Shown: positions 1 to 64,000 of the stretch, piece by piece
How the letters are laid out: the number at the start of each line of letters is the position of its first letter
How positions within the stretch are numbered: position 1 is the stretch's first letter
Translations under genes and position numbers: made by a program
DNA from: a virus
Virus record (IMG/VR): IMGVR_UViG_3300027754_000075
Location: 1 to 64,000 of that record
DNA length: 64,000 nt
Reading direction: 5' to 3' (one strand)
The notes under the pieces: generated by a model
Seen by the model: only the letters and a program-made list of their open reading frames with translations
Database searches by the model: none
Told to the model about the DNA's origin: nothing

Positions 1-41
1 GTCAAGGTATTGTGAACAAAAACACTATTAAGAAGGGCAAA

Positions 42-347
42 ATGGAATCAGATTCAAAACAATCCGAAATTCTACCTTCTCAGTATGGGTGTGATATATT
101 ACTCGAAAAAACAAAATTAGAAGATACAAAAGATAAAACTTTTCCTCTTGATGCATATTTGGTTTGGTATGTGTCCGAAGGTAAAGAATATCTTGATCTC
201 TGCCGTGCGAGTAAACAGGTAAATATTTTTGATATGTATTATGATAAATACGGTCCAGGAGCACTTCAAAAGATTAAATATGGATATGGAACAATAAGTC
301 CCAGGTCGTGGGGATATAGAACACCAGAGAAGAAGAAAAAAAGATGA
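42..347 (+). CDS. Hypothetical phage protein
   Basis: A 101-residue reading when started at ATG 42, which has a purine-rich AAGAAGGG element about 5 bases upstream. The frame stays open to the left edge of the window, with a GTG at 12, so a longer form cannot be excluded. The protein is charged and ends in a run of lysines (EKKKKR). I see no membrane segment, signal peptide or known motif. It overlaps the next gene by ATGA, which suggests translational coupling in the operon leading to speD. No function is assigned. Confidence 0.6.
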   Translation: MESDSKQSEILPSQYGCDILLEKTKLEDTKDKTFPLDAYLVWYVSEGKEYLDLCRASKQVNIFDMYYDKYGPGALQKIKYGYGTISPRSWGYRTPEKKKKR

Positions 348-535
348 CTGCGGGATTTGAAAACAATAAAGCAAAAGTAATTCTTGATGATGATGAAGTA
401 TCAAAACTCTTGAAAAAATATAAAAAAGTCAAGCAATATATGAAGTCTCCTCTTTTTGCTGTAAAAACAATGGACGGAACCGAGGCATATGTGAGTTCAT
501 TGATTAAAGAAGCACAAGAAGATCCGGTAGACTAA
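344..535 (+). CDS. Hypothetical small protein
   Basis: A 63-residue, lysine- and acid-rich, probably helical protein. Its start overlaps the previous stop (ATGA) and its stop overlaps the speD start by one base (TAATG). This places it in a tightly coupled operon. No recognisable domain, so no function is proposed. Confidence 0.65.
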   Translation: MTAGFENNKAKVILDDDEVSKLLKKYKKVKQYMKSPLFAVKTMDGTEAYVSSLIKEAQEDPVD

Positions 536-861
536 TGGGAAAGCACTACTTACTTAATCTGTATGGATGCTCGTTTGTTCTTTTGAATGACGAGCATTAT
601 CTTGTAAGGTTACTCGAAGAAGCAGCAGTTATAAGTGGTGCAACAGTTCTTCAAACAGTTTTTAAAAAATTTGATCCGCAAGGAGCAACTGTAATATGCC
701 TACTTTCAGAAAGTCATATTAGCATTCATACCTGGCCAGAAGAAGGAAAAGCAGCAGTAGATGTTTATACTTGTGGAGATTCCGATCCAAAATTGGGTTG
801 TGATATGATTATCTCACAACTTCACTCAACAAACCATACACTTTCTTACATAGAACGATGA
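535..861 (+). CDS. speD: S-adenosylmethionine decarboxylase proenzyme
   Basis: A 108-residue prokaryotic class 1B AdoMet decarboxylase, which makes decarboxylated AdoMet, the aminopropyl donor for spermidine. The family signature is at residues 58-68 (SESHISIHTWP). Autocleavage between Glu59 and Ser60 would create the pyruvoyl cofactor. His65 and Cys80 (in DVYTCGD) match the conserved processing and catalytic residues. The length is close to that of the small single-chain bacterial enzymes. speD recurs in marine cyanomyoviruses and is thought to redirect host polyamine metabolism during infection. The gene overlaps its neighbours on both sides, so it is co-translated with the metallophosphoesterase. 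Confidence 0.95.
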   Translation: MGKHYLLNLYGCSFVLLNDEHYLVRLLEEAAVISGATVLQTVFKKFDPQGATVICLLSESHISIHTWPEEGKAAVDVYTCGDSDPKLGCDMIISQLHSTNHTLSYIER

Positions 862-1571
862 CTCACGATACCGTCTTCATCTCAGATGTTCATTTAGGAA
901 CCGACCGATGTAATACTGATAAGTTTATCAAGTTTCTAAATCAACTTGATACAAAAAAACTTGTAATGGTCGGAGATATTATAGACATATATTGTATGGA
1001 AAAATATAATACTCTATGGAAAACTCAACACACAAAGGCAGTTGAAAAAATTCTAGAATTGTCCAGAAAAGGAACAGAAGTTGTTTATATTCTTGGTAAT
1101 CACGATGCAGTCGCAAGAAAATATGTAAATACTAGTTCTTCTTATTTACATCAAAATCTTATCATCTGTGATTCTTATATTCATCACAGCACAGAAAACA
1201 AAAAGTTTTTATGTATTCACGGGGATTTTTATTCTGAGTTCTCATCTGGTTCCTGGAAGCAATATTTTATGAACTGGGGATATGAAACAATCACACCTCT
1301 AAATATTTTTCTAAACAAGACTTTTGGGTTTTCTTTGATTAATTTTCTCAAATCAATTCCAAGAGGTAAAAAGTTTATTGATAAGTATGAAATGGATTTG
1401 ATACATCACGTAAGAAAAATTGGAGAATATGATGGTGTGATTGCCGGACATATTCATCACGCAAATATTCGTGAGTATCAAGGAACGACTTATATGTGTG
1501 CCGGAGATTGGACAGATACTTGCTCTGCACTTGTAGAAAAAGATGGTGTCTTTGAAATCATTAAATATTGA
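858..1571 (+). CDS. Calcineurin-like metallophosphoesterase
   Basis: A 237-residue protein with the full set of dimetal phosphoesterase motifs: D10-x-H12 (SDVHLG), G39-D40 (VGDIID), G80-N-H-D (LGNHD), a later CIHGD block and AGHIHHA near residue 196. This layout resembles LpxH/YfcE-type enzymes, including the UDP-2,3-diacylglucosamine hydrolase group, but the substrate cannot be read from sequence. It starts inside the speD stop (ATGA). It is the last gene before a consensus sigma70 promoter, so it probably ends the upstream operon. Possible roles are phosphate release or lipid-A precursor and nucleotide turnover in the infected cell; these are inference. Confidence 0.85.
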   Translation: MTHDTVFISDVHLGTDRCNTDKFIKFLNQLDTKKLVMVGDIIDIYCMEKYNTLWKTQHTKAVEKILELSRKGTEVVYILGNHDAVARKYVNTSSSYLHQNLIICDSYIHHSTENKKFLCIHGDFYSEFSSGSWKQYFMNWGYETITPLNIFLNKTFGFSLINFLKSIPRGKKFIDKYEMDLIHHVRKIGEYDGVIAGHIHHANIREYQGTTYMCAGDWTDTCSALVEKDGVFEIIKY

Positions 1572-1573
1572 AC

Positions 1574-1602
1574 TTGACATCTCTTCTGCTTTCTTCTATA
1601 AT
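1574..1602 (+). promoter_or_regulatory. Consensus sigma70-type promoter
   Basis: TTGACA at 1574-1579 and TATAAT at 1597-1602 are separated by exactly 17 bases: a perfect vegetative promoter just after the phosphoesterase stop. It would drive two small ORFs, thyX and probably onward through phoH, using host RNA polymerase. Confidence 0.85.
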
Positions 1603-1625
1603 ATCTTTGCTACAGATGAAAACCT

Positions 1626-1793
1626 ATGAATCAAGATAAACTTAAAATCATTATTAAAAATCTGGAACTTCTGGTCGATTCCTTAAAGGCAGAAGTATAT
1701 TCAAGTCCAGAATCTTATGCATATGAAGCAGTTGCTCCACGTATTGGAGACATAGATGATTACGATGAGATTTTTGAGGATGATGACGACTAA
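1626..1793 (+). CDS. Small acidic hypothetical protein
   Basis: A 55-residue ORF starting at ATG 1626, about 23 bases after the -10 box at 1597. The N-terminal half is a likely helix (KIIIKNLELLVDSLKAE). The C-terminus is extremely acidic and ends in EDDDD. Such acidic tails occur in DNA-mimic or nucleic-acid-competing phage proteins, but that is only an analogy. It overlaps the next ORF by one base. Confidence 0.65.
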   Translation: MNQDKLKIIIKNLELLVDSLKAEVYSSPESYAYEAVAPRIGDIDDYDEIFEDDDD

Positions 1794-1972
1794 TGAGATA
1801 TAAAGAAACTATTCGTCTGGTAAAAGAGGCACTGGATAATCCAAGTCTTTATAGTGAAGAAGAGATTATCTATATGAAAAAGGCACTTGATAATGCGATT
1901 CTTTCACTTGCCCGTAAAAAATATAACAAAAAGCAAAAAGGATTTGGTAATTATGAAAACCCCGACAGTTAA
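1793..1972 (+). CDS. Small basic hypothetical protein
   Basis: A 59-residue ORF starting in the TAATG overlap. It contains two helix-like stretches (KEAL near residue 11 and KKALDNAILSLARKK near residue 29) and a lysine-rich end. It overlaps the first 20 bases of thyX in another frame, suggesting coupled translation. No known domain. Confidence 0.6.
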   Translation: MRYKETIRLVKEALDNPSLYSEEEIIYMKKALDNAILSLARKKYNKKQKGFGNYENPDS

Positions 1973-2645
1973 ATTAGTTTCTGTAACTCCAAACGCAGAA
2001 AAACATATTGCATATTGTGCTCGTGTCAGTAATCCAAAAAATCAATTCAATAATTCTTCTGAAGGATTGTTAAAGTATTGTATTCAAAATCAACACTGGA
2101 GTATTTTTGAACACGCATTTCTAACAGTAGAAATCAATACTTCACTTGCGATTGCGACACAAATTCTTCGTCATCGTAGTTTCACCTTTCAGCAGTTCTC
2201 ACAGAGATATGCTGACAGCACAGAATTACAAGTAAAACTTCCAGTTCCAGAATTGCGAAGGCAGGATACCAAAAATCGTCAGAACTCAACCGATGATTTA
2301 CCGGCAGATTTGAGTATTTATTTTCAGACCCGAATTGAAGACCATTTCAAGGAAGCAATTTTACTTTATCAGGGAATGTTGGATGCCGGTGTCGCAAAGG
2401 AATGTGCCCGTTTTGTGCTCCCACAGGCAACCCAGACACGTCTTTATATGAGTGGGAGTATAAGGTCTTGGATACATTACATCGACCTTCGTAGTGCTCA
2501 CGGAACCCAGGCAGAGCACAAGGAAATCGCAGAGGCAATTCGTTGTATCTTTACCTGCCAATTTCCGACAATCTCCTCTGCTCTCAACTGGACTCGTGAG
2601 AATTGTAACCCTTGCGAGTATCAGAGCGCAATCACACTAGAATAA
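1953..2645 (+). CDS. thyX: Flavin-dependent thymidylate synthase ThyX
   Basis: A 230-residue ThyX, which converts dUMP to dTMP using FAD, NADPH and methylenetetrahydrofolate. The family signature RHRX7S is exact: Arg73-His74-Arg75, seven residues, then Ser83, followed by QRY. A second conserved block near residues 165-190 (LPQATQTRLYMSGS and SWIHYIDLR) fits the dUMP-binding helix region. I chose ATG 1953 because AGGA lies about 9 bases upstream and the protein then begins at the usual family position. A longer frame from 1887 would add residues that look like the overlapping ORF. The enzyme supplies dTTP for phage replication. Confidence 0.95.
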   Translation: MKTPTVKLVSVTPNAEKHIAYCARVSNPKNQFNNSSEGLLKYCIQNQHWSIFEHAFLTVEINTSLAIATQILRHRSFTFQQFSQRYADSTELQVKLPVPELRRQDTKNRQNSTDDLPADLSIYFQTRIEDHFKEAILLYQGMLDAGVAKECARFVLPQATQTRLYMSGSIRSWIHYIDLRSAHGTQAEHKEIAEAIRCIFTCQFPTISSALNWTRENCNPCEYQSAITLE

Positions 2646-2648
2646 ATA
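2641..2648 (+). promoter_or_regulatory. T4-type late promoter box
   Basis: AATAAATA directly after the thyX stop, about 24 bases before the next start codon. It matches the TATAAATA late consensus except for the first base. Confidence 0.5.
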
Positions 2649-2671
2649 CCTCTGTATATTATTTGTAAAGA

Positions 2672-2914
2672 ATGGCAACTTATCCAATTGTAAATAAAGA
2701 AACGGGTGAAAAACAGGTGATTGAAATGAGTGTTCATGATATCACTGAATGGTATGAAAATCATCCAGAGTGGCAAAGAGATTGGTCAGAAGGATGTGCT
2801 TCTGGTGTAGAACTTGGTGAATGGATGGATACACTTGTGAAGAAAAAACCTGGATGGAATGAAGTTTTAGATCGTGCATCAAAGGCTCCTGGGTCTAAAG
2901 TAAAACCAATCTAA
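2672..2914 (+). CDS. Hypothetical phage protein
   Basis: An 80-residue protein with an N-terminal beta-like segment (YPIVNKETGEKQVIEMS), then a Trp-rich stretch (TEWYENHPEWQRDW) and a Gly/Lys-rich tail. It lies six bases upstream of phoH. I recall similar small ORFs near phoH in cyanophages but know no function. Confidence 0.75.
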   Translation: MATYPIVNKETGEKQVIEMSVHDITEWYENHPEWQRDWSEGCASGVELGEWMDTLVKKKPGWNEVLDRASKAPGSKVKPI

Positions 2915-2920
2915 AAAAGA

Positions 2921-3682
2921 ATGACAAGAAAAAGAAGAAGCAACAACGATTACCAACCCATCGGGGCTGGTCTTACTTCCAAGCAAGTAAAAAGAAAAAA
3001 ACCAATCAATTCAGAATTACTTTTAAATATTGAACCACTTACAGAAAATCAAAGAAATTTATTTACTTTGTATGATGAAGGAAAACATTTGGTTGCTCAT
3101 GGTGTTGCTGGTTCAGGAAAAACTTTTCTATGCCTCTTCAAGGCACTTCAAGATGTTCTAAATGAATATACACCATATGAAAAAATTTATATTGTAAGGT
3201 CTCTTGTACCCACTCGTGAAATTGGATTTCTTCCTGGAAGCCACGAAGACAAATCATCACTATACCAAATACCATACAAAAATATGGTAAAGTATATGTT
3301 CCAGATGCCAAGTGATGCTGACTTTGAAATGCTCTATGGTAATTTAAAATCTCAAGAAACAATTAGTTTTTGGAGCACTTCATTTATCCGTGGAACAACT
3401 CTGGATAATTGTATTATTATAGTCGATGAATTGGAAAATTTGAATTTTCACGAACTTGATAGTATAATTACTCGTGTTGGTGAGAATACTAAAATTCTCT
3501 TCTGTGGTGATGCATCTCAAAGTGATTTGGTGAGATTAAATGAAAAAAATGGTGTGATTGATTTTATGAAAATTATTCGTTCGATGCCATCATTTGGAAT
3601 TGTTGAGTTTGGTGTTGATGATGTCATAAGGTCTGGATTAATTAAAGAATATCTTATTGCAAAAATGGAACTTAATTTATGA
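2921..3682 (+). CDS. phoH: PhoH-like P-loop ATPase
   Basis: A 253-residue PhoH-family ATPase. The Walker A motif is at residues 61-68 (GVAGSGKT). A Walker B-like stretch ending in VDELEN is near residue 168, followed by the sensor-like ILFCGDASQSD typical of PhoH. The basic N-terminus (RKRR, KRKK) could bind nucleic acid. phoH is a standard marine-phage auxiliary gene, often linked to phosphate stress, though its biochemical role is probably RNA or nucleic-acid metabolism. Its stop overlaps the nuclease start by four bases. Confidence 0.93.
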   Translation: MTRKRRSNNDYQPIGAGLTSKQVKRKKPINSELLLNIEPLTENQRNLFTLYDEGKHLVAHGVAGSGKTFLCLFKALQDVLNEYTPYEKIYIVRSLVPTREIGFLPGSHEDKSSLYQIPYKNMVKYMFQMPSDADFEMLYGNLKSQETISFWSTSFIRGTTLDNCIIIVDELENLNFHELDSIITRVGENTKILFCGDASQSDLVRLNEKNGVIDFMKIIRSMPSFGIVEFGVDDVIRSGLIKEYLIAKMELNL

Positions 3683-4362
3683 CATTTATTCATCATAATT
3701 TTTTAGGTGATCTTGAACTAGAAAAGAAAGAAACAAATGGTATTCGTCTGTATCATCTTCCTGATGGTCAGTGGGTACCATCGATTACTTCTGTGACTTC
3801 TTTTTATAATCGTGAGATTTTTGTTAAGTGGAGAAAACGTATAGGACTCGAAGAAGCAAATCGGATTACAAAAAGAGCAACCGCACGAGGAACTGATTTT
3901 CACCAGGTCTGTCAGGACTATTTGGAAAATAAGGAACTGAACTGGGACGATTATCAACCCCTCTCAAAGTTTATGTTCTATCATGCCAAACCAGAACTTG
4001 ATAAGATAAATAATATTCATGCGATTGAAAGAACTCTTTACTCTGAATATCTTGGACTTGCCGGAAGAGTCGATTGTATTGGAGAATATGATGGAGAACT
4101 TGCCGTTATAGACTTTAAGACTTCCGAAAAGATTAAACCTGAAGAATGGCTTGAAAACTATTTTGTTCAGGAGATGTTTTATGCCTCCGCATACTTTGAA
4201 CTTACTGAAATTGCCCCGGTTAAGTTGATTACCATTATGGTCACTCCTGGTGGAGAAGTGAAGGTATTTGACAAAAGAAACAAAGGGGATTATATTAAGT
4301 TATTAGTTCGTTACATCAAAGAATTTGTACATCACAATATTGGGGCAAAGAATGGAGAATGA
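3679..4362 (+). CDS. PD-(D/E)XK family exonuclease
   Basis: A 227-residue RecB-like or MGME1-like nuclease. The catalytic core is visible as GRVD (Asp132) followed by IDFKTS (Asp145-x-Lys147). An upstream helix carries RGTDFH (His75), and the end carries the QEMFYASAY helix typical of this fold. It probably degrades single-stranded ends or recycles host DNA and acts with gp32 and gp59 in recombination-dependent replication. It overlaps phoH and gp33, so it belongs to the replication operon. The closest T4 functional parallel could be DexA, but the folds differ. Confidence 0.85.
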   Translation: MTFIHHNFLGDLELEKKETNGIRLYHLPDGQWVPSITSVTSFYNREIFVKWRKRIGLEEANRITKRATARGTDFHQVCQDYLENKELNWDDYQPLSKFMFYHAKPELDKINNIHAIERTLYSEYLGLAGRVDCIGEYDGELAVIDFKTSEKIKPEEWLENYFVQEMFYASAYFELTEIAPVKLITIMVTPGGEVKVFDKRNKGDYIKLLVRYIKEFVHHNIGAKNGE

Positions 4363-4609
4363 ATTAGAAAAGGTACTCGAAAGTAAATTCTATTGTCCAA
4401 ATAAGTTCGCACAAGAGATTGAAGATCTTGTTCTGACTCATGGAGATATGAATTATATTGATGCAATTGTATACTTTTGTGAAAAAAATAGTCTCGATGT
4501 TGAGTCGATACCTAAACTCATATCAAAACCACTGAAAGAGAAGATTAAGTATGAGGCAACGGAACTTAATTTTCTCAAAAAGACATCTCGTGCCAAATTA
4601 GTATTTTAA
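4352..4609 (+). CDS. gp33: gp33 late transcription coactivator
   Basis: An 85-residue protein when started at ATG 4352, which has a GGGG element just upstream; a longer frame from a TTG at 4325 is unlikely. The middle region (IVYFCEKNSLDVESIPKLIS) and following helix (LKEKIKYEATELNFLKK) match the cyanophage gp33 pattern. T4 gp33 binds the RNA polymerase beta-flap and the sliding clamp and couples late transcription to replication. The clamp-binding end of T4 gp33 is hydrophobic and acidic; here the C-terminus is AKLVF. The many ATAAATA boxes downstream fit its presence. Confidence 0.8.
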   Translation: MENELEKVLESKFYCPNKFAQEIEDLVLTHGDMNYIDAIVYFCEKNSLDVESIPKLISKPLKEKIKYEATELNFLKKTSRAKLVF

Positions 4610-4669
4610 TTCCATTTTGAGGGGTAAAAATTTCCCGGCAAAAAATTGCCCCTATTACTTTTTTTGAAA

Positions 4670-5266
4670 ATGACTCCCTTTGACTGCTATAAAACCTATC
4701 TGGCACTCAAAAATCATTTTACAAAAGATTCTTATGATTATTACAAATATTGTAAAAAGACCAGAGCATCACTAGAGTCGTTTTATAAGAGACGTGATCG
4801 TTTTTGGTTTGAAAAGATATCCAGACAAAGAACAGATAAAGAAATTGAAGATTTTTTTATCTCAAATTTTGTTTCTTGTAATGACTCTGAATCCTTATGG
4901 ATCGGTGAGATAATAAAAACAGGAGATCAAAATTACAAGGAATGGCAAAGAAAAATTCAGTCACTTTCATATCTTTTCAAAGAAGAATGTGAAAGTTTAT
5001 TTGCCGAGTATAATTTTAAGAAAGTATTTGAGTGCTCCAAGGGGCATCCACCTCTTCTCAAAAAGTTCCTGAGTGGGAAATTAAGCCTTGAAACTATGGT
5101 AATCTGTGATAAAATATTCCTGTACGGGAATGACTTTGATAAGAAACTTAAAGATCCTGTATGGGAAACTATGAGTCGGAGAATCAAAAAATACTCTCCA
5201 TTCCTACATATAGATGTATCTCATTATAAGAAAATTTTGAAAGATATTATTTTTGGAGGAAAATGA
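4670..5266 (+). CDS. gp59: gp59 loader of the gp41 replicative helicase
   Basis: A 198-residue, mostly helical, basic protein, close to the T4 gp59 length of 217. It begins MTPFDCYKTYLALKNHF and contains the Tyr/Arg/Lys-rich segment RRDRFWFEKISRQ expected of the gp59 N-terminal DNA-binding domain. T4 gp59 loads helicase gp41 onto gp32-coated forks. Gene order 33-59-32 is the same as in T4. ATG 4670 is preceded by a weak ribosome-binding site and an interrupted inverted repeat (4621-4652), so initiation may be structured. It overlaps the DUF1825 gene by ATGA. Confidence 0.85.
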   Translation: MTPFDCYKTYLALKNHFTKDSYDYYKYCKKTRASLESFYKRRDRFWFEKISRQRTDKEIEDFFISNFVSCNDSESLWIGEIIKTGDQNYKEWQRKIQSLSYLFKEECESLFAEYNFKKVFECSKGHPPLLKKFLSGKLSLETMVICDKIFLYGNDFDKKLKDPVWETMSRRIKKYSPFLHIDVSHYKKILKDIIFGGK

Positions 5267-5607
5267 ATTTTTTTAAATCTGATATTGTTCGTTCTGAAAT
5301 GGCAGAAATTGCAGAACTTCAACAAAGTGTTTATAATAATGTCTTTAAGTTTCATTTGATGGATCGTGATGAAAAAATATCTCACGTAAATCTTCTTGAA
5401 AAACTTTTAGATAAGCAAAGAACAATTTATACTCGTCTAAGTTTATCTGATGCCCCAGAGGCAAAGGAAATGAAATCACGGATTTCTGAATCCGCATCGG
5501 CAATGGGACTTCCTTCTGGTGTAGATATGAATGTGATTTTTGGAAATCTTGCAAAAATGCTTGATAAAATGAAAGATCAGATTGACAGAACTGGTTCAGA
5601 TCTGTAG
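5263..5607 (+). CDS. DUF1825 family protein
   Basis: A 114-residue all-helical protein with the hallmarks of the cyanobacterial DUF1825 family: EIAEL near residue 15, the LLEKLLDKQRTIYTRLSLSDAPEAKEM block near residues 44-70, then GLPSGVDMNVIF near residue 82. Function is unknown in both hosts and phages. It sits between gp59 and gp32, a slot occupied by replication genes, and starts inside the gp59 stop. A role in replication or recombination (a UvsY-like mediator role is one idea) is inference. Its similarity to cyanobacterial proteins suggests host ancestry. Confidence 0.75.
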   Translation: MNFFKSDIVRSEMAEIAELQQSVYNNVFKFHLMDRDEKISHVNLLEKLLDKQRTIYTRLSLSDAPEAKEMKSRISESASAMGLPSGVDMNVIFGNLAKMLDKMKDQIDRTGSDL

Positions 5608-5678
5608 AATATATTGGGCTGGATGATCCCTAAGCAAAGTCACAAAAGCCAAATCTCACAAATATGAGGAAAAATCAA

Positions 5679-6605
5679 ATGTCATTTGAAAATCTAAAAA
5701 AGCAATCTAAACTTGGTTCTTTGACTTCTAAACTGGTCAAAGAAGTTGAGAAGATGAGTTCCACCTCAAGTGGTGCTGATGAACGTCTCTGGAAACCCGA
5801 AGTTGATAAAACTGGTAATGGTTTCGCAGTGATTCGTTTTCTACCTGCCCCTGATGGTGAGGAACTTCCCTGGGCAAAGATGTATTCACACGCATTTCAA
5901 GGACCTGGTGGATGGTATATTGAAAACTCACTGACGACTATTGGTGGTAAAGATCCTCTTGGAGAACACAACCGAGATCTGTGGAATACAGGAACCGAAT
6001 CAAATAAGGAAACTGTTCGTAAGCAAAAACGTAAGTTGTCATATTACTCTAACATATATGTTGTAAAGGATCCCACAAACCCTCAGAATGAAGGTAAAGT
6101 ATTTCTGTTTAAGTATGGAAAGAAAATCTTTGATAAGATTATGGAAGCAATGCAACCAGAATTTGAGGACGAATCACCAATCAATCCTTTTGATCTATGG
6201 CAAGGAGCAAACTTCAAACTGAAGATCGTTAAGAAGGATGGTTATTGGAATTATGATAAGTCCGAGTTCGGACCATCTGAACCTTTATTGAGTGATGATG
6301 ATGCGATGGAAGCACTCTGGAAGAAAGAGTATTCTCTGGCAGCAGTCACCGCACCAGATCAATTCAAGTCCTATGAAGAACTTGAAAAACGTCTGAAAAT
6401 GGTACTTGGACAGAAACCAACAAATCGTCGTATGGATGAGGAAGTTGAAGACGAGGATAATGATCGTGGATCATATACTCCAGATTTCAAGAGTTCTCAT
6501 CGTGAATCTCAACCCGATGAAATCAAAGAAACATTCAATTCTTTGGATTCCTCAAGTGAAGACGAAGACGATGCCCTCTCATATTTTCAAAAATTAGCAG
6601 AATAA
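5679..6605 (+). CDS. gp32: gp32 single-stranded DNA-binding protein
   Basis: A 308-residue homologue of T4 gp32. The basic N-terminal cooperativity region is followed by a core with NEGKVFLFKYGKKIFDKI and PFDLWQGANFKLKI, both characteristic of the gp32 OB domain. A long acidic C-terminal tail follows (EDEDNDR, SSSEDEDD) for partner binding. ATG 5679 was chosen because GAGGA lies about 10 bases upstream; the in-frame ATG at 5664 itself overlaps that site. The protein has no cysteine at all, so the zinc-finger subdomain of T4 gp32 cannot form. A terminator follows at 6643. Confidence 0.95.
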   Translation: MSFENLKKQSKLGSLTSKLVKEVEKMSSTSSGADERLWKPEVDKTGNGFAVIRFLPAPDGEELPWAKMYSHAFQGPGGWYIENSLTTIGGKDPLGEHNRDLWNTGTESNKETVRKQKRKLSYYSNIYVVKDPTNPQNEGKVFLFKYGKKIFDKIMEAMQPEFEDESPINPFDLWQGANFKLKIVKKDGYWNYDKSEFGPSEPLLSDDDAMEALWKKEYSLAAVTAPDQFKSYEELEKRLKMVLGQKPTNRRMDEEVEDEDNDRGSYTPDFKSSHRESQPDEIKETFNSLDSSSEDEDDALSYFQKLAE

Positions 6606-6607
6606 AA

Positions 6608-7279
6608 TCAAATGTAAAGTCTGATATTATCACCACGTTTAAGGTCTTCACGAATATATTGTGAAGACCCTTTTTTGTATGGCATAATATTATCCATATC
6701 ATTAACCACAATATTCAAGTATGTTGGTTTGAGTAAGAAAATATTTCTTTTTGCATCTTCTAGTTTAATCTCATAATCATAGTTTGTGATTGGAGTTGCA
6801 ATATTTCCGGTTTCTATCTGAGAATCTATAAAGTAATCATAATAACTTACTGAATATGGAGAACTTACTTCAAGACCCGAAGGAACAATCGTAACTCCCT
6901 GACTGTTTTTAATTTCTGAAGTTTCATAGTGATGAATGCCATTATAAAGAACATCATAATCACCATATTTTTCAACCAAATAACGATCTAAATCATCTTG
7001 TAGAAGAGGCCATTCTGATTGAATATTAACGATATTGTTTGATAGTAAAATCACCCAATCAAGAGTTGACTCACCATAAAAATCTTCTGCAACATTATCA
7101 GGACGATCATTTCCTTGTATTTGATATTTCTCAAAAAATGCAAGTTCCTGAAAAATATCAGGACGAAGACTTCCTTTCTTAAATAAATTTTTGACTTGTA
7201 TATAGTCTGATATGTTCTTGGATTCTGCAATCCGACTTACATATTCAAAGTTAGGAACCTGACGGAAATAAGATGCCAT
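6608..7279 (-). CDS. gp53: gp53 baseplate wedge subunit
   Basis: A 223-residue homologue of the T4 gp53 wedge protein (196 residues). The N-terminus (MASYFRQVPNFEYVSR) and the GESTLDWVILLSNNIVNIQSEWPL block are typical of the gp53 family. In T4, gp53 binds wedge and hub late in baseplate assembly and helps lock wedges into the star. The gene is convergent with gp32, with two bases between their stops. It lies one base downstream of gp48, so the two are co-transcribed from the late promoter near 8716. Confidence 0.9.
   Translation of the reverse strand: MASYFRQVPNFEYVSRIAESKNISDYIQVKNLFKKGSLRPDIFQELAFFEKYQIQGNDRPDNVAEDFYGESTLDWVILLSNNIVNIQSEWPLLQDDLDRYLVEKYGDYDVLYNGIHHYETSEIKNSQGVTIVPSGLEVSSPYSVSYYDYFIDSQIETGNIATPITNYDYEIKLEDAKRNIFLLKPTYLNIVVNDMDNIMPYKKGSSQYIREDLKRGDNIRLYI
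6643..6676 (+). terminator. Intrinsic terminator of the gp32 operon
   Basis: A perfect 9-bp stem (GGTCTTCAC at 6643-6651 and GTGAAGACC at 6661-6669) with a 9-base loop, then C and six Ts. On the plus strand it ends transcription after gp32. It lies entirely within the 3' coding part of minus-strand gp53. Confidence 0.85.
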
Positions 7280-7280
7280 T

Positions 7281-8642
7281 TTAGTAACCTATATTTGTAA
7301 ATGGTAGTGCATCTTGTTTGTCTACACCATCAAAATCTTTATCATAATCATCATCAAAGATTGGTTCAAGTTCATTAAAACTAAGTGAAAGTTCATATGC
7401 AGTCATAGATCTTCCACCTGGATCGGAATCGTCATAACTCATATATTGACCATCAGGAGTATAGTTTACACTACAATTGGTAAGAGCACATTCTTTAAAA
7501 CGATTTAGATATGGATGATCTTTTGTCGATGTTAAATAACTAATTCTAAAAGTATGTGGTGCCTTTAAAAGAAGAACAGATTCACTTCTTTTTACCGACA
7601 TTGCTTGTTTAAAAGTTCTTATAATGGACCTTACCTCTTGAGCCTCTTTTTTTGATCTCGGAGTCATTTTAAAACTGAAAGAAAACTCTCTAAGTGAAGG
7701 TCCTTCAAAAAGAAGTTCTAAACTTGGATTTACTGCCAATCCACTCAATCTTGAAAGGAGATTATTAGTACCTAGAGCCGCTTCTAATGACTTTGCTTTA
7801 ACAAGTTCTCCCAACATACTCTTACCATCTTTACCCATAATGAGATCTATATCATTTTTAGCAGCATCAGTAGCCCCTTTTGCACCACCCTCAAGAAAAC
7901 CTAAAGCAGCACCAGAAACTGTTTGTACTGCTAAATCAAGAGAGCCGGCGCCCCAAGAGACATTATTTCTATCGGATATTCCTCCACTGGGCATCGGCAA
8001 AAAGATTGATGATAAGAGTGTTCTCCCTGTTCCAGAATTTGTTCTAAGAGTTGGATTTTGGTTTGATAGACCTAATCTGCTTGCTTTATATTCAATAATT
8101 TGAAATTTTATACAATCTTGTAATTCAGCATTCATGTTTACTGGATACTTTAAGTTTTTTGGATAATCTTTTCTACCTTTATATTTTCCTGCTGCTCCTT
8201 CCAACTTATCAATTCCTGCTTGGTCTATGTTGCCTCCTTCTGCTGGTTTATTTGGAATAGTCGGACTACCAGGTGATATTAATTGTTGTGATGAATTGTC
8301 ATCTAAACCACCCCTTTGTGCGGTGATTTTTGCATTACCTTTAACTGTGGTTTGCCCAACAACACTTTTAAAATATTTTTCTTCATTTCTTGTACTTCCC
8401 GGAGTTATCTCAATAGGTTTACCTGGTGTGATTACTCCGACAGTTCTATCTGCAGATGATCCCTGTAAAGATCCACTGGCATTTGGACTTTTTATTGTTA
8501 TCTGCCCCTTGTTCGGACCATCTGCCTCAACTATAGTATAATACTTACCATCACCAAGATTACTATCTGTTTCTACTCCATTTATTTTGTATTTTTTGGG
8601 GGGTATGAATAAATTTTGATCTCTAGATCCATAAGTTGCCAT
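7281..8642 (-). CDS. gp48: gp48 baseplate tail-tube cap
   Basis: A 453-residue tail-tube-fold protein, longer than T4 gp48 (364). The C-terminal half carries the family pattern: LQDCIKFQIIEYKA near residue 173, GPSLREFSFSFKMTPRS near residue 314, then a beta-rich block ending in SLSFNELEPIFDDDYD. The N-terminal 140 residues are Gly/Thr/Pro-rich and beta-like and look like an added module. gp48 caps the baseplate and, with gp54, starts tube polymerisation. A strong GGAGGT ribosome-binding site precedes the minus-strand ATG at 8642. Confidence 0.88.
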   Translation of the reverse strand: MATYGSRDQNLFIPPKKYKINGVETDSNLGDGKYYTIVEADGPNKGQITIKSPNASGSLQGSSADRTVGVITPGKPIEITPGSTRNEEKYFKSVVGQTTVKGNAKITAQRGGLDDNSSQQLISPGSPTIPNKPAEGGNIDQAGIDKLEGAAGKYKGRKDYPKNLKYPVNMNAELQDCIKFQIIEYKASRLGLSNQNPTLRTNSGTGRTLLSSIFLPMPSGGISDRNNVSWGAGSLDLAVQTVSGAALGFLEGGAKGATDAAKNDIDLIMGKDGKSMLGELVKAKSLEAALGTNNLLSRLSGLAVNPSLELLFEGPSLREFSFSFKMTPRSKKEAQEVRSIIRTFKQAMSVKRSESVLLLKAPHTFRISYLTSTKDHPYLNRFKECALTNCSVNYTPDGQYMSYDDSDPGGRSMTAYELSLSFNELEPIFDDDYDKDFDGVDKQDALPFTNIGY

Positions 8643-8714
8643 TAGAATACCTCCACACTAATGAAGGTGTTTAAAATATATGTCTTCTCTCTTCTAAACA
8701 TAGACATAAGAGTT

Positions 8715-9104
8715 TTATTTATTTAGACGGAATTTTGCATAAGGTATAGAGAGCATCTCATCCAACTCATCATATTTAATCACATAAAGTTTTCCAATAA
8801 CTTCTTCCCAGGTATATTGCCTTGATTTTCTCCAGTGAAAGTTCATTCCTCTAAACCCCCACCTTTCCAGTGAAGTACAGGCAATCAGTGGATGTTGATC
8901 GTATTGTATTTTTGGAGTTTTAGCTCTATAAACAAACGTATAAAACTTTCCTGGTTCTGGATATAATACTTCTTCTTTTAAAACATCCATAATCTCAATC
9001 ATCAGGTCTTCTGGATCACTACTACCAGACTTCTTGATTTTTTTTCTCAATTCTGCCATTCTGGGAGGAATTTTCCCCACATATTGACCAAATCCTTCTG
9101 CCAT
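8715..9104 (-). CDS. Conserved phage protein of unknown function
   Basis: A 129-residue protein with a basic N-terminus (RMAELRKKIKKSG). A beta-rich core contains FVYRAKTPKIQYDQHPLIACTS and GFRGMNFHW, then IPYAKFR at the end. The pattern of aromatic-rich strands followed by G-x-N-x-HW recalls a T4-like phage family of unassigned structural or DNA-end-related proteins, but I cannot name it. It overlaps the gp4 stop by one base and is co-transcribed with gp4, so a head-completion role is plausible. Confidence 0.7.
   Translation of the reverse strand: MAEGFGQYVGKIPPRMAELRKKIKKSGSSDPEDLMIEIMDVLKEEVLYPEPGKFYTFVYRAKTPKIQYDQHPLIACTSLERWGFRGMNFHWRKSRQYTWEEVIGKLYVIKYDELDEMLSIPYAKFRLNK
8716..8723 (-). 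promoter_or_regulatory. Late promoter box for gp48-gp53
   Basis: Reading the minus strand gives AATAAATA, which overlaps the stop codon of the upstream gene. It is about 75 bases ahead of the gp48 start. The same stop-overlapping arrangement recurs on the plus strand. Confidence 0.5.
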
Positions 9105-9556
9105 TACTTCAACCCAAGTTCAGTTTCGGTTATTACCTTAAACTCCAATCTACGATCTTTACACCATTCATCTGCGGCATTCCATTTTGATTGATTGACT
9201 GCGTATGTCTGAACCTCATAAAGATATGATTTAGTCACTCTTGATTTTTGTTTAGGTGGTACTGTTTGTCTTTTTGGTTTCACTTCTATCACATAAGTCT
9301 TAATCTCTTCGTTACTTTCTTTAACTTTGATGATAAAATCCGGAAAGTATCTATGAACACGATTATCTACCGGAGAAACATAAGGAATCCAAAACTCTTC
9401 TGAACCATACTCCATAATATTTTCATTTCTATCACACCACTGCATAAATTTGAGTTCCCAAGAACTTCTGTATATGATATTATTCACGTCTCCTTTATAT
9501 TTCTGCGGATTTTGAGGGTGAAATCTACCCTGATGGTATTTTCCGTCTCTTGGCAT
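9104..9556 (-). CDS. gp4: gp4 head completion protein (nuclease fold)
   Basis: A 150-residue protein, the same length as T4 gp4. It shows a clear PD-(D/E)XK core: Glu34 in SSWELKF, Pro72-Asp73 in YFPDFII, and Glu91-Val-Lys93 in VIEVKPK. Head-completion proteins of this family act on packaged DNA or the portal before tail joining. A perfect TATAAATA late promoter lies 30 bases upstream on the minus strand (9586-9593). Confidence 0.9.
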   Translation of the reverse strand: MPRDGKYHQGRFHPQNPQKYKGDVNNIIYRSSWELKFMQWCDRNENIMEYGSEEFWIPYVSPVDNRVHRYFPDFIIKVKESNEEIKTYVIEVKPKRQTVPPKQKSRVTKSYLYEVQTYAVNQSKWNAADEWCKDRRLEFKVITETELGLK

Positions 9557-9585
9557 TTCCTAACTACATAATATATAAGTACAAG

Positions 9586-9593
9586 TATTTATA
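9586..9593 (-). promoter_or_regulatory. Perfect T4 late promoter for gp4
   Basis: Minus-strand TATAAATA, an exact match to the T4 late consensus, 30 bases before the gp4 start. The divergent plus-strand gene starts at 9595, two bases beyond the box. Confidence 0.75.
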
Positions 9594-9594
9594 G

Positions 9595-10440
9595 ATGCCT
9601 GCAAAAGTTAGTGTAGATAAAATTAAGGCAAATCTACTTCAACCAGCACTTACATCACATTTTATTGTTGATATACCTTTTCCAAAGTATGGTACAAGTG
9701 AAGGTGGGTTTGGACAATATTTAATTTCTAATGGTGTGAAGTATGATGGAGAAAAGTTGAGATTGTTGTGCTCAGAAGCAACTTTGCCCGGTTCATCACT
9801 CGCAACTCACGAAAATAATAGTGATTTTACTGGAGTGACCGAAAAATTTGCCTATCGTAGATTATATGATGATAGAATTGATTTTACTTTTTATGTTGAT
9901 GCCGAGAATTATCTTCCAATTAGATTTTTTGAATCCTGGATTAAATATATTATTGGAGAAAGTATTGCATCAGGTGCTGGTAGAATTTCATCAAAAAAAC
10001 CAGAGTACTTTTATCGGGCCCGGTATCCAGAGTATTATATTGCTGAACAAGGACTCACAATTACTAAATTTGAAAGAACTTCAAAAAATAAAAAGAGTGC
10101 TGATCACGAGGGCAATACTTTAATTTATAATTTTGTGAATTCATATCCAATATCAATCACATCAATGCCGGTTTCTTATGATGCATCTTCATTACTAAAA
10201 TGTACCGTATCCTTTAGTTATATTCGATATTATGTCGGGGCTAAAGATTACCCATCTACACCAGAGTCTTCATCAAGATCTCCAAATGGAGCAGCAGATA
10301 GTCCATTTACAGGAGCACAATTAGATAATATAGAGGCACTTGATATTGAATATACTCAAGCACTAGCATCAGGAAATAATGATAGAATTGAGGCAGCAGA
10401 TATTGCAGTAACTCAATTCCAACAATCAATACGAAGATAA
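9595..10440 (+). CDS. gp54: gp54-like baseplate tail-tube initiator
   Basis: A 281-residue protein with the gp19/gp54 tube-fold pattern: HFIVDIPFP near residue 22, LRLLCSEATLPGSSL near residue 55, the YDDRIDFTFYVD strand near residue 91, then PISITSMPVSYDASSLLKC and SFSYIRYYV near residues 182-210. A Ser/Gly-rich linker and an acidic helix end the protein. This fold is shared by tube protein gp19 and initiator gp54; the baseplate gene context and the gp48 neighbour favour gp54. A TATAAGTA box at 9574-9581 is a candidate late promoter. Confidence 0.7.
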   Translation: MPAKVSVDKIKANLLQPALTSHFIVDIPFPKYGTSEGGFGQYLISNGVKYDGEKLRLLCSEATLPGSSLATHENNSDFTGVTEKFAYRRLYDDRIDFTFYVDAENYLPIRFFESWIKYIIGESIASGAGRISSKKPEYFYRARYPEYYIAEQGLTITKFERTSKNKKSADHEGNTLIYNFVNSYPISITSMPVSYDASSLLKCTVSFSYIRYYVGAKDYPSTPESSSRSPNGAADSPFTGAQLDNIEALDIEYTQALASGNNDRIEAADIAVTQFQQSIRR

Positions 10441-10490
10441 CCTCCAATATTCTAATCTAAATAATCATAACTGAAATTCTATAGGTCATT

Positions 10491-11210
10491 ATGCCTTTAC
10501 CAAAACCCACGACACCGATTTACGAACTTGAGTTGCCTTCTACTGGTGAATCAATTAAATACAGACCCTTTCTTGTTAAAGAAGAAAAGGTGCTGTTGAT
10601 TGCACTAGAGAGTGAAGATACTAAACAGATTACTACTGCAATCAAAACTGTAATTAAGAGTTGTATTATTACTAAAAATATTAAAGTGGAATCACTTCCA
10701 ACTTTTGATATTGAATATTTGTTCTTAAATATTCGTGGTAAATCTGTGGGAGAAGAGATTGAAGTAAATATCATCTGCCCAGATGATGAAGAAACAAATA
10801 CTCTCGTAAAGATTGATTTGGATTCAATCAAGGTTCAAAAGAACGAAGATCATACCAATCAAATTAAGATTGATTCTACAATTATGATGGAAATGAAGTA
10901 TCCATCTTTGGAGCAATTTATTAAGACTAACTTTGATTTTAAAAATGATAATACGATGGATCAATCTTTTGATTTGATTAGTTCTTGTATTGATAAAATT
11001 TATACAGAAGAAGAAGTGTGGATTGCTGCTGATGTTACAAAAAAAGAACTAATTGACTTTTTGGAGCAATTAAATTCTTCACAGTTTAAGCAAATTGAAA
11101 AGTTCTTTGAGACTATGCCCAGACTTTCTCATAAAATCAAAGTTACAAATCCAAAGACCGAAGTTGAAAGTGAAGTTATTTTAGAAGGGTTAGCAAGTTT
11201 TTTCGCATAG
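10491..11210 (+). CDS. gp26: gp26 baseplate hub assembly protein
   Basis: A 239-residue member of the T4 gp26 baseplate family (T4 gp26 is 208). The signature N-terminus reads PTPIYELELPSTGE followed by YRPFLVKEEK, then FDIEYLFLNIRGKS near residue 75. T4 gp26 is needed for hub assembly. The C-terminus ends in ASFFA; the codons for Ser-Phe-Phe form a TTTTTTC slippery sequence just before the stop. The following gp51-like frame is in the -1 register, so a longer gp26-51 fusion may be made, as in lambda gpG/gpGT. Confidence 0.88.
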   Translation: MPLPKPTTPIYELELPSTGESIKYRPFLVKEEKVLLIALESEDTKQITTAIKTVIKSCIITKNIKVESLPTFDIEYLFLNIRGKSVGEEIEVNIICPDDEETNTLVKIDLDSIKVQKNEDHTNQIKIDSTIMMEMKYPSLEQFIKTNFDFKNDNTMDQSFDLISSCIDKIYTEEEVWIAADVTKKELIDFLEQLNSSQFKQIEKFFETMPRLSHKIKVTNPKTEVESEVILEGLASFFA

Positions 11211-11228
11211 CCCTGGTCCACATGGACC
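11198..11228 (+). promoter_or_regulatory. Candidate programmed -1 frameshift site
   Basis: The heptamer TTTTTTC (11198-11204) is aligned with the gp26 frame as T-TTT-TTC. The gp26 stop follows at 11208. A perfect 5-bp hairpin (GGTCC at 11215-11219, loop ACAT, GGACC at 11224-11228) lies ten bases downstream. The -1 frame is open from 11174 to 11385, through the small gp51-like ORF. Confidence 0.6.
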
Positions 11229-11386
11229 TTGAGAATTATTTTCGTCTTAACTTTGCCCTAATGCAATATCATAAATATTCACTTACAGAAATTGAAAATA
11301 TGATACCTTGGGAAAGGGATATTTACGTTGAATTATTAAAACAACATTTAGAAGAAGAAAAACTCAAACAACAACAAAATGGATAA
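11222..11386 (+). CDS. gp51: Small gp51-like hub assembly protein or frameshift extension
   Basis: A 54-residue reading from ATG 11222. The visible motif is SLTEIENMIPWERDIYVELL, then a Glu/Lys/Gln-rich helix. Short IP-WER-like helices of this type end the extended tail-assembly chaperones encoded just before tape-measure genes. The position after gp26 matches T4 gene 51, a hub assembly catalyst, although T4 gp51 is much longer. There is no Shine-Dalgarno sequence and the ATG lies inside the frameshift hairpin, which favours expression as a gp26 fusion. It overlaps the next gene by eight bases. Confidence 0.6.
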   Translation: MDLENYFRLNFALMQYHKYSLTEIENMIPWERDIYVELLKQHLEEEKLKQQQNG

Positions 11387-13760
11387 TCAATCATCAACAG
11401 GAGGATCTATAGTTGCCGTCAAAAAGAACGGTGAAGATCTTGTTGATGAACAAATTGACGAAAGAATTTTAAGACTTCTAGGACTTGAATATATTTTTGA
11501 TATTGATTATGATACATATACGTCTCTTCTAAAGGAGAAGATGGTTGCTGCCAGAATGGCAAAGACTCAAATTCCTACAGAAGAGGCAGAACTTCTTACG
11601 AATGAATATAAAAAGATTAGAGGAAAGAAAGGTAGGTTTAAGGTTAAAAAGATTACATCAGATAGTTTTAAAAAAGGAAGTGCAGTTGGAATTAATTTAG
11701 GAAAACAAAAGGCACTTATAGGAAAACCACAATTAGCACTTCCTCCTGCTGATAAGATGACGGGAGGAAATGATATAAAAGAAATTATTGATGCTCTTGC
11801 TGAAATAATTAAAAGTCTTACGAGTCAAAATAAACTTGCAAAGGATTCTGCAGAAAAATCTAGAATTGCTGGAGAAGCAGGACAGAGAGGTGAAAAAGAA
11901 TCAAAATTAGAGAAGGGATTTAAGTTTGCAATCAAGGCAGCAGAAAAGATTATTGCTCCCATTAAATCTTTGCTTGATAGAATTATTGATTTCTTTGTTG
12001 CTATTTTTGTCGGAAGAGCACTGATTAAACTCTTAGATTGGTTTAGTGATTCTAAAAATCAAGACAAAATCAAAGCAATTGGTAGATTTTTAGGAGACCA
12101 GTGGCCTAAACTTCTTGCTCTTTATATAATGTTCGGAACTGGTTTAGGAAAGTTTGTTGGATTTTTAACCAAGATTGTTATTCGTGGAGGTATTAAACTT
12201 GCAGCTGCTGCAGCAGGATTATTAGCAAAGGCAGGTGTCGGAAAGGCAGCAGGAGCAGCAAAGTTTCTTGGTGGAAAATATGGAAAACTTTTAGGAGCAG
12301 GATTAGAACTTACTGCAACTGTCGGCACCACAATGGCCGTAAGTAAAGGTATTGAAAATTTTGGTGGAATTGGTGGAGAAGAACAAAAGACTCAAGGATA
12401 TTCTGGTGGTGGATTTGTAATTCCAAAGTTTGCCGGTGGTGGGTTAAACTTTAAAGGTATGATGGGTGGTGCCGGAATGGGTTCTATGTTTGGACCTCTT
12501 GGTATGTTACTGGGTGCTGGTCTTGGGTCTGGAAAAATTCAAGAAACTGTGAGTGGTCTGATTGGGGGACAAAAAGGTGTAGATAAAGTTCCGGCAATGC
12601 TCACGGATGGTGAGTTTGTAATGTCTCGTGGTGCCGTGCAGAAGTATGGTGTGGATACTCTGGAGTCAATGAATGCTGCTGGTGGAGGAACTAATCAACC
12701 AAAGATTGTTTCTGGAACCACTTATGCTGCTGGTGGTGGGATGATTGGTGGTAAACCTATGAATAAATCATCAAGTTCTCCTATTGAACCAAAGATTCCT
12801 ACATTATCTCCAATTAATTTATCATCTTCCAGTTCTTCTAATGTAAATGTAGGTTCAGGAAATAATGCAATTGATATATCTGCAAATTTAATTAAAAAAG
12901 AGGAGGCACTTTCTTCGTTATCTCCAGGAAAAAATGACTATATTGTTCCTGGAGGAAAAAGTGTAGTTAGTGGAACTGACTGGTCTAATATTGGTCCAAA
13001 GACTAAAATTTATGCATATCCAGATAGTAAAGGAATTCCAACAATAGGTTGGGGAGCAACTTTTTATGATGGGATTACAAGTGGGACAAAATCTGTTAAA
13101 TTAGGAGATTCAATTACAAAAGAAAATGCAGATAAGACACTTGCAAATAATATTGGAATTTTGGCAAAAAAATATTCTAAAGAAATTGCAAATTGGTCAA
13201 AAATGTCTCCTCAACAACAATCTGCAATTCTATCAATTGGATATAATGCAGGACCAAATGCACCATTAGGAGCATATCCAAAATTATCTGCGGCAATTAA
13301 ATCTGGAAATATGGTTGAGGTTGCAAATAATATTACTCGTGATGGCCCAAGTGCAGAAAGAATTGCAAACGAAAAAAAACTTTTACTATCTGGACCCAAA
13401 GATCTGACAAAACAAACCACAGCACCATCAAAAATAACGACTCCAATTGCAAAAAATCAACCAAATATGTTTCAAAAATTTGGTTCAGCAATCTCATCAA
13501 TAATGTCTCCCTCAGCATTAGCTGAGCAACCTTCAGCATCTTCTAAATTAAATCCTGCTCAGATACAAACTCAAAATAATGTTCCAAAAATAAACCCACC
13601 ATCAAAATCAAAAGTAAAGGTTGTTTATGCAACATCACCTGGTGGTATACCAAAATTAAATACTTCTTCTGGTGCATCTCCATCAGTCCCTTCTTTTAGT
13701 GCAGTACATCCAAATTCTGAAAGCAGAAGAAGAAATGCTGCCGTTCTTGGAGTTAAGTAA
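11379..13760 (+). CDS. Tape-measure/hub-like protein with GH24-type lysozyme domain
   Basis: A 793-residue protein. Residues 1-100 are charged and helical. Residues 200-325 are strongly hydrophobic and Gly/Ala-rich. KVPAMLTDGEFVMSRGAV near residue 405 is a motif common in tape-measure C-termini. Residues 520-670 resemble phage lysozyme: YPDSKGIPTIGWG, then QQQSAILSIGYNAGP. The Asp and Thr of the GH24 triad are present, but the Glu expected nine residues before the Asp is not seen. A Ser/Pro-rich tail follows. By position after gp26/gp51 it is the likely equivalent of the T4 hub or tape region (gp28/gp29), working inside the tube or central hub. Confidence 0.7.
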   Translation: MDNQSSTGGSIVAVKKNGEDLVDEQIDERILRLLGLEYIFDIDYDTYTSLLKEKMVAARMAKTQIPTEEAELLTNEYKKIRGKKGRFKVKKITSDSFKKGSAVGINLGKQKALIGKPQLALPPADKMTGGNDIKEIIDALAEIIKSLTSQNKLAKDSAEKSRIAGEAGQRGEKESKLEKGFKFAIKAAEKIIAPIKSLLDRIIDFFVAIFVGRALIKLLDWFSDSKNQDKIKAIGRFLGDQWPKLLALYIMFGTGLGKFVGFLTKIVIRGGIKLAAAAAGLLAKAGVGKAAGAAKFLGGKYGKLLGAGLELTATVGTTMAVSKGIENFGGIGGEEQKTQGYSGGGFVIPKFAGGGLNFKGMMGGAGMGSMFGPLGMLLGAGLGSGKIQETVSGLIGGQKGVDKVPAMLTDGEFVMSRGAVQKYGVDTLESMNAAGGGTNQPKIVSGTTYAAGGGMIGGKPMNKSSSSPIEPKIPTLSPINLSSSSSSNVNVGSGNNAIDISANLIKKEEALSSLSPGKNDYIVPGGKSVVSGTDWSNIGPKTKIYAYPDSKGIPTIGWGATFYDGITSGTKSVKLGDSITKENADKTLANNIGILAKKYSKEIANWSKMSPQQQSAILSIGYNAGPNAPLGAYPKLSAAIKSGNMVEVANNITRDGPSAERIANEKKLLLSGPKDLTKQTTAPSKITTPIAKNQPNMFQKFGSAISSIMSPSALAEQPSASSKLNPAQIQTQNNVPKINPPSKSKVKVVYATSPGGIPKLNTSSGASPSVPSFSAVHPNSESRRRNAAVLGVK

Positions 13761-13763
13761 GAT

Positions 13764-16763
13764 ATGGAAACTCCAAAGTTATCTCCTGCAAAAATAAATC
13801 CAACAAAACTTTTACCAGGAATATCTATATCTACAAAAAAAATATCTACAGAAAGTCTTCAGGAAGAAAGTGTTAGTGTACTTAAAAGTGATTTGTTTAT
13901 TATCAAAAAGCAAGTCTTTAAGGTTCGTGATTTAATTCAGACTTCTACACTTATAAAGCAGTCAGAACTTGAAAAGAAAAGAAAATCAACAGAAAAAAAA
14001 GAAGCAGAAAAACAAGAAAATAAGTTAGAGGCAAAACCAGAAGAAAAAAAAGACAAACTAAAAATGCCTTCTATGCCAAAACTTGGGTTTTTGGATAGAA
14101 TTAAGAACTTTCTTTTTTCAGTTCTTCTTGGATATATCTCAATTAAACTTTTACCACATCTTCCAAAACTTGTAGGTATTGTAAGTATTATTGGAAATGT
14201 GATGGAGTTTATGATAGATTTGGGTGGAAATATATTAGATAAAGTAGTCACATTTATTGATTGGGGATATAAGGCAATAGATGCGACTCGTGGATTTATG
14301 AAAAGTTTTGGTGGAGACTTTTCATTAAAAATCTTTGATACTTTTACTGGTGCCGTGAGTGGTGTGATTGATGCTGCGATTATTGCAGCACTTGCCCTCT
14401 CTACTCAAGGTATGGGGGGTGGAGGTGGTCCTGATGGTGGAAAGGGTGGAGGTCCTCTAAAAAGTGGAAAACAACTCTGGAAAGAATATGATCAAAAAAG
14501 AGCATTCATAAGAAAAAAACACGGAGATGCTGCTGCAAGAATATATGATAATGAAATATCAAATGGTAAAACTCCAAAACAAGCATTTGAAAATCTCAAG
14601 AAAAGATACATTTCGAAAGGAAAAATAGTATCACAAAGGCAATTGGGTCTTGGGGAAATTAAAGGAAGTAAACTTTTTGGTAAAGGAATTGATAAAGTAC
14701 CTGGTAGATTGGCAACAAGAATCCTTGGGAGAAGTGGTAAGAAAGCAGTTCTTGGATTTGCAAAACCTTTTCTAAAACGACTTCCTATTATTGGAGCACT
14801 AATTGATTTTGGTTTATCTGTTGCTCTTGGAGAAGACCCAGGTAGAGCAGCATTTAAAGCAATCGGTGCAGGTCTTCTTGGATTTGTTGGTGCTGCTATT
14901 GGTACAGTAGTCCCTGTTGCAGGAAATCTTGTAGGTGGTATAATTGGTGGAATTGCTGGTGATGCACTTGGTGGAGCACTTTATGATATGTTCTTTGGTG
15001 GTAAAAAACCAAAAGCACAAAAATCTCAAACAGTAAAAGCAGCAGGTGGTGGCCCTGCTCCAGTAACCAGAGGTAATAAAATCGTTGGAGGAGCAGTTAA
15101 GAGAACCATATCAAGGAAACCTGTTAAAAGAGGAGTAAAGGTTCAGGTTACAAAAGTTAAACCTGGTAGTTCTATTGGTGGAAAGAAAAAGATTGAAAAG
15201 ATATTTCCAGAGGTGCCAACAAAGGATAAGGGTAAAAATGTAAACCCTCTTGGTTATATGCAATCTTCTTATAATATTGCAACAAAAACTCCTTCCTTTG
15301 GAGCACTTTTTGCACTTCCACTCAAGGCACAACTTGGAGAAAAACCAAGTTCTGTGGATTATATGAAGGCAGCAGAAGAATTGTCCGGATGGATGCAGAA
15401 TACTTTTAGAGGCACTGCCGGATATGCTGGTGGTGGAAAAGTAGAGGCAGGAATGTTTGGTGGTGAGGATACAACAAATGTAATCGCAAAATCTTTAGAA
15501 GAAAATATTTCATCAAAGGTTGATGCTGCAATTAAAGAGTTGCAAAAGCAATTGATGTTAAAAGAAGGAGAAAAGGAAACTGGTCAAAAGAAAACTGGTC
15601 CTGATGAAGGTGCTATGGGAACCGGGGAATATTCTCCAGAAGGTCTTCAGGGTGAAATATACCAATATCTTCTTTCAAAAGGACTGGACGATACCCATGC
15701 TCTGGGTCTGATGGCAAATATATCCAGAGAAAGTGGATTTAGACCTGGAGTTGAAGAAGAAGGTGGTGGAGGTGGAGTTGGATTATTTCAATATACTAAT
15801 GAACCAAGAAAAGGTAATTTTTTAAAAGCAGTTCCAAACTATAAAACAAATTGGAAGGGTCAAATTGATTATGCTCTCAAAGAACCAGGAGAACCAGGTC
15901 CACAGTGGATTGCTATGAAGTTTTCTTCACCACAAGAAGCAGCAGATTGGTTTATGAGAAAATGGGAGAGACCTGCAGAATATATTCAAAACACAGAAGG
16001 ACCCAAAATACACGCAGAGTATATTAAAAGTCTTGAAAAATATAAAAGTAAAACTGGAAACGGATATAATTTACCATCTGCAGATATTGGAAGTAAAGGT
16101 AATGCTGTTCAATATGTTACTGGAGATGTAAATTATAAAGGAGATGGGCAACAATTTTATTATGATCTTGCTGGTCATGGATTGCCTGGAAATTATCATG
16201 ATCATATTGCTTTTGCTACGATTGCAGATAAAGAAATAGCAAAGAAAAAACTAAGAGCAGCAAATATCGAAACTGGAAGTGAATATAGAGCAGGAGATCC
16301 TGGATATCACGGTAAAAATTTGGCAGTTGATGTTCCGGGGGGTCAATGGGGTGGGTCTGGTGCAATTGGACAAAAAGAATTTGCTGGATCTAGAAAGGTA
16401 AGACAAGTTTTAGGAATAGGAGCATACTTAAAAGGTGGGAGAGTTACAAAAACCACTCTTGCAACTCTTGCCGAAGACGGAAGACCAGAATTTGTTTTTG
16501 ATGCTGACACCACAAAGGGATTGGATTTCCTTGCACCAAATCTCTTGGAATATTTGAATGCTGCAAAAACTAAGACTCAATTAATGAGCATTCTTCAATC
16601 TTATGCGGGATATGAAGATGGTGCAGAGCAGACGGTGATTGTAATGAATAATCCTCAAATGATTCCAATACCAATTCCAACAGGAAATTCTGGTTCAATT
16701 GGTGGTATGAGTCGTTCATCCAGTATAGATACAACATATGATACTCAATATGCAAATGCATAA
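13764..16763 (+). CDS. Tape-measure/hub-like protein with phage tail lysozyme domain
   Basis: A 999-residue protein. A Lys/Glu-rich coiled coil lies at residues 40-100. Hydrophobic segments lie at 105-220, and a Gly/Ala membrane-like stretch at 335-415. GYAGGGKVEAG near residue 555 is tape-like. Residues 620-765 match the phage_lysozyme2 pattern: GLDDTHALGLMANISRESGF and GVGLFQYTN, with a candidate catalytic Glu in SRESGF. A further His/Asp-rich block at 770-885 (GYHGKNLAVDVPGG) could be a second wall-binding or peptidase module. The C-terminus has EDGRPEFVFDAD, typical of tape-measure ends. It follows the previous gene by three bases. Confidence 0.7.
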   Translation: METPKLSPAKINPTKLLPGISISTKKISTESLQEESVSVLKSDLFIIKKQVFKVRDLIQTSTLIKQSELEKKRKSTEKKEAEKQENKLEAKPEEKKDKLKMPSMPKLGFLDRIKNFLFSVLLGYISIKLLPHLPKLVGIVSIIGNVMEFMIDLGGNILDKVVTFIDWGYKAIDATRGFMKSFGGDFSLKIFDTFTGAVSGVIDAAIIAALALSTQGMGGGGGPDGGKGGGPLKSGKQLWKEYDQKRAFIRKKHGDAAARIYDNEISNGKTPKQAFENLKKRYISKGKIVSQRQLGLGEIKGSKLFGKGIDKVPGRLATRILGRSGKKAVLGFAKPFLKRLPIIGALIDFGLSVALGEDPGRAAFKAIGAGLLGFVGAAIGTVVPVAGNLVGGIIGGIAGDALGGALYDMFFGGKKPKAQKSQTVKAAGGGPAPVTRGNKIVGGAVKRTISRKPVKRGVKVQVTKVKPGSSIGGKKKIEKIFPEVPTKDKGKNVNPLGYMQSSYNIATKTPSFGALFALPLKAQLGEKPSSVDYMKAAEELSGWMQNTFRGTAGYAGGGKVEAGMFGGEDTTNVIAKSLEENISSKVDAAIKELQKQLMLKEGEKETGQKKTGPDEGAMGTGEYSPEGLQGEIYQYLLSKGLDDTHALGLMANISRESGFRPGVEEEGGGGGVGLFQYTNEPRKGNFLKAVPNYKTNWKGQIDYALKEPGEPGPQWIAMKFSSPQEAADWFMRKWERPAEYIQNTEGPKIHAEYIKSLEKYKSKTGNGYNLPSADIGSKGNAVQYVTGDVNYKGDGQQFYYDLAGHGLPGNYHDHIAFATIADKEIAKKKLRAANIETGSEYRAGDPGYHGKNLAVDVPGGQWGGSGAIGQKEFAGSRKVRQVLGIGAYLKGGRVTKTTLATLAEDGRPEFVFDADTTKGLDFLAPNLLEYLNAAKTKTQLMSILQSYAGYEDGAEQTVIVMNNPQMIPIPIPTGNSGSIGGMSRSSSIDTTYDTQYANA

Positions 16764-16777
16764 CAGACATTAATCAA

Positions 16778-18127
16778 ATGGCATCAGAAAAAACTGTATT
16801 AAGACAAGTCAGAGAAGTCAACATTGCTCAATGTATCATTGAGTCAAATACTGGTGGTGATCAAAAAGATATTGTAGATTTAATTACGGACATTTATTAT
16901 TATGAAAGCATTCTTGAACCGTCAATTCGCACAAATATCATTTATGTAGATACCGGAAAAACAATTCAAAAAGGTCAAACTACACAAACATTAATTGAAG
17001 GACTTCCACTTCAGGGAACAGAATCTGTTAAAATTAAAATCACCGATGGTAATGATGTCAAACTTGAGTTTGAGCAGTTTGTAACTCAAATTGTTCCGGT
17101 TGGACAAGACACAACAAAATCTGTGGTAACTCTTGATTTGGTTTCGGAAGAGGGAATTATTAATTATAAAACAAAGATAAATCAAAGATTTGATGGTAAA
17201 ATTTCAGAACACGTCAAAAAAATTTTAACAGATAAACAATATCTGGGAACAGAAAAGAAATTGGATATTGAGGCAACAGAAAATACTTATAATTTTATTG
17301 GAAATCAAAAAAGACCTTTTTACTCTATTTTATGGTTAGCAAAAAAATCAATTCCATCTCTTCAAGGAGCAAAACAAAATACTGCAGGATATTTTTTCTA
17401 TGAAACTTCAGAGGGATTTAAATTTAAATCTATTGATTCTTTATTAAGTCAAGAAAAAAAGAAATCTTTCATTTACAATCAAACTCCAGATAGTGTTGGT
17501 GAAAATCTTCCCTCTGGATATTCTGCAAAAATTTTAGAACATAGTGTTGATGATGTAAGTGGTGATATTCAATCAAAATTATCAATGGGAACTTACTCAA
17601 CAAGGACAATTCTTTTTGACCCTTTTAATTGTTATTATGAGGTAATCACCAAAGATGCTGAGGAAACAGAACAAAATCTTAAACTTGCAGGAAAAAATCT
17701 TCCAAAACTCAATCCAAGATTTATTCGTGAAGGTCAAAAACAAGAATACTCAAGAACTCAATATATGTTAGTTGATAAAGGAACTTTACCTACAGGAGAT
17801 ACGAAACAACAAATTACAAAATCTACAGAACCAAATTTTGATCCAAAAAATATTTTAAATCAGTCTGTAATGAGATATAATCAAATGTTCAATACCAAGA
17901 CAAACATTACAATTACTGCAGATTTTAGTTTACACGCAGGAGATATAATTTTTATAGATTCTCCAGAACTTTCAAATAAGAATACTCAAGAACTTAATAA
18001 ACAATTTGGTGGTAATTATTTGATTGCCGACCTCTGTCACTATATTAATATACTAAAGGGTGGATATACAAAATTAACCTTGGTTCGTGATTCACTTGGT
18101 AAAACTGGATCTTTCACAAATGATTGA
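16778..18127 (+). CDS. gp27: gp27-like baseplate hub protein
   Basis: A 449-residue hub protein of the gp27 type (T4 gp27 is 391). The beta-rich first half includes DIYYYESILEPSIRTNIIYVDTG and LQGTESVKIKITDGND. The middle helix-strand unit ends NQKRPFYSILWLAKKS, and a late barrel-like segment reads ADFSLHAGDIIFIDSPEL. T4 gp27 forms the trimeric ring that links gp5 to the tube. It is followed directly by the gp5-like gene, which matches the expected partnership. Confidence 0.75.
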   Translation: MASEKTVLRQVREVNIAQCIIESNTGGDQKDIVDLITDIYYYESILEPSIRTNIIYVDTGKTIQKGQTTQTLIEGLPLQGTESVKIKITDGNDVKLEFEQFVTQIVPVGQDTTKSVVTLDLVSEEGIINYKTKINQRFDGKISEHVKKILTDKQYLGTEKKLDIEATENTYNFIGNQKRPFYSILWLAKKSIPSLQGAKQNTAGYFFYETSEGFKFKSIDSLLSQEKKKSFIYNQTPDSVGENLPSGYSAKILEHSVDDVSGDIQSKLSMGTYSTRTILFDPFNCYYEVITKDAEETEQNLKLAGKNLPKLNPRFIREGQKQEYSRTQYMLVDKGTLPTGDTKQQITKSTEPNFDPKNILNQSVMRYNQMFNTKTNITITADFSLHAGDIIFIDSPELSNKNTQELNKQFGGNYLIADLCHYINILKGGYTKLTLVRDSLGKTGSFTND

Positions 18128-18178
18128 TCTTAACCTGTTAAATAGTCATAATCAAAAAATTATATCTATGAGCATCAA

Positions 18179-19879
18179 ATGACCGAAGGAACATTATTTA
18201 ACTCTGGATTTTTAGGAGCAAGTTTTAATTGGTGGATCGGACAGATTGCCGATGATTCTTATTGGAGAGATAATATTGTTTCTGGTAAATTTGATGATAA
18301 GAACAATGTTCCTGGATGGGGAAGAAGATATAAAGTTCGTATCATAGGTCTTCACGATCAAGAAGAAGAATCAATAGATTCGGATCAACTTCCCTGGGCC
18401 CAGGTAATGTATCCAATTACTGCTGGTGGAGGTCAGGCAAAGTCTGGAGCAACTTCGGCACTTCGTCAAGGAAACTTTGTATTTGGCTTCTTCTTGGATG
18501 GTGCCGATCAACAAGTTCCTGTAATTATGGGAGTGCTCGGTAATAATGCCCAGACAGCACTGAATACTAAACCAGAGAATTATAAACCTTTCAGTGGATA
18601 TTCAAAAGGAAAAGATCCGGATCCTAATATCAAAGTCCCTGCTGATGGACTTACAACAAAAAAACCTGGATCAAAACCTGCAAGTCCTAAATCTGGTGTA
18701 ACTGCGGGTCCTGGTGGTCTAGATCCATCAAGAACACCAACTAAAAGAGAGTTTGCTGCCGCACAATCTGCAAGAGCAGAAGCAGCAGCAAGAGGTTTAT
18801 CAAAAGAAGCAACAGAAGCATTAGTTGGAGAAAGAACAGTTGCCGCAACAAAAGCAGAAGCAGCAGAATCTCAATCACCAACTTCTCCTACGCAACCAGG
18901 AGCAACGATTGAGCAACCAGATAATCCACATCTTATGTCTGTTGCCGATATACAAAGAAACACTATGTATTTGGAAAAGATCGTAATCTTAAATCCTTGC
19001 GATTTGGTTGGGTCTGCACTGAAAGCAATTCAGACAGAAATAGATAATCTTACAAAGAAAATTGATAGTGTTCTACAAGCAGCACAAAGTTATGTTGATG
19101 CTGCCTCAACTCTTATTAGTGACATACAAAAACTAATTGCAGATGTTGCTTGTATTATTGCAAAATATCTGAAAATGATTTTTGATAAGATTTTAGAATA
19201 TATTCTCAAAAAAATAAATTGTGCTCTTGCACCAGCAACTGATGCAATACCACCAAACTTAAGATTTAAGTTTTTTGATATTCGTGAAAAAATCACCGAA
19301 TTGATTAATTGTTTATTCAGTAAAATTACAAATGGACTCTGTGGTCAGGTTCAGGGATTTTTAAACGATCAGACAGGAACCGGATCAAATTCTACACTTG
19401 ATACAAAAACCATTATTCAAAATGGGTATACTACAACCACTCCGATTTGTTCTGTAGAAATTTTAACAGGGCAAATGATTGCACTTAATCTTCCACAAAT
19501 TGTTGAGGGAATTGATACTTCTCTGAATAGTGTATCTAATTTTTTAGAAGACATTCAATCACTTCTGTCCGATGTGAGTGGAACAATTTCGGACATCTCT
19601 GGAATTGTAAATGGAATTTCTGGAAGTCTATCTGCTGCAATGAACTTTACAAATTTGAGTGTGAATATTTTTGGTTGTGATTTAGGATTAAGTTGTCCTG
19701 CATCAGATTATTATACTTTACAGGAGGGTTCTGGTGGTAGTGAAGAAGTGCAGTTACCAAGAATTCCTGCTGTTGCAGCATCTGCACAAAACCCTGTATC
19801 TGTAACTATCCCAGAAGAAGTTCCATATGCATCTCCGACATCAGAGACCAAAGACGTAGATTATAGAGATTATGGATAA
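18179..19879 (+). CDS. gp5: gp5-like baseplate hub OB-fold protein
   Basis: A 566-residue protein whose first 130 residues match the gp5/VgrG OB domain: NWWIGQIADD, GRRYKVRIIGLHDQ, LPWAQVMYPITAGG, then GNFVFGFFLDGADQQVPVIMGVLG. After a Pro/Ala-rich linker, residues 260-500 are helical with coiled-coil character and several cysteines. Unlike T4 gp5, there is neither a lysozyme domain nor a C-terminal beta-helix. Those functions appear to be moved to the 793-residue protein and the 206-residue needle. It acts in the central hub. Confidence 0.85.
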   Translation: MTEGTLFNSGFLGASFNWWIGQIADDSYWRDNIVSGKFDDKNNVPGWGRRYKVRIIGLHDQEEESIDSDQLPWAQVMYPITAGGGQAKSGATSALRQGNFVFGFFLDGADQQVPVIMGVLGNNAQTALNTKPENYKPFSGYSKGKDPDPNIKVPADGLTTKKPGSKPASPKSGVTAGPGGLDPSRTPTKREFAAAQSARAEAAARGLSKEATEALVGERTVAATKAEAAESQSPTSPTQPGATIEQPDNPHLMSVADIQRNTMYLEKIVILNPCDLVGSALKAIQTEIDNLTKKIDSVLQAAQSYVDAASTLISDIQKLIADVACIIAKYLKMIFDKILEYILKKINCALAPATDAIPPNLRFKFFDIREKITELINCLFSKITNGLCGQVQGFLNDQTGTGSNSTLDTKTIIQNGYTTTTPICSVEILTGQMIALNLPQIVEGIDTSLNSVSNFLEDIQSLLSDVSGTISDISGIVNGISGSLSAAMNFTNLSVNIFGCDLGLSCPASDYYTLQEGSGGSEEVQLPRIPAVAASAQNPVSVTIPEEVPYASPTSETKDVDYRDYG

Positions 19880-19882
19880 ATA
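19875..19882 (+). promoter_or_regulatory. Late promoter box
   Basis: GATAAATA overlapping the gp5 stop codon, 34 bases before the start of the 1609-residue gene. Confidence 0.6.
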
Positions 19883-19916
19883 GGTATATGAAAGAAAAAA
19901 GTAAGAATTTTAAATA

Positions 19917-22900
19917 ATGGCAACTCAAGAATCATTTCTTAATTTATCATATGATACTAAAAACACGAGAATCAATCAACTAATTGATCAGATTTTTAAG
20001 GATGTTTCAGAGGATGACATTAAAGTTGGACTTATTGATCCGATTTTAGGATATGTTGTAGAAGTTAGTATTTGTGAGGCAAATGATTATGCAAAAGATA
20101 ATCCTGGAACTGCCTTTATTTTTAGAGATGCAAATAATTCAATTCAATATTTAAATATTAATGAAGTTAATGCCCTGACTCCAGAAGTTCTTGTTTCTTC
20201 TGCAAGTACTTGTAGTGGAATTCAGACTCGTAAAAAATGTGGAGAAGGACCACCAAGAATTCAATTTTTTGGTGGTGGTGGTGTTGGTGCTCAGGCAAAT
20301 GCAATCGTAGGAGTTGATGGTGCGATTCTGGCAGTTGATGTAATTACAGGTGGGTTTGGATATCAATATCCACCTATAGTGAGAGCAATTGATGAATGTC
20401 AGTATGGCAGTGGTGCTACTTTGTCATCAGAACTCGGTGAACTTTCAGAAACCTTCGTAACATTTGAAGACGAAAATGATTTTGAAGATTATGAAATCTG
20501 TCCAGATACAACTGTTGGATATGGTAGAAATTGGGGTCCTAATGGTGAAGATTTAGGTCCTTGGGAACCTGAAACTTATACAGATGTTGGTAAAGATCCT
20601 ATTCGTGAAGAGATTGATGCCTATCAAAAATCACTTCTAAAAACAAGTAATCCATTTTGGACGACAAAATCAACTCCACCAAAATCAATTACTGCTGCGG
20701 GTAAAAAATATAACATTCCATATGTCGTCACAGACTTTAGGTGGAGTGATTTTATGAATCTATATGCCATTTCACCTGTTCCACCATCAAATGTAAGTGG
20801 AACTGATGAGGCAGGAAAACTTTTTGTCTTTGATTGGGATGTAGATTTTCCATACGATGGAGAATATACCTTTAGAGGATTATGTGATAATGTATCAAAA
20901 TTATATGTAGATAATATTCAATTATTTGATCTTGGAAGTTTTAATGATGCGGTGCGACCAACAAAAAAAGAATTAAAGGCAGGTCCACATAACATTCGTA
21001 TTGATTTATTAAATCTTCCAATTTTAGAAGTTGAAAGAAAACAAAATAAAAAACCAGATGTAATTAGACGACCTGGTTTTGATACGACTACAACGACAAT
21101 TGAACCTGGAATTTATCTTGATTTAACTCAATATCGTGCCGATGAAGAAGTTTATTGTAATTTTGGAACATTATTTACTGATGGACCATCACTTAATATC
21201 CCTGAAGTTGGTATTGTGGAAGGAAGAACTGATGGATTTGCAGGAAAGGCAATTACTGTAGGTCCTGGAGCAAGACCTCTGGGTGGTGATTTTGGAGGAG
21301 AAGTATTTTTGAAGGGAGGAAGACTTTATGGTCCGATTACGATTGTTCCAAATCCAGAGTATAAACGATCTGATCTTTTTATTGGAATGGCTGCCGGAAT
21401 GATTAATGATGCTAATGTTGAACTGAATCAAAATACTGCATTTTATGGATCAAACCAATCCTGGGTTCCGTATATATCTCACATTCAAAGTTTGACTGGT
21501 AGAGGTGCAGAAGGAGAAGGAAGTGGATTTGCTGGTACATTATTTCAGGAATCTTTGAATGCCTTTGCAATACTTGATAAATTTAGACCAGAAGATCCTG
21601 ATAATAATAACTATACTCCTATTAAATATGAAGGAGTTACTTCTTTTACTCTCACAACTTCAGGTGGATTTTTTAGAAGAATTACTCAACCAATCACCAC
21701 ATCATCAACTGTAAGAAAATCAACTTATGTAGAAATCGAAGAACCTGTATTTGAGGTTGTAGGAAATGCTACTGTAGATGTTCCAAGAGCATCAGCACCA
21801 TCTACGATTCGAAATGAAAATATTTTTAATACCGTCGATTATATCTCAAAGGCAAATCGTACTCTTTGGAGAACAAATCCAGCAGCATCACTCACATCGG
21901 GTTTACTTGATCGTTATGGTGTATGTCCTTTTGATACTTCAAGTGCAGAGGCACAGGTTGAATCATTTGCAGGAATTCATACTATTATTTGGAATAATAT
22001 AAACTTTCCGGTCACTGGTGATTATAGAATTCAAATTGCTGTGGATGATAATGTCTCTCTTTATATTGGTGAAACTTTAATTCGTAAAGAAGGTTTTTAT
22101 GCACCAGGAAAAAGAAATCCAGATTTAGATCAAGTTTATACATTCAATCAAGGAAACTATACGATTCGTGCAGAGTTAGAAAATATTGAAGTTGGACCGA
22201 TTGCTATAAGAAACCCAATGGTTCTTGCAGTCAATATTGAGACTACATTTACAACCGGAGAAGTTGTATCCCCAAAATCTTTTAATGAAAATCCAATGGG
22301 AATTTCGGTGAGTATTGATGCCCCACCACTTCCTGTTCCAAAAGAACCAGCACCAATTCAAACTGGAAGATGCCCTCCAAGTCCAATCTGGTCAACAAGA
22401 TTGCCAACATCAAAGGAACAGTGGTATCCAGTGAGACGTACTACAGGTGATCCAACCAAGGGAACTGCCTGGTCCAAATTTATGAATCGGTATGCAATCT
22501 CACCAGTTCCACCATTTGATGTTGATGAAACTGATAGTGCAGGAGTTAATTTTATAAACACCTGGACTGTTGAACTTCCATATCCTGGATTTTATGGAGT
22601 TCGTGGAACTGTAGATAATAGTGGAAGAGTTTTAATTGATGGAAAAGAAGTATCAAAGTTAGATTCATTTGGTGTATCCAATCCAAGATTAGAAAAAGTT
22701 TATTTGGAAAAAGGATCTCATCAAATTGAAGTTGAAGTTTTTAATACACCTATAGAAAGAGCATTTGATATTCCAATCAAAGTTTTTAGTACCAGAGATT
22801 GGGAAGTATCTGTTCCATCCGCAGGACCATCGGTGAGTGATATAATACTGGTCGATATGCTTCGGTATTATACTGAAGATTTTAGTGGACCAGCAGGTGC

Positions 22901-24746
22901 AACACACTTTTTTACCACTAATCCAGCAAACGAATTTATAGAAGGAAATCTTTTAAAACCTGAAAATTCTCAAGGTTCTGCGTGGAAGATGTTTAAAGAA
23001 TCTACAAATGTTGCCGGAACAGTTCCAGTGTATCGTTTATTTAATGGTGGAGATCACTTATATACAATTGATGGTGGTGAAAAAAGTTCTGCAATAAGAA
23101 GTGGATATTCCTTTGAAGGAATTGTTGGTCTTGTATACTCACAACCAGGACCAGATCGAATTGAAGTTTTTAGATTTTATAGACCTCCTGGAGTTGGTGG
23201 ATCTGGTCCGATTCCAGGAGAACATTTTTATACTGCAGATACAAATGAAATACCAACATTACCTGCACTTGGTTATGTAAGTGAAGGTATTGCATTTTAT
23301 GCTCCTACTGCAATACCAAATGCAGCACCTGCAAATACCGACACAAAAATTGCAACAAGACCTTATGGTTCCGGAACAAATAAAGATGGTGTGACTTATG
23401 AAGGTCCTGCTCTTGCAAGTTATGTTCCTGGTTTGATATCTCCGTTCTTTGAGAACACTCTGACTCCAACAGAAGAAATTCAGGGAAAAACATTTATTAT
23501 GACTTGGAGAAATGTTGATTTCCCTGAAGATGGTAAATATAATCTAACTGCACTAGCAGATGATTTAGTAATCGTTCGAGTTGATGGAGTAGAGGTAGGA
23601 AGGGCTAAGGTATTTGAGGACAGAAGAACATTTTTGTTTAATGCAACAAAAGGAAAAAGAACAGTACAATTAGAACTTTCAAATATTAGAGTACCAAATA
23701 CTGGATTCAGAGAAAATCCTGTGGTGACTTTTGTAGAGATTATTAAAAACTCATCAGTCAGTAAAGTTGCTCCTCTTCCCTGGACAACAAATCCTATTGG
23801 TGTTTCTGCGATTTTAATTCCACCACCCTGTCCTAAACTAGTTAAGGGAAAGGGAATTATATCAAGAGTGATTGTAGAAGATCCTGGAAATGGTTATGCC
23901 TGTCCTCCTGGACTAAAACTGAATCCAGAAACCGGAAAATGTGAACCTCCACCCAAAGAATGTCCTGAAGGTCAAACACTGGATCCAAAAACCGGAGAAT
24001 GTATCAATCTTTGTCCAGATGATAAAGTATATGATAAAGTCACTAAAAAATGTATCACACCACCGATTGATTGTCCTCCAGGTCAGAAATATGACCCAGT
24101 AACTCAAAGATGTGTAGATTTACCACCAGGACCACAACCACCAGGACCACAACCACCAACAGGTGAATTGCCCCCTCCACCACAATATCCTGTTTGTCTA
24201 ATACTTGATGATGTAGTTGTCGAAAATCCTGGAATCAACTATAATTGTGGAGTAGATGAACTTCAAATTGTTCCGGATAATGGTGTAATTTTAGATTATG
24301 TTTGTGATTCTTTTGGAAGAATCTCTAGAGTCAAAATTCTAGATAATGGTACTTGTTTCCCAGAATCTCCTACAATCACTATGGTATCGGATACTGGAGT
24401 GAATGCTTCCTTCCGACCAGTATTCAGAGTTGTAAGAGATCCGATTGATCCTGCTCTGACCAGAGACAATCAGAAACTCATTCAGGTTACCGATCTTGTT
24501 GGTCTCAAACAAACTGGATACATAGATGGAAGACCTTATTATGGTGCCGTTTTCTATGAAAATGGTATTCGTTATGCAGGATACTATAAGACAGTCGGAA
24601 CACTCATTCGTGTTTATGATACTCTTCAAGAAAGCATCACGGCAGAAGTCACAACTGCTCCAAGTGCAATTGAGAAGTTTGGTACCGATAACAATAGCAA
24701 CAATCCCAGACTTAATATTCCTGGAACTCCCACAAACCTCATTTAA
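19917..24746 (+). CDS. 1609-aa mosaic virion adhesin/baseplate protein
   Basis: A very large structural protein made of sequential modules. Four PA14-like beta-sandwich repeats lie at about residues 245-372, 645-765, 818-945 and 1148-1261; each shows a W-x(0-4)-FP-x-x-G-x-Y strand and a D-N/D-x-V-x-LY/V-VD strand. Residues 988-1131 hold two repeats resembling the DUF5648 lectin-like family (VPVYRLFNGGDHLYT, GEHFYTADTNE, then GY-x-EGI). Residues 1320-1403 are a Cys/Pro-rich chain of repeats such as CPEGQTLDPKTGEC. A beta-rich domain ends it. Several modules are associated with carbohydrate binding, so a receptor-binding or peripheral baseplate role is likely. It lies between the hub and needle genes. 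Confidence 0.65.
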   Translation: MATQESFLNLSYDTKNTRINQLIDQIFKDVSEDDIKVGLIDPILGYVVEVSICEANDYAKDNPGTAFIFRDANNSIQYLNINEVNALTPEVLVSSASTCSGIQTRKKCGEGPPRIQFFGGGGVGAQANAIVGVDGAILAVDVITGGFGYQYPPIVRAIDECQYGSGATLSSELGELSETFVTFEDENDFEDYEICPDTTVGYGRNWGPNGEDLGPWEPETYTDVGKDPIREEIDAYQKSLLKTSNPFWTTKSTPPKSITAAGKKYNIPYVVTDFRWSDFMNLYAISPVPPSNVSGTDEAGKLFVFDWDVDFPYDGEYTFRGLCDNVSKLYVDNIQLFDLGSFNDAVRPTKKELKAGPHNIRIDLLNLPILEVERKQNKKPDVIRRPGFDTTTTTIEPGIYLDLTQYRADEEVYCNFGTLFTDGPSLNIPEVGIVEGRTDGFAGKAITVGPGARPLGGDFGGEVFLKGGRLYGPITIVPNPEYKRSDLFIGMAAGMINDANVELNQNTAFYGSNQSWVPYISHIQSLTGRGAEGEGSGFAGTLFQESLNAFAILDKFRPEDPDNNNYTPIKYEGVTSFTLTTSGGFFRRITQPITTSSTVRKSTYVEIEEPVFEVVGNATVDVPRASAPSTIRNENIFNTVDYISKANRTLWRTNPAASLTSGLLDRYGVCPFDTSSAEAQVESFAGIHTIIWNNINFPVTGDYRIQIAVDDNVSLYIGETLIRKEGFYAPGKRNPDLDQVYTFNQGNYTIRAELENIEVGPIAIRNPMVLAVNIETTFTTGEVVSPKSFNENPMGISVSIDAPPLPVPKEPAPIQTGRCPPSPIWSTRLPTSKEQWYPVRRTTGDPTKGTAWSKFMNRYAISPVPPFDVDETDSAGVNFINTWTVELPYPGFYGVRGTVDNSGRVLIDGKEVSKLDSFGVSNPRLEKVYLEKGSHQIEVEVFNTPIERAFDIPIKVFSTRDWEVSVPSAGPSVSDIILVDMLRYYTEDFSGPAGATHFFTTNPANEFIEGNLLKPENSQGSAWKMFKESTNVAGTVPVYRLFNGGDHLYTIDGGEKSSAIRSGYSFEGIVGLVYSQPGPDRIEVFRFYRPPGVGGSGPIPGEHFYTADTNEIPTLPALGYVSEGIAFYAPTAIPNAAPANTDTKIATRPYGSGTNKDGVTYEGPALASYVPGLISPFFENTLTPTEEIQGKTFIMTWRNVDFPEDGKYNLTALADDLVIVRVDGVEVGRAKVFEDRRTFLFNATKGKRTVQLELSNIRVPNTGFRENPVVTFVEIIKNSSVSKVAPLPWTTNPIGVSAILIPPPCPKLVKGKGIISRVIVEDPGNGYACPPGLKLNPETGKCEPPPKECPEGQTLDPKTGECINLCPDDKVYDKVTKKCITPPIDCPPGQKYDPVTQRCVDLPPGPQPPGPQPPTGELPPPPQYPVCLILDDVVVENPGINYNCGVDELQIVPDNGVILDYVCDSFGRISRVKILDNGTCFPESPTITMVSDTGVNASFRPVFRVVRDPIDPALTRDNQKLIQVTDLVGLKQTGYIDGRPYYGAVFYENGIRYAGYYKTVGTLIRVYDTLQESITAEVTTAPSAIEKFGTDNNSNNPRLNIPGTPTNLI

Positions 24747-24758
24747 TTTTTATATCTA

Positions 24759-25379
24759 ATGTCATCTGCAACAAATACTGTTAACGATAGATCTGGTAAC
24801 ACAACTTCTCACAAAACATATACTGCAAATTGTATTGGAAGTAATGATCATGGATCAATTACTTTAGGTCATCTTCATAAACCAGGTGATGTAATTGCAG
24901 ATGTTTTAATTCAGGCTTCTGATGGAAGACATTCGATTGTTCTAGATAAGGATGGTCCCAGAAAAGCATGTACTCAAATCACTGCTCCAGGTAGAATTTC
25001 AATCGTATCGGGAGAAGATAAAAAGGAGGCAGAAGATACTTTGGTGATTTGTGCAAAAAATGGAAACATTGACATTATTGCAAGAAATGGTAAAATTAGA
25101 ATGCAAGCAACCGATATTGAAATGGTTGCTGTGGGTGAAGGAGGAAGCAAGGGAAATATTACAATGAATGCAAGTGAAAATATAAAAATGGACGGAAAAA
25201 AAGTTTTGGTAAATGCCAAGACTTTTCTAAAACTAGCAAGTCCTGGAAATGTAGAAATGGCAGCAAATAGTGGTATGAAAATATACTCATCAATGATTCG
25301 TCAAATTACTGATGCAGTTGCAGTCAAAGATAGTAAGGTTGGTGGAAAGGATTTTCAGTCTAAAGAATCTTGTAAATAA
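24759..25379 (+). CDS. Beta-helical cell-puncturing needle protein
   Basis: A 206-residue protein dominated by short alternating strands, for example NGNIDIIARNGKIRMQATDI and SENIKMDGKKVLVNAKTFLK followed by a SPGNVEM turn. This is the register of the T4 gp5 C-terminal beta-helix and of VgrG spikes. It has no OB or lysozyme domain. Placed downstream of gp5 in the hub cluster, it is most likely the detached membrane-puncturing needle. The cysteine near the end (ESCK) is unusual. Confidence 0.7.
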   Translation: MSSATNTVNDRSGNTTSHKTYTANCIGSNDHGSITLGHLHKPGDVIADVLIQASDGRHSIVLDKDGPRKACTQITAPGRISIVSGEDKKEAEDTLVICAKNGNIDIIARNGKIRMQATDIEMVAVGEGGSKGNITMNASENIKMDGKKVLVNAKTFLKLASPGNVEMAANSGMKIYSSMIRQITDAVAVKDSKVGGKDFQSKESCK

Positions 25380-25391
25380 GAGGTAAAACAA

Positions 25392-26054
25392 ATGTCAGAT
25401 TGTGTAGATGATATTGCAGTAGGTGGACAACTTGTTGTAGGTGCTGGTGTACCAGTTGCACTTGGAGTTGGTCCCACAAAAATCAGAGGTTCTTCTTTTG
25501 TAGAAGGACCATTACAGGTTGGTGCGGCACAACAATTTTCAACCGCACAGGCATCACTAATGGTCGGAATTTCTGCAAATGAAGATGTAAAAACTGCACC
25601 AATATATTCTCTTTGGTGTAAATTAATGGCAAGGTTTGAAAAATTTGTAAGAGTTGATGAACTTCTAAAATCAAGGTTTATTGAGGCAGATATTGTAAGA
25701 ACAAGAATTCTTCAGGCATCAATCAAAAACTTTATTATTGACCATCCTACGAAACCAGAAAAGAAACTCATTCATTCTTGTTTAGAAGGTCCAGAAAACG
25801 CAGTATATTGTCGTGGAAAAGTTCTGAATCGAACAGAAATTGAACTCCCGGAATACTGGACAAAATTGATTGATGAAACTACTATTACAGTCTCTCTCAC
25901 TCCAATTGGAGCACATCAGGATATTATTGTAAAAAGAATTGGGGATAATAAGGTCTATCTTCAGTCCAAATCTGGAATTCCAATCAATTGTTTTTATCAT
26001 ATCTTTGCAACAAGAAGAGATGTAGAAATATTGATTACTGAGGTTGATGCATAA
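25392..26054 (+). CDS. VrlC-like virion structural protein, copy 1
   Basis: A 220-residue protein. A Gly/Val-rich beta N-terminus is followed by helices (KLMARFEKFVRVDELLK). A C-terminal domain starts NFIIDHPTKPEKKLIHSCLEGPE and continues AVYCRGK, IELPEYW and VSLTPIGAHQD. This domain ends several cyanophage virion proteins, some annotated VrlC, and may fold like an intramolecular chaperone or assembly tip. It shares the C-terminal domain with the next gene, which overlaps its stop. Confidence 0.7.
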   Translation: MSDCVDDIAVGGQLVVGAGVPVALGVGPTKIRGSSFVEGPLQVGAAQQFSTAQASLMVGISANEDVKTAPIYSLWCKLMARFEKFVRVDELLKSRFIEADIVRTRILQASIKNFIIDHPTKPEKKLIHSCLEGPENAVYCRGKVLNRTEIELPEYWTKLIDETTITVSLTPIGAHQDIIVKRIGDNKVYLQSKSGIPINCFYHIFATRRDVEILITEVDA

Positions 26055-26794
26055 TGGCATTTTCATTTCAGAATTATGGAACATTTTCGGGTCCCGGAGC
26101 ACAATATACCTTTCGTCAAAATGATGATTTTACAAATATATTTGAGGACCCAACATTTAATTTAGATGATGTCTCAATGGTACTCTTGAGTACTCCATCA
26201 GATTATGTTTACTTACATTTAGATGGTACAAGTACTGCAAATGTAACTTTGGAAAGAAGCACTGGTCCGATTACACAATTTTTCGTTGATGCAACAACTT
26301 CATATTTTAATGGCAGTGTAACTATTGATCTAAATTTAAATGTTCTTGGAACATTAACTGTTTCTGGTGTTAACATAATCTCAGACATTAATCTTGCAAA
26401 AGCACTTCCTGCAAAACCGTTTGATATTCCACATCCCTCCAAACCAGAAACACATCGTCTGCGATATATTAGTTTAGAAGGACCAGAAATTGCAGTATAT
26501 TTTCGTGGAAAATTGGAAGATACAAATGTAATTGAACTTCCAGAATATTGGAAAGATTTGATTCATCTAGAGTCAATAAGTGTAAACTTAACACCATATG
26601 GAACTTATCAAGAACTTTATGTGGAAAAAATAGTCTGGGGACAAAAAATCATAATCAAAAATAGAGAAAGTGGACCAACAAATTGTTATTTTACTGTTTA
26701 TGCAGAAAGAAAAGATATGGAAAAATTGATTGTTGAATATGAGGGAATATCTGTCAAAGATTATCCGGGACAAGATTGGTTAAATTTGAGATAA
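26054..26794 (+). CDS. VrlC-like virion structural protein, copy 2
   Basis: A 246-residue protein whose last 115 residues parallel the previous gene (FDIPHPSKPETHRLRYISLEGPE replaced in short by EIAVYFRGK, IELPEYWKDLI and VNLTPYGTYQE). Its N-terminal 130 residues are unrelated and beta-rich (FTNIFEDPTF, DYVYLHLDG). The pair looks like a tandem duplication of the C-terminal domain with different N-termini, as expected for trimeric fibre-like parts. It starts in the previous stop (ATAATGG). Confidence 0.7.
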   Translation: MAFSFQNYGTFSGPGAQYTFRQNDDFTNIFEDPTFNLDDVSMVLLSTPSDYVYLHLDGTSTANVTLERSTGPITQFFVDATTSYFNGSVTIDLNLNVLGTLTVSGVNIISDINLAKALPAKPFDIPHPSKPETHRLRYISLEGPEIAVYFRGKLEDTNVIELPEYWKDLIHLESISVNLTPYGTYQELYVEKIVWGQKIIIKNRESGPTNCYFTVYAERKDMEKLIVEYEGISVKDYPGQDWLNLR

Positions 26795-26799
26795 ATCCC

Positions 26800-26828
26800 T
26801 TGACAAAACCTCCCCAGTGTCCTATAAT
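26800..26828 (+). promoter_or_regulatory. Consensus sigma70-type promoter in the tail region
   Basis: TTGACA at 26800-26805 and TATAAT at 26823-26828 with a 17-base spacer, a perfect host-type promoter six bases after a late structural gene. It would drive three tiny genes ending at a terminator (27506). Confidence 0.88.
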
Positions 26829-26843
26829 ACATAAGCAATCAAA

Positions 26844-27032
26844 ATGACTCAAATGCAAGAAGAGTATCTGACAAGATGCGTTGTAGACACCCTCAAAAGA
26901 ACAGTATATTTGTATTCTAACGAAGGTGGTGAGAAGAAAGTGTCCTGTGACACTGTAGATGAGTTTATGAATGTATTACAATATGTTCGTAGTACATTAG
27001 AAGAAGATAAATTAGTATATACAGGCCCCTGA
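26844..27032 (+). CDS. Small hypothetical protein of the moron-like cassette
   Basis: A 62-residue ORF whose start is about 16 bases beyond the -10 box, so its leader is short. It reads YLTRCVVDTLKRTVYLYSNEGG, then a helical acid-rich end, and has two cysteines. The alternating strand then helix pattern suggests a small folded domain. It is not a virion-like sequence and probably acts early in infection. No family recognised. Confidence 0.75.
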   Translation: MTQMQEEYLTRCVVDTLKRTVYLYSNEGGEKKVSCDTVDEFMNVLQYVRSTLEEDKLVYTGP

Positions 27033-27043
27033 TAAAACATAAA

Positions 27044-27211
27044 ATGTCATTACTATCACAAAAAGACAGACAACTTGCTCTCGAAGCACTAGATTTCTAC
27101 TTATTCAGTAAAGGTAATGATTTTACTGAAGAAAAGAGGGCAGAAGTAAATGCTCTTCTGAATTGGGTTAACCTGGAATTCTATAAAAATGATCATAAAT
27201 CTCTGGTATAA
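27044..27211 (+). CDS. Small hypothetical protein of the moron-like cassette
   Basis: A 55-residue ORF starting at ATG 27044, eleven bases after the previous stop. It is helical, with LALEALDFYLFSK followed by EEKRAEVNALLNWVNLEFYKN. The regular hydrophobic spacing suggests a two-helix hairpin. No known domain. Confidence 0.65.
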   Translation: MSLLSQKDRQLALEALDFYLFSKGNDFTEEKRAEVNALLNWVNLEFYKNDHKSLV

Positions 27212-27218
27212 TAAAGAT

Positions 27219-27359
27219 ATGAATCAGTGGAGATGGACACTTACAGACCCATCCACTTTTGATATGGAATCGGGGCAAAGTTTAAATCTCCGTGATGCGA
27301 TGAACGATGTTGCAAATACTGTTGAATATCTTATCAGTAAATCAAAACAAAGTGAGTAA
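27219..27359 (+). CDS. Small hypothetical protein of the moron-like cassette
   Basis: A 46-residue ORF beginning MNQWRWTLTDPSTF and ending in an amphipathic helix (RDAMNDVANTVEYLISKSK). It starts seven bases after the previous stop. Its own stop lies within the 18-bp palindrome at 27352. No function recognised. Confidence 0.6.
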   Translation: MNQWRWTLTDPSTFDMESGQSLNLRDAMNDVANTVEYLISKSKQSE

Positions 27360-27369
27360 TATTACTCAC
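27352..27369. promoter_or_regulatory. Perfect 18-bp palindrome
   Basis: GTGAGTAAT followed by its exact reverse complement ATTACTCAC. It could form an RNA hairpin with a 4-base loop or bind a dimeric regulator. It spans the stop of the last cassette gene and has no T-run. Confidence 0.55.
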
Positions 27370-27505
27370 AAAAATCATACATAAAAGAGTAAGCAAGAAT
27401 TTTTACTCGTGGATTATTTTCACGCATTTCTTTTAAGTTATTCTGTAATGATATGTGCTCTTATCATTAAAATATCCAGATATTAAACTTTCTTTTTGTA
27501 AATCC

Positions 27506-27533
27506 AAAACCTCCAATGAAGGAGGTTTTGTTG
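27506..27533 (+). terminator. Intrinsic terminator of the small-gene cassette
   Basis: Stem AAAACCTCC (27506-27514) pairs with GGAGGTTTT (27521-27529) around a six-base loop, followed by GTTGT. It separates the early-type cassette from the giant fibre gene. The 137 bases between the palindrome and this stem show no ORF. Confidence 0.75.
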
Positions 27534-27536
27534 TAT

Positions 27537-27544
27537 GATAAATA
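27537..27544 (+). promoter_or_regulatory. Late promoter box
   Basis: GATAAATA just after the terminator, 31 bases before the 1954-residue gene. A second box-like TATAAGTA lies near 27563. Confidence 0.6.
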
Positions 27545-27574
27545 ACTTATAACGGAAACTATAAGTAATAAAAA

Positions 27575-30500
27575 ATGGGTCTCTCCAGATTAGATAATTT
27601 TCTTAAGTCAGTACGTGGTACAATTTTATACGTTGACCCTAGTAGTCTTGACTCAACTGATAGTATTGAAAATCAAGGAAATAGTTTAACACGTCCATTT
27701 AAAACAATTCAACGAGCACTGGTTGAATCCGCAAGATTTTCATATCAAATTGGTCTGGATAATGATAGATTTGATAAGACCACGATTCTTGTTTATCCCG
27801 GAGATCATATTATTGATAATCGTCCTGGTTGGATTCCGGATGGTGCAAATAATTATAGACTTCGTGATGGACAAACCTCTAATGATTTCCCACCCTTTGA
27901 TTTAACAACGACTTTTGATTTATCTTCTCCCGATAATCAACTTTATAAACTGAACAGTATTCACGGTGGTGTGATTATTCCTCGTGGTACTTCACTTGTT
28001 GGACTGGATTTAAGAAAAACAAAAATCCGTCCCAAATATGTACCAAACCCAACAAATGATAATATTGAAAGGTCTTGTATCTTTCGTGTTACTGGTACTT
28101 GTTATTTCTGGCAGTTCTCACTGTTTGATGCAGATCCAAATGGACAGTGTTACACAGATTATACAGACAACTTATTTGTTCCCAATTTTTCACATCATAA
28201 ACTTTCGTGTTTTGAGTATGCAGATGGTGTAAATGATGTAAGTATTAGTGATGCTTTTCAGACATATTCTACGGATCGCACAGATCTGGAAATGTATTAT
28301 GAGAAGGTTGGTCTTGCATATGGACAGGCATCAGGTCGTCAGATTCAACCAGATTATCCTTCTTCTGGTCTTGATATTCAACCAAAAATTGGTGAGTATC
28401 GTATTGTAGGCCCAACAGGAGGTAATATTGGAATTACAAGTATTCGTGCCGGAAATGGTATCACTCCGACCACAACCATTACTGCAACATTAGACTCCCT
28501 AACCGGATTGGATGTTGATACTGCATTTAGAATCAATAGTGTATCAGATAACGATTATAATGGAGAGTTTGTTGTTACAAGTGTTCCTGCAACAAATCAG
28601 ATTACTTATCAGGTTCAAAATGCGCCAGTAAATGCTCTTCCTTCGGTCACAGGAGCATCTTTATTTCTCAAAACTGATACTGTTGCTTCTGCATCTCCAT
28701 ATATTTTTAACGTTTCCTTGCGTTCTGTTTATGGAATGTGTGGAGTTCTGTCGGATGGTGATAAGGCAACAGGATTTAAGTCGATGGTTCTTGCACAATT
28801 TACAGGAATCAGTCTACAAAAAGATGATCGTGCATTCGTTCTTTATAATACAACTACCGGACAATATACAGACAGCACTACTCCTGGAAATGAGAATTTA
28901 AGTATCAATTCAAGAGCAGTTTATAAACCAGCATATGAGAGTTTTCATATTCGAACCATTAATGATGCATATATTCAGAACGTATCTATTTTTGCAATTG
29001 GATTTCATTCACACTTTAATGCAGAAAGTGGTGGAGATCAGTCAATTAATAACTCCAACTCCAACTTTGGATCAAAATCACTTCTTGCAACTGGATTCAA
29101 GAGAAATGCATTTCCAAGAGATGATGTGGGGTATATTACTCACGTAATTCCACCAAGAGAAATTGAAACTCTCGAAGGAACGATTGAATTTATTGGAATC
29201 GATGTTGCAAAAACTGTTGGAGTTGCAAGCACAAGTCGTCTATATCTTTATAATGAAACAAATGCCTCAACTCCACCACAAAATGTTCTTCAGGGATACC
29301 GAGTCGGTGCAAAAACAGATGACACTCTGAATGTATTGATTTCGAGTTCTGGATCGTCTCAAGAGTATTCGGCAAATATTGTAATGCCGGACACTCAAGG
29401 ATCTGCAAATGAGACCATCGCAATCAAATCCTTTCAGGTTGGTCAATCTGCTACAGGCGTGAGCAGTATTACCTCAAATGTTTTTACATTTACGCAACCT
29501 CATACTTTTATTGAAGGAGAATCGGTTCGTATAAAGAGTTTTACTGGGAATATACCCGATGGAATTATTTCAAATGTAATTTACTATGCAATTACTTCTG
29601 GAACTGGAATAACTTCTACTACACAAATTAAACTTGCAAAAACACCAAACGACGCAATTAATGATACACCAATTTCAGTAAATAATAAGGGTGGAATTCT
29701 TACAATCGAAAGTCGAGTTGTTGATAAAACTCCTGGTAGTTTTGGACATCCGATTCAGTATGATACTTCTCAAAATAACTGGTATATAAATGTTTCTGCT
29801 GCATCTACACAAAACAGTATTTACTCCACGATTGTTTCATTAGGAACTACTGCTCTTGGAGCATCTACACCCAGATCATATCTCTATCGTAAAGTAGATC
29901 CAAGAAGTGTTCTGGATACAATTTATAGACTTCGTTATGTAATTCCTGCATCTGCGGGTGTTACATCTGCAAGACCACCACTGGACGGATTTATTATTCA
30001 AGAATCTTCCACTACAATTGGTTCATCAAACGCAGAAGTTGCGATACCATTTAGTCCAACAACAGTATCAATCTCAAACGAAAATCAATTAAGAAACTTC
30101 CGCATTATTTCAAATGCAAGTTGGGATGGGACATATGCATATTTTAATACAGAGCTTCCTCACGAACTGTCTATTGGAAGTCAGGTAAGTGTTCTAAATG
30201 TTGTAAGTTCTACAAATACTGCGGGAACAGTCAACTCTGGATTTAATTTTAATTATAATGTTGTAGGAATCTCAAGTCTCAAACAGTTTATAGTAGGTCT
30301 AACCACAAATCCTGGAATTTTTACAAATAATGTTTCGAGTCGAACAACATCACTTCCAAGATTTGTTCGCAAACAATACAAAGAAACTCTAATTGTTTAT
30401 AGAGCTCAACAAATAGAACCTTATATTCCCGGAGAGCAGGATGGTGTATATCACTTATTAGTTGTAAATGCATCTAATAGTCCATCTATTGCACCTTTTA

Positions 30501-33439
30501 CAGGATTGCGATTCTCTCAACCTATTCAAAATTTATACCCACAACTGAATCGTGATAATCCAGTTTCAGATCCAAAGGCAGCAACATCATTTGCTCTCTC
30601 AAGTCCAATCGGTCAGGTTGTTGTTGATGACCCACAAAGTAGCATTACAAAAGAGAGTTTAAGTAAGGGTCTGGTTGATTTTGGTGTAGGAATTGGTCTT
30701 ACTGATATTGTATCTTCTAGCACTGGAATTGCACATACTTTTCATACTACAATCGATCACGGATTTAATCCCATCACATCTGTTGGTATTACAAGCACTG
30801 GTATTGCTTATGGTGGTGGATCTGGTGGAGTTGAAAATCTTTATAATGCAAGATTGGTCGGATTTGCAGGATCAACAACGGGAGCAAATGCAACTGCAAG
30901 AATCACTGTAAATGCATCTGGATCAATTACTGCAGTCAAGATTATTGATGGTGGTTCTGCATATGGAATCGGAAATACTCTTGCGGTGGTTGGAGTCGCA
31001 ACAACATCTGGATTCGTTCGGGGATATGTAACTGTAACCGGAGTTCATAATCATATTGGAGAATGTCTCACGGTTGCCGGAGTTGTTCCTGCTGCTCTGG
31101 ATGGTTATAATGGTGTTTATAAAATCACTGGTATTGCAACCGGAAATATAAAACAACTTCAGGTCGAATCTGCATCAGCAGTTGGAAATGCATCTACGAC
31201 TGGAATTGGAGTTACTGTAACTGCATATTCCCGAGCAATTAATGCAGGGAAATCAATTGATATTACTACACTTACTTATAATAATGTAACTGGAATCTCA
31301 ACGATTACCACGATTCAGAATCACGGATTATCAGTCGGAAATAAAATTACCATCGGTGGAGCAAACTCTTCTCTCTTTAATTCAGATTTTCTGGTTAAAA
31401 AAGTCAATAGTCTGGTTCAATTCGAAACCTTTGTTGGAATCGGAACTACATCTCCGGCCACCACAGGAACAAAAACAATCTATATCAAGGCATTTGGATC
31501 ACAAGGAGGAACAGTTACTCCGGAAGATGAGAATATTGCCGGAAGATTAGAACCACAATATGCAGGGATTACAACAACTCTTTCTTCTGCAATCAACACT
31601 GCAACGGTTGATAACTTTAATATACAAAATATCACTAGTTTAGATTTGAATATTGGAGATTATTTACTGATTGATTCTGAAATAATGAGAATCAAAACAA
31701 CAGTCACAGGAAACCCTGTTTTTGTTTTTAGAGGAGTTTATGGAACGAATGCATCTACTCACGATAATGGTTCTGTTGTTCGTAGAATCAAACTTCGTCC
31801 GATTGAATTAAGAAGACACTCTATTATTCGTGCATCGGGACATACCTTTGAGTATGTTGGATTTGGTCCAGGAAATTATTCTACAGCATTCCCAGATCGT
31901 CAAGACAGAGTTCTATCAGATCAAGAAGAACTGCTCTCACAATCCACCAAAGTGAATGGTGGTCTGGTTGTATTTACAGGAATGAATGATCGTGGTGCAT
32001 TCTATGTGGGAAATAAGAAAGTAAACTCTGCAACAGGACAAGAACAGGTCTTTGATTCTCCAATTCCGACTGTGACCGGAGAAGATATTTTATCTGCAGT
32101 GAGTGTCGGATTTGATGCTCTCACTCCTCTTGAAATTTCTGTTTCTCGTTCTATTCGTGTTGAGGGTGGAACAGACGGAACACTCATCTCTGAATTTGAT
32201 GGTCCAGTAATCTTCAATCAAAAGATTACCTCAAATGCACCTGATGGAATTGAGGCAAATAGTATTTTCCTTCAGGGAGATGCAACAGTATCACGTAAGT
32301 ATACTGTTGGAGTCACACAACCAACAGTTTCAGGAAACCCTGGAGATATTGCTTATTATTCAGATCCAAATCGGGGTGGATATGTTGGTTGGGTTTATAC
32401 TTTAGAAAATGATTGGTATCGTTTTGGAAATATAAGCATTTCTGAAACCGAAAATCATATGATTTTTGATCGTGTCGGAATTGCAACTACTAGTGCAGGA
32501 ACTTCTAGACTTGTAATCGGTGCAGGTTCTTCACTCTTCTCTGTGAATGCAACTGGTGGTGTTGGAATTGGAACAACTGCAAATCAATATAAACTGAATG
32601 TAAATGGAAATACAAATATTGGTGGGACAATTACTGCATCTTATTTCTCTGGTGATGGTAGTTCTCTTATAAATCTAAATGCTGCTGCACTTGGATGGAC
32701 TCAAATATCTGGAGGCATCTATAATACTGCACTTAATAATGTTGGTATCGGTACTTCTGTTCCAAGGTTTAATTTAGAACTAGGTGCAGTCGGTTCTTCA
32801 TCAACATCACTTCACGTAAATGGTACTTCTACATTTATTGGATTAGTTACTACAGGTAATGTAGTTGTTGGTGGAATGTTAACCTCTACGTCATTCCGAT
32901 TGGATGGTTCATCAAGTAATATTCGTGCAGGTATTATTACTACAACAACATTAAATGTTGGTATTGGTGGAACCATACTAACAACAAGTGGTTCAAATGT
33001 TGGAATTGGAACCACAGTACCAAGAGCAAAACTTGATATTGAGGGTCACACAAGATTTAAGACCTATAGTGAAAATGTAGAATACTTATCGGTTGTTGCA
33101 AATCAGGTAACCATAGACCTTTCCAAGGCACAGTCATTTATTTGTACTGCAACAAGTAATATTAATCAGTTTAATCTACTCAACCCACCTTCTGCATCCA
33201 CTGAATTTGCGATTAAAATAGATCAGGATTCTACAGGAAGTCGCACTGTTGGTATTGATACCTTTAAGGATTCTGTTGGAACTGCAATTCCTGTTTATTG
33301 GCCTGGTGGTGGTGTTCTTCCGATTGTAACTCCAACAGCAAGTCGTTCTGATATTTACATCTTTAAAACTTTTGATGGTAGTAATATTACCAGTGTAGGA
33401 CTTTATGGAGTGGTTGTCGGTCAAAACTTTGCTAACTAA
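27575..33439 (+). CDS. Giant tail fibre/baseplate structural protein (1954 aa)
   Basis: The N-terminus (MGLSRLDNFLKSVRG, then TILYVDPSSLDSTDS) matches the large cyanophage proteins annotated as proximal tail fibre or structural protein. Residues 20-500 look like a pectate-lyase-type right-handed beta-helix (RPFKTIQRALVES, ILVYPGDHIIDNRPG, GGVIIPRGTSLVGLDL). The middle is beta-rich and repetitive. Residues 1420-1510 contain ASGHTFEYVGFGPG and GGLVVFTGMNDRGAF, shared with the 524-residue fibre. Then come fibre repeats of the VGIGTT type, and the last 120 residues form a separate compact beta domain. It probably forms a long trimeric fibre or the connection between baseplate and fibres. Confidence 0.75.
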   Translation: MGLSRLDNFLKSVRGTILYVDPSSLDSTDSIENQGNSLTRPFKTIQRALVESARFSYQIGLDNDRFDKTTILVYPGDHIIDNRPGWIPDGANNYRLRDGQTSNDFPPFDLTTTFDLSSPDNQLYKLNSIHGGVIIPRGTSLVGLDLRKTKIRPKYVPNPTNDNIERSCIFRVTGTCYFWQFSLFDADPNGQCYTDYTDNLFVPNFSHHKLSCFEYADGVNDVSISDAFQTYSTDRTDLEMYYEKVGLAYGQASGRQIQPDYPSSGLDIQPKIGEYRIVGPTGGNIGITSIRAGNGITPTTTITATLDSLTGLDVDTAFRINSVSDNDYNGEFVVTSVPATNQITYQVQNAPVNALPSVTGASLFLKTDTVASASPYIFNVSLRSVYGMCGVLSDGDKATGFKSMVLAQFTGISLQKDDRAFVLYNTTTGQYTDSTTPGNENLSINSRAVYKPAYESFHIRTINDAYIQNVSIFAIGFHSHFNAESGGDQSINNSNSNFGSKSLLATGFKRNAFPRDDVGYITHVIPPREIETLEGTIEFIGIDVAKTVGVASTSRLYLYNETNASTPPQNVLQGYRVGAKTDDTLNVLISSSGSSQEYSANIVMPDTQGSANETIAIKSFQVGQSATGVSSITSNVFTFTQPHTFIEGESVRIKSFTGNIPDGIISNVIYYAITSGTGITSTTQIKLAKTPNDAINDTPISVNNKGGILTIESRVVDKTPGSFGHPIQYDTSQNNWYINVSAASTQNSIYSTIVSLGTTALGASTPRSYLYRKVDPRSVLDTIYRLRYVIPASAGVTSARPPLDGFIIQESSTTIGSSNAEVAIPFSPTTVSISNENQLRNFRIISNASWDGTYAYFNTELPHELSIGSQVSVLNVVSSTNTAGTVNSGFNFNYNVVGISSLKQFIVGLTTNPGIFTNNVSSRTTSLPRFVRKQYKETLIVYRAQQIEPYIPGEQDGVYHLLVVNASNSPSIAPFTGLRFSQPIQNLYPQLNRDNPVSDPKAATSFALSSPIGQVVVDDPQSSITKESLSKGLVDFGVGIGLTDIVSSSTGIAHTFHTTIDHGFNPITSVGITSTGIAYGGGSGGVENLYNARLVGFAGSTTGANATARITVNASGSITAVKIIDGGSAYGIGNTLAVVGVATTSGFVRGYVTVTGVHNHIGECLTVAGVVPAALDGYNGVYKITGIATGNIKQLQVESASAVGNASTTGIGVTVTAYSRAINAGKSIDITTLTYNNVTGISTITTIQNHGLSVGNKITIGGANSSLFNSDFLVKKVNSLVQFETFVGIGTTSPATTGTKTIYIKAFGSQGGTVTPEDENIAGRLEPQYAGITTTLSSAINTATVDNFNIQNITSLDLNIGDYLLIDSEIMRIKTTVTGNPVFVFRGVYGTNASTHDNGSVVRRIKLRPIELRRHSIIRASGHTFEYVGFGPGNYSTAFPDRQDRVLSDQEELLSQSTKVNGGLVVFTGMNDRGAFYVGNKKVNSATGQEQVFDSPIPTVTGEDILSAVSVGFDALTPLEISVSRSIRVEGGTDGTLISEFDGPVIFNQKITSNAPDGIEANSIFLQGDATVSRKYTVGVTQPTVSGNPGDIAYYSDPNRGGYVGWVYTLENDWYRFGNISISETENHMIFDRVGIATTSAGTSRLVIGAGSSLFSVNATGGVGIGTTANQYKLNVNGNTNIGGTITASYFSGDGSSLINLNAAALGWTQISGGIYNTALNNVGIGTSVPRFNLELGAVGSSSTSLHVNGTSTFIGLVTTGNVVVGGMLTSTSFRLDGSSSNIRAGIITTTTLNVGIGGTILTTSGSNVGIGTTVPRAKLDIEGHTRFKTYSENVEYLSVVANQVTIDLSKAQSFICTATSNINQFNLLNPPSASTEFAIKIDQDSTGSRTVGIDTFKDSVGTAIPVYWPGGGVLPIVTPTASRSDIYIFKTFDGSNITSVGLYGVVVGQNFAN

Positions 33440-33450
33440 AACAAAGTAAA

Positions 33451-35121
33451 ATGAAACAAACAACTTTAGATCTAAATGGACCTATTTTAGGATTTTCTAC
33501 AAATCCTCAAGATGTTACGGTCAATAATGCAGGTATAGCAACATTTATTGGAATTGCAACTGCGTATTTTATAAGTCAAAATCCAACAAATATATTTTCA
33601 TCAAACACTGGAATTGTGACTCATCGTTGGTATGCTGCTGGAATTGGTGCTCTGTCTGATGGAGCCAATACAACTCTAGGGGCAACTCTCTCTGGTACTG
33701 CAACAACAACATTAACTGTGAGTAGTGCAACAAGTCCGACAACAAGTGGCATACAACTTTTTGTAAGTGCAGATTATGTACCATCTGCATATCAATCATC
33801 ATCTCCAATTACTGCAGGGACTGCTCGTTCTACAGGAAATGCAATCAATGAAATATTGTTCTCAAATACTGCAACACTAACAGTAAACCCCTTTGTATCA
33901 ATTTCAGCACAACCATCAAGTTCTACAGTTGCTCAAGGACAAACAACAACATTTTCGGTAACAGCAGCATCAAGTAATAATACTGATATTGCATATCAGT
34001 GGTATATTGGTGGTTCTCCAGTATCAGACGGAACCTCTGGTGGAAGTACAATTAGTGGAGCAAATACAAACATTCTTACTGTTACTACTAGTTCCGGAAC
34101 TCCTGCAGGAAATTCTAATGTTTTCGTTTCTGTTTCTCATCCAACTGCAGCAAATTCTCCTGTGGTTTCAAATACCGTGACTTTATCTGTTGTTGCCGCA
34201 AGACAAATTATTAATGTAGAAACTTTTAATCAAGGTAGTGGAGATGCATCTTTATCAAGTTACAATATCTTTAATGGAGAATTGACTATTGAACCATCAC
34301 CTGGAGCACCACAAGGAACCGCATTTTGTTTTTATGCCCCAGAAAGAGACGTTGAGGTGTTTATAGATTTATATGCTTCTACTGGTTCTAATAATGGTGG
34401 TTACGTTGCTGGACAAGGAGGAGTATCAACAATTAAAATGACATTACAACAAAATGTTGAATATGTGATTTCCCCTTTACCTCAAGTATCTGGTGGTGCT
34501 GGTGTTTTTCTCTGGAGAAAAGCATCTCTCATTGCCTGCTGTGGTGGTGGAGGAAATGCTGGTAATGGTGGAAATGGTGGTGATGGTGGTGGAGTAAATG
34601 TTTCTGGACAAAATGGATCTGGTAGAGGTGCTGGTGCCGGAGCAATTAGAATTTCAGCAGGAAGTCTACCTACAACTAGTGGTATTTTTGGATCTCTTGT
34701 AGGTGGGACCATTCCCCTTGCTTCTGGAGATAGCAATGCAAGTGGTACTTCTGGAGGAAGAGCTCTTGGGTGTACAAAGGGTGGTACTTCAGGATCCAAT
34801 AGTTATTGGATGAATAGTGGATATTCTCCATGTCAAGATGTGGGAAGAACTAAATTAATCAATGCAAATGGTCAAGTAGTCCCTTCTAGCACTGACACAA
34901 TTCAAAGGGGACATAAAGTTGGTTATGCTATTCGTCAAACTGCTGGAAGAGGATTAAATGGTGGTGGTAATGGAGCAAATGGTGCTACTGGTGGTGATGG
35001 TGGTGATGGTGGGGGGGGAGGAGGTGGTGGAAGTGGTTATACCGATGGTTCGATCACAGTGGTTGCCACACGTCAAGGTGGCCATTCAGGGCAACCAAGG
35101 GTTGTAATTAGAAAAGTATAA
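33451..35121 (+). CDS. Ig-like and Gly-rich tail adhesin
   Basis: A 556-residue protein. Residues 1-145 are Ser/Thr-rich beta repeats. Residues 150-250 form an Ig-like domain (VSISAQPSSSTVAQGQTTTF, AYQWYIGGSPVSD). From about 340 onward it is Gly-rich (GGGGNAGNGGNGGDGGG, DGGGGGGGGSGY). Gly-rich tips of this kind resemble the polyglycine-II sandwich adhesins of T2/S16 gp38. The paired cysteines at LIACCGGGG are unusual. It is probably a host-receptor adhesin. A TATAAATA late promoter overlaps its end and serves the next gene. Confidence 0.65.
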   Translation: MKQTTLDLNGPILGFSTNPQDVTVNNAGIATFIGIATAYFISQNPTNIFSSNTGIVTHRWYAAGIGALSDGANTTLGATLSGTATTTLTVSSATSPTTSGIQLFVSADYVPSAYQSSSPITAGTARSTGNAINEILFSNTATLTVNPFVSISAQPSSSTVAQGQTTTFSVTAASSNNTDIAYQWYIGGSPVSDGTSGGSTISGANTNILTVTTSSGTPAGNSNVFVSVSHPTAANSPVVSNTVTLSVVAARQIINVETFNQGSGDASLSSYNIFNGELTIEPSPGAPQGTAFCFYAPERDVEVFIDLYASTGSNNGGYVAGQGGVSTIKMTLQQNVEYVISPLPQVSGGAGVFLWRKASLIACCGGGGNAGNGGNGGDGGGVNVSGQNGSGRGAGAGAIRISAGSLPTTSGIFGSLVGGTIPLASGDSNASGTSGGRALGCTKGGTSGSNSYWMNSGYSPCQDVGRTKLINANGQVVPSSTDTIQRGHKVGYAIRQTAGRGLNGGGNGANGATGGDGGDGGGGGGGGSGYTDGSITVVATRQGGHSGQPRVVIRKV

Positions 35122-35124
35122 ATA
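35117..35124 (+). promoter_or_regulatory. Perfect late promoter box
   Basis: TATAAATA overlapping the preceding stop, 39 bases before the S74 fibre gene at 35156. Confidence 0.72.
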
Positions 35125-35155
35125 ATAATAACTAACAGGTTGGCGTTCTCCACCT

Positions 35156-37045
35156 ATGGCTGCAGTAAATAAGAATTTCGTCATAAAAAATGGGTTAGAA
35201 GTAGATACTAACCTGATTGTTGCAGATTCTCAAACTAATAAAGTAGGTATTGGTACCACAGTTCCACAATACATTCTACACGTTAATGGTGGTATTGGTG
35301 TAACTAATGCTTATGTAAGTGGTATTGCAACGATTACAACTGGGATTGTTACCAATCTTACCAGTACAAATCTTAATGTAACTGGTGTTGGTACAATTGT
35401 AACCGGTAATATTACCAATCTAACAAATACCAATCTCAATGTAACTGGTATTGCAACGATTGCAACACTGAATGCAACTGGAATCGGTGTTACTAACTTT
35501 ACAGTTTATAATAATCTTTCTATTGGTGGAATCTCTACATTCACCAATGGGCCAGTACTGATTGGTTCTGGTACTTCTACAGGAACAGCATCACAGAGAC
35601 TTCAGGTAACTGGTGGGACTTATGTTTCTGGTAATCTTGGTATTGGGTCCACAAATCCAACATCTGCTCTCTTTGTTGTTGGTGATGCAAGAGTCACTGG
35701 TGTTATTACCGCAACTACATTTAGTGGAAATGTAAATGCTGGTGTGGGAACCATTACCACATTGGGTTCTACAAGTGGAACCATAACAAACCTGACTGGC
35801 ACTGCAGGAACGATTACTACCCTGAATAGTACATCAGGAACCATAACAAACCTGACTGGTACTGCAGGAACCATTACGACTTTTAATAGTACTTCTGGAA
35901 CCATAACAAACCTGACTGGTACTGCAGGAACCATTACGACTTTTAATAGTACTAATTTAAGGAGCACCAATCTCAATGTTACTGGTATCAGTACATTAGG
36001 AACAGTAAAAATATCATCAGGTATTATTACTGCAACATCAGGAGTTGTGACTTACTTTGGTGATGGTAACTTTCTAAACCTAACCTCTAATCCAAGTAGA
36101 GGTATTGGTATTGGTACTATTGGTGGTGTTGTTGGGTATGCAGTCACCTTTATTAACTTTAAAGGTGCAGGAGTTTCTACAACACAATATAACTCAAACA
36201 CTGGTATTGCAACCATCTTCTTTGAGGGTGGAGGAGGTGGAGGTGGTTCAATCAGTATTAGTACCACAGCACCAATATCTCCTGGTTCTGGTGACTTATG
36301 GTACAGTCCAGATTATGGAAGAACTTTTATCTATTATGATGAGAGTGTTGTTGGATATGGTACTGATGCATTCTGGGTAGATGCTGCACCCTTTAATGTT
36401 GGTGTGATTACATCTACAGCATTTGCTCCTGCTTCGGCATCTGCTCCAAGTATTCATTTTGCTGGTGATGTTCAGACTGGATTTTTCTCTCCGAGTTCTG
36501 GAAATATTACTGCGGTTTCGGTTGGTTCATCAATACTGAATGTAAATCCTTCTGGTATTATTGTAACCGGTGTGGTGACTGCAACCTCTTTTGTTGGTAA
36601 TGGTAGTGGACTGACTGGTGCTGGTTCTACAGTATTCATTGATACTACAACAAATCAAGAGTTCTTCCCCCTCTTTACTGCAACTACATCAGGAACTATT
36701 ACTGCATCAGGTATTTCTACCTCTAAACTGAAATATAATCCTTCTACAGGAACTATGACTGCAGTTGATTTTAATTCCACTAGTGATATAAATCTCAAAG
36801 AGAATATTCATACAATAGGAAATGCATTAGAAATCACAGAACAACTTCGTGGTGTTTCATTTGACTGGAAAGAAACTGGTAGAAGTTCTTATGGTGTGAT
36901 TGCACAAGAACTGGAAGAAGTACTCCCAGAACTCGTAAAACAAGGTGAAGTTAAATCAGTCAACTATAATGGTATTATTGGAGTATTGATAGAAGCAATC
37001 AAAGAACTCAAGAAAGAAGTAAAAGAGCTTAAAATTGATAAATAA
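35156..37045 (+). CDS. Tail fibre with C-terminal S74 intramolecular chaperone
   Basis: A 629-residue fibre. VGIGTTVP-type shaft repeats dominate residues 20-330, including three perfect-period 20-residue repeats near 208-267. A GDLWYSPDYGRTF-FWVDAAPF module follows near residue 380. The end is a peptidase S74/chaperone domain: SDINLKEN places the Ser543-Lys548 dyad, then FDWKETG, GVIAQELEEVLPELV, NYNGIIGVL and a coiled coil. By the known mechanism of this family the C-terminal 87 residues trimerise the fibre and then cleave themselves off. This is the clearest long-fibre protein of the locus. Confidence 0.82.
   Translation: MAAVNKNFVIKNGLEVDTNLIVADSQTNKVGIGTTVPQYILHVNGGIGVTNAYVSGIATITTGIVTNLTSTNLNVTGVGTIVTGNITNLTNTNLNVTGIATIATLNATGIGVTNFTVYNNLSIGGISTFTNGPVLIGSGTSTGTASQRLQVTGGTYVSGNLGIGSTNPTSALFVVGDARVTGVITATTFSGNVNAGVGTITTLGSTSGTITNLTGTAGTITTLNSTSGTITNLTGTAGTITTFNSTSGTITNLTGTAGTITTFNSTNLRSTNLNVTGISTLGTVKISSGIITATSGVVTYFGDGNFLNLTSNPSRGIGIGTIGGVVGYAVTFINFKGAGVSTTQYNSNTGIATIFFEGGGGGGGSISISTTAPISPGSGDLWYSPDYGRTFIYYDESVVGYGTDAFWVDAAPFNVGVITSTAFAPASASAPSIHFAGDVQTGFFSPSSGNITAVSVGSSILNVNPSGIIVTGVVTATSFVGNGSGLTGAGSTVFIDTTTNQEFFPLFTATTSGTITASGISTSKLKYNPSTGTMTAVDFNSTSDINLKENIHTIGNALEITEQLRGVSFDWKETGRSSYGVIAQELEEVLPELVKQGEVKSVNYNGIIGVLIEAIKELKKEVKELKIDK
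35777..35956 (+). repeat. Three 60-bp tandem repeats in a fibre gene
   Basis: Units at 35777-35836, 35837-35896 and 35897-35956 each encode GTITNLTGTAGTITT(L/F)NST plus one residue. They are almost identical in DNA. The same unit recurs in the 1265-residue fibre near 52830. Confidence 0.9.
37037..37044 (+). promoter_or_regulatory. Late promoter box
   Basis: GATAAATA overlapping the S74 fibre stop. It is 34 bases before the collapsed shaft remnant at 37071 and 99 bases before the adhesin at 37136. Confidence 0.55.
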
Positions 37046-37070
37046 AACAAAGAAAACCAAGCAATTAACG

Positions 37071-37133
37071 ATGATGTTAAGTACAACTACAAACTATGAA
37101 GTCTTTGGTATTGTAAGTGGAGGTTTCTTCTAA
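37071..37133 (+). pseudogene. Collapsed shaft gene remnant (20 codons)
   Basis: The tiny frame starts ATGATGTTAAG and then reads the last 17 residues of the full shaft gene at 38131 (STTTNYEVFGIVSGGFF), with identical DNA. Its leader (late promoter, then AATTAACGATG) resembles the leader of the intact gene. It therefore looks like a shaft gene that lost all of its interior, leaving start and end joined. It precedes an intact adhesin with the same two-base spacing as the full cassette. Confidence 0.7.
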
Positions 37134-37194
37134 TTATGGCACCTTTATTATCACGACTTGGTTTAGGAAGAAGTGGTTTTGGATTTGGTAAGAA
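37079..37194 (+). repeat. 116-bp direct repeat, copy 1
   Basis: Identical to 38871-38986. It covers the end of the shaft remnant, the spacer and the first 19-20 codons of the adhesin. Confidence 0.95.
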
Positions 37195-38086
37195 CTCTGG
37201 TAGTGTCCCTTTTTCTGCTACTGGTGGCACAAAAACAACTTCTGGTTTGTATACAATTCATACTTTTACAACACCAGGTTCAGAAACTTTTACCGCATCC
37301 GGAAGACAAACTAATGTTGAAATTATTGCGGTAGGTGGTGGTGGTGGTGGTGGAGGAGGAGATTGTGGTCCACCAGATTTCCCATCAGCTGATGGAATAT
37401 CAGGATCTTCTGGAGGAATATCAAAAGGAACTTTTACTTTCTCTCCTGGAAATTATACAGTATATGTTGGTGGTAGGGGAGATGCTGGGGGAGGACACAA
37501 CACCGGAACAAATAATAGTGGATCTGGGTTTAGAAATAACGGCGGAGGAGATCCTGGTGGTCAAGGTGGTGATGGGAGTTCTGGAAATGGCGGCGGCGGA
37601 GGTGGTTTTTCTGGAGTATCGCAACCTCCTGGTCCAGGGGCTATTTTTTATATTGTAGCTGGTGGCGGCGGTGGTGGTGGAGGTGGAGGTGCTCCTGGTG
37701 GATCTCCAGGAGGTGGTAGTTCGAGAGGTGGTTCTGGTTCCTATGTACCTGGTTCAACATCTGGACAAAATGGTCCAGGAAGAACTGGAGATAATGGTGG
37801 ATTTGGCGGTGGTGGAGGAGGATATACTGGACCGGGTGTTATAACCACAATTCCTGCTGGAGGTGGAACTAGAAATAATGGTGGATCAAATTTTACTAAC
37901 CCTATAGGAACAATCTTAAGTACACATGGAGGTGGAGGTGGAACATCGAGACCAGCAGATGCTCCTCCTGCAACTTATCCAACAATACCTAGTCCTGCTG
38001 GATCTGGTGGTGGTGGTGCCAGTTGTGGAGGAGGAAGTGCTGGTATGGGGCAAGATGGAGTTATTGTAATACGATATTTAACTTAA
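37136..38086 (+). CDS. Gly-rich tail fibre tip adhesin
   Basis: A 316-residue protein. Residues 1-19 are MAPLLSRLGLGRSGFGFGK, identical to the adhesin at 38928. After a short Thr-rich beta segment it becomes a Gly-rich domain (NVEIIAVGGGGGG at about 62, many GGGGG blocks) ending in the typical QDGVIVIRYLT strand of Gly_rich_2-type domains. Such tips probably form a polyglycine-II sandwich whose loops contact the receptor. Only a collapsed shaft remnant precedes it, so it may rely on another shaft for mounting. Confidence 0.75.
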   Translation: MAPLLSRLGLGRSGFGFGKNSGSVPFSATGGTKTTSGLYTIHTFTTPGSETFTASGRQTNVEIIAVGGGGGGGGGDCGPPDFPSADGISGSSGGISKGTFTFSPGNYTVYVGGRGDAGGGHNTGTNNSGSGFRNNGGGDPGGQGGDGSSGNGGGGGGFSGVSQPPGPGAIFYIVAGGGGGGGGGGAPGGSPGGGSSRGGSGSYVPGSTSGQNGPGRTGDNGGFGGGGGGYTGPGVITTIPAGGGTRNNGGSNFTNPIGTILSTHGGGGGTSRPADAPPATYPTIPSPAGSGGGGASCGGGSAGMGQDGVIVIRYLT

Positions 38087-38092
38087 AAAAAT

Positions 38093-38100
38093 GATAAATA
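38093..38100 (+). promoter_or_regulatory. Late promoter box
   Basis: GATAAATA, 38 bases before the shaft gene at 38131. Confidence 0.6.
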
Positions 38101-38130
38101 ATATTATACTAAGCCGAGTAATCAACGACG

Positions 38131-38925
38131 ATGGCAATTAAAATTTCAGGAACTACTGTTATCGATGACAGTAGGAATATACAAAATATAGGCATAGCCA
38201 CCGCTACTACATTCGTTGGAGCACTTACTGGAAATGCGACTGGATTATCTGGCACTCCTAATATTACTGTTGGTAATATTGTAGGTGTAGCACTTACATT
38301 ATCTGGTAATCTTACGGTTAATGGTACTCAAACCATTATCAATACTACTAACTTAGAAATCACAGATCCATTAGTCGGTATTGGTTCTGGTAATACCACA
38401 GACGCTCAAGCAGATGGTGATGGTATCCAGATTTATGGTGCAACTAACAAGACATTAACATTTAATAATACCAAAAAAGCATTTGAGACTAATGTTGCTT
38501 GGGCACCAAACGAAACAAGGATTATTACAGGTGCAGAAAAAATCCATAGACAATCTGGCAATACCGTAACACTTACCTATAACTCTTCATCAAGTTCTAA
38601 TGTTGGATATACTACTAATCCAAGTGGTGATGTAACAGTAAATGTTGTAGGTATTCCAACATCAAGTGATTTTGACGATCATTCTATAAGTTTTACAGTT
38701 ATCACAAGATCCACAGGAACTGCAAGAACTTGTACGGCAGTAACACTAAATGGTGTAACTGAAAATATTCGTTGGGCTGGTGGTTCTTTGAGTGGAGCAC
38801 TTTCAGGTGTAACGACTGCAACAGGACACGCAATCTTTAGTTTTACTGGTATCAATACTGTTGGTTCTGCAAGTACAACTACAAACTATGAAGTCTTTGG
38901 TATTGTAAGTGGAGGTTTCTTCTAA
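38131..38925 (+). CDS. Short tail fibre shaft protein with connector domain
   Basis: A 264-residue protein. A short N-terminal fibre part (GIATATTFVGALTGNATGL) is followed by the module NLTVNGTQTIINTTNLEITD. The last 130 residues form a conserved connector (EKIHRQSGNTVTLTYN, TNPSGDVTVNVVGIPTSSDF, GTARTCTAVTLNGVT, TGINTVGSASTT). Three other fibre genes carry this connector or a similar ending, each directly before a different adhesin. It probably trimerises and holds the tip protein encoded two bases downstream. Confidence 0.75.
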   Translation: MAIKISGTTVIDDSRNIQNIGIATATTFVGALTGNATGLSGTPNITVGNIVGVALTLSGNLTVNGTQTIINTTNLEITDPLVGIGSGNTTDAQADGDGIQIYGATNKTLTFNNTKKAFETNVAWAPNETRIITGAEKIHRQSGNTVTLTYNSSSSSNVGYTTNPSGDVTVNVVGIPTSSDFDDHSISFTVITRSTGTARTCTAVTLNGVTENIRWAGGSLSGALSGVTTATGHAIFSFTGINTVGSASTTTNYEVFGIVSGGFF

Positions 38926-38986
38926 TTATGGCACCTTTATTATCACGACTTGGTTTAGGAAGAAGTGGTTTTGGATTTGGTAAGAA
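38871..38986 (+). repeat. 116-bp direct repeat, copy 2
   Basis: Identical to 37079-37194. It marks the duplication boundary of the shaft-adhesin cassette. Confidence 0.95.
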
Positions 38987-39947
38987 AACTATTGCTGCTA
39001 TTTTTAGTGCTTATGGGGCACAATTTCAAAACGCAAACTCTTTTAGTGATTCAAGCACATCTGCAATTGATGGCACAGCAAATTATGGGGCTGTTTTTTC
39101 CTATGGAGGATCAGAAGTTTTTATCTATGGTAATTTTTCCGCAGCCGATATCCAAACAACGATTAATTTTTATACAGGACCAGGCACTCCAGCACCTTTG
39201 ACTCCAAATATTGTTGGTTTGAGGGGATATAGACTTTATAGATATCCTAATAGTGCTGCTACTGGTAGTGTTGTTAAATTTACTGGTGAAGGGGTTGGAA
39301 CTGATAATCATTTGATTCACGTAAGAGGTAATGGATCAACTCAAGGGTATGTAAGTGCTCCGCATCCAAATTGGAAAACATTAGATCCCGCAGGAGAATA
39401 TACTTTACTTGCAAATAAAACTTTCTTTCAGGGTGGAATAACTGGTGTATTCTCTGGAAATAATACAACTATTGATAATGATGCACCGACAAGAAATAGG
39501 GTTAAATTATTAGCAGGGTCTGGGGGATCACCTGGAAGTGGTGATATTGCAGGAGGACCTGCTGGGGGAAATGGATATTCTTTCGGAGCTGGTTGTAGAG
39601 GTGCTGGTGGGGGTGGAGGAGGAACTCAAAATGCTGCTGGGGGTGGTGGTGGCGGGCCGCACAGAACAGGAACTCCTCCATTACCCGGAAGTGGATTTTC
39701 TGGTGGAAGGGGATCTGGGGGTGCTGCAGGTAGTGGATATGATGGATGGTATGGTGGTGGTGGTGGTGGCAGCGATGGTGGTGATTGCAGTGGTAGTGGG
39801 TACGGTGGTGGAGGGTCAAGTAGAGTTGATCCTGGACTTTCTGGAACAAATTCATTTTACCCACCAGCAGGTCCTTCAGTTACTCCGTACTGGTACATGA
39901 ATGTTCCTACTTGGGGAAGTGGTAAAATTATAGGACATAAATCATAA
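38928..39947 (+). CDS. Gly-rich tail fibre tip adhesin
   Basis: A 339-residue protein with the same 19-residue N-terminus as the adhesin at 37136 but a different body. Residues 20-190 are beta-rich (FIYGNFSAADIQTTINFY, HLIHVRGNGSTQGYV). Residues 190-320 are Gly-rich (GGSPGSGDIAGGPAGGNGYS, GGGGGGSDGGDCSGSGYGGG). It is probably the receptor-binding tip mounted on the shaft encoded just upstream. The shared N-terminus with a swapped body is what recombination in the 116-bp repeat would produce. Confidence 0.75.
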   Translation: MAPLLSRLGLGRSGFGFGKKTIAAIFSAYGAQFQNANSFSDSSTSAIDGTANYGAVFSYGGSEVFIYGNFSAADIQTTINFYTGPGTPAPLTPNIVGLRGYRLYRYPNSAATGSVVKFTGEGVGTDNHLIHVRGNGSTQGYVSAPHPNWKTLDPAGEYTLLANKTFFQGGITGVFSGNNTTIDNDAPTRNRVKLLAGSGGSPGSGDIAGGPAGGNGYSFGAGCRGAGGGGGGTQNAAGGGGGGPHRTGTPPLPGSGFSGGRGSGGAAGSGYDGWYGGGGGGSDGGDCSGSGYGGGGSSRVDPGLSGTNSFYPPAGPSVTPYWYMNVPTWGSGKIIGHKS

Positions 39948-39975
39948 CTTAAATTATTTTTGTTATTTTAGAATT

Positions 39976-40572
39976 ATGAAAACTTTTTTTGATTTTATAT
40001 ATGTGGGAGAAAATATTGTTTCTTCTTGTGATTGTAAAAATTTAATAAAATATTTTGAAAAGCATAAAGAACTTCAGGAACCAGGAAAACAAGGAAACCG
40101 TGATATTAATAAAGAATTAAAATCTTCAACAGATATTTGTTTTATTCCGGAAGATTCTTCAAATAAAGAATGCGTTAGACATCTTAACCCTTTTCTAAAA
40201 TCTCTTGATAAAGAAGTTTTAGATGTTTATCTAAAAAGATTTGAATTAGGTCTCACTCAAATGGAAAAATGGTTGTTATGTCCATATTTTAACATTCAAA
40301 GATATTTTCCTGGAGAAGGTTATTTTAATTGGCATTCTGAATCATCTTCCAAGATGTCTGCGAATAGAAAGTTTGTTTGGATGTTTTATTTGAATAGTGT
40401 TAAAAATGGAGGAACAGAATTTTATCATCAAAATTTATGTACAGAAGCAAAGGAAGGTTCTTTGGTTATATGGCCTGCTGATTGGACACATTTGCACAGA
40501 GGACAAATTGGACAAAATGAAGTAAAATATATTTTGACCGGATGGTATACTTTTAATGGAGAAGCTTCTTAA
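39976..40572 (+). CDS. 2-oxoglutarate/Fe(II)-dependent oxygenase
   Basis: A 198-residue double-stranded beta-helix oxygenase. The metal motif is His120-Ser-Glu122 (FNWHSES) with the distal His in WTHLHRG (172/174) and Lys184 as a candidate 2OG anchor. The line MFYLNSVKNGGTEFYH is a typical DSBH strand pair. Such enzymes hydroxylate proteins, sugars or small molecules; the substrate is unknown. It opens an AT-rich island of six such genes directly after the adhesins. Confidence 0.82.
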   Translation: MKTFFDFIYVGENIVSSCDCKNLIKYFEKHKELQEPGKQGNRDINKELKSSTDICFIPEDSSNKECVRHLNPFLKSLDKEVLDVYLKRFELGLTQMEKWLLCPYFNIQRYFPGEGYFNWHSESSSKMSANRKFVWMFYLNSVKNGGTEFYHQNLCTEAKEGSLVIWPADWTHLHRGQIGQNEVKYILTGWYTFNGEAS

Positions 40573-41127
40573 ATGTTTAAAATAAGATCGGACAATATGT
40601 TTTCATTACCAATCTACACTGTTAGAACACAGAATTGGAAAGAAAAAAAGAAAAAAATAAAAAAAGAAATCAATTTTAAAAATATAGAAAAAAAAGAACT
40701 TCATACTTTTGGAACAGATAGGCAAAATGATGGTAAATCATATATAAAACATTTTAGTAATATTTTTAAAGAAGAATTGGATCTTTTTTTGGATGAAATA
40801 AAAAAAGAATCTATGATTATAACTGACATGTGGACTGTCAGATATAGACACTCAGAATATCAATCAGTTCATAATCATGGTTCTTTTGGATTTTCCTCAG
40901 TTCTTTATTTGGATTTCAATTCAAAACTTCACGATACAACTAATTTTATTTCACCATTTAATGATTTTTATACAGATCATTTAACTTGGTATGTTCCATA
41001 TGATATTGAAGAAGGAGATTTTTTATTTTTTCCTTCAGTAGTCCTTCACCATTGTACTCCAAATTTTTCCTTTATAACTAGAAGATGTATAGGATTTGAT
41101 ATTAAGTTTGAACTACCTAGGAGTTAA
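40573..41127 (+). CDS. 2OG-Fe(II) oxygenase-like protein
   Basis: A 184-residue protein with the pattern of the cyanophage 2OG-Fe(II) group: MWTVRYRHSEYQSVHNHGSF (His100, His102), SSVLYLDF, then EEGDFLFFPSVVLHHCTPN (His159/160) and RRCIGFDI. The acidic metal ligand of a classical H-x-D motif is replaced by H-x-H, so activity is less certain. A GGAG element lies about 12 bases upstream of ATG 40573. It abuts the previous stop. Confidence 0.72.
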   Translation: MFKIRSDNMFSLPIYTVRTQNWKEKKKKIKKEINFKNIEKKELHTFGTDRQNDGKSYIKHFSNIFKEELDLFLDEIKKESMIITDMWTVRYRHSEYQSVHNHGSFGFSSVLYLDFNSKLHDTTNFISPFNDFYTDHLTWYVPYDIEEGDFLFFPSVVLHHCTPNFSFITRRCIGFDIKFELPRS

Positions 41128-41128
41128 A

Positions 41129-41824
41129 ATGACTTTTACTGATGAACAAATAAAAATACAACAAAAAGAAAGATATCTTTCATGTTGGAGTCGGAATGAA
41201 AATTTTGACACAGATGGATATCTTTTTATTAAAAATTTTTTAGATCTAGAAAATTTAAATCATCCAAAAGATGTTATTCCGGGAATAAAAGAATATTTTG
41301 GAAACATAAATTTGTGGGATCATAGGAATGAAGATCAAGTACCAGGATCCTCGTCAAGAATAAAATATCCTCCATATAAAAAATTATATTATGAAACGAA
41401 AGAAAAAATTGAAAATATATTAGGAAGAAAACTTTACACAACATATTACCTTGATAGAATATACTACCCAAATCAACAACTTTATAAACATTTGGACAGA
41501 GATGCTTGTGAGATTTCTGTGTCTATTCACTTATCTTCAAATCTAAAAGAAAATTGGCCTTTTAAATTGGAAACAAGAACTTGGTATACGAATAAAAAAA
41601 TGAAAGAACTTTGGAAAGAAGGTGAAGAAGTAGAGATTCTTTTCAATCCCGGAGATGCAATAATTTACATGGGATGTGAAGTTCCACACTGGAGAGATCC
41701 TTTAAAATCGAAACATAATAAATTGAGTCGTATTTTTAAAAATGATGATACATACTATCATCAATTATTTTTTCATTATGTTTTTTCAAATGGTGATAGG
41801 GCACATTATTATCGACATGTATGA
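41129..41824 (+). CDS. 2OG-Fe(II) oxygenase (PhyH-like)
   Basis: A 231-residue oxygenase. The N-terminus (FDTDGYLFIKNFLD) and the core His121-Leu-Asp123 (YKHLDRDACEIS), NPGDAIIYMGCEVPHWRDP (His187) and LFFHYVF resemble phytanoyl-CoA or prolyl-hydroxylase type enzymes. ATG 41129 has a strong AGGAG nine bases upstream. A longer frame from 41096 would overlap the previous gene and lacks such a site. Substrate unknown. Confidence 0.8.
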   Translation: MTFTDEQIKIQQKERYLSCWSRNENFDTDGYLFIKNFLDLENLNHPKDVIPGIKEYFGNINLWDHRNEDQVPGSSSRIKYPPYKKLYYETKEKIENILGRKLYTTYYLDRIYYPNQQLYKHLDRDACEISVSIHLSSNLKENWPFKLETRTWYTNKKMKELWKEGEEVEILFNPGDAIIYMGCEVPHWRDPLKSKHNKLSRIFKNDDTYYHQLFFHYVFSNGDRAHYYRHV

Positions 41825-42479
41825 AAAAAATAAAAAAAATATGGAAAAAACTTTAAAAGATTTAAATGAGACTTGGAAAGAAACTCCTTTTGAAAAAAAA
41901 CACTTTTTAGATACTTATGATAATGAATTTTTTAAATTTAAAAATAAATTAGATTTAAGAATTCTAGAACTTGGAATTGATAAAGGCGGATCTCTTGAAC
42001 TGTGGGAATCTTATTTTTCTAACTTATCCTTATTAGTTGGAGTTGAAAAAGACAATTCAAAAATAGAGGGAAATTTTGGTGATAAAATCAGAATTGAAAT
42101 AGGAGATTTGAGTAAAATAGAATTTTATGATAGAATAAAAAGATATGGATCATTTGATATTATTATTGATGATGCATCACATAAAGCATCGGATATAATT
42201 TTATCTTTCAATAATCTTTTCCCAATCCTTTCTGTTGGTGGAATATATTGTATTGAAAATGTTTATTACTCAGGAACTGGAGAGTACAATAACCAATCCC
42301 TTCAAAAATTTATTCAAGATTTGATTATAAATGCAAATGGAATTACTGATTGTTTAGATTTGCCCGAGAGAATGAATCAATTTTCTTGGTGGATAAAATC
42401 TATTCATATAGAAAATCAATTAATTATTATTAGAAAAGGATTATGGAACTATGAGAAAAGACATTCTGGTTGTAGATAA
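41817..42479 (+). CDS. Class I SAM-dependent methyltransferase
   Basis: A 220-residue protein (start at ATG 41817, inside the previous gene's stop). The SAM-binding motif is RILELGIDKGGSLELW. Later blocks are LVGVEKD, IEIGDLSK, FDIIIDDASHKASDIILSF and GGIYCIENVYYSG. The DDASH block and the arrangement recall O-methyltransferases of macrolide or sugar tailoring and cephalosporin-hydroxylase-like families, which act on glycans or secondary metabolites. It sits among oxygenases, suggesting a shared substrate. The extreme A-runs near the start leave ATG 41841 possible. Confidence 0.8.
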   Translation: MYEKNKKNMEKTLKDLNETWKETPFEKKHFLDTYDNEFFKFKNKLDLRILELGIDKGGSLELWESYFSNLSLLVGVEKDNSKIEGNFGDKIRIEIGDLSKIEFYDRIKRYGSFDIIIDDASHKASDIILSFNNLFPILSVGGIYCIENVYYSGTGEYNNQSLQKFIQDLIINANGITDCLDLPERMNQFSWWIKSIHIENQLIIIRKGLWNYEKRHSGCR

Positions 42480-42975
42480 CTTTATAGGACCAACAGATCT
42501 TGGTGCAGCATATTTAGATTTAAGAAACAATTTTTATTGGAATGTTGCTTCAGATGCTCCAGGATCAAATATAAGAAAGGCTGCTTTTGGAAGAGGATTT
42601 GAGCATCAAGATCTTTTAAAAGCATATGATACTATTCCTATGGTAAGTTATTTTGATAATTACATTAAAAGCAGAGGATTGCCAAACTGTGGGTCATTAA
42701 GACAATTTTATGTCAATTGTGTTAAACCTGGAGATAAATTTAACTATCATGAAGATAGATCAGGAAGCACTGTTTTGATATACGTAAACCCAGTATGGAA
42801 ATGGCATTGGGGATCTGGTACAAAATTTAAAAAAGGTTTTAAAACTTTTATCGTTAAACCAAAACCAGGGAGAATGATTTGTTTTCCTGGCAAAACAAAA
42901 CATAAACCCATTCCCCCAAATTTTTGGTATAATGATTTTGGTAGATTGTCTATTGCATTTCAATATGAGTTATAA
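42451..42975 (+). CDS. 2OG-Fe(II) oxygenase
   Basis: A 174-residue compact DSBH enzyme. Metal ligands are His100-Glu-Asp102 (NYHEDRSGSTVLIYVNP) and His151 (KTKHKPIPP); Arg165 (GRLSIAFQYEL) is the likely 2OG anchor. It starts within the end of the methyltransferase, implying coupled translation. Its 3' end overlaps the convergent sulfotransferase gene by 16 bases. Confidence 0.82.
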   Translation: MRKDILVVDNFIGPTDLGAAYLDLRNNFYWNVASDAPGSNIRKAAFGRGFEHQDLLKAYDTIPMVSYFDNYIKSRGLPNCGSLRQFYVNCVKPGDKFNYHEDRSGSTVLIYVNPVWKWHWGSGTKFKKGFKTFIVKPKPGRMICFPGKTKHKPIPPNFWYNDFGRLSIAFQYEL

Positions 42976-43577
42976 TTAAATAATTGATAATCTTTGAAAT
43001 AATACTCTCGAATCCAACTTTTTACTTCATCCTCACATTTTAATTTATCATAAAAATCTGTTGGTAATCTATCATAAGTATATCTTTTACATTTAACTGA
43101 CAAATTAACATTAAAATTTTCACTTATCCATTGCAAAAAATTTTCACCAAATCCATCTTCATATTTCCATACTTTTGTAGTTGGAGATAAAAATTTATAC
43201 TGATCTAAAAACCAATTTGTTTCATAACTTGTTATCTCTTTTTCAAAAGTTAAGTAACTGAACAAATTTTCTTTGCTTGAAAGTATAAAATCTATATTAA
43301 TTTTATTATTATGCAAAACTTGACTTATTGAAGAAATGAATTTATTATATGGATCTCTAACCACACAAAATTTTGGCAAATCTTTTACATTTAAATAATA
43401 ATCATATAATGGATAATGTAAATGATGTTGGTTTACTCCTCTAATTTGAGATTCATCTTTTTTTGAATTCCATTCATTTGCAATAAATAATTTTATGACA
43501 TGTCTACCTGCAGTTCTTGGTATATGAACAAAATATAATTCTCTTTCTTTATCAACAAGTTTGGGCATCAGATACAT
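42960..43577 (-). CDS. Sulfotransferase family protein
   Basis: A 205-residue protein with the PAPS-binding 5' loop at residues 16-25 (FVHIPRTAGR, the Sulfotransfer_2 VHIPKTAG variant) and the 3'-phosphate motif CVVRDPYNKFISS near residue 89. It would transfer sulfate from PAPS to a sugar or protein. It is the only reversed gene in the island. It overlaps the upstream oxygenase tail-to-tail and diverges from the next oxygenase across 20 AT-rich bases that must hold both starts. No ribosome-binding site is evident. Confidence 0.8.
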   Translation of the reverse strand: MYLMPKLVDKERELYFVHIPRTAGRHVIKLFIANEWNSKKDESQIRGVNQHHLHYPLYDYYLNVKDLPKFCVVRDPYNKFISSISQVLHNNKINIDFILSSKENLFSYLTFEKEITSYETNWFLDQYKFLSPTTKVWKYEDGFGENFLQWISENFNVNLSVKCKRYTYDRLPTDFYDKLKCEDEVKSWIREYYFKDYQLFNYNSY

Positions 43578-43597
43578 TAAATAATTATAGATTATAT

Positions 43598-44227
43598 ATG
43601 GATATAAAATTACATTCTCTTTTTCCGACCGCTGTTATTTCAGTTCTTGATAATAATTTTAAATTAACTCAAGAAGAAAAGAAAGTGATTTGGAAATATA
43701 AATTAGATGAAAGTGATAATTATCACAACTGTTATGCAAGTAAAAGTGGTAGAATATTGGAAGATCGTCGTCTCAAACGTTTAAAAAAACATTGTCAACA
43801 TTATCTTGATTTATATGTAAAAGATATAATGAAGTGCGATAATAAGATTCAAATTACAAATTCATGGGGTAACTATTCTTTCACGGGCAATTGCCACAGA
43901 AATCATCGTCATTCAAATAGTGTTTTAAGTGGTATTTATTATGTGCAATGTAATAATTCAATTCCTATTTTACAATTTGAAAGTCAAACATCTAGATATT
44001 TCTTAGAATATAGAGTTGAGGAACAAACTGTTTTTAATAGTTCAACATATCAGATAAAATTAGAGGATGGTATGTTAGTAATTTTTCCATCACACATCTG
44101 GCATTCTGTTCCCGAAAATAAATCATCTAATTGGAGAATATCCATGGCATTTAATTCTTTTCTTTTGGGAGAAATTGACAATTATGGATATGAAGAATTG
44201 AAAATTAAAAGCACCAATCATGTCTAA
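43598..44227 (+). CDS. 2OG-Fe(II) oxygenase family protein
   Basis: A 209-residue protein started at ATG 43598 (MDIKLHSLFPTAV), which avoids overlap with the divergent sulfotransferase. It has the cyanophage-type pattern SWGNYSFTGNCHRNHRH (His103-x-His105), SVLSGIYYVQ, then FPSHIWHSVPENKS and WRISMAFN. Its order of elements closely matches the next gene, so the two are probably old paralogues. Substrate unknown. Confidence 0.78.
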   Translation: MDIKLHSLFPTAVISVLDNNFKLTQEEKKVIWKYKLDESDNYHNCYASKSGRILEDRRLKRLKKHCQHYLDLYVKDIMKCDNKIQITNSWGNYSFTGNCHRNHRHSNSVLSGIYYVQCNNSIPILQFESQTSRYFLEYRVEEQTVFNSSTYQIKLEDGMLVIFPSHIWHSVPENKSSNWRISMAFNSFLLGEIDNYGYEELKIKSTNHV

Positions 44228-44855
44228 TTCTACAATATTCCCTCTTTTTTCAACGCCAGTATATAAAACAGAAATTTTATTTAATGAAAAAGAACAATAT
44301 TTTTTAAAAAATAAATTAGATAAAATAAATTATTTAAAATATGACTCTGATAATGGATATTCAACAAAACAAAAAAATATATTAAATATATCTTCTCTTT
44401 TTAATATAAAACGCCAAATAAATGATCATGTTAATAAGTATGTTTTTGAAACTTTATGTTTAAACAAAATTGATTTGTACATAACTTCTTCCTGGATAAA
44501 TCTTCACCAAAAAGGAAATTATGCACAACCACATATACATCAAAATTCTATTTTTAGTGGAGTTTTATATTTAGAAGTTCCAAACGAAAATTGTGGACAA
44601 ATTACCTTTCACTTTCCTTTTCAATTACCAACCTTTACATCAAATACAATTTATCCAGGAGTAAAAAATAGGAATATATACAATTCACACTCTTGGAGTT
44701 TTAATCCAAAATCAGGAGATTTATTAATTTTTCCTTCTCATCTAATGCACGATGTTGGAATAAATCAATCAGATCAAAACAGATATAGTTTGTCATTTAA
44801 TTATTTTGCTAGAGGTAAAATATCAGGAGAAAAAACAAAAGAATTATATATTTAA
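44220..44855 (+). CDS. 2OG-Fe(II) oxygenase family protein
   Basis: A 211-residue paralogue of the preceding gene, overlapping it by eight bases. It begins IFPLFSTPVYKTEI, a common start in this family. The core reads SSWINLHQKGNYAQPHIHQN (His105-x-His107) and FSGVLYLEVP, then KSGDLLIFPSHLMHDVGINQ and RYSLSFNYFARG. A late promoter box overlaps its stop and serves the following structural genes. Confidence 0.82.
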   Translation: MSNSTIFPLFSTPVYKTEILFNEKEQYFLKNKLDKINYLKYDSDNGYSTKQKNILNISSLFNIKRQINDHVNKYVFETLCLNKIDLYITSSWINLHQKGNYAQPHIHQNSIFSGVLYLEVPNENCGQITFHFPFQLPTFTSNTIYPGVKNRNIYNSHSWSFNPKSGDLLIFPSHLMHDVGINQSDQNRYSLSFNYFARGKISGEKTKELYI

Positions 44856-44862
44856 ATAAATA
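44855..44862 (+). promoter_or_regulatory. Late promoter box
   Basis: AATAAATA overlapping the oxygenase stop, 25 bases before ATG 44880. Confidence 0.55.
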
Positions 44863-44879
44863 ACTTAAAAAGGTATAAA

Positions 44880-45056
44880 ATGGCAATTTCATCTGAAGGA
44901 CTATCTCAAGAAGAATATGAAAATTTAGATATGTTTCCATCTTGGAATTTGATTGATGGTGTTTGGACTCCTCCAATTCCTAAACCAACTGATGGAATGA
45001 TATATTGCTGGGATGAAGAAAATGAAAATTGGAAATGTGCAAATATTCAGGAATAA
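44880..45056 (+). CDS. Small Trp-rich protein with PTDG-x-Y-x-WDE motif
   Basis: A 58-residue ORF. A helical start (GLSQEEYENLDMFP) leads to WNLIDGVWTPPIPKPTDGMI and YCWDEENENWK. The PTDG-x-x-Y-x-W(D/N)E-x(5)-W pattern also ends the 108-residue protein at 58593. Such motifs occur in cyanophage fibre-associated proteins, so an accessory or assembly role in fibre formation is likely. Confidence 0.65.
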   Translation: MAISSEGLSQEEYENLDMFPSWNLIDGVWTPPIPKPTDGMIYCWDEENENWKCANIQE

Positions 45057-45085
45057 AATTTTTTACAATTGTTGCAATTAAGAAA

Positions 45086-45133
45086 ATGTCACCTTTATTG
45101 GAACGATTTGTTCTGATGATAAGTGTAGAGTGA
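45086..45133 (+). pseudogene. Remnant of an adhesin N-terminus
   Basis: A 15-codon frame reading MSPLLERFVLMISVE. It matches the M(A/S)PLL-x-R start shared by the tip adhesins elsewhere in the window, then stops. No adhesin body follows. It appears to be the stump of a lost tip gene. Chance similarity cannot be excluded at this length. Confidence 0.4.
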
Positions 45134-45158
45134 ATGTGAACTTTAACTTCTTTTGATT

Positions 45159-45166
45159 GATAAATA
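45159..45166 (+). promoter_or_regulatory. Late promoter box
   Basis: GATAAATA, 22 bases before the start at 45181. Confidence 0.6.
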
Positions 45167-45180
45167 TCTAAAAAACCACA

Positions 45181-45513
45181 ATGGCAGTTCCAGCAGTCAA
45201 TATTACAATTGAACAGGGTGCGGATTTTGCATCTTCATTTACGATTACAAATGCAAATGGTTCTGTATATTCATTAGTAGGTGCAAGTGCAGTCGCAAAA
45301 ATCAAAAAGTTTCCAGAGTCCACTACTTCTTATTCTTTCTCAACCACGATTACAATCGCAACAGGTGTGATTGCTCTTGCGATGACCGATACTGTTACTT
45401 CCACAATCACTCCAGGAAGATATTTTTATGATATCTTGGTCACAAACAGTTCCGGACTCAAAACCAGAGTGATTGAAGGAATGGCTCTGGTGACTGCAGG
45501 TATCTCGACATAA
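45181..45513 (+). CDS. Small beta-rich virion protein
   Basis: A 110-residue protein with an Ig or BppU-like strand pattern: VNITIEQGADFASSFTITN, VGASAVAKIKK, then GRYFYDILVTNSSG and a VIEGMALVT end. Similar small domains form N-terminal fibre or baseplate adaptors in other tailed phages. It is co-oriented with the next gene, each with its own late promoter overlapping the preceding stop. Exact role unknown. Confidence 0.65.
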   Translation: MAVPAVNITIEQGADFASSFTITNANGSVYSLVGASAVAKIKKFPESTTSYSFSTTITIATGVIALAMTDTVTSTITPGRYFYDILVTNSSGLKTRVIEGMALVTAGIST

Positions 45514-45516
45514 ATA
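45509..45516 (+). promoter_or_regulatory. Late promoter box
   Basis: CATAAATA overlapping the preceding stop (TAA at 45511), 23 bases before ATG 45539. Confidence 0.62.
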
Positions 45517-45538
45517 TTTAAAATTTCTTACCTTACTC

Positions 45539-45862
45539 ATGGCAGATTTTAAGGTATCTCAAAACAGTGAGTCAAGTGCTCATAGTGTGAAATTGAGTTC
45601 TGGTAATAGTTTTACAATCAGTCAGGAGAAAACAGTAGTGGCAGAATTTCTTTCAGATTTAGCAGACGTTGCAGTCTCAAATCTTCCTGCAAGTGATAAC
45701 TATGTTCTGACATATGATGCATCACTTCAAAAATATACTTTAGTTCCTGCAGATCAAGTTTTACAATCTGCTGCCGAGGATAATCAACTTCCTCAAGAGT
45801 TTATAGACCAACTGGATGTTGCTCTAGATGATAAAATTGATGTGGATGCGGGAGGCTTTTAA
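45539..45862 (+). CDS. Small virion-associated protein
   Basis: A 107-residue protein with a beta N-terminus (DFKVSQNSESSAHSVKLSSG), an LSDLADVAVSNLPASDN block resembling the DLTDV linkers of fibre proteins (compare LNDLTDVTL in the 1265-residue fibre), and an acidic helical end (QEFIDQLDVALDDKIDVD). It is probably a fibre adaptor or small structural subunit. Confidence 0.6.
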   Translation: MADFKVSQNSESSAHSVKLSSGNSFTISQEKTVVAEFLSDLADVAVSNLPASDNYVLTYDASLQKYTLVPADQVLQSAAEDNQLPQEFIDQLDVALDDKIDVDAGGF

Positions 45863-45865
45863 AAT

Positions 45866-45873
45866 CATAAATA
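45866..45873 (+). promoter_or_regulatory. Late promoter box
   Basis: CATAAATA, 21 bases before ATG 45894. Confidence 0.62.
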
Positions 45874-45893
45874 GGTAGAAAGAGTATAAAAAG

Positions 45894-47345
45894 ATGCCAG
45901 CTCCTGTTTTACAGTTTAAGAGGGGTCTTCTTGCTGATCTTCCCGGTCTTAGGGATGGTGAACCCGGATTTACAACTGATTCATATGACTTATATGTAGG
46001 TATTGATAGTACCACAAATAATAATAAGTTTTTTGGTTCTCATCGTTACTGGACAAAAAATACAGCATCTACAGGAAGTGGTGTTAATTTTGTAGAGGGT
46101 GCTGCAAATGGAATACAATATATCACTCTCAAGTCACCAGATACTCTTGCAGGTATCACAACCTTTGTGCTTCCGGGGTCTCAGGGTTCGGCATCTTCCG
46201 TTCTGACGAATGATGGTAGTGGAAATCTAAGTTGGTCAAGTGGTTCTGCATCTCCGGTTTTTAGTGGTATTGCATCTTTTACAGACACAACCAACAATAC
46301 TTTAGGTGACGAGAATACTGGTGCGGTTCAAATTGATGGTGGTCTTGGTATTGCAAAAAACCTTACAGTTAAGCAAAATCTTCATGTTGGTGGGTATGCA
46401 GAGTTTGTTGGAGTCGTAACATTTAAGGGTGGAACAATTAATATTGGTGATGGAAACACCGATGATATTAATGTCGGTGGTGAGTTTATTTCAAGTCTCC
46501 TTCCAAATACCGATGATGCTCACGATTTAGGTACTAATGCAAAGAGATGGAGAAATCTGAATGTAGTAAGTGTTGCGACTACAAATATTAGTGTTACTGG
46601 TCTTTCTACCTTTACTGGTGCTATTGATGCGAACGGTGGTGCTGATATTTCTGGTGGTGAAACAACTCTTTCTTCGGCAACGGTATCTGACCTAACTTCT
46701 GGTAGAGTAGTTCTTGCCGGAACTTCCGGTTCTATTCAAGATAGTGCAAATCTTACCTTTGGTGCTGGTGGACTCGTTATTGGTGCTAGTGGTATTAATG
46801 TTACTGGCGTTTCTACTTTCTCTACAGATTTGGTTGTTGGTGGTGATATAAGAATTAATGGTAATGATATTAAGGCATCTGATGGTACAACTGCGATTAC
46901 ACTTGCAGGTAACGATGTTACGATTGCTGATGACCTCACAGTTGGTGGAAACCTTTATGTAAATGGATCTACAACTCAAGTTAATACTGCTGCTCTTACA
47001 GTAGAAGACAGAACGATTGATTTGGGTATTGTGAATGGTGCTGCTCCTTCAGGTGCAACCACTTGGGATTTGGGTGTTCTCTTCAATTACCATGCAAGTG
47101 GTGCTGCAAAAAAATCAGCAGTTATTTGGGAACATGTAGACTCAAGATTTAAGTTCGCAAGTGTTCTTACTGCTGACACTGATGGTTCAACTGTAGACAC
47201 CCCACAACTTACAGTCACGACATTTGCACCGATTGAGATTGCATCTCTCTTTGTGAATGATTGTGCAGGAGCATCACAGGTAATTTCTTGCACAGGAACT
47301 ACAAGAAAACTAGAAAACATTACGATTGACTGTGGAACTTTCTAA
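45894..47345 (+). CDS. Tail fibre with Mtd-N-like anchor
   Basis: A 483-residue protein. Residues 1-45 (LQFKRGLLADLPGLRDGEPG, then FTTDSYDLYVG) resemble the N-terminal anchor found in Mtd-like and other phage fibres. The shaft has strand repeats (GLGIAKNLTVKQNLHVGG, TNISVTGLSTFTGAID) and the module GNLYVNGSTTQVNTAALTVED, shared with other fibres here. The C-terminal 110 residues form a distinct beta domain with cysteines (NDCAGASQVISC and TIDCGTF). No separate tip gene follows, so the C-terminus may itself be functional. Confidence 0.72.
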   Translation: MPAPVLQFKRGLLADLPGLRDGEPGFTTDSYDLYVGIDSTTNNNKFFGSHRYWTKNTASTGSGVNFVEGAANGIQYITLKSPDTLAGITTFVLPGSQGSASSVLTNDGSGNLSWSSGSASPVFSGIASFTDTTNNTLGDENTGAVQIDGGLGIAKNLTVKQNLHVGGYAEFVGVVTFKGGTINIGDGNTDDINVGGEFISSLLPNTDDAHDLGTNAKRWRNLNVVSVATTNISVTGLSTFTGAIDANGGADISGGETTLSSATVSDLTSGRVVLAGTSGSIQDSANLTFGAGGLVIGASGINVTGVSTFSTDLVVGGDIRINGNDIKASDGTTAITLAGNDVTIADDLTVGGNLYVNGSTTQVNTAALTVEDRTIDLGIVNGAAPSGATTWDLGVLFNYHASGAAKKSAVIWEHVDSRFKFASVLTADTDGSTVDTPQLTVTTFAPIEIASLFVNDCAGASQVISCTGTTRKLENITIDCGTF

Positions 47346-47351
47346 TAAATA
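47344..47351 (+). promoter_or_regulatory. Late promoter box
   Basis: AATAAATA overlapping the preceding stop, 27 bases before ATG 47371. Confidence 0.55.
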
Positions 47352-47370
47352 AGAGAAACTTTCTTATTTT

Positions 47371-47547
47371 ATGACCGAAGAAGACTATGCAGCCGTGATT
47401 GCATCATATCAACAAAAAGCATTTGAGTTGTTTAATCAAAATATTGTTTTAGAAACACAGGTTAATAGTTTAACAAAAACAATCAATTCTTTAACTTCTC
47501 AAATTGAACAATATGAGTTAAGAGATATTGATTTAGGCAAAAATTAA
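47371..47547 (+). CDS. Small coiled-coil protein
   Basis: A 58-residue ORF that is helical throughout: DYAAVIASYQQKAFELFNQN then LETQVNSLTKTINSLTSQIE, with a regular heptad-like spacing of Val/Leu/Ile. It probably forms a short coiled-coil oligomer. It has a late promoter on each side and lies between two fibre genes, so a fibre assembly or spacer role is plausible. Confidence 0.65.
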   Translation: MTEEDYAAVIASYQQKAFELFNQNIVLETQVNSLTKTINSLTSQIEQYELRDIDLGKN

Positions 47548-47551
47548 TTTT

Positions 47552-47559
47552 GATAAATA
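47552..47559 (+). promoter_or_regulatory. Late promoter box
   Basis: GATAAATA followed by TATAATAA, 69 bases before the start at 47621. The leader is longer than usual. Confidence 0.5.
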
Positions 47560-47620
47560 TATAATAATCTTCCAATATATATTGGATTCTTATGGTATAT
47601 ACCAAATATGAGGAATTTGA

Positions 47621-49195
47621 ATGGCAGCACCCATTATTAAAATAAAAAGATCTTCTGTTCCGGGAAAGAAACCGACAGTAGATCAGTTACCTTTAGGTGA
47701 ATTAAGTCTCAATACTTATGATGCAGAAATCTTTGTTCGCAGAGAAAGATCTGGAATTGGTACAGATATTGTAAGTGTTGGTATTGGTGCAACAGTTACA
47801 AACATCTTATATGTTACAAAAGATGGGAGTGATACAAATACCGGTCAAAAACTTGGAGATGCAAAGGCAACGATTGCAGGAGCAGTTTCAATTGCAACCA
47901 CCGGGACAGTAATTAAAGTTTCGGCAGGAACATACTCAGAAAATAATCCAATTAATATTCCACAACAAGTAAGTATTGTGGGTGATAGTTTAAGAGAAGT
48001 TACAGTCTCTCCACAAAATACTGGAGATCTTTTTTATGTTACAAATGGAAATTATATTGCAGAAATGTCTTTTGTTGGGGCAGCAAATACAGGAGCAATT
48101 TTTGCATTTAATCCTTCTGGCGCAGGAAATATAACACAATCACCTTACATTCAAAACTGTACTAATTTTGTTCCAAACAGTATTGGAATGAAAATAAATG
48201 GAAATCATGCATCAGGAAATACAAAAAGCATGGTTCTTGATTCTTATACTCAATATAATCAAGGAGGAATAGGAGTTTCAATTACTAATAATGGTTACGC
48301 ACAATTAGTTTCACTCTTTACTATTTGTAATGATGTTGCAGTATATTGTGGGTCTGGTGGTGCATGTGATTTAACAAACTCAAATTCTTCTTTTGGTAAT
48401 TATGGATTAGTTGCAGATGGAGTAAGTAGTATTCAACAGACTGGAATTATTACAGCATCTGCAGATGCAGGAGCAACTACTTTTACAATATCTGGAATTG
48501 GAACTTCAAGATTGTTTGATGGACAGGTAGTTTATATTGAAGACTTATATTATGAAGTTGAATCAATTACCATTGGTGCTGGTGGAACTGGATATACAAA
48601 TGTCCCAACAATTACAATTAGTTCGCCAGGAACTTCTTGGGGAATTGCTGCAGAAGTAACTGCAACAGTCACGAATGGATCTATAAGTGCAGTAAGTTTA
48701 TTTTCTTCGGGAAGAGGATTTGAGACTGTGCCGACAATTACAGTATCTGCACCAGATGTTGGAATCAATACTGCAGTTTTGTCTGTTAATGTAAAACCAA
48801 AATATTATAGTATTATAAGTTGCACTCAACCATCTTCTGGTATTTGCACATTTACAATTAATGAACAATTACCATATGCAGTTGGTGTAGGAACAACGGT
48901 ACCTATTTTTAAACAAAGTCGTATTCTTGCTTCTGGTCATTCTTTTGAATATGTTGGGTCTGGAACCGCAATTGAGACTGCACTACCGTCTACTGGTGGT
49001 GTTGCTATACAAGAAAATGAAGTTGATATGAGAAATGGTGGGTTGGTTGTTTATACGAGCACCGATCAATCAGGAAATTTTAGAATAGGTGATGGTGTCA
49101 CCATTGATCAAAATTCAGGAACAATCTTTGGTAATTTCTATCAAAGAAGTGTTCTTGCAAATGTAACACCATATATCCTAGCACTTGGAGGTTAA
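47621..49195 (+). CDS. Beta-helix tail spike/fibre protein
   Basis: A 524-residue protein. The N-terminal anchor (IKIKRSSVPGKKPTVDQLPL, then GELSLNTYDAEIFV) parallels the previous fibre. Residues 65-280 look like a pectate-lyase-type beta-helix (LYVTKDGSDTNTGQKLGDAK, GTVIKVSAGTYSENNPINIP, VSIVGDSLREVTV). Residues 430-500 (ASGHSFEYVGSGTAIETALP, NGGLVVYTSTDQSGNF) match a module of the giant 1954-residue protein. A spike with glycan-binding or depolymerase function is possible; catalytic residues were not identified. Confidence 0.72.
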   Translation: MAAPIIKIKRSSVPGKKPTVDQLPLGELSLNTYDAEIFVRRERSGIGTDIVSVGIGATVTNILYVTKDGSDTNTGQKLGDAKATIAGAVSIATTGTVIKVSAGTYSENNPINIPQQVSIVGDSLREVTVSPQNTGDLFYVTNGNYIAEMSFVGAANTGAIFAFNPSGAGNITQSPYIQNCTNFVPNSIGMKINGNHASGNTKSMVLDSYTQYNQGGIGVSITNNGYAQLVSLFTICNDVAVYCGSGGACDLTNSNSSFGNYGLVADGVSSIQQTGIITASADAGATTFTISGIGTSRLFDGQVVYIEDLYYEVESITIGAGGTGYTNVPTITISSPGTSWGIAAEVTATVTNGSISAVSLFSSGRGFETVPTITVSAPDVGINTAVLSVNVKPKYYSIISCTQPSSGICTFTINEQLPYAVGVGTTVPIFKQSRILASGHSFEYVGSGTAIETALPSTGGVAIQENEVDMRNGGLVVYTSTDQSGNFRIGDGVTIDQNSGTIFGNFYQRSVLANVTPYILALGG

Positions 49196-49205
49196 TTAAA
49201 AAATT

Positions 49206-49547
49206 ATGGCACTACCACTCAACATATTTAAGACAATCACTAATGTAGTATCAACCAATTCAGTTGGAATTTATACTGCCCCAGTTGGATATGCTTCTGT
49301 AGTTATTCTTGCACAAGCTGCAAACACTGGAAATACAACAGCAACAGTCACATTCTCTCATCAAAGAACTGTTGCTGGAATTGCAGTTACCACAGAAATT
49401 GTTAAAAGTTTTCCAATACCTGCTAATGATTCAGCAAGTTTTCTTGATGGAAAGTTGGTTTTGGAATCAAACGATGTCTTGGTTATATCAGGAAGTAATT
49501 CTTCTAATATTAAATTTACCGGAAGTATTCTGGAAACACTTAAGTAA
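49206..49547 (+). CDS. Small beta-rich virion protein
   Basis: A 113-residue beta-rich protein (VGIYTAPVGYASVVILAQAA, ATVTFSHQRTV, LVLESNDVLVISGSNSS). The SIYTAP-x-G(Y/F)-x-(S/T)-x-(V/I)-x-A pattern is a common start of small phage structural domains. It lies 10 bases after the spike gene and 19 bases before the next shaft gene. The protein at 57524 has a comparable length and strand layout. Confidence 0.65.
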   Translation: MALPLNIFKTITNVVSTNSVGIYTAPVGYASVVILAQAANTGNTTATVTFSHQRTVAGIAVTTEIVKSFPIPANDSASFLDGKLVLESNDVLVISGSNSSNIKFTGSILETLK

Positions 49548-49566
49548 AGAGAGAGAAATAAAATAA

Positions 49567-50700
49567 ATGGCAAAGTTAGTCAGTGGTCGGTTACCAAGAT
49601 TAAATGTAGGAATTGCTTCTTATAGTGAAAATCAAACAACACTATCAGTTGTAGGGATTTCATCTTTTCAGCAAGTAGTTCTAAATGGTTCAGTCAGTAC
49701 TGGTACAACTACTGGGACTTCGGGGCAATATTTAAAATCTGTTGGAATAGGTGTAACTTGGGCATCATTTCCAACATTAAGAACCGGAAATGTTTTTACT
49801 GCAGGAGTTGCACAAACTTCCTTTGCAGTTTCTTATAATGTTGGTTTTGTTGATGTTTATATAAATGGTGTTCGTTTAACAGACAGTGAATTCACCGGAA
49901 CAAGTGGAACTTCTATTGTTCTTAATGAATCTTGTTTTGGTGGAGAAACAGTAGATATTCTTGCGTATAACACTACAAGCACTGGTTCGGGAGGTGGAGG
50001 AATCAGCACTGAATCTCAAACTTTAAATAATGTATTAGGACTTGGGAATACCTCATCCAATGGGATGAGTGTTGGTGTTATTACTGCAACTTCTTTTGTT
50101 GGAAATTTAACAGGAACAGCAACCTATGCGACTAATGCTGGTATAGCAACTTATGCGACTAATGCTGGTATAGCAACTTATGCGACTAATGCTGGAATAG
50201 CAACTTATGCTACTAATGCTGGTATAGCAACAAATGCTCAAGGTTTAACTGGTACTCCTAATATATCTGTGGGTATCGTTACAGTAACAGACTCTCGTAT
50301 TCAATCTGTTGCTGAAAAGACAACACTTGTGAATGGTAACACAGTAAGTCTTGTTTATAACACTGGTGGTGGTAATATTGCAATCTGTACCAATCCAAGT
50401 GGTGATATTACACTGAATGTAACTGGTATCCCTACTGATAGTACATTTGATAATTACTCACTTGCCTTTAGTGTGATTGTATCAAATACAGGAACAGCAA
50501 GAAGTTGTACTGCAATTAATCTGAATGGATTATCAAGAACAATTAAATGGTTTGGTGGTTCTCTTGCAGCAGCAATCACTGGCGTGACTACATCAAATGG
50601 ATATGATAGTTATAGTTTTACTGGAATCAATACTGTAGGTTCTGCAAGTACAACTGCAAATTATATTGTACTTGGAAGTGTAAATGGAAGTTATAGATAA
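49567..50700 (+). CDS. Tail fibre shaft with connector domain
   Basis: A 377-residue shaft. Residues 70-140 hold a DVYINGVRL-type domain also present in the 1265-residue fibre. Residues 186-222 are four 9-residue repeats (TYATNAGIA). The last 130 residues are the connector (VNGNTVSLVYN, TNPSGDITLNVTGIPT, GTARSCTAINLNGLS, TGINTVGSASTTANY). It overlaps the following LamG-type adhesin by one base (TAATG), consistent with strict co-production of shaft and tip. Confidence 0.75.
   Translation: MAKLVSGRLPRLNVGIASYSENQTTLSVVGISSFQQVVLNGSVSTGTTTGTSGQYLKSVGIGVTWASFPTLRTGNVFTAGVAQTSFAVSYNVGFVDVYINGVRLTDSEFTGTSGTSIVLNESCFGGETVDILAYNTTSTGSGGGGISTESQTLNNVLGLGNTSSNGMSVGVITATSFVGNLTGTATYATNAGIATYATNAGIATYATNAGIATYATNAGIATNAQGLTGTPNISVGIVTVTDSRIQSVAEKTTLVNGNTVSLVYNTGGGNIAICTNPSGDITLNVTGIPTDSTFDNYSLAFSVIVSNTGTARSCTAINLNGLSRTIKWFGGSLAAAITGVTTSNGYDSYSFTGINTVGSASTTANYIVLGSVNGSYR
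50122..50229 (+). repeat. Four 27-bp tandem repeats
   Basis: Units at 50122, 50149, 50176 and 50203, each encoding TYATNAGIA with only one- or two-base differences. Related units encoding YA(D/S)NAGIA occur near 56514-56660 in another fibre gene. Confidence 0.9.
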
Positions 50701-51461
50701 TGTCTCCAATTTTAACTAGAATTCCATATAGCAAGGGACTTGGTTCAAGAACTTTTATTGCAGTTAGTGTTCCTATTATTTCAAACGGATTAATATTATC
50801 CCTAGACGCAGGAAATGCTGCTTCTTATCCTGGTTCTGGAACTACTTGGACTGATGTGAGTGGCAATATTAATACCGGAACTCTTGTGAATGGTGTTGGG
50901 TATTCTGCGAGTAATGGAGGTGCTTTGACTTTTGATGGGACGAATGATTATGTTCTTGCAAATAATACAAATTTGAATTCTTTAAGTTTAACTTCTAGAT
51001 TTTCAAACACAAGTGTTTCTCACTTTTCTTGGGTTTATCCAACTGGTGCTGGTGTATTAGTTTCTGAATTGGGACAAACAGCACCAAATTCAGGATACCA
51101 CGATAGCAATATTGAAATAAGTGCAGGTGGGGCATTTAGTTTTTCAACTTGGCACAATGGTCTTACAAGTAAGGTAGTTTCTTCAAATCAATCATTTAAT
51201 ATTTGGTATTATGTTGGATTTACTTATGATGGAACAACTTTAACTGCTTATATAAATGGTTCATCAATTGGAACAACCACTTTTGCAAGAGTGCCACCAA
51301 GTCAAACTCATTATGCTTTATTTGCTACTGATGCTACTAATATGGGAACAGGAGGTTATGGTGTAGGAAGATGTGCTGCTTTTTCTGTATACAACAGAGC
51401 ACTCACAGCAGCAGAAGTCTCACAAAACTTCCAAGCACTTAGAGGAAGATTTGGAGTTTGA
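50700..51461 (+). CDS. LamG/concanavalin-like tail fibre tip adhesin
   Basis: A 253-residue protein. The short N-terminus MSPILTRIPYSKGLGSRTF replaces the MAPLLSRLG type but keeps the M-x-P-(L/I)-L-x-R start. The rest is a LamG-like jelly roll: GLILSLDAGNAASYPGSGT, GGALTFDGTNDYV, NIWYYVGFTYDGTTLTAYIN and FSVYNRALTAAEV. These domains bind glycans in many systems. It is probably the receptor-binding tip for the shaft directly upstream. Confidence 0.8.
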   Translation: MSPILTRIPYSKGLGSRTFIAVSVPIISNGLILSLDAGNAASYPGSGTTWTDVSGNINTGTLVNGVGYSASNGGALTFDGTNDYVLANNTNLNSLSLTSRFSNTSVSHFSWVYPTGAGVLVSELGQTAPNSGYHDSNIEISAGGAFSFSTWHNGLTSKVVSSNQSFNIWYYVGFTYDGTTLTAYINGSSIGTTTFARVPPSQTHYALFATDATNMGTGGYGVGRCAAFSVYNRALTAAEVSQNFQALRGRFGV

Positions 51462-51472
51462 GATGGTAAATT

Positions 51473-51480
51473 TATAAATA
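51473..51480 (+). promoter_or_regulatory. Perfect late promoter box
   Basis: TATAAATA, 92 bases before the 1265-residue fibre gene, giving an unusually long leader with an inverted repeat. Confidence 0.65.
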
Positions 51481-51494
51481 ATCATACGATGCCT

Positions 51495-51557
51495 AGTGCT
51501 AGTCACGAACATGGTAGAAAAGTAATGTAAACAATTTTTCCCACCCCCCCTAGCACT
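51495..51557. repeat. Inverted repeat in a fibre-gene leader
   Basis: AGTGCTAG at 51495-51502 and its reverse complement CTAGCACT at 51550-51557, separated by 47 bases that end in a run of seven Cs. The second arm stops seven bases before the ATG at 51565. Confidence 0.6.
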
Positions 51558-51564
51558 TAAAACC

Positions 51565-54500
51565 ATGGCATTTAACAGAGATTTATCCCAACTCGCAAAT
51601 TTTCTAGAAGTTAATTCTGACGGAACTTTCATTAATATTATACCATCAACTTCTCAAACAAATTTAGGTATTGGTACAAATAACCCAACAGCAAAACTTG
51701 ATGTTCTTGGTAATGCAAGAGTTTCTGGTAATTTATCTGCAACTAATATTAATGCTTCTGGTATTGTTACTGCTACTTCAGGTTTTGTTGGTGCTTTAAC
51801 TGGTTTAGCTAGTTCTGCTACTCAACTTGCAACTGGAAGAACTATAGCAATTACTGGAGATTTAACTTATACTAGTGGGTCATTTAATGGTACTGGTAAT
51901 GTAACAGGAACAGGAACATTAGCAAACACTACAGTTACTCCTGGTTCTTATGGGTCTTCAACAGAAGTTGCTACATTTACTGTTGACTCCAAAGGTAGAT
52001 TAACTGCTGCTGGTACCGCATCTGTTGGAACTGCACTTACAGTTGCTGGTGACTCTGGTTCAGAAAACATCAGTCTTCTTAGTGAAACTCTTACGATTTC
52101 TGGTGGTACTAACTTAACTTCATCTGCTGCATCTAATACTGTTACTGTTAACCTTGACCCAAACATTTCTTTAACAAGTGTTGTTGCATCTGGTATTATT
52201 ACTGCTACCAGTGGTTTCTCTGGTAATGTAACTGGAAACTTAACTGGTAACATTAACTCTTCTGGAGTTTCTACAGTTACTTCACTGAATGCAACAAACA
52301 TTAATGCATCAGGTATCGTAACTGCTACTCAATTTAAAACTGGTGCATCAGGATCTGCAATTGGAATTAATACCAATACAATTTCTGGACCTGCAACAAT
52401 TACAATTGACCCTGCTGCTGTTGGTGATAATACTGGATTAGTTGTAATCAAAGGTGACCTACAGATTGATGGTACTACAACCACCATTAATTCTACAACC
52501 TTAACTGTTGATGATAAAAATATTGTTCTTGGTTCTGGTGCTGCTAATGATGCAGCTGCAGATGGTAGTGGTATTACTATTGAATCCGGTAATGGTAATA
52601 AAACCTTCCAATTTGAAGATACTGGAGACAACTTAGGTTCTTCAGAGAACTTGAATGTTGCATCAGGTAAAGTTTATAAAGTTAATAATACTGAAGTTCT
52701 TTCTAATAATACTTTAGGAAGTGGTGTCGTTAACTCGTCTTTGACTTCTGTTGGAACTCTTACTAACTTAAGTGTTGGTAATGTTAATTCAAGTGGTATC
52801 GTTACTGCTGTTACAGTCAATAGCACTAATGGAACTATTACAAACCTGACTGGTACTGCAGGAACTATAACCACATTTAACAGTACTAATGGAACCATTA
52901 CCAATCTGAATGCAACTAATATTAATGCATCTGGTATTATTACTGCTACCAGTGGTTTCTCTGGTAATGTAACTGGAAACTTAACTGGCAACATTAACTC
53001 TTCTGGAGTTTCTACATTTACTTCACTGAATATAACTAATATTAATGCATCAGGTATTGTAACTGCTACCAGTGGTTTCTCTGGTAATGTAACTGGAAAC
53101 ATTAACTCTTCTGGAGTTTCTACAGTTACTTCATTGGTTGCAACAAACATTAATGCTTCTGGTATCATAACTGCTACTTCAGGTTTCGTTGGCGCTTTAA
53201 CTGGTTTGGCCAGTTCTGCTACTCAACTTGCAACTGGAAGAACTATAGCAATTACTGGAGACTTAGCATATACCAGTGGATCATTTAATGGTACCGGTAA
53301 TGTGACCGGAACAGGAACATTAGCAACAGTTAACTCTAATGTTGGATCCTTTGGTTCACAAACTTTAATCCCTGTTGTTACTGTTAATGCAAAAGGATTG
53401 GTGACTTCAGTAACAACAGCAGCAGTTGGAACTGCATTAACAGTTGCTAGTGACTCTGGTTCAGTAGATATTGAACTCTTAACAGAAACCTTAACAATCT
53501 CAGGTGGAACTAATCTTACCTCAGTTGGTTCTGGTAATACTCTTACTGTTAACCTTGATAATAATATCTCACTAACAAGTGTTGTTGCCTCTGGTATCAT
53601 AACTGCTGCTCAATTTGTGACTGGTGCATCAGGATCTGCGATTGGAATTAATACCAATACAATATCTGGTCCTGCAACGATTACAATTGACCCTTCTGCT
53701 GTTGGAGATAATACCGGTGCAGTTAGAATTAAGGGTGACTTATTTGTTGATGGTACTCAATTTATTGTTAACTCCACAACTATAGAACTTGCCGATTTTA
53801 TTGTTGGTATTGCTTCTACTGCTACTTCAGATATACTTGCGGATGGTGCGGGTATTAAGATTGGACCAGACAATACTTTAACTTACGATCATACTAATAC
53901 ATCATTAAAGTCGAGTGAAAACTTTAATCTTGCTTCTGGTAAGACTTATAAGATTAATGGAACCGATGTTCTTTCTAATAATACTTTAGGAAGTGGTGTC
54001 ATTAACTCGTCTTTGACTTCTGTTGGAACTCTTACTAACTTAAGTGTTGGTAATATTAATTCAAGTGGTATTGTAACTGCTACTACATTTGTTGGAGCAC
54101 TCACCGGAAATGTATCTGGTAATATTAACTCTTCTGGAGTATCAACTGTTACTAATTTAAATATTGGTGGTTATGTTTCTATTGCAAATACTACTGGTGT
54201 TGCAAATCAGATTCTTTCTTCTACTGGAGTAGGAGTAAGTTGGAAAACCTTTAATGACCTATTACCACAAACAAGAACAACACAAACCTTTACTGCGACT
54301 GCAAACCAAACATTATTCAGTTTTGTATATAATGTAAACTTCCTTGATGTATTTGTGAATGGTGTTAAGTTATCTTCTGGAGAATTCACTGCAAGTAACG
54401 GTAGTACAATCACTCTCTCTGAAGGTGCATTTGCGAATGATACTGTTGAGTTTGTTTCTTATGCAACTCTTGGTGCTGGTACAGGACAAGTTAGCAGTCT

Positions 54501-55362
54501 GAATGATTTAACTGATGTTACACTTACTGGTATTACAACAGGAAACCTTCTTGCATATAATGGTTCAGAGTTTGTTAATACGTCAAATATTAATGTAACT
54601 GGTATTATTACTGCAACCACATTTGTTGGGGGACTTACTGGAACAGCAACATCAACGACTAATATTCCTAATTTAACTGGGGCAATCACATCAGTTAATA
54701 CTACAACCTCATTAGGTTCCTTTACATCACTACAACTCTTAACAGCACTCACTGATGAGACTGGTTCTGGTTCTGCTGTATTTGCTACAAGTCCTACTCT
54801 AGTTACTCCTGCGTTAGGAACACCTTCTTCTGGTACTCTTACTAGTTGTACTGGGTTACCATTAACAACTGGTGTGACTGGAACTTTACCTGTTGCTAAT
54901 GGCGGTACTGGTGTTACTACCAGTACCGGTACTGGTAGTGTTGTACTTTCTGCATCTCCAACATTTACTGGAACGGTAGGTGCTGCTGCAATAACTGCAA
55001 CTGGTGACATCGCAGCTGCAAACTTTAACTCTACTTCTGATATCAACCTCAAAGAAAATATCAGACAGGTTGAAAGTGCATCCGAACTCGTTTCTAAACT
55101 TGAGGGTGTTCACTTCTCTTGGAAGGAAACTGGAAAAGAAACAATTGGTGTGATTGCTCAACAAATTGAAGAGCACTTACCACAACTGGTTCAGACTCAT
55201 ACTATAGTGACACTTTCAGGGGCCCAGAAACAATTACTTTCTGGTGATACTCACAAGACCGTTAATTATAATGGTCTGATTGGAGTTCTAATTGAGGCAG
55301 TGAAAGAGCAAGGTGCTCAGATTGCTGCTCTTCAGGCAGAAATTGAAGAACTCAAAAAATAA
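51565..55362 (+). CDS. Large tail fibre with C-terminal S74 chaperone (1265 aa)
   Basis: The N-terminus (MAFNRDLSQLANFLEV) is related to that of the 686-residue fibre. Most of the protein is shaft repeats of the INASGIVTATSGFSGNVTGN type. A large internal duplication appears as ASSATQLATGRTIAITGDL at about residues 86 and 550. Near residue 905-960 is the LFSFVYNVNFLDVFVNGVKL domain. The end is an S74 chaperone: SDINLKEN gives the Ser1158-Lys1163 dyad, then FSWKETG, GVIAQQIEEHLPQLV and a coiled coil. Self-cleavage would release the last 108 residues. No Shine-Dalgarno sequence is visible upstream. A strong terminator follows. Confidence 0.82.
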   Translation: MAFNRDLSQLANFLEVNSDGTFINIIPSTSQTNLGIGTNNPTAKLDVLGNARVSGNLSATNINASGIVTATSGFVGALTGLASSATQLATGRTIAITGDLTYTSGSFNGTGNVTGTGTLANTTVTPGSYGSSTEVATFTVDSKGRLTAAGTASVGTALTVAGDSGSENISLLSETLTISGGTNLTSSAASNTVTVNLDPNISLTSVVASGIITATSGFSGNVTGNLTGNINSSGVSTVTSLNATNINASGIVTATQFKTGASGSAIGINTNTISGPATITIDPAAVGDNTGLVVIKGDLQIDGTTTTINSTTLTVDDKNIVLGSGAANDAAADGSGITIESGNGNKTFQFEDTGDNLGSSENLNVASGKVYKVNNTEVLSNNTLGSGVVNSSLTSVGTLTNLSVGNVNSSGIVTAVTVNSTNGTITNLTGTAGTITTFNSTNGTITNLNATNINASGIITATSGFSGNVTGNLTGNINSSGVSTFTSLNITNINASGIVTATSGFSGNVTGNINSSGVSTVTSLVATNINASGIITATSGFVGALTGLASSATQLATGRTIAITGDLAYTSGSFNGTGNVTGTGTLATVNSNVGSFGSQTLIPVVTVNAKGLVTSVTTAAVGTALTVASDSGSVDIELLTETLTISGGTNLTSVGSGNTLTVNLDNNISLTSVVASGIITAAQFVTGASGSAIGINTNTISGPATITIDPSAVGDNTGAVRIKGDLFVDGTQFIVNSTTIELADFIVGIASTATSDILADGAGIKIGPDNTLTYDHTNTSLKSSENFNLASGKTYKINGTDVLSNNTLGSGVINSSLTSVGTLTNLSVGNINSSGIVTATTFVGALTGNVSGNINSSGVSTVTNLNIGGYVSIANTTGVANQILSSTGVGVSWKTFNDLLPQTRTTQTFTATANQTLFSFVYNVNFLDVFVNGVKLSSGEFTASNGSTITLSEGAFANDTVEFVSYATLGAGTGQVSSLNDLTDVTLTGITTGNLLAYNGSEFVNTSNINVTGIITATTFVGGLTGTATSTTNIPNLTGAITSVNTTTSLGSFTSLQLLTALTDETGSGSAVFATSPTLVTPALGTPSSGTLTSCTGLPLTTGVTGTLPVANGGTGVTTSTGTGSVVLSASPTFTGTVGAAAITATGDIAAANFNSTSDINLKENIRQVESASELVSKLEGVHFSWKETGKETIGVIAQQIEEHLPQLVQTHTIVTLSGAQKQLLSGDTHKTVNYNGLIGVLIEAVKEQGAQIAALQAEIEELKK

Positions 55363-55383
55363 TTTGAGTTGAAATTAAATTTG

Positions 55384-55412
55384 AAGGAGGAAGAGAAATC
55401 TTCCTCCTTTTT
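55384..55412 (+). terminator. Intrinsic terminator after the S74 fibre
   Basis: An 11-bp perfect stem (AAGGAGGAAGA at 55384-55394, TCTTCCTCCTT at 55399-55409) capped by a GAAA loop and followed by Ts. A late promoter starts two bases after it. Confidence 0.88.
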
Positions 55413-55413
55413 T

Positions 55414-55421
55414 CATAAATA
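55414..55421 (+). promoter_or_regulatory. Late promoter box
   Basis: CATAAATA immediately after the terminator, 30 bases before ATG 55444. Confidence 0.62.
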
Positions 55422-55443
55422 AGACATAGGAAAGACATAGTTA

Positions 55444-57504
55444 ATGGCCAATACCAGAGAATTATCACAACTTGCATCCGTAATATCAGTTGCTGATGAA
55501 ACTAGAAATGTTGGTATTGGAACAACAACTCCAACATCAAAACTTCATGTTTCTGGTGATGTAAGAGTTTCTGGTGTAGTGACTGCTACTACATTCGTTG
55601 GTGATGGTAGTGCTCTTACTGGTATTAGTGGAGGTTCTTCTTCTCAATTTGTAACTACAACAGCAGGTATTCATACTTTATCTAATGTTGGTATTGGAAC
55701 CACAACACCAACATCAAAACTTCACGTTATTGGTGATGTAAGAGTTTCTGGTGTAGTGACTGCTACTACATTCCTTGGAGCATTAACTGGTACTGCATCA
55801 TCAACAACTAATATACCAAATCTGACTGGTGCTATTACATCTAATAACACCACAACATCATTAGGTTCTTTTACATCAGCACAATTAGCAACAGCATTAA
55901 CTGATGAAACTGGTTCTGGTTCTGCTGTATTTGCTACTAGTCCTACATTAGTCACTCCAGTATTAGGAAGTGCAACAGCAACAAGTATTGTTGTTGGTTC
56001 TGGAGTTACAATTAATGCATCAGGTATTAATGCATCTGGTATCGTAACTGCACTTGGTGGTATTAGAGGAATTGGTATTTACTCTGGTGGAAATCTTGTA
56101 ACCACTGGTATTATTACGGCACTCAATTTTATAGGTACTGGAAATACATTTGTTGTAACTAATAATAAAATTGATATTAGTATTTCTGGTGGTTCTCAAG
56201 TTAGTGTTGGAACAGCATCACCAGCATCACCATCTTCAGGAAATCTTTGGTATAATACAAATCTTGGAAGAACTTTTATTTATTATAATGATGGAGATAG
56301 TTCTCAGTGGGTAGATGCTGCACCTTTTAATATTGTTAGTGATTCTAGTAGTGCAGCATCAGTAAGTATAGGAACAGAAGCTCCAGTAGGTCCAACTTCT
56401 GGAGATTTATGGTATAATGCAGATTATGCTAGAATTTTTGTTTATTATGATAATGGGATTAATTCCCAATGGGTAGATGCCGCACCTTTTAACTATGCTG
56501 ATGCAAGGTCAGTTTATGCTGATAATGCAGGTATAGCAACTTATGCTTCTAATGCTGGTATAGCAACCTTTTCAACATCAGCAGGTATATCAACCTTTTC
56601 AACATCAGCAGGTATAGCAACTTATGCTTCTAATGCTGGTATAGCAACCTTTTCAACATCAGCAGGTATATCAACAAGTGTTATAGGTGGTATAGGATCC
56701 ATCACACAACTCCAAGTCACTGGAATATCTACATTCACCAATGGACCTATATTGGTAGGAACAGGAACTTCTACAGGAACCTCATCACAACCACTTCAAG
56801 TATCTGGTGGTGCTTATGTTTCTGGTAATCTTGGAGTTGGAGTTACTAATCCGGCATCCAGAATTGATGTATGGTCTACAACATCAGGTTCCACAGCAAT
56901 TAGAGCAACTTCGTCACCATCCTTTTCCTCAACTTTATATCCTGGTGTTATTTCCGGACTTTCTACTACTGGTTCTGGATTTCCAAATTTTGCAGCATCA
57001 GGTATTGGAGTAACAAGTGGAGAAATAGGTGTTTATTCTTTCTTCCCCACATTTACAAATTTCCCAGCAGATAGAGGTCCAAGAAGAGCAGTTGATTTGG
57101 TTGGTGGATTTGCAACAAGTACTTGGGGGACAGAATACTTTGCAATTAATGTAGGTAGAAATGGTGCTGCTAATGATAGTTCTATTCTTACTAATGAACG
57201 ATTGAGAGTTGATGGTTCTGGTAATGTTGGTATTGGAACCACAACACCAACATCAAAACTCCACGTTATTGGTGATGTAAGAGTTACTGGTGTAGTGACT
57301 GCAACATCTTTTGTTGGTAGTGGTGCAAATCTCACTGGTGTGATTAGTGGAGTAGAAATCAAGAGTGCAGGAACATCAGTAGGAACTGGTATTACTAATA
57401 TTAACTTTGTGGGTGCAACTGCAACTGCAACTGGTTCTGCATCAACAATCACGATTACTGTGACTGCAAGCTTCAACGAACTTGACGTTGCATTATTCTC
57501 ATAA
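55444..57504 (+). CDS. Tail fibre protein with VGIGTTTP repeats (686 aa)
   Basis: The N-terminus (MANTRELSQLASVIS) pairs with the 1265-residue fibre. Repeats of VGIGTTTPTSKLHVSGDVRV occur three times. Two modules of GNLWYNTNLGRTFIYYND then SQWVDAAPFN lie near residues 260 and 320. A run of 9-residue ATY/F-x-S-x-AGI repeats spans about 358-415. The C-terminus lacks S74 and ends in a small domain (GVEIKSAGTSVGTGITNINF, FNELDVALFS). It is a shaft or fibre subunit whose tip is unclear. Confidence 0.72.
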   Translation: MANTRELSQLASVISVADETRNVGIGTTTPTSKLHVSGDVRVSGVVTATTFVGDGSALTGISGGSSSQFVTTTAGIHTLSNVGIGTTTPTSKLHVIGDVRVSGVVTATTFLGALTGTASSTTNIPNLTGAITSNNTTTSLGSFTSAQLATALTDETGSGSAVFATSPTLVTPVLGSATATSIVVGSGVTINASGINASGIVTALGGIRGIGIYSGGNLVTTGIITALNFIGTGNTFVVTNNKIDISISGGSQVSVGTASPASPSSGNLWYNTNLGRTFIYYNDGDSSQWVDAAPFNIVSDSSSAASVSIGTEAPVGPTSGDLWYNADYARIFVYYDNGINSQWVDAAPFNYADARSVYADNAGIATYASNAGIATFSTSAGISTFSTSAGIATYASNAGIATFSTSAGISTSVIGGIGSITQLQVTGISTFTNGPILVGTGTSTGTSSQPLQVSGGAYVSGNLGVGVTNPASRIDVWSTTSGSTAIRATSSPSFSSTLYPGVISGLSTTGSGFPNFAASGIGVTSGEIGVYSFFPTFTNFPADRGPRRAVDLVGGFATSTWGTEYFAINVGRNGAANDSSILTNERLRVDGSGNVGIGTTTPTSKLHVIGDVRVTGVVTATSFVGSGANLTGVISGVEIKSAGTSVGTGITNINFVGATATATGSASTITITVTASFNELDVALFS

Positions 57505-57507
57505 ATA
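57500..57507 (+). promoter_or_regulatory. Late promoter box
   Basis: CATAAATA overlapping the preceding stop, 24 bases before ATG 57524. The downstream leader (ACTAAAAA, AATAAG) recurs at 58924 and 60819. Confidence 0.62.
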
Positions 57508-57523
57508 ACTAAAAAAAAATAAG

Positions 57524-57931
57524 ATGGCACTTAAAAGAACTAAAATACTCAATGTTCAGTCCATAACAGGTATTGCAACTGTTGGTATTTTGACTGTTGG
57601 TATTACATCTACTGCTGGTGGTGTTGGTATTGCCTCTACGTCTTACCTTCGTGGTGTTATAATGCATAATACTGGTCTTGCGACTTGTACCTCATCACTT
57701 TACATTTATCCAACTGGAACCTCAACGCCTGTGACTGGTGTTGGTATTACCGCACATCGTCTTGTAAGAGTAGACCTTGCATCTAATGAGACTTTCTTCT
57801 TTGAGACAAACTATCCAATCGTAATGACTGGATCTGATAAGATTGTTGTAGAGGTTACTGCTCCCAATAGTGGTGGTGTTGGTATTGGTAGTGTCGTGAA
57901 CTATCAAATCCTTGGCGATACTGATATTTAA
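57524..57931 (+). CDS. Small beta-rich virion protein
   Basis: A 135-residue protein of short strands: GIATVGILTVGITSTAGGVG, SSLYIYPTGTSTPVTG, then RVDLASNETFFFETNYPIVM and a VVEVTAPNSGG end. It is probably a small fibre- or baseplate-associated subunit, similar in size and layout to the protein at 49206. The next gene follows after 11 bases. Confidence 0.65.
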   Translation: MALKRTKILNVQSITGIATVGILTVGITSTAGGVGIASTSYLRGVIMHNTGLATCTSSLYIYPTGTSTPVTGVGITAHRLVRVDLASNETFFFETNYPIVMTGSDKIVVEVTAPNSGGVGIGSVVNYQILGDTDI

Positions 57932-57942
57932 GAGGTATAAAG

Positions 57943-58596
57943 ATGGGTGCAAGAAGTACTAGAAATACAACACAAAATAATCGCAGTGACGGACACTTAT
58001 TAGAGTACTTCCGTAATACTTTTCTTCGTGGTGGTGGTGGTACTAATGCTTCTGTTACCGCAAGCTATGTGATTGTGGGCGGCGGCGGTGGCGCTGTAAT
58101 TAGTGGCGCTGATGGCTTGGGCGGTGATGTAATAAATGGAGATACACCAATTCCAAATGGGTCCTATTCAATAACTATTGGATCCGGTGGCAGCAGAGGC
58201 GGAGGGCTTGGAAGTTCATCTTCTTTTATGAGTTTTATCGCTGCGGGCAGCACCAGAACCACAACGGTAACAGTTAACGGGGAAACATTCTCAGGCAAAG
58301 ACGCAGGCTCGCCAAATTCAGCAATAAAAGGATCAGGCGCTTTAGCTTCTTCTATCTATTTTGTAGCAGCTTCTTGCAGCAATGGCGAATCTAGCGAAAG
58401 AAGATGTGATGTTTCAGGAGGGACTTGGGATCCAGGTGGATATAGAAACGGGGATGGAAACAATGGAGTTGTTATACTGACAATACCAACAATTTACAAC
58501 TCAAGAATTGTTGCATCGGGCGCAGTTGTAACAACAAGCGGCAGTAATACAATATATAGATTTAATTCCTCCGGTTCTTTGGTGACATCATCATGA
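57943..58596 (+). CDS. Gly-rich tail adhesin with MGAR-type N-terminus
   Basis: A 217-residue protein. The start MGARSTRNTTQNNRSDGHLL, then EYFRNTFLRGGGGTN, is a distinct conserved cyanophage fibre N-terminus, different from the M(A/S)P type. The body is Gly-rich (SYVIVGGGGGAVISG, ITIGSGGSRGGGLGS) and ends in a small beta domain. From about 58077 the DNA uses many GGC, GCG and GCC codons, unlike neighbouring genes, suggesting recent acquisition of the body. It overlaps the next gene by four bases. Confidence 0.72.
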   Translation: MGARSTRNTTQNNRSDGHLLEYFRNTFLRGGGGTNASVTASYVIVGGGGGAVISGADGLGGDVINGDTPIPNGSYSITIGSGGSRGGGLGSSSSFMSFIAAGSTRTTTVTVNGETFSGKDAGSPNSAIKGSGALASSIYFVAASCSNGESSERRCDVSGGTWDPGGYRNGDGNNGVVILTIPTIYNSRIVASGAVVTTSGSNTIYRFNSSGSLVTSS

Positions 58597-58919
58597 AACT
58601 CTACAAAATGGCCCAAATTGATCCAACAACTAATAAAATTTTGCACATCTCAATATGGGATGATCCAAGCAAAGCGCCTGATTTGGTTGAGCTTCCAGAT
58701 CTGGCAATTGTCGGAATTACACTAGAAGAGCTAACCCAGAGAATAGAATCTGAAAAAGCAAAAATTCAGGAGATAGACAGATTAAGAGAAGAACGGGCAG
58801 AAAAGGATTACTTAATGCGGAGGGAAGCACCAGTACCTTATCCAACTGATGGAGAAAGATATACTTGGAACGAAGAAACTATAAGTTGGGATTTAGTAAG
58901 TACTGTTGTAACTAACTAA
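58593..58919 (+). CDS. Probable tail fibre assembly/accessory protein
   Basis: A 108-residue protein. A beta start (KLYKMAQIDPTTNKILHISI) is followed by a charged coiled coil (LTQRIESEKAKIQEIDRLRE). The end, APVPYPTDGERYTWNEETIS then W, shares the PTDG-x-x-Y-x-W motif of the 58-residue protein at 44880. The small size, coiled coil and position right after an adhesin resemble tail fibre assembly chaperones, but I see no direct Tfa homology. Codon use is similar to the preceding adhesin. Confidence 0.62.
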   Translation: MKLYKMAQIDPTTNKILHISIWDDPSKAPDLVELPDLAIVGITLEELTQRIESEKAKIQEIDRLREERAEKDYLMRREAPVPYPTDGERYTWNEETISWDLVSTVVTN

Positions 58920-58923
58920 CTAA

Positions 58924-58931
58924 CATAAATA
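58924..58931 (+). promoter_or_regulatory. Late promoter box
   Basis: CATAAATA, 24 bases before ATG 58948. Confidence 0.62.
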
Positions 58932-58947
58932 ACTAAAAAGAAATAAG

Positions 58948-59829
58948 ATGTCGGTCACAAGAGTACAACTAGTTGGAAATGTAAGTACTGGTGCAAGTTT
59001 TGCAGGTATTGTGACTGCAACATCTTTTAGTGGTAATGTAACTGGTACTGCAAGTACTGCTTCTTTTGCAACGACTTCTTTTGGTCTTTCTGGAAGTCCT
59101 AATATTACTGTAGGAACTGTTACTGGTAATCTTACTGGTAATGCAACTGGATTATCTGGTACTCCTAATATTACTGTTGGAAATATTGTAGGTGCAGCAC
59201 TTACACTTTCTGGTAATCTAACTGTTAATGGTACTCAAACCATTATCAACACTACAAACCTTGAAATCACAGACTCTTTGATTGGTATTGGTTCTGGTAA
59301 TACCACAGATGCTCAAGCAGATGGTGATGGTATCCAGATTTATGGTGCAACTAATAAGACATTAACATTTAATAATACTAAGAAAGCATTTGAGACTAAT
59401 GTTGCTTGGGCTACAACTGATACAAGGTTTATAAGTGTTGCAGAAAAACTTGTAAGAGTAGATGGAAATACTGTTTCATTAGTATACAATACAACTGGTG
59501 CTAACATTGGATTTGCAACTAATCCATCAGGTAACATTACTTTAGCAGTTACTGGTATTCCAACATCAAGTGATTTTGATAATCACGTCATTACTTTTAG
59601 TGTATTTGTAAATCAAACTGGTACTGCAAGGTCTTGTACTGCAGTAACACTAAATGGAGTCACACCAACGATTAAATTTGCAGGTGGTTCTTTGAGTGCT
59701 GCTATTTCTGGTGTAACCACAACATCTGGTTTTGACATTTATAGTTTTACTGGAATCAATACAGTAGGAAGTGCAAGTACAACTGCTAACTATGCAGTTC
59801 TTGGTGTTGTGAATGGAGGATTTAGATGA
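58948..59829 (+). CDS. Tail fibre shaft with connector domain
   Basis: A 293-residue paralogue of the 38131 shaft. It shares NLTVNGTQTIINTTNLEITD and QADGDGIQIYGATNKTLTFN at near-identical DNA. The connector (VDGNTVSLVYN, TNPSGNITLAVTGIPTSSDF, GTARSCTAVTLNGVT, TGINTVGSASTTANY) ends in GVVNGGFR. It overlaps the downstream Gly-rich adhesin by ATGA, so shaft and tip are translationally coupled. Confidence 0.77.
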   Translation: MSVTRVQLVGNVSTGASFAGIVTATSFSGNVTGTASTASFATTSFGLSGSPNITVGTVTGNLTGNATGLSGTPNITVGNIVGAALTLSGNLTVNGTQTIINTTNLEITDSLIGIGSGNTTDAQADGDGIQIYGATNKTLTFNNTKKAFETNVAWATTDTRFISVAEKLVRVDGNTVSLVYNTTGANIGFATNPSGNITLAVTGIPTSSDFDNHVITFSVFVNQTGTARSCTAVTLNGVTPTIKFAGGSLSAAISGVTTTSGFDIYSFTGINTVGSASTTANYAVLGVVNGGFR

Positions 59830-60755
59830 GTCCTATTATATCAAGAACTGGTTTTAGTCTTGGATTTGGAAGACGTAGAGGTGGTGGTGCGATACAGAGC
59901 ATAAAACCATTGAATATTTCTCCATCAGTATCTGGGAAAAGTATTTGGGATTTGGGAGTTGATGGAAAACTAACGTTAAATACAGGTACAGATTACACAG
60001 TAACAGTTGATAGTCCTATTACTGTTGATTTTAAAATCTGGGGAGCAGGTGGCGGTGGTGGTTCTTCAGGTGGTGGTGGCGGAGGTGGCTCTGCTACAGG
60101 CACGATGAATCTTTTGAACGGAACCTCATATATTATAAGTATTGGTTCTGGCGGATACAAAACTACTGATTATGTTGCCACAAGTTCTCAAGGAGGAGGT
60201 GGTGGAGTTGGCCCAGGATCCTACCCTGCTGGAACTGGTGGTGGATATAGTGGAATATTTAGAACTAGTAAAACTCAAGGAAATGCTGTAGTTATTGCCG
60301 GAGGTGGTGGTGGTGGGGGATACAATGGCGCAGGTGGTGCTGGAGGTTACCCATCCGGATCTAATGGTGGTGGTCCATCTGGAGGAGGTGGAGGCACTCC
60401 CACTGCTGGGGGTGCTGGGGGTGCTGGGGGTGGTGGCACTGGTCAAAGTGGATCTGCTTTAACTGGTGGATATTCTGTATCGGGTTCATTAGGTGCTCCT
60501 GGTGGAGGAGGTGGCGGTGGATATTATGGTGGCGGTGGCGGTGGATCATCCCAAGCTGATACTGGAGGAGGTGGAGGAGGTGGATCAAACTACCAAAATC
60601 CAACATACCTCACATCAGTCACTCAATATTCTGGTAGTGGTACCACTGCAGGAAATTCTTCAGATCCTGACAGAGGAAGTTCTGGTAGTGGTCAACCTTT
60701 TCCAGGTTCTTCTGGATCCCCATATGCTGTACCAGGATCTATTGTTTTATCTTAA
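59826..60755 (+). CDS. Gly-rich tail fibre tip adhesin
   Basis: A 309-residue protein. The N-terminus MSPIISRTGFSLGFGRRRGG belongs to the M(A/S)P-x-x-SR-x-G docking type. A short beta part (TLNTGTDYTVTVDSPITVDF) leads to a Gly-rich domain with many GGGGGG blocks (KIWGAGGGGGSSGGGGGGG) and an AVPGSIVLS end. It is the presumed receptor-contacting tip of the coupled shaft. It differs from the other Gly-rich tips in the body sequence. Confidence 0.77.
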   Translation: MSPIISRTGFSLGFGRRRGGGAIQSIKPLNISPSVSGKSIWDLGVDGKLTLNTGTDYTVTVDSPITVDFKIWGAGGGGGSSGGGGGGGSATGTMNLLNGTSYIISIGSGGYKTTDYVATSSQGGGGGVGPGSYPAGTGGGYSGIFRTSKTQGNAVVIAGGGGGGGYNGAGGAGGYPSGSNGGGPSGGGGGTPTAGGAGGAGGGGTGQSGSALTGGYSVSGSLGAPGGGGGGGYYGGGGGGSSQADTGGGGGGGSNYQNPTYLTSVTQYSGSGTTAGNSSDPDRGSSGSGQPFPGSSGSPYAVPGSIVLS

Positions 60756-60818
60756 CTCGTTTACTAATCACCATAAGAACTCTCAAATAATGAAATGATT
60801 ACTCATCATTCATAAGAA

Positions 60819-60826
60819 CATAAATA
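60819..60826 (+). promoter_or_regulatory. Late promoter box
   Basis: CATAAATA, 24 bases before ATG 60843, with the same downstream leader as 57500 and 58924. Confidence 0.62.
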
Positions 60827-60842
60827 ACTAAAAAGTAATAAT

Positions 60843-62291
60843 ATGGCTCTCAACTTTCCTAATAGTCCTACACTTAATCAAGTTTACACTGATACCACAT
60901 CTGGGTTCTCATATCAGTGGAATGGAACTGTATGGATAAGTTTTAGTGCAGCATCATCAAACCAAATCAAAGTACTTGACGATATTTCTGGTTCTTTCAC
61001 AGGAATCGCATTTACCTTTGCACTTACCTCAAGTAGCGCATCAATCTCACCACCGAATGCACAATCACTGATTATCAACCTTGGTGGTGTAATCCAAGAC
61101 CCATCTGATGATTATATTGTTTCTGGAAGTAATATTATATTCTCCACTGCTCCTAATAATGGATTAAGTTTCTCTGGAGTTTCATTAGGACCTGCAATCC
61201 CAGTCACTACAATACCATCTGGTACTGTGACTGGTGGTTCATTTACAGTTGCTGGTATTCTTTCCACAACAAACCTTTTTGTTTCTGGTATTTCTACCTT
61301 TGTTGGTCTTGCGACTCATACTGGAACAATCTTTGGAAGTAACTTATCACTAACTGGTGTTGCGACTGCAACCGAGTTTGATATCTCTGGATCATCAAAT
61401 ACACTTACTGCTGGTGGTCTTAGTGTTGGTGTTGCGACTGCAACCGAGTTTGATATCTCTGGATCATCAAATACACTTACTGCTGGTGGTCTTAGTGTTG
61501 GTGTTGCAACTGCCACTACATTTGTTGGAGCACTCACTGGTAATGCAACTGGTCTTTCTGGTACTCCTAATATTACTGTTGGAAATATAACTGGTTCTGC
61601 AGCAACTTTTACAAACTTAACTGTTAATGGTACTCAAACCATTATCAATACTACTTCATTAGAAATCACAGATAAGAATATTGGTATTGGTAGTACAAGT
61701 TCTCCAACTGATGCACTTGCTGATGGTGCTGGTATTACGATTTATGGAACAACAAATAAAACAATCACCTGGGAAAGAGATACTGGATGCTTTGAGTATA
61801 ATCAACCAAGTAAGTTTAAGGGTGTTATTGAGACTGTATCCACTGCATCAACTTATGACCTAGGTGGTGGTAGAGTTGTTCTTGAGTTAGATGTAAGAAA
61901 TGCAACGACTTATACTCATAGTCTAACGAATGGTACAGTAGGTATTGTGTCCTTTAAGAATATGCCTGCGGATACTGGTGTTTCTAATGGTACAACAATC
62001 ACTGTCCTGTTTACTCAAAACTCTGCTGGTACTGCAAATACAACAGTAGCAACTGGTATTGGTACTAACTGTTTTATTGTTGGATTTGAGGATGGAGCAA
62101 CAGTCGCAGGTATTTCAACCAGAGCACTTGTAGGTAGTGCAACGACTGTAACACTCTCAACAACTGGTAGTGATAGAGACTTTGTATCATTCTTTGTGCA
62201 TTATACTGGTGGTACGAATACTACTGCATCAAGTTATCAGGTTTATGCCACCAAGAACGGTGGATTCCGTCAAGGAACCGTAGGAGTTTGA
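60843..62291 (+). CDS. Tail fibre shaft protein (482 aa)
   Basis: The N-terminus (MALNFPNSPTLNQVYTDTTS then GFSYQWNGTVW) is a common phage fibre start. Residues 50-125 form an adaptor-like domain with INLGGVIQDPSDDYIVSG. The shaft includes a perfect 24-residue duplication (VATATEFDISGSSNTLTAGG) and the shared NLTVNGTQTIINTTSLEITD unit. The C-terminal 150 residues (STYDLGGGRVVLELDVRNAT and SYQVYATKNGGF) form an end domain different from the usual connector but in the same position, four bases before an adhesin gene. Confidence 0.74.
   Translation: MALNFPNSPTLNQVYTDTTSGFSYQWNGTVWISFSAASSNQIKVLDDISGSFTGIAFTFALTSSSASISPPNAQSLIINLGGVIQDPSDDYIVSGSNIIFSTAPNNGLSFSGVSLGPAIPVTTIPSGTVTGGSFTVAGILSTTNLFVSGISTFVGLATHTGTIFGSNLSLTGVATATEFDISGSSNTLTAGGLSVGVATATEFDISGSSNTLTAGGLSVGVATATTFVGALTGNATGLSGTPNITVGNITGSAATFTNLTVNGTQTIINTTSLEITDKNIGIGSTSSPTDALADGAGITIYGTTNKTITWERDTGCFEYNQPSKFKGVIETVSTASTYDLGGGRVVLELDVRNATTYTHSLTNGTVGIVSFKNMPADTGVSNGTTITVLFTQNSAGTANTTVATGIGTNCFIVGFEDGATVAGISTRALVGSATTVTLSTTGSDRDFVSFFVHYTGGTNTTASSYQVYATKNGGFRQGTVGV
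61359..61502 (+). repeat. Perfect 72-bp tandem duplication
   Basis: Units 61359-61430 and 61431-61502 are identical in DNA, adding 24 residues to the shaft. Perfect identity points to a recent slippage or recombination event. Confidence 0.95.
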
Positions 62292-62295
62292 TACT

Positions 62296-63294
62296 ATGGC
62301 ACCTCTTTTTACTGGAAGTAAGTTTGCGTTTGGTTTAAGTCCTCTTGTTGCTGCTGCTGTTGAACCTGTTGTTGCAGGAGTTTATTTGGATTATGGTTGG
62401 TATGGAGGAGCAGAGGGAAGTACAGCCGTAGATAGAATAGATTGGGCAAATGACACAGTTACTGCGTCTGCCAGAGGATCTAATCGTGCATCAAGCAGCA
62501 GAGGTGGAGGTTTGTCAAATCTTACACATGGTTGGTTTTCTGGTGGTTATATAGAAGCACTCGGTGGTGGCATGAGCACGGTTGATAGAATAACCTATGC
62601 AAGTGACCTGTCAGGAGGAAGTGCAAGAGCAAACTGCCCACAATCATCAAATGGGCGTCCAGGTGGATTTAGCAATACCACATATGGATATTGGGGTCCA
62701 GGAATGAGTAGCAACGGTGGTGCCGCAAGTAGTGAGATTACCAGAGTTGATTTTGCTAATGATTTAACTGCTCCCGCAAACAGAACTAATACTGCATCTC
62801 CGTATATAGCACATACTGGAGGTGCTTCTGATTTCTCAACCTATGGATGGTTGTTAGGCGGTGGGTTCGGTGGCGCAGGGGGGGTAACTGGTCCAACCTG
62901 GTCATCAGTTTATAGATTGACCTATGCAAGTGACACTTCTGCATTATCTACAAGAGGAAATTTGGCAAATATGTCAACTGGATTTGCATGTGGAAATCAA
63001 ACACATTGTTGGATTGGTGGATCTAATGATAGTCTTGTAAGTTCAATAACTAGAGTAACATTTTCAAATGATTTAGCAACATCAACCAATAGAGGAAATT
63101 TGGTAAGAGCAATGCGCCGCAGTGGATCTGGAAGCAATACTTATATTTGGTGGGCCGGTGGTTATGTGAGTGGTACTTCTTATAGTGACGTTGAAAGAAT
63201 GGAATATGTAAATGATTTATCAACACTCTCTCCAAGAGGTCCCATGTCTCTTTCTCGTACATGCTTGGCAACAAATCATATGACTTTGGGATAA
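62296..63294 (+). CDS. Propeller-like tail fibre tip adhesin
   Basis: A 332-residue protein. The start MAPLFTGSKFAFGLSPLVAA keeps the MAPL-x(7)-FG feature of the tip adhesins. The body holds about six repeats of 50-55 residues, each with a GW-x-x-GG strand, a (V/I)-x-R-(I/L)-(D/T)-(Y/W)-A-(S/N)-D strand and an R-x-N-type turn, the hallmark of a Kelch-like beta-propeller. This is a different fold from the Gly-rich and LamG tips, placed in the same genetic slot. It probably binds a host glycan or protein. Confidence 0.75.
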   Translation: MAPLFTGSKFAFGLSPLVAAAVEPVVAGVYLDYGWYGGAEGSTAVDRIDWANDTVTASARGSNRASSSRGGGLSNLTHGWFSGGYIEALGGGMSTVDRITYASDLSGGSARANCPQSSNGRPGGFSNTTYGYWGPGMSSNGGAASSEITRVDFANDLTAPANRTNTASPYIAHTGGASDFSTYGWLLGGGFGGAGGVTGPTWSSVYRLTYASDTSALSTRGNLANMSTGFACGNQTHCWIGGSNDSLVSSITRVTFSNDLATSTNRGNLVRAMRRSGSGSNTYIWWAGGYVSGTSYSDVERMEYVNDLSTLSPRGPMSLSRTCLATNHMTLG

Positions 63295-63295
63295 T

Positions 63296-63874
63296 ATGAT
63301 TGAGATTTTTGATGATTTGTTTTGTGAAGAAGATTTAAATAAAATTGAAAATAATTTTACCTCAAATCATTTTCCTTGGTATCTTTCTGGAAATTTTACA
63401 GTTAATGATTTTCATTATCAAAATTTAAAAAATAAAACAACAAAAGAATATCTTCAATTTTGTCATGTGTTTTATGATGAGGATATTCATAACAAAGATT
63501 GTCAATATGAAAAATCTCCATATTTTTTTCCAATACAAACAATATTAAATAAATACCCAATAAAAAATTTAAAGAGAATTAAGGCAAATTTTCAACCAAG
63601 GTGTGAATCTTTTAAATCATATGAACACAATACTCCACACATCGATTGTTTAACTTTTCACGATGTTATTTTATATTATGTAAATGAAAGTGATGGCGAC
63701 ACTTTTATTTTTGATAAAGAAATGAATATTTTAAAAAGAATAGAGCATAAGAGAGGAAGATTAGTTAGATTTAATGGGGCATATTTTCATGCAGGGTCTC
63801 ATCCATCAAAGAATAACAGTAGGATTACAATAAATTTCAATACACTAACTTCATACAAACAATTTTTATTATAA
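63296..63874 (+). CDS. 2OG-Fe(II) oxygenase (prolyl hydroxylase-like)
   Basis: A 192-residue enzyme. The core is His115-Ile-Asp117 (NTPHIDCLTFHDVILYYVNE), then GDTFIFDKEMN, KRGRLVRFNGAYFHAGSHP (His165) and Arg176 in NSRITINFN. This is the best-formed oxygenase motif set of the window. It starts one base after the propeller adhesin stop, giving a direct link between an oxygenase and a fibre tip. It is AT-rich like the 40-45 kb island. Confidence 0.85.
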   Translation: MIEIFDDLFCEEDLNKIENNFTSNHFPWYLSGNFTVNDFHYQNLKNKTTKEYLQFCHVFYDEDIHNKDCQYEKSPYFFPIQTILNKYPIKNLKRIKANFQPRCESFKSYEHNTPHIDCLTFHDVILYYVNESDGDTFIFDKEMNILKRIEHKRGRLVRFNGAYFHAGSHPSKNNSRITINFNTLTSYKQFLL

Positions 63875-63877
63875 ATA
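63870..63877 (+). promoter_or_regulatory. Perfect late promoter box
   Basis: TATAAATA overlapping the oxygenase stop, 59 bases before ATG 63929. Confidence 0.62.
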
Positions 63878-63928
63878 AACCAAGTAAAAGTAAGTTTTTC
63901 TTAAAAATATTGCTTAATAAATTTAAAA

Positions 63929-64000
63929 ATGTCTGTTTTGATTGCTCTTCCTTGTTATGGGGGATTGGTGAGTGAAAAAACCACCTCATCATTATTTAAA
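63929..64000 (+). CDS. Partial CDS, possible glycosyltransferase
   Basis: The first 24 codons of a gene cut by the window edge. The start MSVLIALPCYGGLVSEKTTS then SLFK has the strand-loop-helix pattern of GT-A glycosyltransferases (a V/I-x-(L/I)-P-x-Y/F start and a T-x-x-SL helix). With so few residues the assignment is tentative. It would fit the modification enzymes nearby. Confidence 0.5.
   Translation, partial: MSVLIALPCYGGLVSEKTTSSLFK

Follow-up and report, generated by a model that had tools for sequence, protein, structure and literature searches.

A predicted -1 ribosomal frameshift joining gp26 to a gp51-like extension in relatives of phage T4

Bacteriophage lambda produces its tail proteins gpG and gpGT by -1 frameshifting, and many phages with long tails carry a signal of this kind (Xu et al., 2004, cited in Atkins et al., 2016, PMC5009743). 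Phage T4 has long been listed as the exception, the G-T frameshift being described as widely conserved "except T4" (Atkins et al., 2016). The stretch of DNA considered here comes from a T4-like marine phage; this window of 64,000 nucleotides, which forms part of a 72,747-base IMG/VR virus record, carries a homolog of T4 gene 26 followed by a short gp51-like open reading frame, and the question that it raises is whether these are two genes or the short and long products of one. From the sequence we infer, for slippage, efficiency and chaperone function alike, that a -1 programmed ribosomal frameshift very probably yields a short and a long tail-assembly chaperone at this locus.

Reading frames at the end of gp26

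The window gp26 is matched over its full length by the PF12322 T4_baseplate (gp26) profile, with a score of 245 bits against a cut-off of 24.5 (Table 1). The closest named phage among the matches listed for this protein is Synechococcus phage SynMITS9220M01 (79.5%). The last codons of the gene read GCA AGT TTT TTC GCA TAG. A preliminary description, made from the sequence of the window without database searches, had pointed to an in-phase TTTTTTC at this end and to a -1 frame that is open across the stop; both are read directly from the DNA, the -1 frame being open from 11174, past the gp26 stop, to a TAA at 11384-11386. Because an upstream TGA closes this frame, the shift has to fall between 11174 and the gp26 stop.

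Table 1. Features of the gp26 locus and its flanking genes, in window coordinates
Feature	Position	Strand	Evidence
Tail-tube-like gene, just upstream of gp26	9595..10440	+	PF23849 E 3e-14; phrog_45 E 8.2e-32
gp26, zero-frame short product, likely short tail-assembly chaperone, 239 aa	10491..11210	+	PF12322 E 8.9e-73; phrog_150 E 3.1e-77
TGA closing the -1 frame upstream	11171..11173	+	sequence
Slippery heptamer T_TTT_TTC, in the X_XXY_YYZ phase of gp26	11198..11204	+	sequence, alignment
-1 extension, gp51-like C-terminal domain of 62 codons (counted from FF) and a stop	11198..11386	+	phrog_634 E 1.9e-29; end of phrog_150 E 4.8e-7
Zero-frame stop TAG	11208..11210	+	sequence
5-bp hairpin GGTCC-ACAT-GGACC (stem 11215-11219 / 11224-11228), likely stimulator	11215..11228	+	covariation
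ATG usually annotated as gp51 start, within the hairpin, without Shine-Dalgarno	11222..11224	+	sequence; not conserved in relatives
Large gene with lysozyme domain, tape-measure candidate, overlaps the end of the -1 ORF	11379..13760	+	PF00959 E 1.1e-11; weak tape-measure PHROG matches E 0.004-0.03
Second large gene with tail lysozyme domain, better tape-measure candidate	13764..16763	+	PF18013 E 4.3e-20; phrog_167 tape measure E 4.7e-10

As a string, TTTTTTC occurs in the window at chance level (45 found, 40.6 expected). The combination of an in-phase XXXYYYZ no more than 24 nt from the stop with at least 50 open codons in the -1 frame was found only in gp26 among the 71 ORFs of at least 100 aa on both strands.

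Under the proposed mechanism, most ribosomes translating gp26 would terminate at the TAG at 11208 and release the short protein. A minority would pause at T_TTT_TTC, held by the hairpin 10 nt downstream, and both tRNAs would slip back by one base; reading would then go on as CGC ATA GCC... to 11386, giving a predicted gp26/gp51-like fusion of ~298 aa. The two forms would act on the tape-measure protein and bring in tail-tube subunits, the roles of gpG and gpGT in lambda; T4 would supply the same pair from paralogous genes, with gene 26 for the short form and gene 51 for the long one. Reannotation along these lines would place a join at 11204; no annotated gp26-gp51 join was found in four close phage records.

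Conservation of the heptamer and the downstream hairpin

Relatives were sought in viral contigs with single-protein queries, and the heptamer, the -1 phase and the open frame, for which the preliminary description had proposed an alignment of many phages, proved to be conserved among them. At 114 of 115 homologous junctions (104 distinct), TTTTTTN stands in phase 7-13 bases upstream of the stop, and the -1 frame is open. The heptamer of these 114 lies at -10 in 107, at -7 in five and at -13 in two, and reads TTTTTTC in 104 and TTTTTTT in eight, with a final G and a final A in one each. Among the close IMG/VR relatives whose gp26 stop can be read, TTTTTTC lies exactly 10 nt ahead of that stop without exception (78/78). 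The in-phase T_TTT_TTN with its open -1 frame is likewise found in the distant phages S-CRM01, phiM7, Yut2, Ci1, Aeromonas 65, Vibrio V05, ValKK3, phiM9, XG4, IC12, nACB2, S-B68 and Melnitz-1, and in further IMG/VR contigs, so that the signal extends over Kyanoviridae, several Straboviridae groups, and rhizobial, Stenotrophomonas and Acinetobacter phages. Only Vibrio phage D495 departs from this pattern, with CTTTTC in place of the T-run and a -1 ORF that is still homologous. In this phage (3050-3140 of the sequence compared) a TAATGG of the -1 ORF overlaps the gp26 stop, and it may have switched to reinitiation.

The pattern of variation around the site also marks the point at which the reading frame changes. 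Across 77 distinct close sequences, the entropy of the heptamer is zero; the variable positions before it are mainly zero-frame third positions, and those after it are -1-frame third positions, including codons that precede the ATG. The codon-periodic variation switches frame exactly at the heptamer, and coding constraint on the -1 frame begins there, upstream of the ATG at 11222. The residue before the two phenylalanines may be S, D, N, R, A or T, yet T is invariably the last base of its codon, and TTT invariably the codon of the first phenylalanine. Given codon usage, retention of both features has a log10 P of about -13.8 in 39 representatives of less than 75% identity treated as independent, which argues that the heptamer is kept beyond amino-acid need.

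Downstream of the heptamer, the hairpin described beforehand as 5-bp and GC-rich stands as to its length and its 10-nt spacing; its GC-richness holds for the window and does not extend to the relatives, whose commonest stem is GATCC/GGATC. The ATG at 11222-11224 occupies part of the loop and of the stem. Taken singly, the window hairpin is unremarkable (fold z -1.66), and its support therefore comes from the alignment of the 77 sequences, in which each of the five pairs has cells altered in both bases (43 in all, where shuffles give 11.9) and 85.7% of cells are paired, against 79.0 in shuffles, with slid versions performing much worse. Since the stem bases also code, codons were permuted among sequences with the same amino acid: perfect Watson-Crick stems number 36 of 77, where 11.3 +/- 2.8 are expected with amino acids held fixed (maximum 22 in 1000) and 2.2 +/- 1.4 under codon-usage resampling. 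The excess persists after thinning to 27 sequences (11 versus 3.5; no permutation of 1000 reached it); with 16 sequences it weakens (P 0.01-0.02). This covariation indicates that the hairpin is likely a stimulatory structure in the close clade. In distant phages the downstream hairpins vary in position and strength, and some are weak.

The gp51 start codon and alternatives to ribosomal slippage

An early -1-frame ATG is present in 92 of the 104 distinct junctions, GTG or TTG is the only early start in four, and eight contain none of the three in the first 13 codons after the slip; these eight argue against a separate gp51 start as what is conserved. The gp51-like -1 ORF is left unannotated in the records of Aeromonas phage Ah1, S-PRM1, ACG-2014d and ACG-2014b, and in Ah1, ACG-2014d and ACG-2014b it lacks an early ATG. 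A Shine-Dalgarno-like motif precedes gp26 in 42 of 78 sequences, gp51 in 0 of 77 and the next gene in 4 of 71. Frameshifting had been argued at the outset from the missing ribosome-binding site of gp51 and from the position of its ATG inside the hairpin, and both observations are correct; the missing site is a weak argument by itself, because the following gene mostly lacks one too. A conserved gp51 start with its own ribosome-binding site, which would have spoken for an independent gene, was not found among the relatives.

These observations bear on what else might produce the gp51-like protein. Conceivably, the frameshift fusion is accompanied by a free C-terminal domain of ~54 aa, made by reinitiation in the lineages with an early ATG, for a total of three products; this proposal extends and overlaps with frameshifting, and it is unlikely, for the frequent ATG and the stop-start overlaps (TAATG or TGATG) seen in several relatives favor it, but the ATG is not conserved family-wide and, in the close clade, resides within a covarying hairpin without a Shine-Dalgarno motif.

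Less room is left for gp51 as a wholly separate gene, reached by reinitiation or translational coupling at an ATG after the gp26 stop, with the T-run amounting to nothing but two phenylalanine codons. The same early ATGs and overlaps could serve such a mechanism, the window ATG also permits it, and many records annotate gp51 as a gene of its own. It is nevertheless very improbable in view of the junctions and named phages that have no early ATG, the codon-like conservation that sets in upstream of the ATG, the retention of the heptamer beyond coding need, the uniform lack of a Shine-Dalgarno motif and the presence of both parts within one protein in T4. Finally, slippage of RNA polymerase on the T-run, which reaches 7-8 T in some relatives, is highly improbable as a source of the fusion: six T followed by C, the form in 104 of 114 junctions, is short for transcriptional slippage, and the tandem-codon phase X_XXY_YYZ with a covarying hairpin downstream fits ribosomal shifting.

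Ribosomal frameshifting would also account for irregularities in existing annotation. Cyanophage gp51 has been reported to be ~20% of the usual length, and gp51 to be missing only in Aeh1 (Sullivan et al., 2010, PMC3037559); a -1 extension annotated by itself would explain the truncated appearance, and one left unannotated the apparent lack of gp51 in some phages. Phage Ah1 is annotated without gp51, yet the same slippery site and extension are present, and, reading across from Ah1, the "missing gp51" of Aeh1 probably reflects a frameshift that went unnoticed in annotation. In one T4-like contig, around position 2860, the gp51 frame stops after 120 aa and resumes in another frame, which suggests a broken gene or a sequencing error.

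Relationship to T4 genes 26 and 51 and to other tail chaperones

Both T4 gp26 (208 aa) and T4 gp51 (249 aa) are full-length matches to PF12322 (E 8.8e-64 and 3.9e-52), the family of the window gp26, and T4 gp51 covers 13-280 of hub family phrog_150, plus phrog_634. The gp26 profile aligns with 14-198 of T4-type gp51 (E 8.9e-12), and 200-246 is covered by the -1 ORF profile (E 9.2e-8); the two parts are consecutive, and their junction is where the slip occurs in the frameshift form. By these alignments, T4 gp51 is a gp26-like domain and a gp51-like C-terminal domain in one frame, and T4 gp26 is a paralog of its first part. T4 differs from the window in that its two genes lie on opposite strands and in that gene 26 ends with no heptamer and no useful -1 extension. 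In an unrooted tree, T4-type gp26, T4-type gp51 and frameshift-type gp26 form three separate groups, a pattern compatible with a single duplication in the lineage of T4. The wider spread of the frameshift, which includes the Straboviridae phages Ci1, 65, V05 and Ah1, suggests that it is older than the two-gene form, the tree itself being unrooted. The idea, advanced in the preliminary description, that T4 genes 26 and 51 descend from the same two-product logic thus stands in so far as they are paralogs that correspond to a short and a long form, whereas T4 itself has no frameshift and expresses the two from opposite strands.

The shared N-terminal part of the predicted short and long proteins, matched in T4 by gp26 and gp51, points to the pair being likely tail-assembly chaperones, and T4 gp26 and gp51 have been listed as hub assembly chaperones, with gp51 absent from the particle (PMC3004832). 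The arrangement resembles that of lambda gpG/gpGT, in which a short gene of chaperone type likewise carries a slippery heptamer close to its 3′ end, followed by a small -1 extension, and lies between the tail-tube gene and large genes that here are tape-measure candidates; what differs here is the heptamer, T_TTT_TTC, and the protein family, PF12322. In the window, the tail-tube gene upstream is clear and the tape measure downstream is weakly identified: the earlier statement that a tape-measure-like gene follows rests, for the gene directly adjacent, on a weak assignment. The two large downstream genes display weak N-terminal similarity to each other (E 8e-4).

As to homology, profile comparison of gp26 with XkdN-like chaperones gave no relation (E 0.71 and 0.33), and sequence searches returned no solved structure for gp26 and no credible one for T4-type gp51. 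In a blind fold search of the gp26 model against 350,542 PDB chains, ranks 2 and 11 fall to the HK97 tail assembly chaperone 2ob9, and rank 21 to YqbN 3klu, the structure matched by an XkdN-like chaperone of PF08890, all within an E range of 0.9-3.4 in which none is significant; the corresponding search with the T4-type long-protein model gave no chaperone match. The modeled fold is thus at most a weak hint of homology to lambda-type chaperones, and the lambda parallel drawn initially holds for the logic of the system, without a sequence relation to the XkdN-like family.

Much of this logic has apparently been described before. As cited in PMC10885494 and PMC12846349, Vladimirov, Gautam and Davidson (2022, Virology 566:9-15) report that the tail assembly chaperones of T4-like phages come in a short and a long form, that the short gene carries poly-T signals for a -1 shift, and that some of these phages have a short gene beside a fused one. 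This is apparently the gene pair considered here, so that, to judge from these two citing papers, the mechanism and the T4 two-gene arrangement are already published, novelty is limited and the window site is a further instance. Hairpin covariation and start-less lineages were not found elsewhere; the 2022 paper may cover them, as it may cyanophages. A T-rich -1 site and an unannotated C-terminal ORF before the tape-measure gene also occur in Pakpunavirus Adele and Vandenendeviridae, which differ in their GTTTTT motif and belong to another phage family (PMC12846349).

For T4, the implication is that a large part of its broader kin, hundreds of cyanophage records among them, has the gene pair together with the signal, and that its own gp26 and gp51 resemble a short and a long form divided between two genes. 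A more tentative extension, possible although rather doubtful, is that the hairpin has a double role, stimulating the -1 shift and masking the internal ATG, which would keep free gp51 scarce, that lineages differ in whether a free third, C-terminal product arises, and that the T4 lineage escaped the shift by duplication and in-frame fusion of one copy. A weak similarity also links T4 gp26 (7803-8429 in the sequence compared) to the gp28 family (phrog_1140, E 9e-4), and gp28 may be a further distant relative of gp26.

Follow-up and report, generated by a model that had tools for sequence, protein, structure and literature searches.

In phages of the T2/S16 type, one gp38 caps the gp37 trimer (PMC6851490). 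The gp37 of T2 appears to be incompatible with the gp38 of PP01, and a PP01 gp38 given the N-terminal 113 residues of T2 gp38 works on the T2 fibre (PMC12892980). For the branched fibres of the T5-like phage DT57C, formed with LtfA and LtfB, the first 45 aa of LtfB have been proposed to attach to the other fibre (PMC4728585). We describe here a set of fibre and tip genes from IMG/VR virus record IMGVR_UViG_3300027754_000075, which, as in the gp37-gp38 arrangement of T2, S16 and PP01, encode a separate tip protein directly after the fibre gene. The stretch analysed (positions 1 to 64,000, termed the window) lies within the 72.7-kb record, whose genes for tail and baseplate are T4/cyanophage-like. 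No published description of the connector-tip pairing reported below was found in a search of open-access journal papers.

Cassettes and connector classes within the window

The window contains five shaft/connector-tip pairs and one tip whose shaft is apparently deleted, belonging to three docking classes (A, B and C), all on the + strand. Four of the pairs, with shaft genes beginning at 38131, 49567, 58948 and 60843 and tip genes spaced from -4 to +4 nt, had been listed in the original prediction and are all present; the fifth, of class C, had been missed. The shaft at 38131–38925 (connector at 38512–38922) is followed after 2 nt by a tip with a Gly-rich body (38928–39947); the shaft at 49567–50700 (connector at 50290–50697) overlaps by 1 nt with a tip (50700–51461) whose LamG-like body matches Laminin_G_3 (E=2.4e-14); and the shaft at 58948–59829 (connector at 59419–59826) overlaps by 4 nt with a second Gly-rich tip (59826–60755), which begins MSPIISRTGFSLGFGRRR. 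The C-terminal connector expected in common to three shafts was found in these; it spans about 135 residues, is 54–64% identical to the 38131 connector in the other two, and defines class A. The shaft at 60843–62291 (phrog_36132, E=9.7e-80), with a class B connector at 61821–62288 and the C-terminal end KNGGFRQGTVGV, precedes by 4 nt a tip (62296–63294; phrog_19111, E=8.7e-14) that begins MAPLFTGSKFAFG; its repeat body has no Pfam match and is the third of the three body types that had been foreseen. The class B connector is a distant homologue of the 38131 connector (22% pairwise; hhalign 94.5%, E=8e-8). The class C connector is a stand-alone protein of 135 aa (57524–57931; phrog_20100, E=4e-49) with the C-terminal end ILGDTDI, for which profile comparison gave no similarity to the class A or B connectors, and its tip (57943–58596, beginning MGARSTRNTTQNNRSDGHLLEYFRNTFLRGGGGTN) has a Gly-rich body. 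A search for sequence relatives of the connector in the PDB gave none, and a megablast of the cassette region against phage records returned fragments only.

Each class has its own tip start: M(A/S)P(L/I)(L/I)(S/T)R..GFGFG(K/R) in class A, M(A/S/T)P(I/L)FTG..FGFG in class B and MG(A/V)(R/K)S(S/T)...DGHLLEYFRNTF..GGG in class C. There are sub-classes within each, in which connectors ending VSGGYRRY (A) pair with the start MAPIVTSLASIVKQFGIGA, those ending AATDFRNAIV (B) with MAPLT(T/S)G, and those ending VNGDTDV (C) with MGVRSLGN..SF..KFGRTG. A single docking motif common to all tips was ruled out, because the three classes differ and the class C profile is unrelated to A and B. The supposition of one attachment rule for all the cassettes thus gave way to at least three classes with sub-classes, such that a tip would be compatible with its own class only; the start of tip 62296 (MAPLFTG..FxFG) groups with class B, and the other MAPL/MSPI starts are class A.

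The remaining tip (37136–38086, beginning MAPLLSRLGLGRSGFGFGK) has a Gly-rich body and is a class A tip, with residues 1–19 identical to those of tip 38928; but it has no connector-bearing shaft upstream. There we found instead a fibre gene ending in an S74 domain (35156–37045; Pfam Peptidase_S74, E=1.3e-16; tail fibre/baseplate PHROGs), and between this gene and the tip, at 37077–37133, an ATG followed by the last 18 or so codons of a class A connector (MMLSTTTNYEVFGIVSGGFF) and a stop (tblastn 94% over connector residues 247–264). The region 37079–37194 is an exact 116-bp copy of 38871–38986. In a related locus, L131, the gene immediately after a similar S74 fibre begins with the shaft start of 38131. 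We read the 37136 locus as a cassette that may have lost its shaft and kept its tip; misassembly at the 116-bp repeat is another possible origin. As tips 37136 and 38928 begin identically, tip 37136 could serve as an alternative tip on the 38131 shaft. S74-ended fibres were considered as tip carriers and rejected, as a tip lay downstream in one of six unique cases, namely the scar case of the window.

Connectors and tips are paired by class

Relatives were gathered from IMG/VR by connector queries, which provided 131 unique connector-tip pairs at 105 loci. Throughout these pairs the connector ends 0–4 residues before the ORF stop, with the beginning of the tip gene at -4 to +23 nt from that stop; a fused shaft-tip gene was seen in 0/131 (connector tail ≤4 aa). 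Homologues of the class C connector alone occur at 70 loci, and a tip lies downstream at almost all of them. The pairing rule assigned no tip to six connectors that have downstream DNA, and two of these (L055 and L159) are broken reading frames; a recognisable neighbouring tip is missing for the connectors of L044, L081, L083 and L136, and also for the weak class B connector of L010.

The converse relation was assessed by scanning 2.9 million viral contigs with tip-start DNA patterns only. These matched at 27 places, 26 of them directly 3' of a same-class connector (24/25 for class B, 2/2 for class A), and the lone exception is the second tip of a tandem pair. Within the fetched loci, the tip start is carried by 110 of 2,331 unique ORFs (≥80 aa): 107 lie directly behind a same-class connector end (with tip 37136 of the window counted via its scar); of the other three, two come second in a tandem of tips and the third sits at the edge of a contig. 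Wrong-class connectors were followed by no such motif, either among the 27 matches or among the 110 motif-bearing ORFs. The expectation that the connector would lie directly upstream of variable ORFs bearing the motif was clearly borne out in both directions, cultured phages included. Because the start patterns were written after the pairs had been seen, the pattern-free tests described in the next section are the stronger evidence.

The cultured Synechococcus phage Bellamy has at least five such pairs (gp32/33, gp37/38, gp43/44, gp50/51 and gp53/54); in its virions, both the head and the baseplate bear branched fibres (PMC5646251). In phages S-H38, S-BM3 and S-CREM1, and in the actinomycetia phage DSL-LC01, an ORF that begins M(A)P-hydrophobic lies no more than about 20 nt downstream of a fibre gene, which suggests that the pairing rule may be wider still.

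Co-variation, body exchange and proposed class-matched docking

For each class, the similarity of connectors was compared by Mantel test with that of tip residues 1–28, or with that of the tip body, using the 131 unique pairs. Connector similarity was correlated with that of the tip start (r=0.47 for A, 0.66 for B and 0.63 for C; p=0.0005 in each class) and gave no prediction of the body (r=-0.11, 0.00 and -0.02, respectively). The coupling was kept at a redundancy cut of 0.9 and at 0.8 (r=0.36–0.61, p≤0.011); at 0.7, which left 9 sequences in class A and 8 in class C, significance was clear in class B only. Class A coupling was the weaker, and was gone when the 9 very divergent connectors alone were retained. 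In sliding windows along the tip, coupling dropped to about zero beyond residue 20–30 (A, B) or about 40 (C). Assignment to a class by nearest neighbour was right for 125/131 tips when the N-terminus was used, versus 57/131 with the body.

The bodies are drawn from a palette of Gly_rich_2, Laminin_G_3 and ALK_LTK_GRD domains that recurs across all classes. Gly_rich_2 (PF21722, E≤0.001) is present in 21/40 class A, 22/37 class B and 31/41 class C tips (74/118), and Laminin_G_3 in four, two and two tips, respectively; tips without Gly_rich_2 have LamG_3, ALK_LTK_GRD, F5/8 or no known domain. Tip 37136 combines a class A start with a body that shares 90% DNA identity, over 291 codons, with the body of a tip from another virus whose start is of class B (L057:5341-6285), so bodies move between docking classes; a body is likewise common to L066:1910-2860 (B-type start) and L008:4411-5349 (A start). 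L057 also has two tips behind one class B shaft, with their first 20 residues nearly identical and their bodies unrelated, and the tandem same-class tips of L074 are arranged similarly. The proposal that a short N-terminus is the shaft-matching part and that the bodies are exchanged is strongly supported by this co-variation, by its sharp boundary, which lies near residue 25 in classes A and B and near 40 in class C, and by the natural body swaps.

We think it probable that docking is class-matched, with the start of an own-class tip plugging into the connector and an exchangeable body binding the receptor. The cassettes would serve host attachment by a T4-type cyanophage: the fibre shaft, or the short stand-alone protein in class C, would end in a compact beta-sandwich connector, and the tip, encoded immediately after it, would be made separately. 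Residues 1 to about 20–25 of the tip (A, B), or to about 40 (C), would form a docking element fitting own-class connectors only and binding the connector, itself probably a trimer, and the C-terminal body would be the interchangeable part in contact with the host surface. Same-class tips would then substitute for one another, so that two behind one shaft would be alternatives. We also incline, with less assurance, to the broader view that cyanophages use a general plug-and-socket code in which short docking peptides exclude one another and each is read solely by its own connector family. Such a code, if true, would give one phage several attachment specificities, with alternative tips on one shaft, and would allow new receptor-binding bodies to be gained without re-evolving assembly; host-recognition parts could be exchanged rapidly by keeping the plug and changing the body. 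The pairing also supplies a sequence rule for locating putative receptor-binding tips in cyanophages, where most such genes are annotated 'hypothetical protein'.

AlphaFold2 monomer models were made of connector-tip chains read through the stop codon (a natural class B chain and its class C equivalent). In the class B model the beta-sandwich connector and the tip body are both predicted with confidence, and the start peptide takes no defined position (pLDDT <50 at residues 155–176); in the class C model the start has a pLDDT of about 50, with a weak, undocked helix at DGHLLEYFR. As these are models of monomers and the connector is presumably a trimer, docking is neither shown nor excluded by them. 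In Foldseek, the PDB entry that best matches the modelled chain is 7ypx, the fibre of cyanophage Pam3 (E=1.8e-4), with ALK/LTK glycine-rich domains next; the best 50 matches listed do not include S16 gp38 (6F45). The tip starts lack a conserved Trp, and the N-terminal part of the tip forms no ordered domain in the model.

How many tips a connector trimer would carry is a question within the docking explanation, and its answer does not compete with that explanation. Binding as a trimer on the connector trimer (3:3), in place of one tip per trimer as for S16 gp38, is a possibility to which we give somewhat less than even weight: the closest solved body fold among the matches listed is the trimeric Pam3 fibre, but Pam3 trimerises via a long N-terminal helical domain that the tips here do not have, and the lack of tip-connector fusions (0/131) would be easier to understand, as a weak point, if the numbers of chains differed.

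A different origin of the pairing, through linkage and without docking, was also weighed. Body-replacing recombination might initiate in conserved junction DNA, the start having no role in binding; the exact 116-bp duplicate in the window spans precisely the end of the connector and the start of the tip gene, body replacement begins right after the junction, and linkage with recombination there could yield part of the pattern. However, the conserved starts are encoded with several synonymous codons (for P, T and G), which points to selection on the protein and not simply to conservation of the DNA. The start is, moreover, the only tip segment that tracks connector subtype, and its agreement with connector segments that lie hundreds of nt off is as good as with neighbouring ones; neutral linkage offers no reason for starts that are class-specific and strongly constrained. 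We regard this explanation as improbable. Least probable, and given very little weight, is that the downstream proteins are shaft-folding chaperones of the T4 gp38 or Mu/Pam3 Tfa type, absent from the virion, for although the gene lies directly after a fibre gene, as for Pam3 gp25 (PMC9608196) and T4 gp38 (PMC6851490), the bodies are recognition-type domains (Gly-rich, LamG and similar), the modelled body is closest to the Pam3 fibre itself and then to ALK/LTK domains among the matches listed, and hypervariable exchangeable bodies would go unexplained. Pfam and PHROG searches of the tips gave no chaperone family match.

Comparison with described tip and fibre systems

With class-matched docking as the preferred reading, gp37-gp38 of T2/S16 appears to be the best functional analogue of the window cassettes. 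This likeness had been drawn in the original prediction and stands as to function; the nearest solved fold of the body, among the matches listed, is that of the Pam3 fibre. Pam3 gp24 (7ypx) has a TNF-like and glycine-rich distal architecture, but is anchored on the baseplate through long N-terminal helices of its own, has a separate chaperone, and has no shaft/connector cassette. The DT57C LtfA/LtfB fibres resemble the cassettes in that a short N-terminal segment is proposed to join one fibre protein to another, leading to several receptor specificities; they consist of two fixed fibre proteins, whereas the window system has many class-coded, exchangeable tips. In gp37-gp38 the N-terminal part attaches to the fibre and the Gly-rich distal part recognises the receptor, which is the division of labour proposed here. 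The attachment part of gp38, however, is a helical bundle with three tryptophans, in contrast to the peptide of 20–40 residues found here in several classes; and the window cassettes differ further in their beta-sandwich connectors, in their number per genome, and in having LamG and other bodies besides Gly-rich ones. Because of the short multi-class docking element, the unrelated connectors, the several cassettes, the non-glycine bodies and the lack of a helical Trp domain, we do not place the tips in the gp38 family; that the cassettes represent a new form of the tip-adhesin principle is well supported.

Connectors and tips in other arrangements

A single class C connector (the stand-alone form) is followed in locus L131 of another virus by two tandem class C-like tips (L131:2774-5656), which start MVVRALGNSAASF.. 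and MSLRSLNNPIASF.. respectively. The locus L010 contains a B-type connector that ends AVTDFRGLI and has no adjoining tip; two MPLSSG..K tips, similar to this connector's class, are located downstream after a class A tip (L010:2097-6843). This connector and these tips are possibly assembled in trans.

Other fibre genes related to the connector of phage S-H38 were found in S-BM3, S-CREM1 and DSL-LC01 (L189, L190, L191), and the ORFs at most about 20 nt after them start MPIF.., MAPLITSF.. and MPVLSLLS... More docking classes may exist, outside cyanophages too.

Two other gene products

The small protein encoded at window 45181-45513 matched phrog_3304 (T5 L-shaped tail-fibre assembly) strongly (E=1.2e-22) and an LtfC-like beta-sandwich Pfam family weakly (E=0.0022), and is possibly another fibre adaptor. 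The 1,954-residue ORF in the baseplate/fibre region (27575-33439) gave zero matches to Pfam.

Genes between the fibre cassettes

A run of genes of non-structural appearance lies between the fibre cassettes (39976-44855); by sequence, several are similar to 2OG-Fe(II) oxygenases and one is methyltransferase-like, and the gene at 42960-43577 is on the minus strand. Genes with oxygenase-like starts were also seen 3' of the tip genes in L008, L010 and L057, and the cultured Synechococcus phage Bellamy has annotated 2OG-Fe(II) oxygenases at the corresponding place.
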